Source: a virus. Taken from it: DNA of 41,253 nt. The position numbers were made by a program, and so were the translations under genes. The notes beneath the pieces are model-generated. The model was not told the DNA's origin, ran no database searches, and was given only the letters and a program-made list of their open reading frames with translations. The DNA lies in the IMG/VR virus record IMGVR_UViG_3300020193_000046, positions 1 through 41,253 of that record; one strand, given 5' to 3'. This document shows, piece after piece, positions 1-41,253 of this stretch (position 1 is its first letter; the number at the start of each line of letters is the position of its first letter).

Positions 1-1406
1 ATGGGACGAACTTCGAGGAACTCCTGGTCAGCGAGGACGGGGTACGGGGTCTCAACTTCTTGCCCCAACCGACGACGCGCCGGGTGGAAGGGCCACGAGG
101 ACAGCTTCTCGGATTCCTCCAGGACATTCGCGGGAAGTTCGGCTACTCCATTCAGGACTTCCAGGAGCTTCTTCAGAATCGGCTGGCCTCTCGGACTTCC
201 TCGATCTCCGATGATCAGACGGTGGCCCTGGAGGACTGGGAGGTCGCTCACTTCCGCCTGCGCGGGTCGAAGCGCCGCTCTCCTTACGGAGAGAGCGTAC
301 TTGAGCCTGCGCGCTGGATCTGGAAGCGCCTTTGCCTCCTCGAAGACACCGCGCTCATCTACCGCCTCCAGCGGGCTCCCGAACGCTTCGCCTTCTATGT
401 GGATGTCGGTGATCTCCCTCCCGCCGAAGCCTTGGCCTACCTGAACCGCGTCCGCCAGCAGCATCGCAAGCGGAAGTACGTCAACCCCGTCACCGGCAAG
501 CTGGACCTGAAGTTCGACCCGATGCCCGCCGATGACGACTTCTTCATCCCTTCGCGCAAGGGGCAGGACGGGACGCGGATCGAGGTGCTCGGTTCCCCCC
601 AGTGGACCTCGATGGAGGACATCGAATACTTCCGCAACAAGCTCCTCTCGGCGATCAAGGTGCCCAAGGCGTATCTGGGGCTCGAAGAAGGCGTGGTCCG
701 GGCGGTTCTCTCTTCCGAGGACGTGCGCTTCGCGCGTTCGGTGCTTCGGGTGCAGCGGGAGCTTCGCAACGGGTTCGGGAAGATCGCCCGAGTCCACATG
801 GCGGCGCTTGGTGTCGATCCCCAGGCGGTCGATTACGACATCCACATGACCGTCCCCTCCGCCATCTTCGAGCTTGCTCAGTTGGAGGTGCGGAACGCCC
901 GCGCCGACCTGGCGGGCCGGATGCAGGAGTTCGTGTCCCTCCACTGGATGCTCTCTCGCATCTTCGGCCTGGCGGACGAGGAGATCGAGCAGATCATCAA
1001 GGAGAAGGGGGAGGACGCGAAACGGGTGGCGAAGGACCAGGCAGGGGCGGAGGCGGAGGCTCAGTCCCAGTTCGGTCCTCCTCCGGGCGAGGAAGCGCCC
1101 CCCGAAGAAGCTCCGCCCGAACAGTTCCAACAGCCCGAACAGAAGGCTCTGCCGCGCATCATTCACCGGCCTCCCGCCATCCACTCGCTCATGGTGGAGC
1201 GACGTACCCGAGGCAGGAGATCTCCGTCGAGACCGATCACCGAACGCGAACTTCTCCGAGGAAACCAGGAAGCGGAGAAGCGCGCCGAAGGCAAGATGGA
1301 GCGCCTTCTCCGAAACGACGCGCGTTTGGCTCGACGACTGAACGAGATCGGAGGGCTGCTTCATGATCTCCGTTCGGCCAGTGTTCGGACTGGGGGAAAG
1401 CGATGA
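1..1406 (+). CDS. portal protein, T4 gp20-like (5' end outside window)
   Basis: Portal (head-tail connector vertex) protein through which DNA is packaged and ejected. The reading frame is open from base 3 with no stop upstream, so the TTG at 60 is an internal leucine codon and the N-terminus is missing. The visible part (about 467 residues) has the gp20-type core: an acidic 'DDDFFIPSRKGQDGTRIEVL' stretch, then an 'SMEDIEYFRNKLLSAIKVPKAYLG' type block, which is the most conserved region of T4 portals. The C-terminus is Pro/Glu-rich (GPPPGEEAPPEEAPPEQ) followed by a basic tail. It is followed by core, protease and capsid genes in T4 order (20, core, 21, 23), which supports the call. The family assignment is from motif recognition, not a search. 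Confidence 0.88.
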   Translation, partial: GTNFEELLVSEDGVRGLNFLPQPTTRRVEGPRGQLLGFLQDIRGKFGYSIQDFQELLQNRLASRTSSISDDQTVALEDWEVAHFRLRGSKRRSPYGESVLEPARWIWKRLCLLEDTALIYRLQRAPERFAFYVDVGDLPPAEALAYLNRVRQQHRKRKYVNPVTGKLDLKFDPMPADDDFFIPSRKGQDGTRIEVLGSPQWTSMEDIEYFRNKLLSAIKVPKAYLGLEEGVVRAVLSSEDVRFARSVLRVQRELRNGFGKIARVHMAALGVDPQAVDYDIHMTVPSAIFELAQLEVRNARADLAGRMQEFVSLHWMLSRIFGLADEEIEQIIKEKGEDAKRVAKDQAGAEAEAQSQFGPPPGEEAPPEEAPPEQFQQPEQKALPRIIHRPPAIHSLMVERRTRGRRSPSRPITERELLRGNQEAEKRAEGKMERLLRNDARLARRLNEIGGLLHDLRSASVRTGGKR

Positions 1407-1439
1407 CGACTTTCCCGCTTGACAACAGATCCCCCTCCC

Positions 1440-1468
1440 TTGACAGTGGGATCGTTAGCAGGTAGCTT
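1440..1468 (+). promoter_or_regulatory. sigma70-type promoter, TTGACA-N17-TAGCTT
   Basis: A perfect -35 box TTGACA (1440-1445) is separated by exactly 17 bases from TAGCTT (1463-1468). Transcription should begin near 1475, between the two possible ATG starts (1472, 1478) of the next gene, so the message would be leaderless or nearly so. A second TTGACA lies at 1419-1424 without a matching -10. Confidence 0.55.
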
Positions 1469-1471
1469 CCG

Positions 1472-2425
1472 ATGCGTATGCGATCCGAAATCAGCCGCCA
1501 CTTCGTTCCGGTCGAAGAGATTCGCCGGTTCACCGAAGGGAGCTACGAACACCTGATCGCACGCCTCTCCGAGGTCGTGCAGAAGGATCGCAAGCGCCTC
1601 TTCGGCGAAGATGACCTTTCGGTCCGCGTGCTCGGAACCTTCAAGGAGCACGCAATCGTGGCCGGAGGCAACGGCACGTTCGTTCGCGTTCGGTTCGAGG
1701 CGTCCGAACGGGGTGAGCCTTCGCTGGTCGGGGTCGAGCCTATCGCGGTCGAGGTGTTCGAGTCGTCGGACATTCATCGCTACGTGAACCGCGAGGCCCT
1801 ACGGGTCGTGGACGCGCTGCTGTCTGGGGCGGCCACCGAGGCAGGGGAGCGCCTGCGTTCGATCGTCCCGCTGGTAGGGAAGACCAAGGCGCGCACCGAG
1901 TCCCAAGTCGTCGAAGGGGTGCTCGCTGATCTCCGCGCCGACCGGCCCTGGAAGCGCCTCTACGAGGAGCGCGCCCCCCGGCTGAAGTTCTTCCTCGGCG
2001 AGGCGGTGGTCCAGACGCTTGAAGGACATCGGGCCACACCCAAGTTCGGAAAGCTCCTGGACATGGCGGAAGCAGAGGTCGAGGGCTACCGCGACCTCGT
2101 GCTCTCCGATCTCCAGTTCCTCGCGGAGCGTCTGCTTGTGTTGCACGGGCAGGCTTCGGACAACCTGGAGGCGCTCGGCCAGATCGACGCTTCGGGCGAG
2201 GAGGGTGGTCCCGAGGCGCTGACCGCCCTGGTTCACTTCACCAACGACTTCGTGGAGGACCTTCGCGTGGCGCACCGCGTTGCGGCCGAGGTTCCCAACC
2301 ACGTTCACAACGTCGGAGCACTTGGTCGCGTCTACGACACAATCACGGAGCAGCTACACCAGTACGAGGTGGCCGGGGCCTTTGTCGCTGGGATGGCGGC
2401 GAAGCTCCAGACGGCCAGCCCGTAA
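1472..2425 (+). CDS. hypothetical protein in head module, between portal and protease
   Basis: 317 residues, not recognised. It reads as an alpha/beta protein, rich in charged residues and helical in its second half (many Leu/Val/Glu/Arg heptad-like stretches, residues about 120-317), with no signal peptide or membrane segment. Two starts are possible, ATG 1472 or ATG 1478; a TTGACA-N17-TAGCTT promoter lies immediately upstream, and its predicted start site (about 1475) favours the second ATG. Only a weak ribosome site (AGGTAG, 1460-1465) is present. Its place between portal and prohead protease, where T4 has small core genes (67, 68), suggests a head-assembly or internal head protein. This is context only. 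Confidence 0.75.
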   Translation: MRMRSEISRHFVPVEEIRRFTEGSYEHLIARLSEVVQKDRKRLFGEDDLSVRVLGTFKEHAIVAGGNGTFVRVRFEASERGEPSLVGVEPIAVEVFESSDIHRYVNREALRVVDALLSGAATEAGERLRSIVPLVGKTKARTESQVVEGVLADLRADRPWKRLYEERAPRLKFFLGEAVVQTLEGHRATPKFGKLLDMAEAEVEGYRDLVLSDLQFLAERLLVLHGQASDNLEALGQIDASGEEGGPEALTALVHFTNDFVEDLRVAHRVAAEVPNHVHNVGALGRVYDTITEQLHQYEVAGAFVAGMAAKLQTASP

Positions 2426-2439
2426 CGGAGGCGAGTACG

Positions 2440-3189
2440 ATGGCACGCAACCCTGTGGTGATCACCTCTGTCGAGGAGGACTTCCGCCGGATCGGCATCC
2501 TTTCCGAGTCCAAGGAGGAGAAGGAGGAGACCGGCGATGAGGAGGAGCGTCTGGAAGGCCGTCGCGTTCGCCTCCAGGTTCGAGCGGACACCGGCAAGGC
2601 GCGTCGCCTCCGCACGAAGCGCACCTCCCCTGCCGACAAGGTCAAGAGCCGCCAGTACAAGCGGTCGCACAAGAGCGCGATCCGCAAGCAGCGCAACCTC
2701 GCGCGGAACAGACGCCGGAAGGCCAGGCGGGACAAGCTCCGCAAGCGCCTGAAGCGCGAGTCGATGAACCGCCTGGACCGCGTGGCCTCCCTCATCGAGT
2801 CGGTGCGCGAGACCGTCGTCGCCGAACACCCGGGCGCGGCGATGGCGGAGGCGAAGAAGGCGTTTGCCAACATCGCCGTCATCGCCGAGCACCTCTCCGA
2901 TACCTTCGCAGACATGGCGGAGGAAGGGCGGGACAAGGACCTCGCCAAGGCGGCGCTGGATTTCGCTCGCCTGGCAGAGGAGGCGGCCGAGTTCGCCACC
3001 AAGCTCCACCAGGGCACCCTGGCCGAGGAGGAGCAGGACGGCCTGGAGGAGACCTTCAAGGCCCACATGGACGCGCTGCTCGCGGGCCTGGATGTCTACG
3101 CGGACCTGACCGAAGGCTGCGAGGACGAGGAGGACGAGGAGGAGGACGAGGAGGAGGACGAGGAGGACGAGGAGGAGGGGGAAAAGTAG
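2440..3189 (+). CDS. probable prohead core protein with basic middle and Asp/Glu tail
   Basis: 249 residues with unusual charge zoning. An acidic N-terminus (residues 1-38) is followed by a very basic stretch (about 50-107, with 'KSRQYKRSHKSAIRKQRNLARNR' type composition), then an Ala-rich helical region (110-220), and a C-terminus made almost only of Asp and Glu (about 227-247). The basic block resembles a motif I have seen in small proteins near portal genes of large phages. The gene starts 14 bases after the previous stop with a GGAGG-like site (ACGGAGGCG). T4 has the acidic core protein gp67 at this position, so a scaffold or internal head role is likely. Proteolytic removal of one charged zone by the next gene's product is an attractive idea but unproven. 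Confidence 0.78.
   Translation: MARNPVVITSVEEDFRRIGILSESKEEKEETGDEEERLEGRRVRLQVRADTGKARRLRTKRTSPADKVKSRQYKRSHKSAIRKQRNLARNRRRKARRDKLRKRLKRESMNRLDRVASLIESVRETVVAEHPGAAMAEAKKAFANIAVIAEHLSDTFADMAEEGRDKDLAKAALDFARLAEEAAEFATKLHQGTLAEEEQDGLEETFKAHMDALLAGLDVYADLTEGCEDEEDEEEDEEEDEEDEEEGEK
3121..3180 (+). repeat. GAG/GAC trinucleotide low-complexity tract
   Basis: An irregular run of GAG and GAC codons at the 3' end of the 2440-3189 gene encodes its poly-acidic tail. It is a simple-sequence tract that could change length by slippage in steps of three without breaking the frame. Confidence 0.85.
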
Positions 3190-3198
3190 GCGGCGCGG

Positions 3199-3214
3199 GC
3201 CTCCGACAGGAGGC
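3199..3214 (+). other. perfect hairpin in the leader of the protease gene
   Basis: GCCTCC-GACA-GGAGGC forms a 6-base-pair stem with a tetraloop just after the stop of the 2440-3189 gene. No T-run follows, so it is not a standard terminator. It may be an RNA-processing or stability element in the 190-base gap 3190-3379, in which I see no gene. Confidence 0.4.
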
Positions 3215-3379
3215 GTGGCGTCGCCGGAGGACGGCTTATCGGAGTGGGCGGCTCGAACTGATCAACTACGAGAGACCTCGGTTCGGGTCGCCAGAGCGAA
3301 AGGTGAAGCAGAGGACAACCATCCCGACCACCCAGTACACCCCCTTCAAGGGGTCGTTCAGGTGGCGACGGTACTGACG

Positions 3380-4933
3380 ATGGCGCAGACCCAGAACCAC
3401 AAGAAGCTGCTGGTGGACAACGCTCCAGTCGCGCTTCAACTCGACGAGCGATGGGAGGGCGGCCACAAGATCGTGGTGCGCGGCGAGTTCGCCAAGTGCG
3501 GTGTCGCTACCGAGAACAATCGGATCTACCCGAACAAGCTGTGGGAGGCCCAGATCCGCAAGCTGGATCGGGCGATGGAGGATCGCCGGGTCTTCGGGGA
3601 ACTCGACCACCCCAACGATGGAAAGACGCAGCTTTCTCGTGTCGCGCACATCATCACCAGCATGAAGATCGAGGATGGTCGGGTGATCGGGGAAGCCGAG
3701 ATCTTGGATACCGAACGCGGCAAGAACCTCGCCGCGCTCCTCAAGGCGGGTTGCAAGGTCGGGGTGTCCTCCCGAGGCTATGGCTCTACCAAGCAGAACG
3801 AACAGGGTGAGGATGTGGTCCAGGAGGACTACAAGCTCGTTACCTTCGATTTCGTGGCCGAGCCCGCCGACTCGACCGCCTACCCGCAGGTCTTCTTCGA
3901 GGGGGTGGAGATGCCCATGACCGAAGCGCCGACCAAGGATCAAGATCTCGCCGAGAAGTTCGCCGCGCGTGTGGACGCCGCTCGTCGGGACGGCGAGGTG
4001 ACGGCCAAGGAATCGCTGCGTGAGGAGTTCGCGCGCACGCTCATCGCCGAGGTCGCCAAGGTACGGGAGGAGATGCGGGAGGCGGTGCGCGGGGAGATGC
4101 TCTCCGATCCCGAGGTCGCGGGCGCGAAGAAGGCGCTGGACGCGATCAAGGACGTGCTCCGGCCCTACGTCCTCCCGGAGGACTTCGAGGGGCTGGTCCG
4201 CCAGAAGGACGGGGAGATCAAGAAGCTCCGTACCGAGGTCGCGGACCGGGATCTCAAGATCAAGGGCATGGAGGATGAGAACAAGAAGCTAGCCGACCTC
4301 GCGCGGGAGACCGGCTACAAGTTCTACCTGGAACGCGCCCTCTCCGGCGATCCCGACGCCGACCTGATCCGCAACGCCCTCGGGAACCTCGCGCAGTTCA
4401 CCACCTCGACCGACTTGAAGGCCCGCGTGACGGCGGTGAAGGAGGAGGTCGAGAAGCGTCGTGTGGAGGAGAGGAGGGTCGAGGAGGAGCGGCAACGCCT
4501 CGTCGAGGAGGCCAAGACCACCGAGCGGCGCGAGCGCGAGATCGTCGAGAAGAAGCTCGACACGATCTCGGAGGCGCTGGAGGAGTCGCTTCGCCTCAAC
4601 CAGGAACTCGGCCTGAAGCTCCACGCCGAGAGGCGGTTGACGAACCACCCGAAAGCTGCCAAGATCCGGTCCATGATCGCTGCCGCCCAGCCTTCCTCCA
4701 AGGAAGAGATCGACGCGGTTGTCGAGAACTTCCGTGAGCCGGTTCGGGACGTGGAGGAGATGGAGGAGGTACGTTCGCGGGTACGCCGCCTGACCGGCGG
4801 TGGGCACACCCGCGTTCCGCAGGACGAGGAGACCGTGCGTCCGAATAGGCGCGAGGTCGTCGAGAACTACAACAACCTGGGAGCCCCCCTGGCCGAGCTT
4901 CGCAAGTTGGCGGGGATCGAGACCGAGAACTGA
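3380..4933 (+). CDS. prohead protease (T4 gp21-like) with long coiled-coil C-terminal extension
   Basis: Serine-type prohead protease that matures the capsid by cleaving scaffold and head proteins. Counting from ATG 3380 (517 residues), residues 1-180 form the protease: 'FGELDHPNDG' carries the likely catalytic His77, 'VGVSSRGYGS' the nucleophile Ser130/131, and 'VTFDFVAEPA' a possible third residue, Asp157. This His/Ser arrangement is the gp21 family signature. Residues about 185-460 are a highly charged heptad-rich coiled coil (Lys/Glu/Arg runs) not found in T4 gp21, which is only about 212 residues. The extension may supply the scaffold (gp22) function, as no separate scaffold gene precedes the capsid gene. 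The frame stays open to GTG 3215, but codons 3215-3379 look non-coding; GTG 3362, with AAGGGG 8 bases upstream, is an alternative start. Confidence 0.85.
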   Translation: MAQTQNHKKLLVDNAPVALQLDERWEGGHKIVVRGEFAKCGVATENNRIYPNKLWEAQIRKLDRAMEDRRVFGELDHPNDGKTQLSRVAHIITSMKIEDGRVIGEAEILDTERGKNLAALLKAGCKVGVSSRGYGSTKQNEQGEDVVQEDYKLVTFDFVAEPADSTAYPQVFFEGVEMPMTEAPTKDQDLAEKFAARVDAARRDGEVTAKESLREEFARTLIAEVAKVREEMREAVRGEMLSDPEVAGAKKALDAIKDVLRPYVLPEDFEGLVRQKDGEIKKLRTEVADRDLKIKGMEDENKKLADLARETGYKFYLERALSGDPDADLIRNALGNLAQFTTSTDLKARVTAVKEEVEKRRVEERRVEEERQRLVEEAKTTERREREIVEKKLDTISEALEESLRLNQELGLKLHAERRLTNHPKAAKIRSMIAAAQPSSKEEIDAVVENFREPVRDVEEMEEVRSRVRRLTGGGHTRVPQDEETVRPNRREVVENYNNLGAPLAELRKLAGIETEN

Positions 4934-4941
4934 ACCTGAAC

Positions 4942-4954
4942 GGCGCGTAGCGCC
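4942..4954 (+). other. small hairpin upstream of the major capsid gene
   Basis: GGCGC-GTA-GCGCC forms a 5-base-pair GC stem 15 bases before the capsid start, between the protease stop and the capsid ribosome site (GGGAG, 4965-4969). Its role is unknown; mRNA stabilisation is possible. Confidence 0.3.
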
Positions 4955-4969
4955 TGACGAACCTGGGAG

Positions 4970-5749
4970 ATGATGATGACAGAGGCACGCGAGATCCTGC
5001 TGGAGGACGCGAAGAAGACTATCGCGGATCACTCCTTCGTCCGGGCGCTTATCCGCAAGTGGAAGGACTTCCTGGAGGGGATGCCTGACCGCACGGATGC
5101 CGACCGCTACACGCTCGGCGTGACGGCGGTGCTGATGGAGAACCAGTCGCAGTACCTCCAGAACCTCTCGGAGGACACGCGGCAGGCGAACGTCGGCTCC
5201 TTCACGAAGTTCATCTTCCCGGTGCTGCGCCGGGTCTTCCCCAACCTCATCGCCAACGACATCGTGTCGGTGCAGCCGATGACCGCCCCTATTGGAGCGG
5301 TGTTCTTCCTCGACTACAAGTACGGGACGAACAAGGGCGGGACGGCGTCGGGCAACGTCTTCCCCAGGGACTTCGACCGCGACTACTCCTCGGAGTACAT
5401 CAACGGCGAACTCCTCGCCACGGGCGACGGCGTGAAGTACGGCGGCGGCGGCCAGGCTCTCGCTGCGACCCTGGCCTTCGTGCCGGTCCGTCCGCTCGAC
5501 GCGAGCCTCGGCTACTCGGTCCAGGTGATCGAGTACAACGTGACGACCGGCGCGGTGGTGCAGACTGCGACCACAACGGCTCGGGCGCGTTCACCTTCGT
5601 CCCGGCGGGTGTCAACACGGCGGGCACCATCAACTACACCACCGGGGCCGTTGCCGCGTTCAAGTTCCAGAACGTCCCCGCGAACAACAACCCGATCAAG
5701 GCCCTCTACTACTACAACGGCGAGATGTCGTCGAACATCCCGCAGGTGA
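4970..5749 (+). CDS. major capsid protein, N-terminal part (T4 gp23-like), frame-broken
   Basis: N-terminal segment of the main shell protein. Residues about 70-120 hold the gp23 hallmark: 'GSFTKFIFPVLRRVFPNLIA' followed by 'VSVQPMTAPIGAVFFLDYKYG'. True capsid sequence ends near codon 199; beyond that the frame reads an implausible Arg/Ser/Thr-rich tail to a stop at 5747-5749. The real continuation lies in the -1 frame (from about 5565) and runs on to 6483. Rejoined, the protein would be about 504 residues, close to T4 gp23 (521). Three ATGs in tandem (4970, 4973, 4976) follow a GGGAG site. I judge a one-base deletion in the sequence or assembly more likely than programmed frameshifting, because no slippery heptamer is present at the join. 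Confidence 0.85.
   Translation: MMMTEAREILLEDAKKTIADHSFVRALIRKWKDFLEGMPDRTDADRYTLGVTAVLMENQSQYLQNLSEDTRQANVGSFTKFIFPVLRRVFPNLIANDIVSVQPMTAPIGAVFFLDYKYGTNKGGTASGNVFPRDFDRDYSSEYINGELLATGDGVKYGGGGQALAATLAFVPVRPLDASLGYSVQVIEYNVTTGAVVQTATTTARARSPSSRRVSTRRAPSTTPPGPLPRSSSRTSPRTTTRSRPSTTTTARCRRTSRR
5561..5575 (+). other. frame break inside the major capsid gene
   Basis: Frame 2 coding (ending '..TTGAVVQTA') must switch to frame 1 ('DHNGSGAFTF..') around here, equivalent to one missing base. Restoring a single C (GCGAC read as GCCGAC) would give a continuous '..QTADHNGSGAF..', which matches the homologous module in the sheath protein. Confidence 0.75.
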
Positions 5750-6483
5750 ACCTCGACGTGACCAAGCAGCCGGTCGAGGCGAAGCCGCGCCGCCTCAAGG
5801 CGCTGTGGTCGAGCGAGGCGGTCGAAGATCTCCGCGCCTTCCAGGGCCTCGATGCCGAGACCGAAATCGTCAGCGCCATCTCGCAGGAGATCGCGCTGGA
5901 GATCGACCGCGAGATCGTGCAGTCCCTCTTCGCCAACTCGACGGGCACCTCGGCGTCCTTCGACCGCGTGCCCCCGGCGGCCATCGCGGAGGTGGATCAC
6001 TTCCGCGCGCTGATCACGCAGATCGCCACGGTCTCGAACCTGATCCACAAGAAGACCCTGCGCGCGCCCGCGAACTTCATCGTCACCTCCCCCGAGGTGT
6101 CGGCGCTGATCGCGCAACTCACCACCCACTCCGACTTCCGCCCGCTATCCGCGTCCGGCGGCGCGTCGCCCTACGGCCCGATGGACATGCCGCGCCCGCT
6201 CACTCAGCACGGGCAGTACGGCATCTACAAGGTCGGCACGCTCCAGAACAAGTGGCTGGTCTACGAGGATCCCTTCTTCGCCCGCGACAAGATGCTCGTC
6301 GGCCTGAAGGGCAACTCGTACCTGGACTCGGGCTACGTGTTCGCGCCCTACATCCCGCTCCAGGTTACCCCGACCTTCCTTGATCCGGCGGACTTCTCGT
6401 TCCGCAAGGGCCTGCGGACGCGCTACGCGACCAAGCTCCTGCGCTCGGAGTTCTACGGTCAGGTGACGATCAATAACTTGTAG
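5725..6483 (+). CDS. major capsid protein, C-terminal part (T4 gp23-like)
   Basis: Second part of the capsid protein. The same frame is open and coding upstream of ATG 5725 back to about 5570, so 5725 is an internal Met rather than a true start. The segment contains the gp23-type block 'VEAKPRRLKALWSSEAVEDL', then 'GLDAETEIVSAISQEIALEIDREIV', matching T4 gp23 'SRALKAEYTLELAQDLKAVHGLDAETELSN' in pattern, and ends with a typical 'RYATKLLRSEFYGQVTINNL' C-terminus. Upstream, residues encoded at 5570-5720 form a small beta module ('AGTINYTTGAVAAFKFQNVP') also present in the tail sheath. Hairpins follow the stop. If the frame break is real, only a fused product made by frameshifting could build the shell. 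Confidence 0.83.
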   Translation: MSSNIPQVNLDVTKQPVEAKPRRLKALWSSEAVEDLRAFQGLDAETEIVSAISQEIALEIDREIVQSLFANSTGTSASFDRVPPAAIAEVDHFRALITQIATVSNLIHKKTLRAPANFIVTSPEVSALIAQLTTHSDFRPLSASGGASPYGPMDMPRPLTQHGQYGIYKVGTLQNKWLVYEDPFFARDKMLVGLKGNSYLDSGYVFAPYIPLQVTPTFLDPADFSFRKGLRTRYATKLLRSEFYGQVTINNL

Positions 6484-6559
6484 GATCTTCCCCGTAACCC
6501 CGTCCTCGCCGGGACGGGTAGCATGCGAAGGCCCACACCGAGCGATCGGCGTGGGCTTT
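6481..6559 (+). terminator. tandem hairpins after the capsid gene, probable terminator
   Basis: CCCGTCC-TCGCCG-GGACGGG (6499-6518) is a perfect 7-base-pair stem. It is followed by GCCCAC..GTGGGC (6531-6556, one mismatch when extended) ending in TTTC, a short T-run. Together they fit partial termination or 3'-end stabilisation of the abundant capsid message. The block begins with TAGGATCTTC, shared with 14529. Confidence 0.6.
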
Positions 6560-6561
6560 CG

Positions 6562-6570
6562 TGTTATAAC
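6562..6570 (+). promoter_or_regulatory. possible extended -10 promoter (TGTTATAAC)
   Basis: TG-T-TATAAC fits an extended -10 element just after the terminator. The expected start site (about 6577) falls on the palindrome at 6575-6594. No -35 box is visible. Confidence 0.35.
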
Positions 6571-6574
6571 GGGA

Positions 6575-6594
6575 GTGCGATCACACGGTCGCAC
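6575..6594 (+). promoter_or_regulatory. palindromic operator-like site, copy A
   Basis: GTGCGATCACACGGTCGCAC has arms GTGCGA and TCGCAC and matches the 16-base palindrome found also at 15753, 21244 and 37668. It overlaps the expected start of transcription of the possible promoter at 6562. Confidence 0.45.
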
Positions 6595-6606
6595 GGAGAA
6601 CGGACG

Positions 6607-6951
6607 ATGACCTACGGGAAGCTGGACGACGTGTTGCGGGAGCTTCAGGCGCTCGACGAGGTGAAGCCCTCGCAAGATTTTCCGTTGCGGGAGGAAGGCC
6701 CGTTCCTGGCCCGCTTCAACCGGCTGAGCGGGGAGGCAGACGATGTTCTCCGCGAAGCAGGGATCGATGCGAATGCCTCGCTCAAGAATCTCATGGCGCG
6801 CATCGCCGAGGCGTGTGATAGCACGCTCGACAGCCTGGACTCGCTGATGTCCAACCTGCTGGAGGTGGTCAAGGTGCTCGACGTGCTGGATCGCTTGCGT
6901 ACCGAGCTTCGGGCTCTGCGAGCACGGGCCGGGGAAGTCTCCAAGGAGTAG
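6607..6951 (+). CDS. hypothetical small helical protein after the capsid gene
   Basis: 114 residues, not recognised. The ATG at 6607 is chosen because GGAG (6595-6598) sits 8 bases upstream; the open frame upstream to 6523 crosses the terminator and palindrome and is unlikely to be coding. The sequence is almost entirely helical with Leu/Val heptads (residues about 60-105, 'LDSLDSLMSNLLEVVKVLDVLD' type), so a coiled coil or small helical bundle is expected. It begins the connector block, 3 bases before the neck gene, and probably belongs to the same transcript as the neck proteins. Confidence 0.7.
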   Translation: MTYGKLDDVLRELQALDEVKPSQDFPLREEGPFLARFNRLSGEADDVLREAGIDANASLKNLMARIAEACDSTLDSLDSLMSNLLEVVKVLDVLDRLRTELRALRARAGEVSKE

Positions 6952-6954
6952 CGG

Positions 6955-7674
6955 GTGGCTCTCAAGGATGCAGAGAGCTTGAAGCTCTGGATGCTCCGCC
7001 AGTTCGGAGCACCGCTGGTCGAGGTGGAGTTGACCGCCGAGCACCTCGACGACTGCATCGAGAACGCGAGTCGCTGGTTCGTCGCCAAGAAGGGCCTTCA
7101 CCTCCAGGCTGCGATGGATGTGGTGCCGAACAAGGTGGAGTACGACCTTCTGCCGGAGATGGACAAGGTGCTCGACGTGGCCTTCCCGTCGAACCCCCTC
7201 GACTTCTCCCTGGTCTTCGCTCCCTTCACCCTTCCCGACCAGCAGGTGCCCTACAGCGTCTTCGCTGCCTCCGGCTCGCTGGGCCTCTACTCCCACTTCA
7301 CCCAGGCGCTTCAGTACGTGACCACCGCGAAGCGCATCCTGGGGGTAGAAGTGGACTGGCGGCAGGAGCACCGGAAGCTGTTCCTGTTCCCCGCCAAGTT
7401 GCCGACGGGGAAGGTGATCCTCACCTACAAGTCTTCCAATTTCACCCTCGAACAGCTTGCCGAGCGGGATCACGACCTCGTGAAGCGACGGGCGATGGCA
7501 GAGGCGAAGAAGATTCTCGGAAGGGTGCGCTCCAAGTTCGACAACTACCCGACCGCGCAAGGTTCGGTGGCCCTTGACGGGAGCGTTCTCCTCGAAGAAG
7601 CTGGGGCAGAGATTGAGCGCCTGGACGAGGAAATCTTTGACGCTGGCTATCCGATGGCCTTCCTTCGAGGTTGA
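6955..7674 (+). CDS. neck protein, T4 gp13-like
   Basis: Putative head-completion/neck protein that closes the filled head and joins it to the tail. It starts with GTG, 3 bases after the previous stop. The C-terminal part has the pattern I associate with gp13-like neck proteins of T4 relatives: 'ERDHDLVKRRAMAEAKKILG' then 'RVRSKFDNYPT..GSVALDG..LLEEAGAEIERLDEEI', corresponding to the '(W/L)xKRYATALxKxxxGxNLxKF..LPGGVTLNG' motif. The N-terminus ('LKLWMLRQFGAPLVEVELTAEHLDDCIENASRWF') is also the usual opening of this family. Length (239) is a little below T4 gp13 (309). Motif recall only; no search was possible. Confidence 0.65.
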   Translation: MALKDAESLKLWMLRQFGAPLVEVELTAEHLDDCIENASRWFVAKKGLHLQAAMDVVPNKVEYDLLPEMDKVLDVAFPSNPLDFSLVFAPFTLPDQQVPYSVFAASGSLGLYSHFTQALQYVTTAKRILGVEVDWRQEHRKLFLFPAKLPTGKVILTYKSSNFTLEQLAERDHDLVKRRAMAEAKKILGRVRSKFDNYPTAQGSVALDGSVLLEEAGAEIERLDEEIFDAGYPMAFLRG

Positions 7675-7682
7675 GGCAGTCG

Positions 7683-8255
7683 ATGTCCCGCAAGCCGGTC
7701 CGTCCCTTCCCCTCTTTTCGCCCGGTCGAGACTTACCCGCACGATACCTTTCGGCTGACCGACACGAGCCGTCCCTTGTTCGACAGCGTGGCCTCCGAGC
7801 ACACCCGGAGGGTGGGGACGGCGGTGGAGTTCTTCTCCCAAGACGCCCAGGGGAAGGAGCGCGACGCGGTGTACGACGAGCCGATTTCGGGACGCTGGAA
7901 GGGTCCGTTCCGTGTCCACGCCTACGTGGAGTGGCCGGACTCCTCGCCTTCCGCCGGGCAGGAAGGCCTCAAGACCGAGTACAACGGCTCGTTGTGGTTG
8001 GCGCGCGTTGATCTGGAACAGGTGCTCGCACCGGACCCCAACGAGGGGGACGTGGTTAGGATCTGGCGACTGCCCTTCTACGATCAGAAGTGGAGCACGG
8101 CAGGGGTGGAGAACATCTCTCGATCAGGCTACTATTTCGACATCATGGACGTGGACGACGACGGCCACCTGTTCGACACGCCCAGCTTTATGGGTTTCAA
8201 GTGCATGATCCAGCGGCGGACCGAGTTCACGCCCGAGCGGAGGATGGAACGATGA
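7683..8255 (+). CDS. putative head-tail connector/virion structural protein
   Basis: 190 residues. The ATG at 7683 is preferred over an in-frame start at 7671 that lies within the previous gene; GAGG precedes it. It is predicted all-beta, rich in Trp/Tyr/Phe and Asp ('GPFRVHAYVEWPDSS', 'DVVRIWRLPFYDQKW', 'GYYFDIMDVDDDGHLFDTPSFMGFKCM'), without membrane segments. Its place directly after the neck gene and before the sheath suggests a second neck or head-closure protein (gp14 position in T4), but I do not recognise the family with certainty. Its stop overlaps the next start (ATGA). Confidence 0.6.
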   Translation: MSRKPVRPFPSFRPVETYPHDTFRLTDTSRPLFDSVASEHTRRVGTAVEFFSQDAQGKERDAVYDEPISGRWKGPFRVHAYVEWPDSSPSAGQEGLKTEYNGSLWLARVDLEQVLAPDPNEGDVVRIWRLPFYDQKWSTAGVENISRSGYYFDIMDVDDDGHLFDTPSFMGFKCMIQRRTEFTPERRMER

Positions 8256-8551
8256 GTGACCAGAAGACGATTTCCGAGAGCATGAAGCGCATCCTCGGCG
8301 AGGAAGACGAGGTTCAGCCCCCCGAGGACACCATCGCCCGGTATCTGGCGCTGGCCGCGTACACCCTCGGCGTGGACCTCGACGACGCCCAGGCGGTGAA
8401 GGAATTCATCGTCAGCGTGAAGAAGACCATCACCAAGGAGCAGTCCTCGCTCAAGAGCCTGTTCCGGCGCTTCACCGTCGCCAGGGCCAAGGCCGCCGCC
8501 AAGGGCGCGATGTACGCCGCCCAGTACGCGAGCTACGAGGAGAAGGAGTAG
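8252..8551 (+). CDS. hypothetical small helical protein
   Basis: 99 residues starting at the ATGA overlap with the preceding stop, so probably translationally coupled. The sequence is helical, acidic at the N-terminus and basic/Ala-rich at the C-terminus ('RAKAAAKGAMYAAQYASYEEKE'). No domain is recognised and there is no signal or membrane segment. It lies in the connector block. Confidence 0.68.
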   Translation: MSDQKTISESMKRILGEEDEVQPPEDTIARYLALAAYTLGVDLDDAQAVKEFIVSVKKTITKEQSSLKSLFRRFTVARAKAAAKGAMYAAQYASYEEKE

Positions 8552-8554
8552 GGC

Positions 8555-9031
8555 GTGCCCCTTCCTCACTTGGCTGCTATCGAACGTGCGGTTCGTGGGG
8601 GGCTGAGTGCGGTGTGCGCAACCTGTTTGAGCTACTGGGAGGCGCGCGACCGGGGCCTTCCCGAACCACGCTGCCTGGCCGAGGACGATTGCGCATCGCC
8701 GTTCGGCGGCGACACCTTCCACGAGTACCAGGGGCCGATCACCGACTTCGGCTGCTTCTGCTTCGTGTGTGGGGTCGATCCTTCTTTTCTGGTCCGGGTC
8801 GTTCCCTGCTCCCCGCGCCGCCTCCCGGTTCCTGATCGGAAGGTCGGGGTGTGCGCCAAGCACGCGACCTGGCTCGCCCAGTTCATGCCCCAGGATCGTC
8901 CTGCGCCGTGCTCCTTGCTCCTGGGTCCCGACGGTACGGTGACGCCGGAGAGCCTGATCCGCCCGCCCGCCAAGTCCTTGGCCCGCGCCATCCTCGAAGT
9001 CGAAACCTACTTCACCAGCCGCGAGGGGTAG
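8555..9031 (+). CDS. cysteine-rich putative zinc-binding protein
   Basis: 158 residues from a GTG start 3 bases after the previous stop. Ten cysteines are clustered in the first 120 residues: C21xxC24, C40, C46, C67-C69-xx-C72, C85, C100xxH103, C119. The pair C69xxC72 with C100xxH103 ('CFVCG' ... 'GVCAKH') looks like a treble-clef or zinc-ribbon site. I do not recognise the family. Position among neck/connector genes suggests a minor structural or assembly factor, but a host-interaction role is equally possible. Codon use matches its neighbours. Confidence 0.65.
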   Translation: MPLPHLAAIERAVRGGLSAVCATCLSYWEARDRGLPEPRCLAEDDCASPFGGDTFHEYQGPITDFGCFCFVCGVDPSFLVRVVPCSPRRLPVPDRKVGVCAKHATWLAQFMPQDRPAPCSLLLGPDGTVTPESLIRPPAKSLARAILEVETYFTSREG

Positions 9032-9032
9032 G

Positions 9033-9851
9033 TTGATCGCCGTTCGGATTCCGCCACGCACCCGTAGGGTCTTCCGCCTGATCGCCCAGCTTCCCGAGCG
9101 GGCGGCCAAGATGCGGGCCGCCTTTACCTTTTTCGTCGCTGATCGTGTCTCGAAGCTCCTTCAGGAGAAGATCCCAACCGCCGGAGAGTGGCGGGCTTAC
9201 CGCTCATCGCTTCGAGTGGCGAAGGTCTCCGGGCTCTCCTCCAAGGAGAGCGCGTTCGCGCTCTCTGCCGACCAGACCGCGCGCCGGGTGCGCCAGGTTG
9301 ACGTACCCCAGACCCTTTTGTATATTCGATCCCGCCGTCGCCTCCGTCGGCCCGATCCGAAGATCGTGGTGCTGGAGAAGTACGGCCCGTGGACGATGGA
9401 CATCCTCCCTTTCATGCCGAAGTCTACCGAGGCGCACATCGTCGCCCGTCGGGTGACGGAGCGTGAGGCGGAGAAGGTCCGAAAGTTCCGACAGGCGGAC
9501 CGGGTGAAGTGGCGGAGAGCCCTGGCCGAGGTCGGTGTCCGTCCTTCCGAGCATGCACAACCGAAGGTGGCTCCAGACGCCAAGGCGGTTCCCGACCTGG
9601 CTCTTTCGGCGCTTCGCCTGGAGTTCGGCCTCGGAGGGACCAAGGCCCAGGCCCATTGGCGTCCGGCGATCCGGGATCTTCGGTCCAAGGCCGGACTTCG
9701 AGCTTTGATCCAGGACCAAAAGGGGCTACTCTGGTCCCTGACCAAGCCAGAGTTTCGGAAGTGGCGCAGGTGGCCGCCGCGCACGTCACGGCGGATCAAG
9801 TCGAGCGAAGCCAGCACGTTCTTGGCTTTCCAGTCCAAGCTGGGGGCCTGA
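9033..9851 (+). CDS. hypothetical basic protein, possible head-tail joining factor
   Basis: 272 residues, strongly basic (many Arg/Lys). Start TTG 9033 lies 1 base after the previous stop with GAGGGG upstream; a later start cannot be excluded. The N-terminal helix-rich part ('TRRVFRLIAQLPERAAKMRAAFTFFVADRVSKLL', then 'WRAYRSSLRVAKVSG') recalls tail-completion or HK97 gp10-type proteins ('...aP..tG.Lr.S'), which occupy this gene position in many tailed phages. The middle and C-terminal parts are not recognised. Function is inferred from position and weak resemblance. Confidence 0.6.
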   Translation: MIAVRIPPRTRRVFRLIAQLPERAAKMRAAFTFFVADRVSKLLQEKIPTAGEWRAYRSSLRVAKVSGLSSKESAFALSADQTARRVRQVDVPQTLLYIRSRRRLRRPDPKIVVLEKYGPWTMDILPFMPKSTEAHIVARRVTEREAEKVRKFRQADRVKWRRALAEVGVRPSEHAQPKVAPDAKAVPDLALSALRLEFGLGGTKAQAHWRPAIRDLRSKAGLRALIQDQKGLLWSLTKPEFRKWRRWPPRTSRRIKSSEASTFLAFQSKLGA

Positions 9852-9862
9852 AGGAGACCGAG

Positions 9863-10246
9863 ATGAACAACCAGATCAACGAACTGCTCACGAAGATCCG
9901 CCGGGGTCTGGAGGAGGGTGGAGCGCGGGGACCGTACACCTCCGACGACGCGAGCACGATGGATGACGAGGCGGCGGCGGGCGATCTTGGCGCGGAGAAC
10001 TCCGAGGTGGACGCGCTCGACGCCTTCCTGACCGACCTGGCCGACCAGATCGTCGCCAACGTCGATTACATGGACTACGAGGAGGCCCTCGACATCGTGT
10101 TCGACTGTGCCGACTCCCTCGCCGAGACCGGCGACCTGCCGGAGATGCCCGACGACGATGCTTCCGCTGACGAGCTTTCGCTCTGGCTCGGGAAGGCCAG
10201 GTCGGTCGGCTTCGGCGCGCTGTGCATGAAGATGGCGCGGGAGTAG
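9863..10246 (+). CDS. hypothetical small acidic protein
   Basis: 127 residues with a strong ribosome site (AAGGAG, 9851-9856) 6 bases before ATG 9863. It is very acidic, with Asp/Glu/Ala-rich low-complexity parts (residues 25-55 and 95-110) around a predicted helical core ('LADQIVANVDYMDYEEALDIVFDCADSL'). No domain recognised. It sits between the connector gene and the tail-terminator candidate and is probably co-expressed with them. Confidence 0.65.
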   Translation: MNNQINELLTKIRRGLEEGGARGPYTSDDASTMDDEAAAGDLGAENSEVDALDAFLTDLADQIVANVDYMDYEEALDIVFDCADSLAETGDLPEMPDDDASADELSLWLGKARSVGFGALCMKMARE

Positions 10247-10261
10247 TTCGCGGTCCGGTAG

Positions 10262-10966
10262 ATGGCGGATGCGGCGACGCTGGCCCGGGAACAACGTGCG
10301 ACGGGTCGAGCACCGAACGGCACGGTGGGTCTACGGGCCTTCGACGAAGGGTTGCTCCTTTCTCTGGGAGGAAAGGTCAGCGACAGCAACTACTTCGTCC
10401 AGGTCCCGGGGGTCCAGCCCCCTCCGGGGTTTCCTGGCGTTCCGCTCTCGTTCACCTTCCCCGAGGACGTGTTCGAGAAGTACCGGCTGCCCTTCATCCT
10501 CATCAACCGTGACGACCTCTCTCCGGCGCTTCAGCGGTGGCATCCCGGAGCGATCCAGTACCGTGCCCCGGCTCCAGGGGCGCTGCCGATTCACATCACC
10601 GACTCCGTGGGGACGTTCGACGGCTTCTCGAAATACGAACAGCGTCCCCAAGCGTTCCCTTTCGACATCACCTACTCGATCAGCCTCTACGCCCGCTACC
10701 GCTCGGACGCGAACGCGCTGCTCGACCACGCGATGCGGAAGTTCCCTCCCTACGGGGCGCTGTACCTGTTCGACGACCAGCAGGATCCCCGATCCTACGA
10801 TGCCTTTGCGGAGGGCGTCGCGGTACTGGACGACGTGCTGGACGTGACGCAACGCCTGGTGGGCTTCATCTTGACGGTTCGGGTTGAATCCGAACTCGAT
10901 TTGAGCGATCCTCTGGTCAGCACAGCGGTTCGGAAGCTCCCGATGCTGCGCGAATTGGAAATCTGA
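10262..10966 (+). CDS. putative tail terminator/sheath-stabiliser-type protein
   Basis: 234 residues from ATG 10262. The central part, 'FPFDITYSISLYARYRSDANALLDHAMRKFPP', followed by 'YGALYLFDD' and 'LDVTQRLVGFILTVRVESELDLSD', has the alternating beta-alpha-beta pattern of tail terminator proteins (T4 gp15 / lambda gpU type), where a ring caps the tube and sheath. Position immediately before the sheath gene fits. The N-terminal 100 residues include a Pro-rich segment (QVPGVQPPPGFPGVP). The call rests on pattern and position. The stop overlaps the next start (TGATG). Confidence 0.5.
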   Translation: MADAATLAREQRATGRAPNGTVGLRAFDEGLLLSLGGKVSDSNYFVQVPGVQPPPGFPGVPLSFTFPEDVFEKYRLPFILINRDDLSPALQRWHPGAIQYRAPAPGALPIHITDSVGTFDGFSKYEQRPQAFPFDITYSISLYARYRSDANALLDHAMRKFPPYGALYLFDDQQDPRSYDAFAEGVAVLDDVLDVTQRLVGFILTVRVESELDLSDPLVSTAVRKLPMLRELEI

Positions 10967-11274
10967 TGCCCAACTACTACAACCGGACGCAAGGTCCGAT
11001 CTCCGTCGCCCTCGCTGACGGTACGCCTCTGGCGATCCCTCCCAAGGGCTTGGCAGAGATCGCCCGCGATGACGAGGGGGCCGCCAGCCTCCAGGCGGCG
11101 ATCTCGCGGGGAGATCTCACTCGGCTTCCCGATCTGGATCTGCCTCCATCACCACTTCCGGCTTCACCGAGGGTCGAGATGGTGAACCCGCGTCCGGTTC
11201 CGGTCATTGAGGTGCCTCCCGTCGAGGCCCATGCGATCTCCGAGACCGAGAAGAACCCCAAGAAGAAGGGATGA
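10966..11274 (+). CDS. small hypothetical protein with N-terminal beta domain shared with 13914 gene
   Basis: 102 residues, start overlapping the previous stop. Residues 1-50 ('GPISVALADGTPLAIPPKGL', then 'AEIARDD..LQAAISRGDLTRL') form a compact beta unit whose pattern recurs at the N-terminus of the 13914-14531 product ('GAADIFVGDLYATVPAGKSI', then 'TVARAASDLPRMAGLQKLLADGSV'). The rest is Pro-rich and disordered-looking with a Lys-rich end. The two related genes flank the sheath gene, so a virion role (tail or decoration) is plausible. I cannot assign a family. Confidence 0.6.
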   Translation: MPNYYNRTQGPISVALADGTPLAIPPKGLAEIARDDEGAASLQAAISRGDLTRLPDLDLPPSPLPASPRVEMVNPRPVPVIEVPPVEAHAISETEKNPKKKG

Positions 11275-11277
11275 CCG

Positions 11278-13848
11278 ATGGCCGAGCTACTGAGCGCCGG
11301 AGTCTATATCGAGGAAGTGCCCGATCAGGTCCAGGTCGTTCAGGCGGTCTCGACCTCGACGCTGGGCGCGGTGGGATTCACGCCCCGAGGACCCTCGGAC
11401 AAGGCGACGTTCGTCGGCTCGTTCGAGGATTTCGTGAAGAATTTCGGTGACATTTCGCCCAAATCCTTCCTCGGCCTCAACGTGGCCGCGTTCTTCGCCA
11501 ACGGGGGCAGGCGCGCTTACATCGCGCGCGTCATGCCGTCCGACGCGGTGCTGGCGACGGGGCAGATCCGTAGCCTGACCACCGGGCAGGATCTCGGCGA
11601 GACCCCCGATGGTGCGGTCGTCACGTTCTCGAAGTCGAACGCGGCCTCGGTCCTGAAGGACAACACCGGAGCCTCGCCGATCATCGGGAAGTCCGCCACG
11701 CTGAAGTGGCGGCCCGCCGCAGCGGCTTCGGTCACCGTCAACACCAAGAAGCGTGACGGTGCGACCAACCTGACCGGGGACGGAGCCCTCACGAAGTTCG
11801 AGGGACGCCTCGATCCGGCGGACCTGGGCGCGGGCTTGTTCACCAACAACCTCCCGAACGATCCGCTGCTCCACGTCGTCGTGTCGGCGGTGGACGTGGT
11901 GCTGACCTGGGCGGTGGGGGCGCAGAACAAGACCCTCACCTTCCTGGGCGCGACGGCGGGTGACGTGGTGTCGGCATCGAACGCCGACGGATCGGGGATC
12001 TTCGACCGTCGGAGCGGCTTCTTCTCGCTCTCCACCGCTGCCGCCGTGGACAACGCGGCGGTCGTCAAGGGTTCGTACACCAAGGTCGGTACGACCCTCA
12101 CCCTCACGGACGACGGGGCGGGGAACCTGACCGGCGCGGGCACCATCGACGGGGCCTACGCGAACACGGTCAACGGGATCGGCCCGAACCAGATCAGCTA
12201 CTTAGGCGGTGGCTACAACTTCAAGGTTCTGGCGAACAAGCAGCCTCACAACGGGGCGAAGGTGTACGCGACCTACACGATCGCCGCCTGGACCATGGTC
12301 CCGGTGTCGAAGGGTAAGTGGGCGAACAGCCTGCGCGTGAACGTCCATGGTGCGTCCGACTTCTACAGCACGTCGTCGGCTTCCTACTCGAAGCACAACG
12401 TCGTGGTGCAGATGAAGAACGCCGCCACGGGCGTCTACGAGACCTTCGAGCACTTCGACGAGGTGGTGTTCGACGATCCGACCTCGGGGGTGTTCGCGCC
12501 TGACGTGGTGAACGACCTCTCGGATTTCCTCGACATCACCACGCCCGGCGGCAACGAGGCTCCCGGGGAGCTTTCCGGCATCGCGCGCGCGGTGGTGGTC
12601 GCGGGCGGGGACGAGAGCGCCGGAGGGCAGACCATCACGGTCACGCTGCCCAGCGTCCCCATCGCCGCACGCTCCCTGACCATCTCATTCACCGACAACA
12701 CGGGAGCGGCGAAGACCATCACCGACGATGGCTTGGGCAAGCTCGTCGGGGCCATCGACGCGACCGGAGCCAACACCATCAATTACGCGACGGGCGCGCT
12801 CGCCGTGAAGCTGGTGAACCCGGCGAAGGTCGGCACGCTCGTCATCGCGACCTTCCGTACCGCGCCCGCCGAGAACAACCACGTCGAGGACTTCGGTGAC
12901 ATCGCGAAGGACTACGTGGCGGGGACGGACGGCACTTTCACCGCCAACACCTACGGGCGCTCGCAGTTCACCGACTCGGCGCTCCTCAAGGCGTCGAAGA
13001 AGGGTCTGTACGCGCTGGACACGGTGGACGATATCCTCCAGGTGATCGTGCCCGACTTCGCCGGGGACGTGACCGTCACCGGGGACATCCTTGACTACGT
13101 GGACGGGCGGGCTCTCCTCCCGGCGGGCGCAGATCGGTTCGCCATCCTCACCGTCCCGAAGGGCTCCTCGGCGCAGGGCGCGGCGGACTGGTTCCGCTTC
13201 ACCCTGAAGCGGTACTCGAAGTTCGCGGCCCTCTACTGGCCGTGGGTCAAGGTGGCGAACCCGAACGCAAACAACCGCTCGCTCGTCCTTCCGCCGCTCG
13301 GTCACCTCGCGGGCATCTATGCGCGTACCGACGCGACGCGCAACGTAGGGAAGGCCCCGGGCGGGCTCACCGACGGTGCGCTGAAGTTCCTGCTCGATCT
13401 GGAAGTCACCCCGACGCTGGCGGACCGCGATCTGGTCTACCAGAACAAGGTCAACCCTCTGGTCTCCTCGGTTCGCACCGGAACGGCGGTGTGGGGCGTC
13501 CGCACCATCGCCATCGAGTCGGCATGGCGCTACATCAACGTCCGTCGCCTGTTCATGTTCCTGGAGCAGTCGGTGTTCAACTCGACGCACTGGATCGTGT
13601 TCGAGAACAACGGTCCGGCGCTCTGGGACCGTATCAATACCCAGCTTTCCGGCTTCCTCGGTGGCCTGTTCGTTGAGGGCTACTTCGCCGGGAACTCCCC
13701 CGCCGAAGCCTTCTTCGTGAAGGTGGACGAGACCAACAACACCCAGATCACCATCGACCAGGGCCAGGTGATCATCGACATCGGCGTGGCCCCGCAGAAG
13801 CCCGCCGAGTTTATCCGGTTCAGGTTCCAGCAGAAGTCGCTGACCTAG
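11278..13848 (+). CDS. contractile tail sheath protein with inserted beta modules
   Basis: Tail sheath monomer, 856 residues, larger than T4 gp18 (659). The N-terminus 'AELLSAGVYIEEVPDQVQVVQAVSTSTLG' followed by 'AVGFTPRGPSDKATFVGSFEDF' and 'GGRRAYIARV' is classic sheath. The C-terminal conserved domain is also clear: 'DLVYQNKVNPLVSSVRTGTAVWG' then 'AWRYINVRRLFMFLEQSV' and a final 'KPAEFIRFRFQQKS'. The middle (about 140-540) contains at least two similar beta modules, about residues 268-336 and 462-530, of the form 'LT.TDDG.G.L.GA...A.TIN...' ending in '..VxATY/F', and a possible degenerate third (216-268). The same module occurs in the capsid protein. Ribosome site AAGAAGGG precedes ATG 11278. 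Confidence 0.93.
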   Translation: MAELLSAGVYIEEVPDQVQVVQAVSTSTLGAVGFTPRGPSDKATFVGSFEDFVKNFGDISPKSFLGLNVAAFFANGGRRAYIARVMPSDAVLATGQIRSLTTGQDLGETPDGAVVTFSKSNAASVLKDNTGASPIIGKSATLKWRPAAAASVTVNTKKRDGATNLTGDGALTKFEGRLDPADLGAGLFTNNLPNDPLLHVVVSAVDVVLTWAVGAQNKTLTFLGATAGDVVSASNADGSGIFDRRSGFFSLSTAAAVDNAAVVKGSYTKVGTTLTLTDDGAGNLTGAGTIDGAYANTVNGIGPNQISYLGGGYNFKVLANKQPHNGAKVYATYTIAAWTMVPVSKGKWANSLRVNVHGASDFYSTSSASYSKHNVVVQMKNAATGVYETFEHFDEVVFDDPTSGVFAPDVVNDLSDFLDITTPGGNEAPGELSGIARAVVVAGGDESAGGQTITVTLPSVPIAARSLTISFTDNTGAAKTITDDGLGKLVGAIDATGANTINYATGALAVKLVNPAKVGTLVIATFRTAPAENNHVEDFGDIAKDYVAGTDGTFTANTYGRSQFTDSALLKASKKGLYALDTVDDILQVIVPDFAGDVTVTGDILDYVDGRALLPAGADRFAILTVPKGSSAQGAADWFRFTLKRYSKFAALYWPWVKVANPNANNRSLVLPPLGHLAGIYARTDATRNVGKAPGGLTDGALKFLLDLEVTPTLADRDLVYQNKVNPLVSSVRTGTAVWGVRTIAIESAWRYINVRRLFMFLEQSVFNSTHWIVFENNGPALWDRINTQLSGFLGGLFVEGYFAGNSPAEAFFVKVDETNNTQITIDQGQVIIDIGVAPQKPAEFIRFRFQQKSLT

Positions 13849-13866
13849 CGCCCGGACCTGCGGTCG

Positions 13867-13875
13867 TGGTAGGAT
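13867..13875 (+). promoter_or_regulatory. extended -10 promoter candidate (TGGTAGGAT)
   Basis: TG-G-TAGGAT matches the extended -10 form. It lies in the 65-base gap after the sheath gene and would start transcription near 13882, giving the 13914 gene a 32-base leader with its own ribosome site. No -35 box is visible. Confidence 0.45.
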
Positions 13876-13913
13876 CGGAACGCTGAAGCTGAAGAAGACC
13901 AGGGAGAGATGAA

Positions 13914-14531
13914 ATGGCGAACCTGACGATCACCAACCCCGGAGCAGCGGACATCTTCGTCGGTGACCTCTACGCGACGGTCCCCGCCGGAAAGAGCATC
14001 ACGGTCGCCCGCGCCGCGAGCGACCTCCCCCGCATGGCGGGGCTCCAGAAGCTCCTCGCCGACGGGTCCGTCACCATGACGACGGCGCTCACCGCCGACG
14101 AGTCGGCTTCGGGTCTCGGTTCCTCGTCGGACGTGGTGGAGGCAGTAGACCACGCTCCGGTCGCGGCCGAGGGTCTGGGCGGGCTGCTCGTGCTCCGCAA
14201 GGCGCTGGCGGCGGGCGGCGGTGGGGCGGCCGACGACGTGACGGTCTACGCCGTCAACACCCTGCCCTTCAAGTTCCGCATCGTGGACGCATGGGGCTAC
14301 ATCTCGGCGGGCGAGGCAAACGGGCGCAAGATCGGCCTCTACACCCAGGCGGGAGGAGCGGGCACGCTCCTCGCTGAGGTGAACGCCGAGGCGACCGGCA
14401 AGCGCGAGCAGACGGCCCAGGTCACGGCGACCGCCGCCGTCACCCCGGCGGCGAACCTCGGTCTGTTCGCGCGACGCTCGAACAGCGCGACGGCGGGCGA
14501 GATCTTCGTGGTGCTTCGCCGCGAGTCGTAA
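13914..14531 (+). CDS. putative virion decoration/structural protein between sheath and tube
   Basis: 205 residues from ATG 13914 with AGGGAGAG upstream. Residues 1-60 share a small beta domain with the 10966-11274 product. A Gly/Ala-rich linker (about 95-110, GGGGAADD) leads to a C-terminal beta domain ('FKFRIVDAWGYISAGEANGRKIGLYT' to 'GEIFVVLRRES') typical of jelly-roll-like surface or decoration domains in phage virions. Ala, Gly and Thr dominate, as expected for an abundant structural protein. The exact role (head decoration or tail) is not resolved. Confidence 0.62.
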   Translation: MANLTITNPGAADIFVGDLYATVPAGKSITVARAASDLPRMAGLQKLLADGSVTMTTALTADESASGLGSSSDVVEAVDHAPVAAEGLGGLLVLRKALAAGGGGAADDVTVYAVNTLPFKFRIVDAWGYISAGEANGRKIGLYTQAGGAGTLLAEVNAEATGKREQTAQVTATAAVTPAANLGLFARRSNSATAGEIFVVLRRES

Positions 14532-14566
14532 GATCTTCTGTAGCAACCCTGTCCTGATCGCAGGAG
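14529..14566 (+). promoter_or_regulatory. intercistronic element with hairpin hiding the tube ribosome site
   Basis: TAAGATCTTC, then AACCCTGTCCT, resembles the block after the capsid gene (6481: TAGGATCTTC..AACCCCGTCCT). TCCTG-ATCG-CAGGA (14552-14565) pairs across part of the AGGAG site (14562-14566) of the tail tube gene, so folding would limit its translation. Confidence 0.4.
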
Positions 14567-14572
14567 CGAGCA

Positions 14573-15094
14573 ATGGCACGCGCAGAGAGCACCGACTTCC
14601 TCCACTCGATGAAGTTCGCCGTCACCGCGACGAAGCTGGACGGCACCTCTCCCCTGGTGGGCCTGGAAGGAAGGTCCGTTACCGACCAGGGCGGCTTCTC
14701 GGCATGCACGACGCCGGAAATGACGGTGGAGGCGGTCGAGTACAAGGAGGGGACGATGATCTACACCCGGAAGTACCCGGGGAACCCCTCCATGTCCGAC
14801 CTCACCCTCTCCCGAGGCGTGGCGCTAAAGGATTCGGTTTTCTGGAACTGGACCAAGCAGGTCGTCGAGGGTGTGGGTGACTATCGGGTCACCTTGGATA
14901 TCCGGCACCAGCACCGAGCCGAGGCCCTATCTGGGCGCACGGTCAAGGCGGCGCGCCTCTACAAGGTCGAGGAGGCGTTCCCTATGCGCTGCAAGGTGGC
15001 CGCCGACCTCGACGCCACGGCGTCGGAGGTGTCGATTGCCGAACTCGACATCTCCTACGAGCGTTTCGATGTGCTGATATCGAACGCTCCGTGA
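14573..15094 (+). CDS. tail tube protein, T4 gp19-like (tube 1)
   Basis: 173 residues; subunit of the inner tail tube. The family signature is clear: 'GGFSACTTPEMTVEAVEYKEG', 'YTRKYPGNPSMSDLTLSRGV' and 'FWNWTKQV' in the first 100 residues, and a C-terminal 'AADLDATASEVSIAELDISYERFDV'. This is the gp19/contractile tube fold (T4_gp19, P2 FII relatives). It follows the sheath by one gene and precedes a second, divergent copy. The ribosome site AGGAG (14562-14566) is 6 bases from ATG 14573 and can be trapped in a hairpin. Confidence 0.9.
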   Translation: MARAESTDFLHSMKFAVTATKLDGTSPLVGLEGRSVTDQGGFSACTTPEMTVEAVEYKEGTMIYTRKYPGNPSMSDLTLSRGVALKDSVFWNWTKQVVEGVGDYRVTLDIRHQHRAEALSGRTVKAARLYKVEEAFPMRCKVAADLDATASEVSIAELDISYERFDVLISNAP

Positions 15095-15152
15095 ACACTT
15101 CGCAGATGAAGTCTTGAAACGCATAGTTCTCGCCTGACCTGGAAGAAGGCCG

Positions 15153-15731
15153 ATGCGCGCGGCCATTACCGATCCCCTTCAGTCCGCCCACTTCTGGCTC
15201 ATGGACGTGGCTCCGGTCACGGTTGGGGCGGTTCCTGTCTTCAGCCCGCTCATGGGCTTCTCCTCCGCGACCTCGCCGGAGATCGAGGTCGAGGTCCAGG
15301 AGATCAACGAAGGGAACGCGATCTTCAACAAGCGCACGGTGGCGAAAAACGCTAGTGTTTCCAACATCTCCCTCCAGCGGGCCGCCACCTTTCACGACGA
15401 CGAGTTCTACCGCTGGGTGGTGGCCGCCGTCGGTGGGACATCCTTCTTGCCCGGAAAGCTCGGGTTTGGGGCAGGGTCGCCGCGCCGGAATCTGCTGCTC
15501 GTTCATTTTTTTCCGCGCCCTCCTCTTGGCGCGGGAAGCGCAATGGTTTCGCTGTCTCCGGCTCCTTTCGATCTGGTGGCGCGCATCCCGGCCCGAGTTT
15601 TTCTCTTGCAGGGGTGCCTTCCGATCCGCTACAAGGCTGGTTCGGATTTCGATGCCACCTCGGCTGAGATCTCAATCATGGAGCTAGACATCGCGGTCGA
15701 AGGGGTGCAACAGATCAACCTGACGGGCTAG
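15153..15731 (+). CDS. second tail tube paralogue, gp19-like (tube 2)
   Basis: 192 residues, paralogue of the preceding gene. Aligned blocks: 'MGFSSATSPEIEVEVQEINEG' with 'GGFSACTTPEMTVEAVEYKEG', 'NASVSNISLQRAATFHDDEFYRW' with 'NPSMSDLTLSRGVALKDSVFWNW', and 'AGSDFDATSAEISIMELDIA' with 'AADLDATASEVSIAELDI'. It has a longer, hydrophobic middle loop (about residues 113-150). It may cap or initiate the tube, or form a distinct segment. GAAGAAGG precedes ATG 15153. Some large phages carry two tube genes; which one forms the bulk of the tube cannot be read from the sequence. Confidence 0.82.
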   Translation: MRAAITDPLQSAHFWLMDVAPVTVGAVPVFSPLMGFSSATSPEIEVEVQEINEGNAIFNKRTVAKNASVSNISLQRAATFHDDEFYRWVVAAVGGTSFLPGKLGFGAGSPRRNLLLVHFFPRPPLGAGSAMVSLSPAPFDLVARIPARVFLLQGCLPIRYKAGSDFDATSAEISIMELDIAVEGVQQINLTG

Positions 15732-15752
15732 CCCGGCCCGTTCATGGAACCT

Positions 15753-15768
15753 GCGATCATGTGGTCGC
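15753..15768 (+). promoter_or_regulatory. palindromic operator-like site, copy B
   Basis: GCGATCATGTGGTCGC, arms GCGATCA/TGGTCGC with one mismatch, lies 15 bases before the ribonucleotide reductase start in a 52-base gap. It is related to sites at 6577, 21244 and 37668. Confidence 0.5.
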
Positions 15769-15783
15769 GGCGTGGGGTGTGTG

Positions 15784-18384
15784 ATGCTACACGGTCGGAA
15801 TTTCCCGGAGTCATCCCCCCTCGATCCCTCTACCCCTCGCCTCGCCGCCCCCTCCCTGACCAGCCTCGGCCGCCTCATCTTCCTCGACCGCTACGCGATG
15901 AAGGACCAGGATCGCAGTCACCTTCGGGTGGGGCAGGAAGTGGTGGTGTGCCCGGACATCGAGCGGGGTCAGCGCGAGGTGGCGATGCTGCGCCAAGTAG
16001 ACTATCAGGCGCGCGTCGCGGTGGTCGCCATGGACGACCTCTCCTTGGTTCAGGCCCCCTTCGATCAGATCGACTGCCCCGTCGAGGACTTCGATGGTGC
16101 CCTCCGCCGGATGGCGCGGGCGGTGGCTCAGGCCGAGAAGCCAGACCTTCGGGAGAAGTGGGAACGGGAGTTCCTTGCGCTCCTCCGCACGCTCGGCTTT
16201 GTTCCCGCCGGGCGCGTGTGGGCGGGCGCGGGCGTGGAAGAGAAGCTGACCGCGTTCAACTGCAACGTGATCCCTGCCCCCAAGGATTCTCGGTCGGGGA
16301 TCGTCTGCACCCTCGATCGGATGACCGAACTGATGTCGCGCGGTGGCGGAGTGGGCATCCCCCTGATGTCGCTGCGCCCTCGTTACAACATCGTGCGTGG
16401 GGTCAACGGGAGGTCGTCAGGGTCGGTGTCGTGGGGGGAACTCTATAGCTTTACGACGGGGAAGATCGAGCAAGGCGGCTCCCGAAGGGGAGCCTTGATG
16501 CTGATCCAGTACGCCTGGCACCCCGACGTGATCGAGTTCATCCACGCCAAGCGAGACCCGACCAGGATCAAGAACGCCAACGTGTCGGTGGGCATCACCG
16601 ACGCTTTCATGGATGCGGTGGCGCGCGACATTGATTGGGATCTGGTCTTCCCGGACACCTCCCACCCCAGCTACGACTCGGAGTGGGATGGTGACCTTGG
16701 GGCGTGGAAGGAGAAGGGTCGTCCGGTGGTGGTCCACAAGACCGTGCGCGCCCGGTTCCTCTGGAACCAGATCGTCGAGAGCGCCCACGCCGCCGCCGAG
16801 CCAGGGCTGTTCTTCGTTGATCGGGTGAACAAGGAGTCGAACTCCTGGTACTACGCCAGAGGGCGTATTTATTCGACAAACCCGTGTGGTGAACAACCGC
16901 TTCCTCCGTGGGCCGTGTGCAACCTCGGCCACCTCAACCTCCCTCGCTTCCTGGACGGGGACGGAATGGAGGCGCAACCCGCTTTGCTCAACAAAGCAAG
17001 GCTGCGTCAGGCGGTGCGATCCTCTGTTCGCTTCCTAGACGACGTGCTGGATGTGGCGTTCACTCCGTACCCTGAGATGGACGACCAGCGATTCAAGGAG
17101 CGGCGGATTGGCCTCGGGACGATGGGCCTCGCCGAGATGCTCACTCGCGTCCACATACGCTACGGCAACAACCCGGAGTGCCTGCGTTTCCTTGACGATC
17201 TCTACGGAACGATCTGCGAGGAGGCGTACCTCGCGTCCGCAGAACTCGCCGTCGAGAAGGGCTCCTTTCCCTGGTTCGACGCTGACAAGCTCCTCCAGAG
17301 CGGCTTCGCCCAGAAGCTCCCCGAACACGTTCGCCAGGCCATCCGCTCGAAGGGCCTCCGCAACGTCACCCTCATCACGCAGGCACCTACCGGGACCGTC
17401 GGAACTTTGATGGGCACCTCCACCGGCATCGAGCCGTGGGTGTGGTGGGAGTGGGATCGGAAGGGTCGCCTCGGAACCCATCGGGAGCGCGCGAGCGTGT
17501 ACGAGGAGTACCTGGAGCGCCACCCGGCCTTGGCTGCGATCCGCGCCGACCTGTCCCCCGAGCAGCGCGCCAAGTCCGCTTCCGGCCTCCCTCCGTGGTT
17601 CGTTACCACCGCCGACCTCTCGCCCGGAGATCATGCCTATACCCAGGCCGCGATCCAGCGGTGGACGGACAGCAGTATCAGCAAGACCTCCAACCTCCCC
17701 GCCGACTACACCCCCGCCGAGGTCGGCGACTTCTACCGCCTCCTCTACGACCTCGGCTGCAAGGGAGGCACCGTCTACCGCGACCAGAGCCGCGCCGAAC
17801 AGGTGCTCAACCTCCCCCTCTCCGCCCCCGAGCCCGCGAAGCCCCACCCGATCCTCCGGCCCGTCCCCGCCGACCCCTACGATGGCAAGGCCCAGTCGGT
17901 CGATACCCCCCTCGGGAAGGCTAGCGTCAAGCTGTTCCTCCACCCCGAGGACGGGGAACCGTTCGAGGTGTGGGTGGACGTGAGCCGGTCGGGTTCCTCG
18001 GTGGCCGCCGACAAGGAGGCGCTGGCCCGGCTCTCCTCCCTGGTCCTCCGCCTCGACTCCCCCGTGCCCGCCCGCGAACGGGTCAGCCTTCTCATCGACC
18101 AACTGGCTGGCATCAAGGGGGACGACTCCGCCGGGTTCGGCCCCGAGCGCGTCCTCTCCCTGCCGGATGGGGTCGCCAAGGCGCTCCGAAAGCTCCTGGC
18201 AGCCCTTCCCTCTCCCCAGGAAGTCCGTGCCCCCGTAGAGCCGTCCCCGCCCGCCCAGGCGCATCCTGGGACGAATGGGACACAGGCCCGCCAGTGGGCC
18301 GACCTGTGCCCGAGTTGTCACGGGGCCACCCTGCTCCGGGTGGAGGGGTGCGAGAAGTGCCCTTGTGGGTACTCCCGCTGTTGA
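15784..18384 (+). CDS. nrdJ: class II (adenosylcobalamin-dependent) ribonucleoside reductase
   Basis: Reduces ribonucleotides to deoxyribonucleotides using a B12-derived radical, without a NrdB partner. Numbered from ATG 15784 (866 residues): redox cysteines Cys160 ('FNCNVIPAP') and Cys379 ('AVCNLGHLNL'); radical-site motif 'NPCGEQPL' with Asn366, Cys368 and Glu370; phosphate-binding type 'APTGTVGTLMGTSTGIEPW'; and a C-terminal cysteine cluster ('CPSCHG' to 'CEKCPCGYSRC') that in NrdJ re-reduces the active site. All expected catalytic residues are present, so the enzyme looks active. The N-terminal 'FVPAGRVWAGAG' is also typical. GTG 15772 in frame is an alternative start. The gene is inserted between tail tube and tail chaperone genes, with a palindrome upstream; codon use looks like its neighbours. 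No intein seen. Confidence 0.94.
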   Translation: MLHGRNFPESSPLDPSTPRLAAPSLTSLGRLIFLDRYAMKDQDRSHLRVGQEVVVCPDIERGQREVAMLRQVDYQARVAVVAMDDLSLVQAPFDQIDCPVEDFDGALRRMARAVAQAEKPDLREKWEREFLALLRTLGFVPAGRVWAGAGVEEKLTAFNCNVIPAPKDSRSGIVCTLDRMTELMSRGGGVGIPLMSLRPRYNIVRGVNGRSSGSVSWGELYSFTTGKIEQGGSRRGALMLIQYAWHPDVIEFIHAKRDPTRIKNANVSVGITDAFMDAVARDIDWDLVFPDTSHPSYDSEWDGDLGAWKEKGRPVVVHKTVRARFLWNQIVESAHAAAEPGLFFVDRVNKESNSWYYARGRIYSTNPCGEQPLPPWAVCNLGHLNLPRFLDGDGMEAQPALLNKARLRQAVRSSVRFLDDVLDVAFTPYPEMDDQRFKERRIGLGTMGLAEMLTRVHIRYGNNPECLRFLDDLYGTICEEAYLASAELAVEKGSFPWFDADKLLQSGFAQKLPEHVRQAIRSKGLRNVTLITQAPTGTVGTLMGTSTGIEPWVWWEWDRKGRLGTHRERASVYEEYLERHPALAAIRADLSPEQRAKSASGLPPWFVTTADLSPGDHAYTQAAIQRWTDSSISKTSNLPADYTPAEVGDFYRLLYDLGCKGGTVYRDQSRAEQVLNLPLSAPEPAKPHPILRPVPADPYDGKAQSVDTPLGKASVKLFLHPEDGEPFEVWVDVSRSGSSVAADKEALARLSSLVLRLDSPVPARERVSLLIDQLAGIKGDDSAGFGPERVLSLPDGVAKALRKLLAALPSPQEVRAPVEPSPPAQAHPGTNGTQARQWADLCPSCHGATLLRVEGCEKCPCGYSRC

Positions 18385-18392
18385 TCTCCTCG

Positions 18393-18401
18393 TGGTAGGC
18401 T
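18393..18401 (+). promoter_or_regulatory. extended -10 element, leaderless layout (TGGTAGGCT)
   Basis: TG-G-TAGGCT ends 6 bases before ATG 18408, and no ribosome site is present between them. This spacing puts transcription start at or next to the start codon. Confidence 0.45.
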
Positions 18402-18407
18402 CTCTCC

Positions 18408-18614
18408 ATGTGGCAGCCCCTCGACGTGCAAGCCCTCCTCTATCGGCGTGACCAGCTTCGGGAGGCGACCTTCGCCGCCAATGTTGGTTCCTATGAGGTT
18501 CCCCTCGGAGCCGTCCTGCGACCCCCACCGTACCCATTTCCGGTGGGAGCCCAGGACGGCTACGAGATCCCCCAGGAGTACGTGAACTGCCTGATACCGT
18601 ACTCGACGCGCTGA
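18408..18614 (+). CDS. hypothetical 68-residue protein
   Basis: Small ORF between the reductase and the regulator gene. There is no Shine-Dalgarno sequence; a -10-like TAGGCT sits 6 bases upstream, implying leaderless expression if it is real. The sequence ('MWQPLDVQALLYRRDQLREATFAANVG', then Pro-rich 'LRPPPYPFPVGAQDGYEIPQ') has no recognised domain. Codon use is similar to neighbours (third positions mostly G/C), which favours coding. Function unknown. Confidence 0.5.
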   Translation: MWQPLDVQALLYRRDQLREATFAANVGSYEVPLGAVLRPPPYPFPVGAQDGYEIPQEYVNCLIPYSTR

Positions 18615-18621
18615 TCTCCTC

Positions 18622-18650
18622 TTGACCTTACTTACAATCTGAGGTAACGA
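18622..18650 (+). promoter_or_regulatory. promoter with dyad-symmetric spacer (TTGACC-N17-TAACGA), site 1
   Basis: TTGACC (18622-18627), 17-base spacer, TAACGA (18645-18650), then 6 bases to ATG 18657 (leaderless). The stretch TTACTTACAATCTGAGGTAA (18628-18647) has imperfect dyad symmetry and recurs at 37197 as GTACTTACAAAGTGAGGTAC. The outer base pair changes from T..A to G..C in a compensating way, as expected for a symmetric protein-binding site. Confidence 0.6.
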
Positions 18651-18656
18651 TCCTCC

Positions 18657-19235
18657 ATGCCCGAGGATCGCTCCGAGTCTCCGAAGGTCGAGGAGGTCGC
18701 GGCTCCCATCGATCCTGTCGTCGAGTGGGAGCGCAAGGTCCGTGAACGCTTCCGGTTCCGCTGTGGGAACTGCGGCGGGAGCGACCGCCTGAAGGTGCGT
18801 ATGGCGGTGCCAGAGGAGGCAGGGGGAAAGCTGGTCTCCTCGAACGGACTCCTGCTCTGCCGCCCGTGCGAGATGGCCGCCGAGACCCGTGGCCGCTCGG
18901 ACGAAGATCGACGGCCCATCAACTTCTGGGTCAGCCGGAGCCTCTACGACCGCCTTCAGAATGGGCTCCGCACTCGGGCGAAATTCCCCTCCATCGGGGC
19001 GCTGATCCGCTACCTGATGGGCAAGTACGTCGAGGACGAGAGCCGCTTCGACGACCTCCCCCAGTACATCGAGGAAGGCTCGGACGTGAAGGTGAACTGC
19101 TGGGTGGATCGAGGAACCTACGCCTCCTTCAAGGAACGCCTGGATGCCCGAGGCATGACCGTGACCGATGCGGTCAAGGCTCTGATCGTGTGCTTCGAGA
19201 CCCTTTCCGAACAGCGCGAGGAGGCCGCCGGATGA
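18657..19235 (+). CDS. DNA-binding regulator: zinc finger plus two ribbon-helix-helix repeats
   Basis: 192 residues. Residues 33-73 hold a CxxC...CxxC unit (Cys36, Cys39, Cys68, Cys71: 'RFRCGNCGG' to 'NGLLLCRPCEM') laid out like the zinc frame of HNH nucleases, but the catalytic His positions are absent, so a binding rather than cutting role is likely. Residues about 87-125 ('INFWVSRSLYDRLQNGL..FPSIGALIRYLMGKYV') and 144-182 ('VKVNCWVDRGTYASFKERLD..MTVTDAVKALIVCF') are two Arc/CopG-type ribbon-helix-helix units in tandem, which could act as a single-chain dimer. Transcription starts at or beside ATG 18657 from a promoter whose spacer is a dyad repeat, suggesting self-control. The stop overlaps the tail chaperone start. 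Confidence 0.68.
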   Translation: MPEDRSESPKVEEVAAPIDPVVEWERKVRERFRFRCGNCGGSDRLKVRMAVPEEAGGKLVSSNGLLLCRPCEMAAETRGRSDEDRRPINFWVSRSLYDRLQNGLRTRAKFPSIGALIRYLMGKYVEDESRFDDLPQYIEEGSDVKVNCWVDRGTYASFKERLDARGMTVTDAVKALIVCFETLSEQREEAAG

Positions 19236-20029
19236 GCACCACCGAACAGATGATCGTCGAGAACCAACTGCGGGAGCCGAAGTCCTCGAAGGGGGTCTAC
19301 GACCTTCCCTGTGGCTTCATTGACGAGGACGGGGTGCTCCACGGGGAGGTGGTGGTGCGGGAGATCACGGGCGCGGAGGAGGACATCCTCGCCGCTCCCA
19401 AGATGCCTGCGGTGAAGAAGATGAACGAACTCTTCGCCCGCTGCGTCGAGCGCCTGGGGACGATCTCCGACAAGGAGAAGATCGCTGCCGCCGTCCCGAG
19501 GCTCCTGGTCGGCGACCGCGTGTTCCTGATGTTCGCGCTCCGCCGCGCCTCCCTCGGCGACGACTACCCCTTCAAGGAGAAGTGCCCGGAGTGTGAGGTG
19601 GAGGGGCTGTTCAACGTCGATCTCTCCACCATGGCCGTTCGCCCGATGTCCGACTGCAAGAAGCGGATCCATGACCTCAAGCTCCCCTCGGGGAAGGCCG
19701 TTCGTTGGCACGCCCTCGACGGGGCGGGAGAGGCCAAGCTCCAGAACATCGCCCAGCGCGCCGACGCCCTCTCCCTCTCCGTGCTGGCTCGCCTCGACCT
19801 CCTCGACGGCAAGCCCCCCACCATGGAAGCCGTCAAGATCCTCTCCCTCAACGACCGGAACGCCCTTCGGGACGATTTCGAGGACAAGGAGGGCGGGGTG
19901 GACACGGAGACCGAGATGGCTTGCTCCTCCTGCGGGGCGGTCTTCATGCGGGACATCGACGTGGGGCAGAAGGGTTTTTTCTTCCCCTCGCGGACGCCGA
20001 AGAACTCGAAGAAGAGGTCTTCTTTCTGA
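19232..20029 (+). CDS. tail assembly chaperone / T4 gp26-like baseplate family protein
   Basis: 265 residues starting at an ATGA overlap with the regulator gene. The pattern 'VVVREITGAEEDILAAPKM', 'LLVGDRVFLMFALRRASLGDDYPF' and 'KCPECEVEGLFNVDLSTM' matches the T4 gp26-type baseplate family (T4_baseplate domain), which in many large phages sits just upstream of the tape measure as a tail assembly chaperone. Two CxxC pairs ('CPEC' and 'CSSC') suggest zinc binding. Near the 3' end the message contains T TTT TTC (19975-19981), a classic -1 slippery heptamer, leading into a coding extension to 20175. This short-plus-extended pair is the usual design of phage tail chaperones. Confidence 0.75.
   Translation: MSTTEQMIVENQLREPKSSKGVYDLPCGFIDEDGVLHGEVVVREITGAEEDILAAPKMPAVKKMNELFARCVERLGTISDKEKIAAAVPRLLVGDRVFLMFALRRASLGDDYPFKEKCPECEVEGLFNVDLSTMAVRPMSDCKKRIHDLKLPSGKAVRWHALDGAGEAKLQNIAQRADALSLSVLARLDLLDGKPPTMEAVKILSLNDRNALRDDFEDKEGGVDTETEMACSSCGAVFMRDIDVGQKGFFFPSRTPKNSKKRSSF
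19975..19981 (+). other. -1 programmed frameshift site (T TTT TTC)
   Basis: The heptamer lies in the correct zero-frame phase (GGT TTT TTC). Slipping back one base continues as 'LPLADAEELEEEVFFLMETLG..' to the stop at 20173-20175, giving a 314-residue fusion. A stem, AAGAAG-AGGT-CTTCTT (20009-20024), lies about 27 bases downstream, farther than the usual stimulator. Confidence 0.65.
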
Positions 20030-20175
20030 TGGAGACCCTCGGGCTCGCCTACGCCGACATCATGGCGATGCCCGCGACGCGCCGCGTCCGCCTGATCCAC
20101 AAGAAGCACGAACTCGAACAGCGCCGCGCCCAGAAGCAGCGGGAGGATCTAGCCAGAGCGCGAGCGCGCAGGTAG
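20029..20175 (+). CDS. frameshift extension of the tail assembly chaperone
   Basis: C-terminal part of the chaperone, 48 residues counted from the ATG at 20029 (overlapping the TGA stop), but most likely made as a -1 frameshift fusion with the upstream gene from 19975. The frame is open and acidic before the ATG ('ADAEELEEEVFFL'), then 'GLAYADIMAMPATRRVRLIHKKHELEQRRAQKQRE', an amphipathic, basic helix. In phage tail chaperones the extension recruits the tape measure protein. Reinitiation at the TGATG overlap could also give a separate small protein. Confidence 0.62.
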   Translation: METLGLAYADIMAMPATRRVRLIHKKHELEQRRAQKQREDLARARARR

Positions 20176-20178
20176 GAT
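20173..20178 (+). promoter_or_regulatory. -10-like TAGGAT, leaderless layout
   Basis: TAGGAT overlaps the stop of the chaperone extension and ends 6 bases before GTG 20185. There is no Shine-Dalgarno sequence and no clear -35. Confidence 0.35.
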
Positions 20179-20184
20179 CTCAGC

Positions 20185-21216
20185 GTGCGTGCAGAGATTC
20201 GACGGCTTTGGGCGCTGGTCGAGCGGAAATATCCGCCCGGAACGGTGCGTTCCTGGGCGATGGGGGATTTCGAGAAGCAGAAGGACGGCTCGTGGGTTCC
20301 GGTAGCGGCTCGGAAGACTACCGTTTCTTCCACGCCCCCGTCGAAACCCCCGCTGAAGAAGCGGCCAAGCGCACCACCCCCCAGTAACCCTGGCGAGACC
20401 CTTGTCCGGTCGATCAAGCGCCCTCCAGGCTGGAGGGCCTCCACGGACGAGCCCAACTTCAACCAGGAAACATGGCCTTCTTCCCACACCGCTGTCTCTC
20501 CGAAAGGCAGCTTGTATGTGGGAACGATCCACGCTGATCTCTCCCAGGACTCCCCGGAGATGGACTATGTGAAAGATGTTCTCGCTCCCCAAGCAGTCAA
20601 GGTGGCGCGCAAAGCGGTGCGCCAAGGGAAGAAGGTGGTGTTCTTTTCGGAGGGTCGGAAGACCGATCCTGGGGCCGCCTGGATGTTTAGCGAGCAGGAC
20701 GTTATTGGCCGGGCGCTGCACGACGCCTTCGGCGCACGAGTTGAACTCGACACCTGGGACGACTTCGCAACGGACGTGCTTGCACGCACGTCACCGATCT
20801 GGGAACGGTTGGCCCAGGTTGCCGGGGGGCGTGGCGAGGCCGAAGCCGCGATGACCGCCTTCATGGTCGGTCAGGGGGTGGCTCCAGACGACGAGGAACA
20901 TGCGGGGATCATCACGCCCCAAGCTCGGAAGATCCTCAAGAAGAAGTACGGATTGGATCTGGACCAGATCGGGAAGCAGGAGCCGGACAAGGACGGGAAC
21001 GATCCTATCGTTGCCCAACTCTATCGGATGAGCTTTCCTGGCGACTTCGGCGACCCTCACAACAGCATCTCCGCTGTGGGAGAGGTCTACAACGCGGCGC
21101 GGCAAGATCGCTTGCTTGCCAGGGTGAAAGAGGTGGAAGATGCGGGAGGTGTGGCGATCGTTTCCGCAGGCGCTTCCCATATCTACAGCCTGAAGCCTGC
21201 TGTGGAGAGGGGTTAG
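20185..21216 (+). CDS. TIKI/TraB-like putative metal-dependent hydrolase
   Basis: 343 residues from GTG 20185. The N-terminal 40 residues ('RRLWALVERKYPPGTVRSW..KDGSWVPVA') and a Pro-rich linker (about 45-80) precede a domain from about 105 to 343. That domain has the layout of the TIKI/TraB/GumN superfamily: a first GX2H ('VGTIHADLS', Gly113-His116), a Glu after a hydrophobic strand ('VVFFSEGRK', Glu156), an Arg-containing helix late in the domain ('NAARQDRLLARV') and a second GX2H at the end of the last strand ('IVSAGASHIYSL', Gly329-His332). Known members are metal-dependent proteases or related hydrolases. Finding one between tail chaperone and tape measure is unusual. The start site lacks a ribosome site and appears leaderless. 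Assignment is by motif. Confidence 0.55.
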   Translation: MRAEIRRLWALVERKYPPGTVRSWAMGDFEKQKDGSWVPVAARKTTVSSTPPSKPPLKKRPSAPPPSNPGETLVRSIKRPPGWRASTDEPNFNQETWPSSHTAVSPKGSLYVGTIHADLSQDSPEMDYVKDVLAPQAVKVARKAVRQGKKVVFFSEGRKTDPGAAWMFSEQDVIGRALHDAFGARVELDTWDDFATDVLARTSPIWERLAQVAGGRGEAEAAMTAFMVGQGVAPDDEEHAGIITPQARKILKKKYGLDLDQIGKQEPDKDGNDPIVAQLYRMSFPGDFGDPHNSISAVGEVYNAARQDRLLARVKEVEDAGGVAIVSAGASHIYSLKPAVERG

Positions 21217-21243
21217 CTAGCGATGTTCTTCTGGGCGCTCTGC

Positions 21244-21259
21244 GCGACCATGTGGTCGC
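21244..21259 (+). promoter_or_regulatory. palindromic operator-like site, copy C (best match)
   Basis: GCGACCATGTGGTCGC has perfect 7-base arms (GCGACCA/TGGTCGC) around TG. It lies in the 78-base gap before the tape measure gene; related sites are at 6577, 15753 and 37668. Confidence 0.55.
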
Positions 21260-21294
21260 TTCCCGGAAGGGGGTGGTCCCTATCGGGCTGAACT

Positions 21295-24200
21295 TTGTCG
21301 GCCTGGGTTAGCTTTACCTTCGGTGCCAAGGACGCGGGGCTTAACAAGCGTCTAAAGCACTATGGAGTGGGGTTTGGTAAGATCCACGCCGCCCTGGACG
21401 ATATGGGTGCGTCCGGCAAGAAGGGGGCGAGCGGGGTCAAGGACTTCACCTCGGCGCTTGACACCAAGCAGACGGAAGGGCTGAACGCTTCCCTGGAGAA
21501 GCTCCACGCCCTGCTCGAAGAACAGCTTCCCAACTCCTCCGCCAAGACCGGGAAGGCGATCAGGCAGCAAAGCTCCGTCTTTAACACCTACACGCGGGAC
21601 GCGGGGCGGGGCCTGAAGCTGATCGAGGGAGCGGTGAGCCGCCTGGGCAAGATCTTGTCCCAGGTGAAGCTCTCGAACTTCCTCTCCGTCTTTTCCCTCT
21701 CCCGGCTAGGGGACATCGCGCGCGGCGTCGAGAACCTCGCCACCGGGGGGCGGAACCTCACCACCGGCTACGAGGCCCAGCTTGTCCAGATGGACAAGTC
21801 CGCACGAGCGACCGCTGTCCAGTTCGGGATGACCGGGAAGGCGGTAGGGAAGTTTTCTGCCCAGGCCAGTTCGATGGCGATCGGTCTCAACATCGACGTG
21901 GGCAAGGCGTCGAGCGCGATCTACGTCTTCAACTCCAACATGGACGAACTGAAGGCGTTGGGCTTCAAGTCGGCCCAGTCCTTCGCCAAGTTCGGGGAGG
22001 TGTTGGGGGTAGATACCAACCAGTTTGGGTTCTTCGCCGCCGAGGTGAAGTCGGTTCTTGGGGACGACGCCTACGCGAAGAACGCGAAGAACCTTTTCGG
22101 GGCCTTTGGTCGGTTCGGACAGCAGTCGGGCGACGTGAAGGGGGCCTTCGACATGATGAAGGACGTGGTGCCGCAGTTGAAGGAGGCGGCGACTTCTTCC
22201 GGGCAGATCATGGACGGCGAAACGCTAGCCCGCTACGGCAAGGGCGTGGCGGTTGCCGCCGCAGGCTTCTTCGCGGTCTCCCACAACGCGGCGGAAGCCA
22301 AGTCGTTGGCCCTGAGCATGTCCAGCAACATGGTCAAGGCGCGGCAGAACATCGCCAACATGTTCGCGGGTACCGAGGGGGACCTGAGCGCGATGGCGAC
22401 CGAGCTTGGTGTGGCGACAGGCGACATCAACGCCTCGTTCAATCTTATCAAGAGCAACCCCGACGAGTTCGCCAAGGGGCTGTTCCAGATGGTTCAGGCT
22501 GCCAAGAAAAATGGGGTTCCGCTGGAGCAGCAGATGTCCTTCCTGGGAGCGCGGCTGGGGGCTGCGTTCGGCCCCGAGCAGGCTGCCCAGCTAATGCAGT
22601 TCTTCGAGAAGGGTGGGGAGAAGGCCCTCGACGCGATGGCGGACGCGCAGAGCGCGACGACCAGCCTCGCCAAGATGGGGGAGGAGGGCTACCGTACCGG
22701 CCGCACGCTGGCTGAGAGCTTCGAGCTTGCGGAGAATCGGTTCATCAAGACCTTCCGCGACGTGGGGCGAGCCGAGGCCCGGAAGTTCGTCAGTGAAACG
22801 GGGAAGGAGTTCGACAAGTTCGGGAAGAAGGCGAAGGAGATCGCCAGCGACGGCGGCCCGCTGGGTGCGATCGTCAAGAAGTTCTCGGAGATGCACCAGG
22901 TCGGTGCCCTGGCCCTTCTTCCCCAGAGCCTTCGTCCCATCGCTGCCGTGTTCGGGACCATGCTCAAGGAGGGGGCTCCCCTGATCGGGATGCTCGGTTC
23001 GCTCGGCTTCCGCCTCTCCATGCTCGGTCCCCTCCTCCCCATCGCCGCCTTCGGGGCCTTCGTGTGGGCGATGAAGTCGGCGGAGAACCAGGCGGTCGCC
23101 ACGGCCGAGGAAGCGGCCAATAGCGGGAAGTCGATGCGGGGGCTATCGCAGGGGGTCCGCGATCTCGAAAAGCAGCAGCAGAAGCTCGTGTACGGGACCG
23201 AGGCGTGGAACAACGTGCAGCGTCAGATCGACCAGAAGAACTACCTCCTCAAGATGGCGAAGGCGATGAAGGCGGCGGCGGGGGACGAGAAGAAGCTCGC
23301 CGCTCTACGGACTCAGGTCGCGGAGCACGAGCGGCAGCGTTCCATCGAGCAGGTGAAGCGCATCGCCAAGAGCGTGACCCAGAAGGTCGGAGCTTTCATG
23401 CAGGCCCTCCCCTCCATCGTTCGGGAGGGCGCGAAGATGTTCGTCGAGGTGTGGAAGGAGATCAAGGACCCGCTCCTCGACGCCCTGAAGGCCGCCTGGT
23501 CGTGGGTGAAGACGAAGGCCTGGCCCGCCATCAAGGACTTCCTGAAGGGCATGTGGGATGGCCTGATCCACGGAACCAAGGCAACCGGCACGAGCGCCTC
23601 CACCCAGCTTGGAGCCCGCATCGGCCAGGTTGTTCGGAACGCCCTCGTCTTCGCCTGGCGCTGGGCCAAGGACACCGCCTGGCCCGCCATCGTGGATTTC
23701 GTCAAGGGTGTCTGGGACGGGCTGTTCCGCCAGGCGAAGGCAGACGAGCCGAGCGCGTCGGCCCGCCTCGGAGCGAGCCTTGGTTCCGCCATCCGAGGGG
23801 CGTTCGACTACGCGGTGAAGTGGGTCAGGGACTACCTGAAGGGTTGGTGGGCGACGGTGACGGCGATCTGGACCGACTCGTCCAAGTCGTTTACCGAGAA
23901 GATCAAGGAGACCTTCAAGGCATCCGGCGGCGTCTTCGTCCTCCTTGCCGGGAGCCTCTTCCTGGTCATCCCTCTCCTCGGACGGCTCCTTACGCTGGGC
24001 GGTCTGCTCTCCGGCTCCTTTGGCCTCGTGCCCAATGTGTTCTGGCAACTGGGAAGCAGCTTGATGTTTGTTCTCAGACCCCTCGGTTCCCTGTTCAAGG
24101 GGTTCGGTCAACTGGCGGGACGTATCGGCGGGTTGGTCTTTGGCACGATCCCCAAGATCGGGTCGGTCTTCGCTTCCGTGTTCGCTGGGGTGGGTGTGCG

Positions 24201-26013
24201 GCTCCTGGCCTTCGGCAAGGGCATCCTCGCGTTCTTCGGGAGCATCTTGGCCCCGCTGGGTTCCTTGTTGATGAAAGGGTTGTCTCCCCTGATCCAGATC
24301 GGTCAGTTCGTCTGGGCGGTGATCTCTGGGTTGTTTGGCAACCTGCTCGCTTTCCTGGGTCCGGTCGGGAAGGTGTTCGTCGGCCTTTCCGCCGGAGCGT
24401 GGGCCGCGATCGGGGCGGTGGTGGCTCTGGGAGTGGCCTTCACCCTCTGGCCCGAGAAGACGCAGGCAGCGGTTGATTGGGTGACGCAGAAGATCAGGGA
24501 GTGGTTGCCCAAGCTGGTTCCGATCGTGATGAACGCTCTCGCGTTCGTGGCGGGGATGATCTGGAAGGTGGTGTCCTACGTTTGGTCCAACATGCCGCAA
24601 CTTCTCACCGGCTTGGTTAAGGCTCTTTCCGCTATCGTGGACATAGCTATAGCCGCTCTTTTGGGATTGTTCGACGGGCTCCAGAACTGGCTCATGGAGA
24701 AGTTCCCAGAGTCGGCAGGAACGATCAAGAACGTATTCGACTTCCTGAAGTCTGCCGTCGAGGTGGCAGGGAGCGCCATCAAGGTTGTTCTCAAGGTGAT
24801 CGGGTGGTCTTTCGAGGTGTTGTGGTCGGTGGCGAAGGGCGTACTCAAGGGCTTGTGGTGGGCCTTCGAGACCTTCGTGCTCACTCCTCTGGGCTGGATA
24901 TGGAAAGCGGTGAAGAAGGTGCTCTCCGCCTTCTCGGAATCCTCTAAGTATTCCGATGAACAGATTGCTCACGCCTACGAGGGCGGGGTGCATCAGATGG
25001 AAGCGATGCCCGAGAAGGCGGCGATGGCTGGTGCGGCTGCGGCTGAAGGAGCGACGCAAGCAGCCAAGGCGGTGACGGATGCGGCGGTGACGGCGAACGA
25101 GAACACCTTGAAGGCGGCTCAGAAGGGGGTGGAGGAGCAGTCGAAGAAGCTGACCGAGAATCTGGGGAAGGCCGCCGAGACTGCCGCCAGCACTACGAAC
25201 GTCACGATGCTTAGGGAACTGGAAGCGGTGGCGAAGCGCGCGATGGAAATCTCCGAGACCGCGAAGACCGAGGCTTCCGTGAACGCCGCGAAGGGTATTC
25301 TGGCTGAGATCGAAAACGCCCAGAAGGCGGCGACGGCAGCGAAATCGAAGGAGGATGTGGCGAAGGCCCAGCAAGTCCTGGATGGTCTGAAGAAGCAGGC
25401 CGCCGACCTCGAACTCCGGGTGGGGAAGACCCAGGTGGGAGGCTTCGAGAGCACTCCGGCCAGCCTGGAAGCGTTTGCCGGACCAGCGGTGAAGAAGAAG
25501 CGCAAGGGAGGCTGGACGGAGGAGATGGGACAGCAGGTCGTGGACGGCTACCAGAAGGCGATGGGGACGATGACCGAGAACTCCAAGGTCTTCCTGACCG
25601 AGCAGATCAAGACCTTCGGGACCCTCACCGACACCATCGTCCAAAAGTTCCAGTCCGCGTGGGACCGGATCTTGGAAGCCTCCGGCCGGTTCGCCGAGCA
25701 GCTTTCCGAGCAGGTCAGCCAGGCCCTCCTCCGCATCGAGACCCTGGCCGCCACCGCCCAGGCCGTCCAGGTGCTCTCCGAGGCCCCGCGCGCGGCCCCT
25801 CCTCCGGCCCTCTCCAAGCCGATGACCAAGGAGGAGCGGGAGGACGCGCTCCTTCAAGCGACCCACTGGCCCCAGTGGTACGAGGAGTACCGGGTGCAGT
25901 TCGCCAAGCAGATGCTCGGGCTTCAGGGCGCGATCCAGAAGTCCGGCACCTCCCAAGAACCCGTTCGACGTGGGAAAGCCCTCCCCCCAGTACGCGGGAA
26001 CCCAACGGAGTAG
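21295..26013 (+). CDS. tail tape measure protein
   Basis: 1572 residues, the largest gene here, sitting between tail chaperone and baseplate hub as tape measures do. It sets tail length; at the usual rough figure of 0.15 nm per residue the tail would be about 235 nm (inference). The sequence is helical and Ala/Lys-rich, with hydrophobic stretches near residues 560-600, 878-935, 965-1055 and 1085-1150 that could cross the host membrane during ejection. Two 53-residue repeats occur at about 734-839. An Ala/Lys coiled-coil region spans about 1215-1400. No lysozyme or peptidase motif was seen. Start TTG 21295 is the first after an in-frame stop at 21289; there is no clear ribosome site, so the true start could be the next in-frame ATG (21361). 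Confidence 0.9.
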   Translation: MSAWVSFTFGAKDAGLNKRLKHYGVGFGKIHAALDDMGASGKKGASGVKDFTSALDTKQTEGLNASLEKLHALLEEQLPNSSAKTGKAIRQQSSVFNTYTRDAGRGLKLIEGAVSRLGKILSQVKLSNFLSVFSLSRLGDIARGVENLATGGRNLTTGYEAQLVQMDKSARATAVQFGMTGKAVGKFSAQASSMAIGLNIDVGKASSAIYVFNSNMDELKALGFKSAQSFAKFGEVLGVDTNQFGFFAAEVKSVLGDDAYAKNAKNLFGAFGRFGQQSGDVKGAFDMMKDVVPQLKEAATSSGQIMDGETLARYGKGVAVAAAGFFAVSHNAAEAKSLALSMSSNMVKARQNIANMFAGTEGDLSAMATELGVATGDINASFNLIKSNPDEFAKGLFQMVQAAKKNGVPLEQQMSFLGARLGAAFGPEQAAQLMQFFEKGGEKALDAMADAQSATTSLAKMGEEGYRTGRTLAESFELAENRFIKTFRDVGRAEARKFVSETGKEFDKFGKKAKEIASDGGPLGAIVKKFSEMHQVGALALLPQSLRPIAAVFGTMLKEGAPLIGMLGSLGFRLSMLGPLLPIAAFGAFVWAMKSAENQAVATAEEAANSGKSMRGLSQGVRDLEKQQQKLVYGTEAWNNVQRQIDQKNYLLKMAKAMKAAAGDEKKLAALRTQVAEHERQRSIEQVKRIAKSVTQKVGAFMQALPSIVREGAKMFVEVWKEIKDPLLDALKAAWSWVKTKAWPAIKDFLKGMWDGLIHGTKATGTSASTQLGARIGQVVRNALVFAWRWAKDTAWPAIVDFVKGVWDGLFRQAKADEPSASARLGASLGSAIRGAFDYAVKWVRDYLKGWWATVTAIWTDSSKSFTEKIKETFKASGGVFVLLAGSLFLVIPLLGRLLTLGGLLSGSFGLVPNVFWQLGSSLMFVLRPLGSLFKGFGQLAGRIGGLVFGTIPKIGSVFASVFAGVGVRLLAFGKGILAFFGSILAPLGSLLMKGLSPLIQIGQFVWAVISGLFGNLLAFLGPVGKVFVGLSAGAWAAIGAVVALGVAFTLWPEKTQAAVDWVTQKIREWLPKLVPIVMNALAFVAGMIWKVVSYVWSNMPQLLTGLVKALSAIVDIAIAALLGLFDGLQNWLMEKFPESAGTIKNVFDFLKSAVEVAGSAIKVVLKVIGWSFEVLWSVAKGVLKGLWWAFETFVLTPLGWIWKAVKKVLSAFSESSKYSDEQIAHAYEGGVHQMEAMPEKAAMAGAAAAEGATQAAKAVTDAAVTANENTLKAAQKGVEEQSKKLTENLGKAAETAASTTNVTMLRELEAVAKRAMEISETAKTEASVNAAKGILAEIENAQKAATAAKSKEDVAKAQQVLDGLKKQAADLELRVGKTQVGGFESTPASLEAFAGPAVKKKRKGGWTEEMGQQVVDGYQKAMGTMTENSKVFLTEQIKTFGTLTDTIVQKFQSAWDRILEASGRFAEQLSEQVSQALLRIETLAATAQAVQVLSEAPRAAPPPALSKPMTKEEREDALLQATHWPQWYEEYRVQFAKQMLGLQGAIQKSGTSQEPVRRGKALPPVRGNPTE
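23494..23811 (+). repeat. two tandem 53-residue repeats in the tape measure gene
   Basis: 'AWSWVKTKAWPAIKDFLKGM' (from 23494) is repeated as 'AWRWAKDTAWPAIVDFVKGV' (from 23653), each followed by 'WDGL', a 'KA...SAS..LGA..G' linker and an Arg-Ala helix. A third partial copy ('YAVKWVRDYLKGWW') follows. The period is 159 bases. Confidence 0.75.
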
Positions 26014-26016
26014 TCG

Positions 26017-26322
26017 ATGCCGGTTCGCGTGCCGACGACCAGCCGCCTTCGCTTCCTCGACCTTGTGGTCGTGGACGGGGTGACGTTCTGGGATCTTCCC
26101 GAACTCCCAGACTTCCTTCCTCAGCCCGACGACCGGACGCATGTCGTCGAGGGGCACGATCGGCTCGACATCCTGGCCGACCGCTACTACGGGGACGTGA
26201 CTCTCGGCTGGGTCATCGCGCATGCGAACGACATCGCGCTTCTTCCCATCGACCTTCAGGTGGGATCGACGCTGCGCATCCCGTCCCGGCGCTACGTGCT
26301 GGACCTCCTCCAGCGCGCGTAG
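26017..26322 (+). CDS. LysM-domain baseplate protein (gpX/gp53-like)
   Basis: 101 residues. Residues about 42-92 form a LysM fold: 'THVVEGHDRLDILADRYYGD', then 'LGWVIAHANDI' and 'LQVGSTLRIPSRRYV'. In contractile phages a small LysM protein (P2 gpX, or the LysM part of T4 gp53) is part of the baseplate and helps hold it to the tube. It comes 3 bases after the tape measure stop with CGGAG upstream of ATG 26017, the usual position for this protein. Confidence 0.82.
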   Translation: MPVRVPTTSRLRFLDLVVVDGVTFWDLPELPDFLPQPDDRTHVVEGHDRLDILADRYYGDVTLGWVIAHANDIALLPIDLQVGSTLRIPSRRYVLDLLQRA

Positions 26323-26328
26323 CAGACG

Positions 26329-27819
26329 ATGGCGACCGGCACCTCCCATAACGCGGCGTTCGACTTCTACAGCCCGTTCTTCGCGGCGGCGATCATCACC
26401 GACCCAGACAACCCGGCGAGTACGCGGTTCCCCTTGTGGACGAACCTCACCACCGATCATCAGGTGGTGCTGGCGGCCCAGAACCAACAACAGTGGAAGA
26501 TCGACCACGATCACCTCCACTCGTTGTCCTTCCTCACCGAACTCTCGGTCGAGCTTCAACTAGCCTACTTGCCGATCATCACCGCCACCCTCGCTCCTCC
26601 CTATCGGGAGGCCATCGCCTTCCTCGACTCCCCCCTCATCGAGTGGGGGCGCTCGGTCTTGGAGGTGCAGTTCGGCTATACCGGGGGTGCTCCTGACGGT
26701 CCGATCCTCTCCCACCCGCTCTCCGGTGTTCTTCTCAAGCCGGAGGTGAACCTGGGGGATCAGCCGACCATCACCCTGCACGCGCAGGGAATCGGGGGCT
26801 TCAGCGCGACGCGGCAGGAGGGGAACCGGACCTTCTCGCGCCGGACGCGCCGCGAGATCATCGAGGAGCTTGCCAAAGGCCCTAACGCTACGATGAAGCG
26901 CAACCTGAAGATCGACTTCTCGGCGTTCGGCCAGCGCGCCCGCGACTTCGATGCGTTCGGGGGTCTGATTTTCGACGAGGATGGGCAGGATGCGGATGAC
27001 GTGGCGGGGAGGTTGCTGCTGGACGAGAAGATTAGTTACGCCCAAGGCGGTCTTACCGACTGGATGGCGATCTGGATGCTGGTTCGCCAATCCCAGTGCT
27101 GGATGTCCCTGGTGGGCGACACGTTGCACATCTTCCCGCGCAACTCCGCTCTCAGCGCGGAGCCGAAGTACGCCCTCCGCTTGTTTGATTACCCCCGGGG
27201 GCAGCTAGGTCCTCGGGCGGGGTGCTTCCCGATCCTCTCGGTGTCCAGCCCCACCTCGGCCGTCTACCTCCCCGGGGCCTTGTGGGGCGTCACCGCTCGG
27301 GGGGTGTCCAGCAAGGAGCGGGAGCCGGTGGCCGTCACCACGACGGAGGAGAACGCGAAGCTGGCCCGCACCGGGAAGAAGGCCATCGGCCCGAAGGGGG
27401 ACGCGGGGAACCCCGAACCGAACAAGGACACGGGGGACGGGTTGGCCCAGTTGACCGGGGTGGACCCCATGGGGCCGAAAGTGCTGGCCGAGCAGCAAGC
27501 CGCCTACGCGGAGTTTCATCAGGACGCGATGGGGGTGAAGTTGGAAGCAGAGACCATGCTCATCCCCGATCTCATCCCGGGCGAGGTGGTGAGTGTGTCT
27601 GGGGTCGGACAACGCTTGGAGGGGAACTACGCGATCTTAAAGGCTACCTACACCGTGCCCGCCTTCACGATGAAGCTCGAACTCATCTCCAACGTCGGGG
27701 AGATTGGGGTCATCGACTCCAAGCTCCGGGTGGCGCTGGGTCCGGTGAACGAGAAGAAGGTCGAGCAGAAGAATGAGGGCAAGAGCACGGTCGTGAAGAA
27801 ACCGAAGAAGGGCGACTGA
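26329..27819 (+). CDS. baseplate hub protein (T4 gp27 / P2 gpD-like)
   Basis: 496 residues. The central baseplate hub ring connects tube and spike. The early part ('HLHSLSFLTELSVELQLAYLP..TATLAPPYREAIAFLDSPLIEWGRSVLEVQFGY') and the C-terminal 'MLIPDLIPGEVVSVSGVGQRLEGNYAILKATY' followed by 'FTMKLELISN' are typical of gpD/gp27-type hubs. The order LysM - hub - spike supports the call. The C-terminus is Lys-rich and ends at an ATGA-type overlap with the spike gene. There is no clear ribosome site before ATG 26329, which lies 7 bases after the LysM stop, so coupling is likely. Confidence 0.8.
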   Translation: MATGTSHNAAFDFYSPFFAAAIITDPDNPASTRFPLWTNLTTDHQVVLAAQNQQQWKIDHDHLHSLSFLTELSVELQLAYLPIITATLAPPYREAIAFLDSPLIEWGRSVLEVQFGYTGGAPDGPILSHPLSGVLLKPEVNLGDQPTITLHAQGIGGFSATRQEGNRTFSRRTRREIIEELAKGPNATMKRNLKIDFSAFGQRARDFDAFGGLIFDEDGQDADDVAGRLLLDEKISYAQGGLTDWMAIWMLVRQSQCWMSLVGDTLHIFPRNSALSAEPKYALRLFDYPRGQLGPRAGCFPILSVSSPTSAVYLPGALWGVTARGVSSKEREPVAVTTTEENAKLARTGKKAIGPKGDAGNPEPNKDTGDGLAQLTGVDPMGPKVLAEQQAAYAEFHQDAMGVKLEAETMLIPDLIPGEVVSVSGVGQRLEGNYAILKATYTVPAFTMKLELISNVGEIGVIDSKLRVALGPVNEKKVEQKNEGKSTVVKKPKKGD

Positions 27820-28682
27820 TGGACGTTTCCGGCTTTGTCGAGAAGCTGCTCCTTGCGGGGTTGGAGCAGTTTCGGTTGTTCTACGGGCAGTACCGGGGGA
27901 TCGTGACCCGCACCGACGACCCGGAGAAGCGGGGTCGCGTCCAGGCGCATGTTCCCTCGGTCGGGCAGAGCGCCGCTCCCGACGTGTGGATCGACCCCGC
28001 TTTCGTCGGGGCCGGAGCCGATCGGGGGTTGTTCTGGCCGCCCGAGGCGGGGGACGCGGTGTGGGTGTCGTTCGCGCGCGGCAAGCCTTCCGAGCCCAAC
28101 CTCTACTGGGGAGGTTGGTTTGGCGCTCCGAAGGACAAGACCGACGTGCCCGCCGAGCTTGGATACGGTTCGGGAAAGGGCGGGAAGCCGCTCCGCCGGG
28201 GCTTCGTGACCCGAATGGGCCACGTCTTTTCCTTCAACGAGGAGAATGGCAAGGAGGAGGTGGTGCTCCTCTGGCACAAGCCGGATGGCGGGGACAATGC
28301 GTTCTCCGATGCCTCCGTGACGGCCGACCGCTCGAAGGGGAAGACCGCGACCCTACGCTTCACGCCGGAGGGGAGCGTCGAGGTGACGGACCAGGAGGGG
28401 CAGGCCATCGTTCTTGATGCCAAGAACAAGAAGGTGGTCATCACCGACGGGAACCAGAACGAGGTCACGCTCGACAAGAACGGGGCCAAGGTGAAGGCGA
28501 AGAAGGTCGTGATCGACTCGAAGCAGATCGAGTTGGGAGGTTCCTCCTACTCGGTGGTGCTCGGAGAGCTTCTCCAGCAGTACCTTGTCGGCCATACGCA
28601 TCCGGCGTTCGGGGGGACCACGGGGCCGCCGGTTCAGCCCTTCCTCCCGAGCATCCTCTCGAAGATCGTGAAGCTCTCCTGA
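27819..28682 (+). CDS. baseplate spike protein (T4 gp5 / P2 gpV-like OB-fold and beta-helix)
   Basis: 287 residues. Residues about 25-125 form the OB-fold of membrane-puncturing spikes: 'YRGIVTRTDDPEKRGRVQAH', 'GLFWPPEAGDAVWVSFARG' and 'PNLYWGGWF'. Residues about 170-235 are short beta-helix repeats ('GSVEVTDQEGQAIVLDAKNK', 'KVVITDGNQNEVTLDKNGAKV', 'KAKKVVIDSKQIELG'). The C-terminus 'GHTHPAFGGTTGPPVQP' is usual in gpV/gp5 proteins. No lysozyme domain is inserted, unlike T4 gp5, so peptidoglycan cutting must come from another protein. AAGAAGGG precedes ATG 27819. Confidence 0.85.
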   Translation: MDVSGFVEKLLLAGLEQFRLFYGQYRGIVTRTDDPEKRGRVQAHVPSVGQSAAPDVWIDPAFVGAGADRGLFWPPEAGDAVWVSFARGKPSEPNLYWGGWFGAPKDKTDVPAELGYGSGKGGKPLRRGFVTRMGHVFSFNEENGKEEVVLLWHKPDGGDNAFSDASVTADRSKGKTATLRFTPEGSVEVTDQEGQAIVLDAKNKKVVITDGNQNEVTLDKNGAKVKAKKVVIDSKQIELGGSSYSVVLGELLQQYLVGHTHPAFGGTTGPPVQPFLPSILSKIVKLS

Positions 28683-29131
28683 TGGCTCTCGATCTGACCG
28701 TGCTGGAGAAAGGGGTGCTGCGGCTTCTTCAGAAGAAGCCCTCGACTCCGCTGGAGTGGGGGAGTCGGTTGGGAAAGCTCTACGAACAGTACGCGAAGGG
28801 TGGTCGGGCGGCCGGGGCTCCGCCGAGCTTCACCGGCAAGGAGAAGGACGTGATGGCGGGGGTGTTGGCGGCGGCCTTCGAGTCCAAGGTGCCGGTGCCG
28901 GGGCTGCCGTTCGGGCCTGCCTTGCTGGCCTTCTGGATGACCCCGCCGGTCTCCTTCGGGGTCGGGGTGACGCTGCTGGTTCCCGGAGCGGTCGCGGTGG
29001 TGGCGGTGGTCACCGCCATCCCGCCGGGCCTCCCCGACCATGTGTGCGCGCGACTTCTCGCCACCGCGCTCGACGTAGCGACCCGCACGGTCCTGGTTCA
29101 GGTGGGTCCCAACCTGGTTCTGTTGGTCTGA
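28682..29131 (+). CDS. hypothetical baseplate-region protein with hydrophobic centre
   Basis: 149 residues, start overlapping the spike stop (TGATG), no separate ribosome site. A helical N-terminus ('EKGVLRLLQKKPSTPLEWGSRLGKLYEQYAKGG') leads to a hydrophobic segment ('FWMTPPVSFGVGVTLLVPGAVAVVAVVTAIP', about residues 83-115) and a C-terminal Ala/Val-rich end. Proteins of this kind are found between spike and gp25 genes in several large phages, but I know no function. The hydrophobic part could be a membrane segment or a buried structural core. Confidence 0.65.
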   Translation: MALDLTVLEKGVLRLLQKKPSTPLEWGSRLGKLYEQYAKGGRAAGAPPSFTGKEKDVMAGVLAAAFESKVPVPGLPFGPALLAFWMTPPVSFGVGVTLLVPGAVAVVAVVTAIPPGLPDHVCARLLATALDVATRTVLVQVGPNLVLLV

Positions 29132-29147
29132 TCTGTCGCCGATGGTG

Positions 29148-29153
29148 TAAGAT
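29148..29153 (+). promoter_or_regulatory. -10-like TAAGAT, leaderless layout
   Basis: TAAGAT ends 7 bases before GTG 29161 in the 29-base gap ahead of the gp25 gene. A weak TTGGTC (29123-29128) lies 19 bases upstream. There is no Shine-Dalgarno sequence before the GTG. Confidence 0.4.
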
Positions 29154-29160
29154 CTCGACC

Positions 29161-29538
29161 GTGGCCGCGCTCTACAGAGGCATCGCCTTTCCCTTCCAAC
29201 AGGGAGACACCTCCTTCCCGGAGGCGGCGACTGACAATGACTTGATCCGGCAGTCGCTCCTCCAGATCGTGCTCACCCAGAAGGGGGAGCGGGTGATGCG
29301 CCCTGACTTCGGGACGAACGTGTTCTCCTACGTCTTCGAGAACAACAACGATGTCCTCGAAGAGATGATCCGGGTGGACGTGTCCCAGGCCGTCGCCCGC
29401 TACGAGCCTCGGGTCCTTGTGCGTGCCATCGACGTGACGCGCGAGGATACCACGATCAACATCACCGTCCGGTACGTGATCGTGGCGACCCGGCAGGAGG
29501 ACAGCGTACAGATCCCTGTCCCCGGAGGGACTACCTGA
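29161..29538 (+). CDS. baseplate wedge protein gp25-like (GPW/gp25 family)
   Basis: 125 residues from GTG 29161. Small conserved wedge protein that organises sheath attachment. The family pattern is clear: 'GIAFPFQ', 'DNDLIRQSLLQIVLTQKGERVMRPDFGTNVFSYVFE', then 'VSQAVARYEPRVLVRAIDV' and 'INITVRYVI'. The adjoining gpJ/gp6 gene is the usual neighbour. The upstream frame is open but has no start that avoids the previous gene, and the TAAGAT box 7 bases before GTG supports this start. The stop overlaps the gpJ start. Confidence 0.87.
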   Translation: MAALYRGIAFPFQQGDTSFPEAATDNDLIRQSLLQIVLTQKGERVMRPDFGTNVFSYVFENNNDVLEEMIRVDVSQAVARYEPRVLVRAIDVTREDTTINITVRYVIVATRQEDSVQIPVPGGTT

Positions 29539-31700
29539 TGCCGAACCCGCTCATCCCCGCGCTCAACCGTGCTCTCTATGTGGGGTACGACTTCGATACC
29601 TACGTGGACGATCTGCGAGCGCGCCTCCAGGTTACGTTCGCCGCCGAGTTCAACGACTTCGCTCTCTCGTCGCTGGGCATCCTGCTCCTCGACCTGATGG
29701 CCTACGGGCTGGACACCCTGAGCTTCTTCCTCGACCGTCGGACCTCGGACAACTACCTGGCGACGGCCCGGACCCGCAAGGCGGTGGCGCGCATCACTCG
29801 GCAACTCGGCTACAAGATGGGTCCGGCCGTCTCCTCCTCGGGAGACCTGAAGATCTCCCTAGCCTCCCCCCTTGGCTTCGACGTGTCGATGCCAAAGGGC
29901 TTTCGGTTCCAGGGACCGAACAACCTCCTGTTTGAGACCGCGAGGGCCGTCACCTTTCCCGCCAACAGCGTCGCCTTCAAGCTCGTGCCTTGCTACGAGG
30001 GGGAGACCTTGATCGAGGACTTCGTGTCCGATGGGACGGCCCATCAGGTGCTCGCGCTCCGCCGGGTTCCCGAAGGGAAGTTCGTGGTCCTTGGTTCGGT
30101 GAAGGTGACGGTGAACGGAGCCCCCTTCGTCGAGAACGATTTCCTCACGTTCGAGAAGACCGACCAGTTCGAGGTCGGCTACAACGACGATCCCCCCGCC
30201 GTGCGGTTCGGGGACGGGGTGGTGGGCAACATCCCCACGGCCCAAGCCAGCATCTCCATCGAGTACATCGCGTCCTCGGGAAAGATCGGACAGGTCACGA
30301 AGAACACCATCACGGCGGAGGTGATGCCGCTTGTGGTCAACTTTCAGGCTATCTCCCTGGTCATCACCAACCCCGATCCTGTAGTTGGAGGCGACGACCC
30401 GGAGACCATCGAACATGCCAAGGCGTTTGCAGGTAAGGTCTTCAAGAGCCAGAAGTCGGCAGTCACGCGCGAGGACTATGAGGCTTTGGCCGGGTCCTAC
30501 GCCGATCCGTTGTTCGGTCGGGTGGCGGTGGCGAAGGCTCTGGCAACCCGCTCCGCCAGCACAGACATCACCCTCCAGAACGCGGTGAGCGGGGTGAAGG
30601 TCGAGGTGGCGAAGCCGGTTCCGGCGGTGAACACCGGAGCGACGAACGCGACCGGGTACATCACCGGAGCCCAGGCCGACCTTACCGATCTCGGGACGGC
30701 GCTCACGAACGCGGCGGTGAAGGTCACCTCGGCGGACGGACATCTCGACACCGCCCGGATCTCGGCTCGCACCGTCAAGAACAAGGCGGAGGAGATCGTG
30801 GCCGCTGCCCAGGTGGTGCAGGACAAGGTGATCGATGGCAAGGCCACCATCGACGCGGTGAGCACTGGCAACCCCAGCCAACTTACCGCCCAGGACAAGG
30901 ACAACCTGAAGAAGTTTTTCGACCTCATTGCCACCCAGGCGACCTCCCTCTCTGCCTCGGCTTCTGCCGTCGGGACCAGTTCGGGAACCGAGGCGGCCGA
31001 AGTGGGAGCGGCCAAGGACGACTTGGCCGATGTGGGCCTCGATCTCGTGACCAGCGGAACCTTGCTCTACGCCGCCGAGCAGGAACGCACGGACGCTGAC
31101 GCGAAGCTCGGACTGATCCGGACCGAGGTGACCGCCATGAAGACGGCGGTGGTGAACGTCGAGGCGGCGGTGGCGACCTGGCTCGACGCCCTCTCCGACC
31201 ATGTGGACAATATCTTGGCCGCTGACTGCCAGGCCAACCTCGTCACGGTGCCGATCTTGGCGCGGGACGCCGCAGGCTTCTACACCGCTCCGTCGTCCAG
31301 CCTGGTCCAGTCCCTTCAGGCGTTCCTCGACGCGCGCAAGGAGGTGACGCAGACGGTTTCTGTGGTCTCCGGGGACTCTTTCCTGCGCCCGGTGGTGCTC
31401 ACGATCCGCGTCGGAGTCCTCCCCAACCACTCGCAGTCGGTGGTCAAGACCGCCGTCGAGGCGTTTACCGACCGGCTCCTGCGGGATCGGAAGTTCGGGG
31501 CCGGACTCTACTTCTCTGACTTCGACCCCCTAAAGCGTATCGCTGGGTTGGGCTTCTTCAACGTCACCATCGCCGGACACCAGGAGAGCGGCATCACCGT
31601 CACTACTCGGCTCGACGGGAGCGGGAACCTCGTCATCCCTGTGAGCGAGGTGATCACGAAGGGGTCGGTCACGGTGACGACCGAGGCGTTGTTGAGCTAG
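29538..31700 (+). CDS. baseplate wedge protein J / T4 gp6-like, with helical insertion
   Basis: 720 residues. Main wedge protein forming the baseplate inner ring. The N-terminus ('YDFDTYVDDLRARLQVTF', then 'LLLDLMAYGLDTLSFFLDRRTSDNYLATA') and the later 'PPAVRFGDGVVGNIPTAQASISIEYI' and 'RKEVTQTVSVVSGDSFLRPVVLTIRV' are typical of the Baseplate_J family. Between about residues 365 and 560 an Ala/Thr/Asp-rich, helical region is inserted, absent from minimal gpJ proteins; it probably projects as an arm. GGAGGG precedes ATG 29538. Confidence 0.87.
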   Translation: MPNPLIPALNRALYVGYDFDTYVDDLRARLQVTFAAEFNDFALSSLGILLLDLMAYGLDTLSFFLDRRTSDNYLATARTRKAVARITRQLGYKMGPAVSSSGDLKISLASPLGFDVSMPKGFRFQGPNNLLFETARAVTFPANSVAFKLVPCYEGETLIEDFVSDGTAHQVLALRRVPEGKFVVLGSVKVTVNGAPFVENDFLTFEKTDQFEVGYNDDPPAVRFGDGVVGNIPTAQASISIEYIASSGKIGQVTKNTITAEVMPLVVNFQAISLVITNPDPVVGGDDPETIEHAKAFAGKVFKSQKSAVTREDYEALAGSYADPLFGRVAVAKALATRSASTDITLQNAVSGVKVEVAKPVPAVNTGATNATGYITGAQADLTDLGTALTNAAVKVTSADGHLDTARISARTVKNKAEEIVAAAQVVQDKVIDGKATIDAVSTGNPSQLTAQDKDNLKKFFDLIATQATSLSASASAVGTSSGTEAAEVGAAKDDLADVGLDLVTSGTLLYAAEQERTDADAKLGLIRTEVTAMKTAVVNVEAAVATWLDALSDHVDNILAADCQANLVTVPILARDAAGFYTAPSSSLVQSLQAFLDARKEVTQTVSVVSGDSFLRPVVLTIRVGVLPNHSQSVVKTAVEAFTDRLLRDRKFGAGLYFSDFDPLKRIAGLGFFNVTIAGHQESGITVTTRLDGSGNLVIPVSEVITKGSVTVTTEALLS

Positions 31701-31704
31701 ATCG

Positions 31705-34182
31705 ATGGGCTTCGGGCACGGAAAGTTCGGGAAGAACTCCTTCGGGGAGCGGGACTGGTCCTACGAGGTTCTCTACGGTTCTCTCCCGGAACTCTATCGC
31801 ACGCAGGACACCGATGAAGTGCTCCTGGCCTGGGCCGAAGGGCAGCGTCCGGTGCTCGACATGCTGCGCCGGAAGATCCGCGACTTCGGCGACCTCCGCG
31901 ACCCCTTGAAGGTCCGCACCCGGCACGACGATGTGTTCACCCTTCGCCTCGGCCCCCGGCTGGTCCCCCAAGGCACGCTGGAACAACGGGGTGGGGACGG
32001 TTCGGTGTCCTCGTTGCGGGAGTTTTCCGCACCGACCGCGCGCTTCAAGGAATCCGATATCGGCAAGACCCTGATCCTTCGCAGCCCGAACGAACCTACC
32101 AACACCCGTTCCGTGATCATTACCCAAGTCCTGTCCCGCAGTACGGTGGGCACCGACCCCCTCCTGGTCCTCGACGCCGGACCCTTGAAGTGGGAGGTGC
32201 GCTCCCTCGCTTCGGTCCCTTCGGACTTCACCACGGTTCGCGTTCTCGGCGGCTACGTGGAGAAGGTGGCCCCGGGATGGGTCATCTCGGATGGCTACGC
32301 GGACTTCGTGGTGCGAGGACGCCGCCAGTTTCGGGTTGCGGACGATCGGAAGATCCTGACGGAGCGAGAAGGAGCGGACGGGTTGTTCGCTCAAACCAAC
32401 GCCTTCCTTCAGCCGATCTTCCAGTCCCCCACCGCGAACTTCGTTCCGGCGGACGTGGGGAAGAAGATCGTGATCTTCGCCGCCTCTCACGGGGCGAATC
32501 GCGGCAAGAAGGAGATCAAGCTGGTGCTTGGTCCTTCCACCGCCTTCCTGCTTCCTCCCGACGCTCCTACTCCGGCTCCGGTTGCTGAGGCTGGACCCCT
32601 AACCTGGGCCATCCTGCCCAACGAGGAACTCGACCTCGAAGGACAGGCGCTTCCGCGAGGGGTAGTCGAGCAGGAGGGGCTGGATCTGGAGGTGAACGTC
32701 GGAGGGAACGCCCAGAAGGTCCGTTCCTCTTCTGCCCGCTTTTTTGCGGGGGACGTAGGAAAGCTGCTCACGATCTCCGGCTCGTCCCTCGGGAACGCCG
32801 GAACCTCGACTATCGTCTCGGTCCTCTCCGCTGATACCGCTCTCGTGTCCACCTTCTTCGTTGGTCCTGAGTCCGCTCTGGGTTGGGCGCTTCGTCGCCC
32901 CACCTTGGTTGGGGATCAGACGGAGGTGACGGTTCGGGCTCCGGCTCTGCTCGACCACCTGGCCCCGGATGTGGGGATCGAGGTGGACACTCAGGAGAGC
33001 GAGGCTCGCCAGCGAAGCTGGGTAGCGAACCTGTTTCAGTGGCTCGCCTACCGGGGTCGGGACACCGCCTACGCCATCTTGGGGAGCATCAGTGGCTTCC
33101 AGGTGACCGCTGCGCCCCTGTTCTGTATCTCCAAGGGCTACTACTTGGGTTTTCCTGTCGAGCGACGGGCCGAGGTCGGGGAACCTGGTCCGGGGCGGAG
33201 CGGGCGGGACGGGTCGCTTTCGCTGTCCTCGGGCTCGGTGGTCTTCACCGCCGCTTCGGGATCCCTCCGCAAGACGGACGTGGGGCGGGAGATTCGCCTG
33301 CGGAACTCCGGCTCGGGGAACGACAAGCTCTACACCATCGCCGCCTTCCTTTCGACCACCTCCGTTCGGTTCGCTTCGACCGAGACCGCCAACCTTCCCG
33401 ACGCCAACGACGGGACGCTTCACTGGAGTGTGGTGCGGCTCTATGCCGACCGACCCCCGACCCGGCCTCGGTACGACGAGATCAATGGGGACATGCTGGC
33501 GGACGTGATCAACGTGACCAGCGGAGGGTCGAAGCACTTTCGAGTGGACGAGTTCTGCTGGCAGGACGGCTTCAGCACCCGCTTCCCGGTGACGGTGCTC
33601 CAGACCACCCTACTCGCTGGGACCACTTATGAGGTGCGGGTGCAAGGGGCGGGTGGATACCCCACCTCTCCACGGGTCGCGCAACAGACGGGCCGCTGGA
33701 GGTTCACCGATCCGAACGGTACCGCCTATTTCCTTGACACCGTGCCGGTTCAGGTGACGAACCAACCCGCCTACGCCTTCCAGGTCGGAACGCTGATCGC
33801 TCCGTCGGGCGTGGGGATGGGGTACCTCGACTACGTGTGCGAGCCCCACTACTCCTGCTACTACTGCGCCGCGAGCAAGGTTCTTCTCACGATCCAACCC
33901 GACACCATCTTGTCCGAGAGCGGCTTGGCGACCGAGAAGGCGCTCGACCGCGCGCTCGCCCGCATGGAGTTGGCGAAGCCGGTTCACCTTGAACTCATTC
34001 CTAAGATCATACAACCCGTTGAGGTAACAATCGCCTTCTCGGTGACGGTGGAGACCCTGTTGTACGAGCAGCCCGACGGCATCTACGTGGTTGCCACCGG
34101 CAACTACTACGATATGGTGCCGGGAGACCTGTTCCCTGCTGACCAGGGCGCGGTCGTCACCGTGCAACAGACCTTGCCCTAG
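31705..34182 (+). CDS. large baseplate/tail protein (P2 gpI-like position) with four beta repeats
   Basis: 825 residues, directly after gpJ where tail protein I or T4 gp7-type wedge genes lie. The N-terminus ('WSYEVLYGSLPELYRTQDTDEVLLAW') resembles the start of phage tail protein I. Four copies of a beta unit follow, near residues 111-165, 242-303, 343-397 and 512-578, each with the form '(A)RF...D(I/V)GK.L.I..S...N.G...I..VLS..T' and ending in 'L.W.V'. The C-terminal part (about 580-825) includes a Cys-rich segment ('CEPHYSCYYCAA') and a final beta region. The repeats look like elongation modules of a wedge or fibre-attachment arm. No clear ribosome site is seen before ATG 31705. Confidence 0.72.
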   Translation: MGFGHGKFGKNSFGERDWSYEVLYGSLPELYRTQDTDEVLLAWAEGQRPVLDMLRRKIRDFGDLRDPLKVRTRHDDVFTLRLGPRLVPQGTLEQRGGDGSVSSLREFSAPTARFKESDIGKTLILRSPNEPTNTRSVIITQVLSRSTVGTDPLLVLDAGPLKWEVRSLASVPSDFTTVRVLGGYVEKVAPGWVISDGYADFVVRGRRQFRVADDRKILTEREGADGLFAQTNAFLQPIFQSPTANFVPADVGKKIVIFAASHGANRGKKEIKLVLGPSTAFLLPPDAPTPAPVAEAGPLTWAILPNEELDLEGQALPRGVVEQEGLDLEVNVGGNAQKVRSSSARFFAGDVGKLLTISGSSLGNAGTSTIVSVLSADTALVSTFFVGPESALGWALRRPTLVGDQTEVTVRAPALLDHLAPDVGIEVDTQESEARQRSWVANLFQWLAYRGRDTAYAILGSISGFQVTAAPLFCISKGYYLGFPVERRAEVGEPGPGRSGRDGSLSLSSGSVVFTAASGSLRKTDVGREIRLRNSGSGNDKLYTIAAFLSTTSVRFASTETANLPDANDGTLHWSVVRLYADRPPTRPRYDEINGDMLADVINVTSGGSKHFRVDEFCWQDGFSTRFPVTVLQTTLLAGTTYEVRVQGAGGYPTSPRVAQQTGRWRFTDPNGTAYFLDTVPVQVTNQPAYAFQVGTLIAPSGVGMGYLDYVCEPHYSCYYCAASKVLLTIQPDTILSESGLATEKALDRALARMELAKPVHLELIPKIIQPVEVTIAFSVTVETLLYEQPDGIYVVATGNYYDMVPGDLFPADQGAVVTVQQTLP

Positions 34183-34194
34183 AGGAGATCGCCG

Positions 34195-34656
34195 ATGCCT
34201 CTCGTCCCCGGAATCCTCACCGACGCGGCCCGCAACGCATGGCCGCGCATGTTCTACGGCGATGTCGTCTTCAAGAATATCTCCTACGTCAAGTTCGGGG
34301 AGGGGGGCTGGGTCGATCCTGGAAACGGGCGGGTTCCTCGCACCGCGAGCCAGATGACCGGGCTCACCAATCTCGACTGCGTGGTGAACCCGAACAACTA
34401 CCCGGTGGACAGCCGAGGCACCTACCAGAAGAACCTGGCTCCGGCGGACTTCTCCATCGAGAACAACTCGGTCCTGAAGATCCGATGCTTCCTCGACTTC
34501 GGGGACTGGAACGATGATGGGAACGGGAACAACCCGGAGATCTGGGAGTTGGGGGTGTTCGACGAGTCCAACCGCCTCGTCGCTTATGCTACCTTCCAGA
34601 AGATCACGAAGGACAACACCAAGCAGCTTGAGCAGTTTGTAAGGATCGGGTTCTAG
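34195..34656 (+). CDS. putative baseplate-to-fibre structural protein
   Basis: 153 residues with a strong site (AGAGGAGA) before ATG 34195. It is predicted all-beta: 'YVKFGEGGWVDP', then 'SVLKIRCFLDFGDWNDDGNG' and 'ELGVFDESNRLVAYATFQKI', ending 'TKQLEQFVRIGF'. This pattern recurs in phage tail-fibre connector or fibre-base proteins, but I cannot name the family. The Asp/Asn/Gly-rich loop ('DWNDDGNGNNPE') could bind a metal ion. Position at the start of the fibre block fits. Confidence 0.62.
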   Translation: MPLVPGILTDAARNAWPRMFYGDVVFKNISYVKFGEGGWVDPGNGRVPRTASQMTGLTNLDCVVNPNNYPVDSRGTYQKNLAPADFSIENNSVLKIRCFLDFGDWNDDGNGNNPEIWELGVFDESNRLVAYATFQKITKDNTKQLEQFVRIGF

Positions 34657-34665
34657 GAGCCACCC

Positions 34666-36771
34666 ATGCCCAGCACTCTCCTCACCTTCGCCGCCGCCGA
34701 GACCCGTTGTCGGTGGTTCGAGCCTTACGTGACCGAGGGGCTGAACGCGAAGCTCGCGGCCAACACCCCTCCTGGGGTCTACCGGGGTTTCCGGCTCACG
34801 ACTTCCCAGAACGCCCTCACGGTGAAGCTCGCTGCCGATCCGGCCGCTTCCGACCATGTGGCCGTGGTCGAGACCGCTGACCCCTACTCGCTCACCGTTC
34901 GCAAGGGGGGCGGGGACTTCGAGTTGGATCTCCAAGCCCTAGTAGGGCAGGACGTGGTGCTGGCGATCTACGTCACCTACGTCATCGGTCAGAACACCTC
35001 GGCCATCCTTCGGGCCTACACCATCAACGAGTACAACGCCCTCTCCGCCGCCGCAAGGCGCGCTCTCTGTGTGTTAGGGAGGGTGGTGGTGCCGGGCAAC
35101 GGAATCATCCCGGGGGCGAACCTGAGCCTCGCCCCCCGCTCCTCGGCCTGGCGGGGCCTCGCGCAGGAGGCGGCTCCCTGGACCCCGCTCCTCCGTAACG
35201 GGGGGTTCGAGATCGGTCCGGTGGGATCGCTTCTGAACCACCGGCTCCCCTTCTGGACCTCCTCCGTGATTTCCAACGCCTACGCGGTGGTCATCGACAC
35301 GGCAGGAGCAAACGCCTACGCCGGTTCCGGTAGCCTCCTCCTGACGGTCGTGACTCCGCCGGTCCAGGCGAACGGCGAGGTCCACCAGGCCCTCGGGATG
35401 CCGGTCTACGCGGAGCAGCAGCTTCGCCTAGAGGCCCATTTCCGCCTCGACCAGCAGCTTTCCGCCGGGGAGATCAACCTCGTCGTCGAGTGGGGGGACA
35501 AGCTTGGGACAGACATCAACACGCCCTCCAAGCTCCTGCTCGCCGACCAGAACTCCAACCCCGATGGCATCTACTACCTGAAGTCCAAGGTCGTGCTCGC
35601 CCCGGCGAACGCTCGGTCGCTCCGGCGGATCTACTTGGAGTTCGACGGGGCGGAGTTCCAAGGCAACAACGCCGCCTGTCACATTGACGACGTGCAGGCG
35701 TGGCTGGAGCCGCACGACGCCCGCACCGTGCCGTTCGAGGAGCAGCGTCGGGCCGTCGCCGCCTCCCTCCTCACGTTGGAGGGGCCGCAGACCACGCCCT
35801 TCGACGGCAACGCTCTGCTCTTGGAGTTCGACCCGTCCTTTACGACGGGTGCGGGTGGGAAGGTGGTGGCCGGGGCGCGCTGGGTGAACAACCTGCCGCC
35901 GCTCCTCCAGTGGCTCGGAAGGATGATCCTCGGCCCGGGGGTCTTCAACGCCGCGCTCGACGACCTTCCTCGCCTTGACATCCCCACCTTCGGAGGAAGT
36001 CGGCGGATTGCCCTCGCTCGTTTCGGGGGGGAGAACAACTCGACCGCCGATTCCGGGGTTCGCCTCTACCTCTCGCCCGAGGAGGGGTTGGAGATCGCCG
36101 CCAACTGCTACTGGGACACGGCTGCTGGGAAGTGGAAGAACGAGCGGTTCGACGCCAACGGGTCGCGGGCGGTGCTCTACGTCTTCGGGAGCGTGATGGC
36201 GAACGTAACCTCCAACGACCTGACCATCAAGGTCAGGAACTTCACCGTCGCCGACGAGTGGACCGACGCCCAGTGGGACTTCGACGCTCTCCGCTTCTCG
36301 GGGCCTACCGCCGATCGTACCACCGGCTTCGGGACGGTGCTTGAACTCCGGGACGGGCTGCTCGAACTGTTCACGCCGACGACCGACACCTACGGCTCGA
36401 ACCTCCCCTTCGATTCCGGGGGCTTCGGCTCGAATCGGCTGTTCGCCAAGTCGATCCCGAAGGGGTGGGGGTATGTGGAGATTGTCAACGGGGTCATCGT
36501 CGCCAACTCGCGCGAGGGCCTGAACTACGCTCTTTCGTTCGATGGTAACGGGCGGGTGGTCATCACCTTCAACAGCAACATGAACTCGACGAAGTTTGCC
36601 GTGCATCCGACGCTCTATCGGTCCTCGAACGGGGACTACCTGGACGTGAGCAACTGGGCGCAGAACTACGTCGAGTTGACCCTGCGGGACAAGGACGGGG
36701 TGGCGAAGGACATTGTGGCGGGGAACCTCTCGCTGACCTTCTCCTGGATCGTGTTCGGCGTCCAGACGTGA
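34666..36771 (+). CDS. putative tail fibre/appendage protein with carbohydrate-binding-like domain
   Basis: 701 residues, AGGAG before ATG 34666. Residues 1-165 are a beta/alpha N-terminal part similar to fibre or baseplate attachment regions. Residues about 180-350 ('LLRNGGFEIGPV', 'LPFWTSSVIS', 'AYAGSGSLLLTVV', then 'RRIYLEFDGAEFQGNNAACHIDDVQAWLE') have the layout of a CBM4/9-type jelly roll, a fold that often binds sugars. The remainder is beta-rich ('FTVADEWTDAQWDFDALRFSG', 'NYALSFDGNGRVVITF'). The likely role is binding the host surface. The end overlaps a TAGGGT box. Confidence 0.6.
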   Translation: MPSTLLTFAAAETRCRWFEPYVTEGLNAKLAANTPPGVYRGFRLTTSQNALTVKLAADPAASDHVAVVETADPYSLTVRKGGGDFELDLQALVGQDVVLAIYVTYVIGQNTSAILRAYTINEYNALSAAARRALCVLGRVVVPGNGIIPGANLSLAPRSSAWRGLAQEAAPWTPLLRNGGFEIGPVGSLLNHRLPFWTSSVISNAYAVVIDTAGANAYAGSGSLLLTVVTPPVQANGEVHQALGMPVYAEQQLRLEAHFRLDQQLSAGEINLVVEWGDKLGTDINTPSKLLLADQNSNPDGIYYLKSKVVLAPANARSLRRIYLEFDGAEFQGNNAACHIDDVQAWLEPHDARTVPFEEQRRAVAASLLTLEGPQTTPFDGNALLLEFDPSFTTGAGGKVVAGARWVNNLPPLLQWLGRMILGPGVFNAALDDLPRLDIPTFGGSRRIALARFGGENNSTADSGVRLYLSPEEGLEIAANCYWDTAAGKWKNERFDANGSRAVLYVFGSVMANVTSNDLTIKVRNFTVADEWTDAQWDFDALRFSGPTADRTTGFGTVLELRDGLLELFTPTTDTYGSNLPFDSGGFGSNRLFAKSIPKGWGYVEIVNGVIVANSREGLNYALSFDGNGRVVITFNSNMNSTKFAVHPTLYRSSNGDYLDVSNWAQNYVELTLRDKDGVAKDIVAGNLSLTFSWIVFGVQT

Positions 36772-36777
36772 TAGGGT
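36769..36777 (+). promoter_or_regulatory. extended -10 element, leaderless layout (TGATAGGGT)
   Basis: TG-A-TAGGGT spans the stop of the 34666 gene and ends 6 bases before ATG 36784, which has no Shine-Dalgarno sequence. Confidence 0.4.
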
Positions 36778-36783
36778 GATGCC

Positions 36784-37194
36784 ATGCCGGTTCGCGTTCG
36801 CTACTCGATCAAGGCGGTCATCTCCTCCACCACGGCGGAGGAGAAGGACTTGGGGAACCAGTCCTGGGAGGTGATGACCGACACGCAGGGTGAAGGAGGG
36901 GCGTGGAAGGTTCTGATTCCCAAGACCTCCACCGACCTCCAGGTACCTCTGGGAAGCGTCGCGGCGGCCAAGCTCGTCGTTCTTCGCACGCTGTCCAAGG
37001 ATCCCACCCTGGCGCTCCCGGACATCACGATCAAGAAGAACGCCAACAACGGGGAAGCCATCGTCATCCGTCCGCTCGGCGACCAGAAGGAGGGTCACTT
37101 CCTTCTCTCGACCAGCGGCATCACCGCGCTCTACGTGACCAACCCCTCAGCCACCGTGGACGTAGAGATGGTGGTCGTGGTGGTTGGCGATTGA
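36784..37194 (+). CDS. small beta-rich virion protein candidate
   Basis: 136 residues. Strand-rich with alternating Val/Ile ('VRVRYSIKAVIS', 'AAAKLVVLRTL', 'ATVDVEMVVVVVGD'), no signal peptide or membrane segment, not recognised as a family. Located among fibre genes; probably a minor structural or decoration protein. The start is leaderless-looking: TAGGGT ends 6 bases before the ATG and no ribosome site is present. Confidence 0.6.
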   Translation: MPVRVRYSIKAVISSTTAEEKDLGNQSWEVMTDTQGEGGAWKVLIPKTSTDLQVPLGSVAAAKLVVLRTLSKDPTLALPDITIKKNANNGEAIVIRPLGDQKEGHFLLSTSGITALYVTNPSATVDVEMVVVVVGD

Positions 37195-37219
37195 TCGTAC
37201 TTACAAAGTGAGGTACTAC
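37191..37219 (+). promoter_or_regulatory. promoter with dyad-symmetric spacer (TTGATC-N17-TACTAC), site 2
   Basis: TTGATC (37191-37196), 17-base spacer, TACTAC (37214-37219). The spacer and flanks match site 1 at 18622 at most positions (shared TACTTACAA..TGAGGTA). GTACTTACAAAGTGAGGTAC (37197-37216) is its dyad. AAGGGA follows as ribosome site for ATG 37231. Confidence 0.6.
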
Positions 37220-37230
37220 AAGGGATCGCC

Positions 37231-37668
37231 ATGCTTCGCGTGCGGCTCCAGGAGGTTTCCCCCATCGGGGTCATCGCTCCGCTGAAACTCGTCGGCTTCC
37301 TCCTTCCCGAGAACGCCATCCAGGTCGTGCGCGGGGGTACCTTGACCCTCCACGTTCTGGTCTACGAGGAGACCGACCCCGACGCCCTGGTGGACATCAC
37401 CCTCGCCACCCTGCACTTCACGGTGAAGGAGGGGATCTCCGAGAAGCACCCGCCACGCATCTACAAAGTCTCCACGGACCCGATGCAGATCGATGTCCAC
37501 AAGCCCCGCCACGGGGAAGCGAAGGTCATGATCGCCTCTGCGGACACCAAGACGTTGGAGCCCCGTTCCCATGTTTACGACCTCTGGTTGTTTCTGGGGG
37601 GCGGACGCTACCCGTTGATCTCGCAGGGCGTGTTCGAGGTGCTACCCAACATCGCGGTTCTACCTTGA
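37231..37668 (+). CDS. putative baseplate/fibre beta protein (Ig-like)
   Basis: 145 residues, AAGGGA upstream and a TTGATC-N17-TACTAC promoter. The pattern 'GGTLTLHVLVYEETDPDALVD', 'YKVSTDPMQIDVHKPRHGEAKVMIASADT', 'SHVYDLWLFLGGGRYPLI' resembles small Ig-like baseplate or fibre proteins (BppU N-terminal type: strand, 'D..Q..I....G.a...L...DT', 'YD.W....G..Y'). Likely virion surface. The promoter shared with the regulator gene means it may be expressed separately from the late transcript. Confidence 0.58.
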   Translation: MLRVRLQEVSPIGVIAPLKLVGFLLPENAIQVVRGGTLTLHVLVYEETDPDALVDITLATLHFTVKEGISEKHPPRIYKVSTDPMQIDVHKPRHGEAKVMIASADTKTLEPRSHVYDLWLFLGGGRYPLISQGVFEVLPNIAVLP

Positions 37669-37683
37669 CGACCACATGGTCGC
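37668..37683 (+). promoter_or_regulatory. palindromic operator-like site, copy D
   Basis: ACGACCACATGGTCGC contains perfect 6-base arms CGACCA/TGGTCG around CA. It begins at the stop of the previous gene and ends just before the GGAGG site of the metalloprotease gene. Confidence 0.5.
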
Positions 37684-37693
37684 GGAGGCGCGG

Positions 37694-38380
37694 ATGGACG
37701 ACAAGGCGATCTACGAAGCCTTGGTGACCCTGGTTCGGGAGCACATTCCCGGCTTCGAGGTCGCCTTCAAGGACGAGTCGTGGTCCCAGAGGCTCCTCGG
37801 AAAGCTCATGTTCTTCAACAAGAACTACATGACTTCCTTCACTACCACCCTCTACCCGAGGGTCTATCTTCCGTCGCGGAAGTGGTTGGAGGAGAGCTAC
37901 GGGAGGACTTGGAAGGTACTGGCCCACGAGTTCGTCCATCTCTGGGATCGGAGGCGGGTCGGAGTAGGCTTCAACCTGGCCTACCTTTCCCCGCAGATCG
38001 GGGCTGTGCTGGCGCTGCTGGCCGTCTTCGCCTTTCTCTCCAAGGGGTTCCTGCTCGCGCTGCTCGCCCTCCTCTGCCTGGCTCCGATCCCCTCCTACGG
38101 GAGGATGTACTTCGAGCTTCGCGGCTACACGATGTCGATGGCGGTCAACCTCTGGCGCTACGGCTCCATCTCCGAGGACACCAAGGCGTATATCGCCAGC
38201 CACTTCCTCGGCGGGAACTACTACTGGATGTGGCCCTTCCCGAAGGGCGTCCGAGGACGCATCGACCAGGCTGCCGCGAAGCTCGCTGCCGGAGACACCT
38301 CCGCGCTCGGTCCCTCCCCCGAGGTCTACGGGAAGGTCTACCAAATGCTGAAGAACGCGGGGGCAGACCTTGCCAGTTAG
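37694..38380 (+). CDS. membrane-anchored HEXXH zinc metalloprotease candidate
   Basis: 228 residues. The ATG at 37694 is chosen because GGAGG (37684-37688) is 5 bases upstream; the in-frame ATG at 37676 lies inside the palindrome. 'VLAHEFVHLWDRR' gives HEXXH (His78, Glu79, His82). Two hydrophobic segments follow (about 97-115 and 117-133), then 'YFELRGY' provides a possible third zinc ligand, Glu141, 59 residues after the motif. This arrangement (HEXXH, membrane hairpin, ExxGY) is a gluzincin layout seen in M48-like enzymes. Substrate unknown: a virion protein, the host envelope or lysis control are possible. It is unusual among fibre genes and has a palindrome directly upstream. Confidence 0.6.
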   Translation: MDDKAIYEALVTLVREHIPGFEVAFKDESWSQRLLGKLMFFNKNYMTSFTTTLYPRVYLPSRKWLEESYGRTWKVLAHEFVHLWDRRRVGVGFNLAYLSPQIGAVLALLAVFAFLSKGFLLALLALLCLAPIPSYGRMYFELRGYTMSMAVNLWRYGSISEDTKAYIASHFLGGNYYWMWPFPKGVRGRIDQAAAKLAAGDTSALGPSPEVYGKVYQMLKNAGADLAS

Positions 38381-39560
38381 CTCTCGGCAAGGCTGGTCCT
38401 ACCCAGAGGAGTTGCAGGATCCCTGGTACGAAGCCTTCGTGTCGATGGTCGCGGCGATGGACGCCTCGGCCTATTCCGCCCGCGAAGATCGAAACACGAT
38501 CCTCATGGGCGGCGGCACGGTCTCGCTCGCGGTCCAGGCGGGGAGGGGGACCCTGACCTGGACCCAAGCCATCGAGATCTTGGCGGCGGATACAGGCTTC
38601 AAGTGGGTCATCCCAGCGGGATCCGTCGTCCTCGACGATGGCCAGATGCTCTATGTGGCGCTGGTTCGCGCCCCCACCGCGAACCTCAACCTCGCGCTCG
38701 CCGTTACTTCGACGCTCCCTATCAACGTCGGGGTGAACGATTTCTTCGTTTTGGGCGTGTTCCGCACCGATCGGGTCTACTTCCGCAACGGGGACGTGTT
38801 GGAGGATGGCCAGAGCGTCAAGCTGTTCTCCTCGGGTGGGAGCGGGGAGGTTCCGGCGCTGGTCGGCGTCAAGTACGCGGTGCTCATGGAGAGCCCGGTC
38901 GGGACGAAGGCGTGGCGACGGCCGACGGGGGACATGGTTCTTGCGGCGTTCGCTATCAACTCCTTTGCGCTCTCCCAGACGCCGCTTCAGACGGAGATCG
39001 GAAGCTCCGTTCAGGATCCTCAGTTCACCGCCGCTTACAACCGGAACCCCTCCGACGCGACCATCGACGACGGGGGCGGGCCGGTGAACCTCGCGGCTCC
39101 GTACACGAGCTTCGGGATCAACGCTTCCTACTCGAAGAACACCATCAACGCCACCCAACTGTTCACCTTGTCGGCGAAGGACGCAGACAGCCTGTTCAAG
39201 ACCACTCAGGTGAGCATTGCGTGGCGGCCCAAGGTCTACTACGGGGTGGCGGCCCCGCCGCAGAATCACGACGCGAACTTCATCACCGGGACGCTCGGAG
39301 GCCAGAACAACACCCTGGCTTCCGCGCGTCAGCGCACACTCGCACTGAACGCGGCGAACGGGCAGAAGATCTACTACGCCTTCCCCCAAGCGTTCGGGGG
39401 CGCGGCGGGGAATTTCATCGACGACGCTTCGGGGCTGGCGGCAGGCTTCGTTCTCGTGGCGACGGTGGCGCTGACCAACAATTTCGGTATCACCCTCCCC
39501 TACTCGATCTGGGCTTCCGAGCAGACCGGCCTCGGGGCGCAGTCGGTGACGGTGTTCTGA
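38370..39560 (+). CDS. putative tail fibre/structural protein
   Basis: 396 residues; TTG 38370 overlaps the end of the protease gene, and a later start is possible. The N-terminus ('GWSYPEELQDPWYEAFVSMVAAMDAS..RNTILMGGGTVSL') is a common opening of phage fibre or baseplate-attachment proteins; the C-terminal third ('SKNTINATQLFTLSAKDADSL..VSIAWRPKVYYG' to 'YSIWASEQTGLGAQSVTVF') forms a beta domain typical of fibre tips or hinges. It ends at an overlap (TGATG) with the next gene. The exact position in the fibre is not known. Confidence 0.62.
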   Translation: MPVSSRQGWSYPEELQDPWYEAFVSMVAAMDASAYSAREDRNTILMGGGTVSLAVQAGRGTLTWTQAIEILAADTGFKWVIPAGSVVLDDGQMLYVALVRAPTANLNLALAVTSTLPINVGVNDFFVLGVFRTDRVYFRNGDVLEDGQSVKLFSSGGSGEVPALVGVKYAVLMESPVGTKAWRRPTGDMVLAAFAINSFALSQTPLQTEIGSSVQDPQFTAAYNRNPSDATIDDGGGPVNLAAPYTSFGINASYSKNTINATQLFTLSAKDADSLFKTTQVSIAWRPKVYYGVAAPPQNHDANFITGTLGGQNNTLASARQRTLALNAANGQKIYYAFPQAFGGAAGNFIDDASGLAAGFVLVATVALTNNFGITLPYSIWASEQTGLGAQSVTVF

Positions 39561-40153
39561 TGGCGATCCAGGTCCTCTCCCAGTTCACCCGCGTCGGTGA
39601 GAAGAACTACCCGCTCATCGAGGACACTGACCAGAAGGGCGGGTTCCAGGTCGTCGCTACCACGCAGCTTCGGGACGCCGTCCCATCCAGTCTCCGCAAG
39701 GAGGGGATGCACGTCTTCGTGGTCGCCGACACGACCGTCTACCGGCTGGAGGCCGATCTCCTCACCTGGACAGCAGGCGCGCTCGGCGGCGTGGGCGGTT
39801 CGTCGCAGGGTTCCTACGACTGTCCGAACACCGTGGCGGTCCTCGACGCGATGTACCTCTCGGGAGCAGGAACGGCCGATCGCGCCGATGCGGACGATCC
39901 GGTCAAGCAGCCCCTCATCGGCTTCGTGAAGTCCAAGCCCACCGACACGACCGCTGTGATCGTCTACGGCGGCGAGCTTGGCGGGTTTCAGAACCTCGTT
40001 CCCAAGGACACCTACTACCTGGGCCTCCAACCTGGCACGATCACCAACGATGTCTCTGGTTATCCACAAGGGTCCGTCGTGCAGAAGGTGGGATTCGCCA
40101 AGAGTTCTGCGGTGTTGGTTGTCATGGTTGACCGGGACTTCACGATCTTGTAG
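39560..40153 (+). CDS. putative tail fibre/structural protein
   Basis: 197 residues starting at the TGATG overlap with the preceding gene, so translationally coupled. The N-terminal 'NYPLIEDTDQKGGFQVVATTQLRDAVPSSLRKEGMHVFVV' followed by 'TVYRLEADLLTWTAG' is a widespread fibre-associated module of large phages ('YPLI.D.D..GG...V.....RDAIP...R..GM.V.V'). The C-terminal half is beta with Gly/Asp loops. It contains the -35 and part of the -10 of the promoter for the next gene at its 3' end. Confidence 0.62.
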   Translation: MAIQVLSQFTRVGEKNYPLIEDTDQKGGFQVVATTQLRDAVPSSLRKEGMHVFVVADTTVYRLEADLLTWTAGALGGVGGSSQGSYDCPNTVAVLDAMYLSGAGTADRADADDPVKQPLIGFVKSKPTDTTAVIVYGGELGGFQNLVPKDTYYLGLQPGTITNDVSGYPQGSVVQKVGFAKSSAVLVVMVDRDFTIL

Positions 40154-40156
40154 AAC
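40128..40156 (+). promoter_or_regulatory. promoter TTGACC-N17-TAGAAC
   Basis: TTGACC (40128-40133), 17 bases, TAGAAC (40151-40156), overlapping the end of the 39560 gene. The predicted start near 40163 gives a leader of about 50 bases before ATG 40212, which has GGAGG. Confidence 0.5.
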
Positions 40157-40211
40157 AAGGATCGCGGAAAGCTCTCGCACTGTTCAAGGTTCTCTCCCCA
40201 TGGAGGATCTC

Positions 40212-40436
40212 ATGGCGCACTTCAAGTACCTGGGCGAGATCGCCCGTCCGGGCGTGGTCAAGAACTACGGCCCGACCAAGAAGATCAAGATCCCCAACAG
40301 CGTCGGGCAGGTGGTGGAGTACACGCCTATCGCCCCCGCCTCGGACTTCCAGGCGGGCGAGGACATCGGCTACGACATTAGCGACCCGCGCTCGCTGTCG
40401 TACTTGCGCGCGGACAAGCGGTTCCAGGAGATCTGA
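40212..40436 (+). CDS. small conserved phage protein
   Basis: 74 residues; ATG 40212 is preferred over ATG 40200 because GGAGG (40202-40206) is 5 bases upstream. 'FKYLGEIARPGVVKNYGPTKKIKIPNS' and the end 'DIGYDISDPRSLSYLRADKRFQEI' match a short protein I have seen repeatedly beside fibre genes of large phages ('YGPT..I.IP..' and 'RSLR.L..D.RF'). Function unknown; a virion role is likely. Confidence 0.65.
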   Translation: MAHFKYLGEIARPGVVKNYGPTKKIKIPNSVGQVVEYTPIAPASDFQAGEDIGYDISDPRSLSYLRADKRFQEI

Positions 40437-40458
40437 TCTCCTCTTCCCAACACCAACT

Positions 40459-40475
40459 CGCCCCCGATGAGGGCG
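40459..40475 (+). other. hairpin before the last gene
   Basis: CGCCC-CCGATGA-GGGCG forms a 5-base-pair GC stem, 6 bases before the GAAGGAG ribosome site of the 40495 gene. There is no T-run. Confidence 0.3.
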
Positions 40476-40494
40476 TGACCGAAGGAGAAGCACC

Positions 40495-41253
40495 ATGGCC
40501 GACCTCAGAGCACTCGTCCTCACCTCGGCAGGCAAGCACCAGCGGCAGCAGAACGCCGACACCCTCGTCGTCGGAGCAGGCGTCAAGACCCTCTCCGGCA
40601 ACCTCTCGATCACCTCGACCGGAGGAACCACCACCCTCGGCGACGCCACCGTCGCCGTCACCTCCGCCCTCACCGTCGGCACCACGCTCGCCGTGTCCTC
40701 GCTGTCCACCCTCGACTCGCTGTCCGTCTCCAACGCCTCCACGATGTCGGGCGTCATCAACGCCAACGGTGGCATCGAGCGGTCGTCGAGCGGCGCGCTC
40801 TCGATCGGCACCGGGAGCAACGTGACCTCGATGTCGATTGGCACGGGCGCGAACATGGGCGCGATCACGATCGGCAAGAGCGGCCAGACCGTGACCTTCG
40901 CGGGCAACATCTCCGTCCAGGGCACCGAGACCGTGGTCGGCGTCACCACCTTCGATGAGGCGGTGACGTTCAAGAACACCGTCACCATCGGCGACGGCAC
41001 GGGCACCGACACCATCGCCTTTAACGCCGATTCGGGCCGCCTCGGCACCGGGGCGCTCCCCAACGTGCTGTGGTCCAAGGAGATGGCGCACGCCTTCTAC
41101 ATCGACGCATCGACCACCGCGAACACGGCGGGCGGCGCGCTGACCGTGCGCGGCGGCGCGGGTTCGGCGACCGCCAACAGCAGCGCGGCGGGCGCGGGCG
41201 GCGCGATGAACCTGCTCGGCGGTGCGGGCGGCGCGGCGGGCGCGGACTCGGGC
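40495..41253 (+). CDS. glycine-rich repetitive tail fibre protein, 3' end outside window
   Basis: 253 residues are visible and the frame is still open at the window edge. AAGGAG lies upstream of ATG 40495. Short repeats dominate: 'LTVGTTLAVSSLSTLDSLSVSN', 'SIGTGSNVTSMSIGTGANMGAITIG', then 'FDEAVTFKNTVTIGDGTGTDTI', and finally Gly/Ala-rich 'GGALTVRGGAGSATANSSAAG' type sequence. Such repeats are typical of long trimeric fibre shafts or adhesin-like fibres; the receptor-binding tip, if present, is beyond the window. Confidence 0.8.
   Translation, partial: MADLRALVLTSAGKHQRQQNADTLVVGAGVKTLSGNLSITSTGGTTTLGDATVAVTSALTVGTTLAVSSLSTLDSLSVSNASTMSGVINANGGIERSSSGALSIGTGSNVTSMSIGTGANMGAITIGKSGQTVTFAGNISVQGTETVVGVTTFDEAVTFKNTVTIGDGTGTDTIAFNADSGRLGTGALPNVLWSKEMAHAFYIDASTTANTAGGALTVRGGAGSATANSSAAGAGGAMNLLGGAGGAAGADSG

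Follow-up and report, generated by a model that had tools for sequence, protein, structure and literature searches.

A predicted tandem ribbon-helix-helix autoregulator and its candidate operators in the tail module of an uncultured phage

Why does a phage carry two near-identical promoter-like sequences 18.6 kb apart, one of them directly before a gene for a putative DNA-binding protein? The window, by which we mean the whole stretch of DNA analysed (an IMG/VR record of 41,253 bp), comes from a contractile-tail phage and carries its structural module. It contains the sheath gene (11278-13848), two tail-tube-like genes at 14573 and 15153, named by position and mutual similarity and not by a family match, and the tape measure gene (21295-26013), from which tail and fibre genes run to the window end. 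A ribonucleotide reductase gene (15772-18384) sits within this tail module; in many relatives it is absent or located elsewhere. In one relative (L003), an open reading frame at 3026-3901, by eye LAGLIDADG homing endonuclease-like, lies between the two tail-tube genes. The original prediction was that the two promoters share a dyad in their spacers, and that the protein encoded behind the first of them binds it, forming a self-controlled switch that also acts on the distant fibre and metalloprotease genes.

On re-reading of the sequence, the positions given for the two sites and their common spacer core were correct. Both lie on the plus strand. Site 1 (18622-18650) consists of TTGACC (18622-18627), a 17-nt spacer and TAACGA (18645-18650), and reads TTGACC-T-TACTTACAATCTGAGGTA-ACGA in full; site 2 (37191-37219) consists of TTGATC (37191-37196), a 17-nt spacer and TACTAC, and reads TTGATC-G-TACTTACAAAGTGAGGTA-CTAC. 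The dyads, which we regard as candidate operators 1 (18629-18646, TACTTACAATCTGAGGTA) and 2 (37198-37215, TACTTACAAAGTGAGGTA), share the core TACTTACAA-NN-TGAGGTA. At site 1 the dyad corresponds to the spacer together with the initial TA of the -10 element, and the ATG of the regulator gene follows 10 nt further on; after operator 2 the ATG of gene 37231 follows at 15 nt. The genes of the window are densely packed, and the two intergenic gaps (18615-18656 and 37195-37230) are short and mostly occupied by the sites; TTGATC of site 2 even overlaps the stop of gene 36784-37194. With up to three mismatches allowed, the 18-mer occurs only twice in the 41,253 bp (shuffled mean 0.01), of which only the second copy is informative because the pattern was derived from the sites themselves. 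A possible, weak third operator (CACTTCGCAGATGAAGTC, 15096-15113, plus strand) lies in the gap between the two tail-tube genes. It ranked third among the matrix matches in the window, with a score of 7.8 as compared to 19.5 for the two main sites; in the relative L038 the corresponding gap contains a strong dyad.

A motif search beyond the two sites, which could have gone against the original prediction by finding the dyad absent or unconserved, found it kept before the regulator gene, in 19 of 22 and then in 10 of 16 distinct loci. Single-query searches with genes 19232, 37231 and 29538 yielded no relatives, whereas the sheath protein led to 62 loci, about 30 of them collinear with the window. 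In nearly all collinear relatives the 18657 gene lies directly 5' of the gene for a PF12322 protein. The window dyad is imperfect; invariant among the relatives is the frame TAC-N12-GTA, with the half-site TAC(T/C/A)(T/G)CA. This frame was present just upstream of the 18657 gene in the 19 loci (the 22 include the window), whereas any other spacing (2-11 or 13-30) occurred in 0-2 of the same loci. In 2000 shuffles of the last 60 nt upstream, it was found in 0.23 loci on average and in three at most. The second, blind set came from a protein-alignment search (46 loci) and comprised the 16 distinct loci outside those that had defined the frame; besides the ten exact dyads, seven of which lie 10 or 11 nt ahead of the start codon, two further loci have one mismatch. 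One of the ten is G016, in which a dyad at 152,263 was flagged before the gene had been found at about 152.3 kb. The regulator gene, normally located near the sheath, has moved in this genome, and the dyad still directly precedes it.

Other loci vary this arrangement. Three (L027, L030, L031) have tandem sites of the form TAC-N12-GTA-N5-TAC-N12-GTA, 23 bp apart; in L046 a copy of the dyad is found one gene upstream of the usual place; L034 has a copy with one mismatch, and L125 and L141 are also near misses. Neither an exact dyad nor a near miss precedes the gene in L050, L104, L117, L142 and L149. Across the whole records of the main clade (25), the pattern TACNKMN6KMNGTA gave 48 forward matches versus 8 for the reversed control. 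The exact core TACTTACAA-NN-TGAGGTA, in contrast, was found at 20 places in all viral contigs, mostly coding or AT-rich and unrelated. Hence it is the TAC-N12-GTA frame that travels among relatives and not the exact 16-mer. A DNA search in cultured phages returned no matches, and a scan of a genome collection only one short contig of a metagenome-assembled genome (L149).

The regulator gene (18657-19235, plus strand) encodes 192 residues, which in the AlphaFold model (pLDDT 88.5) form a zinc-ribbon/HNH fold (residues 17-81) followed by two beta-alpha-alpha units. These ribbon-helix-helix (RHH) units, RHH1 (85-126; strand 85-92, helices 94-107 and 113-126) and RHH2 (144-191; strand 144-151, helices 152-165 and 169-191), are two copies that together make a two-stranded sheet. 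Foldseek on its own found nothing at E<=0.001. With VIA-align, residues 84-185 were superimposed on chain 9f10_E of the F relaxosome (Z 10.2, 98 residues, 9% identity), which we take to be TraY since the entry is without TraM and the paper describes TraY of the F plasmid as carrying both halves of the RHH dimer in one chain (PMC12117103). Pfam matches in relatives are HNH, RHH_5, RHH_1 and ParG, and Pfam and NCBIfam together point to HNH and CopG/ParG-type RHH.

Residues 17-81 align with the HNH endonuclease of GVE2 (5h0m, Z 7.8) and have the zinc-bound beta-beta-alpha fold of this family; the Pfam HNH model matches 12 of 21 relatives. However, the residues of an active enzyme are gone. In 21 of 21 alignment rows the general-base histidine is missing, with M, P or L at its place, so that the catalytic D-H (as in LDHIVP) has become R/K-M/P/L, and the final N/H is replaced by E, D or A; gp75 of Tweety, by comparison, retains the D-H and the N. 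Judged from these residues, the N-terminal domain is an HNH fold that has lost its nuclease active site. The description of the gene as "zinc-finger/tandem ribbon-helix-helix" is thus borne out, by fold and by family models, for the tandem RHH part, whereas the supposed zinc finger turned out to be an HNH fold without the catalytic histidine.

These residues also bear on the notion that the sites have no regulatory role and arose by chance or as a mobile repeat, for example as the target of an HNH homing endonuclease. Homing endonucleases of the HNH type abound in phages, and HNH families are matched by all members of the alignment. Yet the catalytic residues are lost in all rows, the gene occupies a constant position in the tail operon, and spacing and position of the dyad are kept in dozens of diverged loci. 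Already contradicted by this conservation and by the lost residues, this reading can hardly be right.

If the dyad is a protein-binding site, it need not be the 18657 product that binds it. The binder could be a regulator of the host or some other phage factor, with the RHH gene as a mere target; binding by the 18657 product is a prediction, and some loci with the gene are without the exact dyad. However, the association holds across relatives with 38-67% G+C and thus presumably different hosts, the dyad moved along with the gene in G016, and an RHH autoregulator beside its own operator is the usual arrangement. The distant relative G028 argues in the same direction. At the usual gene place it encodes a 77-residue protein with a single RHH, preceded by TACTTCTATTAACAGAAGTA, in which the half-site TACTTC recurs; the perfect dyad TACTTC-N8-GAAGTA occurs once in the 178 kb of this genome, before the single-RHH gene. 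We therefore consider a different binder very improbable.

In G026 and G027 the gene place holds a protein with a zinc ribbon and a single RHH, and no dyad was found there. The idea that distant relatives without RHH proteins lack the dyad was dropped, since G026-G028 all have RHH proteins at this place. In distant relatives, a zinc ribbon with a single RHH, or only a single RHH, is encoded in this position at L058 (13769-14125), L059 (12938-13294) and L060 (14484-14717).

To what extent are the sites promoters? Of the 42 dyads that are followed by a start codon, 11 have TTG exactly 7 nt before the dyad, as compared to about one for any other offset, which yields the frame TTGnnn-N17-TA; a single close clade, with TTGGCT in five loci, inflates this number. 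Outside this clade, TTG is found at that offset at both window sites, at two sites in L036, and in L044 and L048. The -10 position of G019, which is richer in A+T, is occupied by TATAAT, TATACT or TATAGT, as in TTGTAC-N17-TATAAT. The -10 hexamers of the window (TAACGA and TACTAC) are poor matches to the sigma-70 consensus TTGACA-N17-TATAAT, and a scan for consensus sigma-70 promoters called neither window site, so that reading the window sites as promoters depends on the relatives. With the ATG only 10 nt after the dyad, the mRNA would be expected to start on or next to the start codon. Elsewhere in the window, the gap 1407-1471 contains TTGACA-N17-TAGCTT with an ATG immediately after it; this good promoter has no dyad, and a leaderless mRNA may likewise be made from it.

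The short distance to the start codon could also mean that the dyad acts in RNA, as a hairpin in the 5' leader with its right arm GAGGTA as ribosome-binding site, targeted by a translational repressor or by nuclease processing. A constant 10-11 nt to the start codon would fit a translational operator as well, the right arm often reads GAGG, several of the genes have no other Shine-Dalgarno sequence, and folding is favourable at a few sites (L036, -7.5 kcal/mol; L053, -7.3 kcal/mol). Pairing within sites, however, does not exceed the column expectation, and only 10 of 28 sites fold below -1 kcal/mol. The original prediction had seen selected symmetry in the joint change of the outer pair from T..A to G..C; the change holds for these two sites, but as a covariation signal it vanished in the larger sample, where outer pairs match at 12 of 35 sites versus 10.0 expected (permutation p=0.27). 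The left and right half of one site are no more alike than halves of different sites. This lack of within-site covariation suggests two copies of one half-site, recognized by a symmetric protein, and not an RNA stem. Furthermore, the L037 group has GCAGTA as right arm and a separate AAGGAG after it, the tandem sites suit a DNA-bound protein, the TATAAT-type -10 boxes of G019 overlap the dyad, and Rfam gave no match. Taken together, we consider control at the RNA level improbable.

The dyad is not confined to the regulator gene. When the window genes were mapped in relatives, it was found upstream of the RHH gene in 17 of 21, of g18408, a small tail gene, in 4 of 13, and of the first tail-tube gene in 5 of 27. 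The sheath gene, g13914 and the second tail-tube gene have it in one relative each, and the remaining mapped genes have no dyad upstream (0 or 1 of 12-27 for genes other than the first three). Further strong dyads precede three genes in G019, one of them a gp25-like wedge gene, as well as a gene of 259 codons in G009 and an FtsZ-like gene in G018. The latter dyad (L095; G018:3600-6600) lies 11 nt before an FtsZ/tubulin-like open reading frame of 391 residues (VGQGGGRIAESF).

Site 2 has counterparts in two relatives, G009 (L152) and G024 (L156). In both, the 37231 homologue is directly preceded by a gene whose product begins with MPLPxFE, and a dyad stands 9-10 nt ahead of that gene. In L044, at 6334, the same TTGATC-G-dyad arrangement stands ahead of another tail gene. 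In the window, operator 2 is followed by gene 37231-37668 (plus strand, 145 residues), a weak match to L-shaped tail fibre assembly proteins (phrog_1084, 2e-5; phrog_3304, 0.0026). Only 7 nt later follows gene 37676-38380 (plus strand), with the HExxH-type motif HEFVHLWD and no family match in PHROG and Pfam searches; its homologue in G020 also follows that of 37231, and the two genes probably share one transcript. In relatives the putative targets are mainly tail-tube and other genes of the tail module.

The gene behind the regulator (19232-20175, plus strand) belongs to PF12322, the T4_baseplate family (Pfam, 5.6e-8), and overlaps the regulator stop codon; no dyad precedes it in 21 relatives. 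Although its family carries the label "baseplate hub", it contains a slippery heptamer, T TTT TTC, at 19975-19981. An extension in the -1 frame (MAMPxTRRxRL...), which runs to 20175 in the window, is conserved in 15 relatives. It is therefore probably a tail assembly chaperone made with a programmed -1 frameshift. Because of the overlap, operator 1 should set the level of this chaperone too.

The interpretation that we think probable is that the 18657 product binds both sites and represses its own promoter and a tail promoter. As in F TraY, the two RHH domains would pair into a pseudo-dimer that acts as a single DNA-binding unit, and one dyad would take two such units, one per half-site TAC(Y/A)TCA, with half-site centres 11 bp or one helical turn apart. 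Since the dyad occupies the 17-bp spacer and the first two -10 bases, bound protein would block RNA polymerase. Repression of its own promoter would also set the overlapping tail-chaperone gene and the genes behind it; the second target in the window would be the tail promoter 18.6 kb downstream, and in relatives also the tail-tube genes. By this, the regulator would very probably control its own level and that of tail genes, possibly to keep the ratios of tail parts steady or to delay tail synthesis. Several points weigh against this: the -10 hexamers of the window are poor, TTG at -35 occurs in only about a quarter of the sites, several of them in one close clade, some loci with the gene have no exact dyad, and G026 and G027 have no dyad before their zinc-ribbon and single-RHH protein.

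Sequence alone cannot tell repression from activation. MerR-type activation also uses dyads centred in the spacer, and the protein could accordingly be an activator of late tail promoters that binds the spacer like MerR. The targets are late genes, and AvtR of an archaeal virus can both activate and repress (PMC5569661). Yet MerR-type promoters have spacers of 19-20 bp and their regulators a winged-helix fold; here the spacer is 17 nt, which is already optimal, so that no distortion is needed, and the fold is RHH. In addition, the dyad overlaps the -10 element and the gene would need to activate itself. Activation thus seems rather unlikely. We favour repression, given that the promoter is optimally spaced and that its spacer and -10 start lie under the dyad.

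How could such a regulator have arisen? Tentatively, and with more doubt than conviction, we suggest that this uncultured myovirus lineage recruited a disabled HNH nuclease, through its fusion to duplicated RHH domains, as an autoregulated controller of tail-part synthesis within the tail operon, with leaderless mRNAs starting from the operator. The single RHH of G028, the zinc ribbon and one RHH of G026 and G027, and the zinc ribbon and two RHH domains of the main clade would then be its steps; it is possible that these proteins of distant relatives represent such intermediates. If this were true, a virus-encoded DNA-binding protein inside the tail operon would exert feedback control on tail morphogenesis. 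More generally, a predicted regulator-operator pair can be read from sequence in a group of large tailed phages for which metagenomes are the only source here, genes to which automatic annotation would give the name HNH endonuclease look like transcription regulators in these phages, and the timing and dosage of their tail genes become a testable question.

Several known systems resemble parts of this arrangement. Phage HNH endonucleases (Tweety gp75, PHROG 2214, GVE2 HNH) share the N-terminal fold and the CxxC...CxxC zinc frame, but differ in the catalytic D-H and the last N/H, which are replaced in all 21 regulator homologues. Arc of phage P22 is an RHH repressor whose gene stands first in its own operon, and its operator lies between the -35 and -10 elements of its promoter, with half-sites about one turn apart. 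Unlike the 18657 product, however, it is a single RHH domain of 53 residues that binds as a dimer of dimers, and it controls lysogeny-region immI genes and not tail genes. TraY of F, structurally the closest match for the two RHH domains, is a relaxosome protein of conjugation and has no HNH part. AvtR of Acidianus filamentous virus 6, an archaeal lipothrixvirus, has tandem RHH domains in one chain, represses its own gene and has about eight binding sites in its genome, which are imperfect inverted repeats (PMC5569661). The likeness (one-chain tandem RHH, an operator at its own gene, several genomic sites; fold match 4hv0, Z 5.8) concerns the form of working only: AvtR belongs to an archaeal virus with archaeal promoters, has no HNH-derived domain and uses another operator, and we do not claim kinship by descent. 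Thus viral autoregulation by a tandem RHH protein is known, with AvtR as the closest case; new are the domain make-up, the phage clade and the late tail targets.

Follow-up and report, generated by a model that had tools for sequence, protein, structure and literature searches.

The window, a 41,253-nucleotide stretch of viral DNA, is a contig of a T4-related myophage, and the gene considered here (20185–21216, plus strand) sits in a slot just ahead of the tape measure. On the 5′ side of the slot is a T4 gp26-like baseplate-hub assembly gene (19232–20029, plus strand; PF12322, E = 5.6e-8), which is 38–57% identical in 24 relatives; its −1-frame extension (20029–20175, plus strand; 47–62% identical in relatives) forms the 5′ border, and the tape measure gene (21295–26013, plus strand; 22–46% identical in relatives) forms the 3′ border. 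The initial annotation had placed the gene between a tail chaperone and the tape measure; the position holds, with the 5′ neighbor, extension included, being the gene that matches PF12322. Near the 3′ end of the gp26-like gene, a slippery T_TTT_TTC (19975–19981) marks a candidate programmed −1 frameshift: the −1 frame continues into a 48-residue tail, and of 12 relatives checked, nearly all have T6C or a similar run at this position. Just upstream, 18657–19235 encodes a conserved 192-residue protein with a zinc-ribbon-like N terminus (CxxC...CxxC), which lies beside the slot in all relatives checked and has no Pfam match. The tail region also contains a ribonucleotide reductase (RNR) gene (15772–18384), present there in relatives too; the RNR frame of relative L105 is 1677 residues long and contains additional, apparently intein-like sequence; the RNR matches in L098 are also split. 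On the other side of the gene, between it and the tape measure, a palindrome search finds the 16-bp GCGACCATGTGGTCGC (21244–21259, no strand assigned). This element and its near copies occupy four gene junctions (6577–6592, 15753–15768, 21244–21259, and 37668–37683), and matches with up to three mismatches number 15 against 1.1 expected; in relatives L098, L099, and L093, GACCACGTGGTC occupies the corresponding place, after the gp26 extension and before the tape measure. The palindrome is possibly a regulatory site or a terminator.

Is this a real, intact gene? The question matters because reading frames are broken elsewhere in the contig: the major capsid gene loses its frame near 5700 and falls into two parts (4970–5749 and 5725–6483), and the start of the tape measure (~21295–21315) is out of frame relative to other phages of the group (MGLNFLGLGFSFGAKD); these breaks are either sequencing errors or real mutations. 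The 20185–21216 frame begins with GTG, preceded by AGGA 7 nt upstream, and is open throughout. Its codon-position GC (0.65/0.48/0.72) is of the coding type, and the phase is constant along the gene except in a proline linker, in which CCN codons raise position 2; together, these features identify a single intact coding gene. The GTG start is favored over Met26 because residues 14–41 resemble modules in related phages.

The product is an orphan, two-part protein of 343 residues, all parts of which are encoded on the plus strand. An N-terminal module (residues 14–41, 20224–20307; YPPGTVRSWAMGDFEKQKDGSWVPV) is followed by a basic, Pro-rich linker (residues 42–70, 20308–20394), predicted to be disordered from its sequence, composition, and model confidence (pLDDT below 50 at residues 41–77). 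A basic N terminus and a Pro-rich linker had been proposed from the outset, and a count over the first 100 residues agrees (18 K + R, 9 D + E, 16 Pro, pI 10.7). The C-terminal α/β domain (residues 105–340, 20497–21204), delimited by low-confidence models and profile alignments, has a pI of 5.4 and a TIKI-like motif layout. Inspection of the sequence by eye revealed no obvious transmembrane or signal stretch. Among the fetched phage loci, three proteins contain the pattern [YF]P[PV]GT[VI]R[NS]W: this one and two proteins of related phages, G003 and G023, in which the module versions YPVGTVRNWARG... and FPPGTIRNWSDG... precede a C-terminal zeta-toxin kinase domain (PF06414, E = 1.7e-23 and 1.3e-28, respectively; L085:1-1299 for G003 and L100:6319-8625 for G023). 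In G023, the zeta protein is long, and its gene lies downstream of the gp26 homolog, ~4.6 kb from where that gene ends. The pattern also matches once in a bacterial locus, apparently in a frame that is not coding, and small matches to the module in a Halorubrum virus, an Arthrobacter phage, and others were set aside as chance or unrelated frames. The zeta-toxin proteins are possibly modular phage effectors, and a module common to them and to the 343-residue protein suggests, from sequence, that the latter is a modular effector as well.

What do relatives carry in the slot? A search with the major capsid protein yielded 77 related viral loci. The gene is absent from the 78 related records searched (50 + 28, most of which are fragments), and none of the 21 distinct related phages that share the junction from gp26-like gene to tape measure carries it. 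The slot is empty or nearly so in ~14 of these 21, empty meaning a gap of no more than 355 bases from the matched gp26 end to the open tape-measure frame, with the −1-frame extension included; the gap is intermediate in L310, and L313 was left out of this classification. Nuclease genes are found in the other 7: LAGLIDADG genes in L096 and L097, an apparent LAGLIDADG remnant, read from the sequence, in L091, and NUMOD4-HNH genes, encoded on the other strand, in L092 and L093 (Pfam match) as well as L090 and L095 (similar sequence). Composition also sets the gene apart: its GC3 (0.715) is the lowest of the 37 window genes (mean 0.837, sd 0.049), and its codon usage is the most atypical of them. 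Absence in relatives, slots that are empty or filled by nucleases, and odd codon usage together argue for accessory cargo in an insertion hot spot. The gene is thus very probably accessory, of the moron type: it is missing at the syntenic position in relatives and is compositionally distinct, as accessory genes are, and it is not conserved with the neighboring tail genes, as a structural part of the tail module would be. Recent lateral gain at the hot spot would explain this most simply.

The initial annotation had instead suggested a role within the tail module and a tether to the virion. As a tail or virion component, the protein would be a hydrolase serving in tail-protein maturation or in entry, held by its N-terminal tether. 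The gene does lie among late genes on the same strand, its module recurs in the G023 zeta-toxin protein not far downstream of gp26, and phage polyvalent proteins often have genes close to those of the virion and are often packaged (PMC5512222). However, relatives with the same tail genes all lack it, their slots being empty or occupied by homing nucleases, and its codons are atypical; furthermore, the RNR gene resides in the same region, so a gene's location there says little about a tail role. A tail function is therefore improbable, and the original proposal of one is not supported. Even less probable is that the gene belongs to a mobile DNA element as a degenerate or unusual homing endonuclease, the kind of gene that fills the slot in seven relatives: the protein has no LAGLIDADG, HNH, GIY-YIG, or other nuclease motif or Pfam match, whereas the occupants in relatives match clearly, and its N-terminal module is common to zeta-kinase proteins, not nucleases. 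We rejected a homing-endonuclease identity on these grounds.

If the gene is accessory, what does its C-terminal domain do? Two GX2H motifs, a Glu after a hydrophobic strand, and an Arg-rich helix had been read as the layout of the TIKI superfamily, and all are where they were reported to be: GTIH (residues 113–116, 20521–20532), with the first putative catalytic His; Glu156 (20650–20652), after the strand VVFFS (VVFFSEG); Arg306 (21100–21102), a candidate conserved basic residue which, together with Arg309 and Arg313, sits in a predicted helix; and GASH (residues 329–332, 21169–21180), with the second putative catalytic His. In a TIKI endopeptidase, the active site is made up of two His and two Glu, with a basic residue close by (PMC6254334); the first His comes after strand 1, a Glu follows a later strand, and the other His is C-terminal. 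In the 343-residue protein, H116, E156, R306, and H332 occur in the expected sequence, and a second Glu near H116 is absent. Two GxxH motifs alone are common, being present in 217 of 1309 ORFs of similar length (17%). The full ordered layout, defined as strand-GxxH, strand-E, and an R 22–28 residues before a strand-GxxH, appears in 2 of 20,000 shuffles and 4 of 2,359 ORFs; these odds are optimistic because this protein was already known when the rule was drawn up and because few true TraB proteins (9 of 52) satisfy it.

Family searches give less. The whole protein has no match in Pfam, NCBIfam, or PADLOC, and only chance-level matches among PHROGs and PDB sequences; PHROG 10957 (E = 0.019) was dismissed as noise and matches to PDB sequences of serine hydroxymethyltransferase as spurious. 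The Pfam TIKI families PF01963, PF04187, and PF05139 do not match it even at E = 10, and the best PF01963 score under --max, 1.5 bits, is below the curated cut-off of 26.8 bits and ranks 25th among 2,001 sequences (the query domain and 2,000 shuffles). Profiles built from gathered TraB/GumN, ChaN, and erythromycin-esterase sequences were compared with the C-terminal domain by hhalign, with 200 shuffles and 200 phage ORFs as controls. The TraB, ChaN, and EreA profiles each place their own C-terminal His on H332, and the best local alignment of the TraB profile (helix-R-strand-GxxH) covers residues 298–336. The TraB score is reached by 9 of 200 shuffles and 6 of 200 phage ORFs (empirical P = 0.03–0.045). 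The scores of ChaN (PF04187; 65 shuffles and 64 ORFs) and Ere (PF05139; 100 and 77) are at chance level, and the sum of the three scores is reached by 17 shuffles and 10 ORFs. The profile comparison thus beats chance for TraB only, a suggestive result. The TIKI/TraB-like reading survives in part: motif order and the TraB profile speak for it, the Pfam TIKI families do not, and a TIKI-like domain is our best guess from these alignments.

Counting against a TIKI assignment, the best sub-threshold Pfam match of the Glu156 segment is to acyltransferase motif III (PF01553, E = 0.03–0.09). Could the protein be a lysophospholipid-acyltransferase (PlsC)-like enzyme? Residues 137–165 (AVKVARKAVRQGKKVVFFSEGRKTDPGAA) resemble this motif (VVIFPEGTRTEPGA), with 52% over 29 residues in L291. 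However, motif I, HX4D, is absent upstream of SEGRKTDPG: H116 is followed by D122, which makes HX5D, and lies only 40 residues before the Glu. The matches fall short of the cut-off, and a search of 398 genomes would be expected to yield about one such by chance. With HX4D missing, we rejected this identity, which is the least probable of all those considered.

Structure prediction is of modest help. Single-sequence AlphaFold models are of low confidence, both for the full-length protein (pLDDT 60, pTM 0.52) and for the domain alone (59 and 0.56). They agree on a predicted strand within residues 109–115, helices to 146, a strand at 151–157, a helical middle, a long helix at 294–319, and then a strand at ~323–328 that ends at GASH; only three or four strands are predicted in the C-terminal domain in these low-confidence models. 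The TIKI core fold is a mainly parallel β-sheet surrounded by helices, and the order of the predicted elements is compatible with it. Fold searches with either model (pLDDT ~60) returned nothing above background and no TIKI protein among the matches listed, an absence that proves nothing because the quality of the models is too low.

The main competitor is then an accessory effector with the same hot spot and modular build, in which the C-terminal domain has another, unrecognized fold and activity and the GxxH pair, a combination frequent in ORFs of this size, is coincidental. The weakness of all family and profile evidence and the noise returned by structure searches are what this explanation would lead one to expect; yet it does not account for the ordered strand-GxxH, strand-E, helix-R, strand-GxxH series with TraB-like spacing at its C-terminal end, or for the TraB profile selecting exactly that segment. 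We regard it as almost as likely as a TIKI-type effector, with the tail, nuclease, and acyltransferase explanations minor.

Searches for homologs of the C-terminal domain found none by tblastn against phages and plasmids or by blastn; none in viral and genome contigs by exact-peptide scans with six exact 8-mers, which often miss moderately similar relatives; none with two degenerate DNA patterns built on guessed conserved residues; and none in 398 Pseudomonadota genomes, in which the top matches are a repetitive FliK-like protein and acyltransferases. Membership in a family with GEG, EQ, TWD, and GQG motifs gained no support from a pattern test. The statement that there is no homolog applies to these searches, limited as they are to exact 8-mers, single-sequence tblastn, and patterns, which moderately distant metagenome homologs could escape.

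The explanation that we tentatively put first is an accessory effector with a very divergent TIKI-type hydrolase domain, whose cytoplasmic target would be a molecule of the host or of a competitor. The gene would have been acquired laterally, lodging in a hot spot of a T4-related myophage, and would be dispensable for the tail. Its basic N-terminal GTxRxW-G-K-W module and the disordered Pro-rich linker may carry the C-terminal α/β domain; His116, Glu156, Arg306, and His332 would form the putative active site of this domain, and the enzyme would cut a peptide or ester bond in its target. The TIKI fold and catalysis we infer from motif order and profiles; a cytoplasmic site and an effector role would be in keeping with this scheme. 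A bolder version, in which this is an accessory phage effector, a TIKI-superfamily protease or esterase at a homing-endonuclease hot spot, and in which different host-directed enzymes, a zeta-type kinase of related phages among them, share a single shuffled module for delivery or tethering, strikes us as rather unlikely.

To our knowledge, no phage TIKI-like example has been described. No open papers were found that combine TIKI, TraB, and bacteriophage, and a search of 50,697 phage records with YbaP gave no credible relatives save two unannotated 1.6-kb records that resemble host DNA. If the domain is indeed TIKI-like, the phage would encode an effector that cuts peptide or ester bonds and whose host target could be tested for. 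That this phage group has an insertion hot spot between its gp26-like and tape-measure genes does not depend on the fold, and a gene found there is therefore not to be assumed a tail part.

How does the protein compare with known systems? Among TIKI-superfamily enzymes, ChaN (PF04187) and erythromycin esterase (PF05139) resemble it in the alignment of their C-terminal His on H332, but with chance-level scores. The TraB/PrgY/GumN family (PF01963; E. coli YbaP) has the same order of strand-G(S/T)IH, strand-Glu, Arg-bearing long helix, and strand-GxxH, and the Arg-to-His spacing is alike (26 here versus 24–27 in TraB proteins). By contrast, the His-to-Glu spacing is 40 here versus 26, the second invariant LE..Q strand of TraB is without a clear counterpart, the N-terminal module is extra, and there is no HMM match at E = 10. 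Polyvalent effectors (Iyer et al., 2017, PMC5512222), in an account that nowhere mentions EreA, TraB, or Tiki, similarly have a small N-terminal module swapped between enzyme domains and are encoded near late genes; here, however, there are only two modules, and no domain named in that work is detected. Homing endonucleases are found in and beside tape-measure genes, with cargo exchange between phages (Barth et al., 2023, PMC10448857). The present slot differs from such HEG islands in that its occupant in this phage is not a nuclease, and is like them in being an insertion hot spot adjoining the tape measure, which in relatives holds HNH or LAGLIDADG genes.
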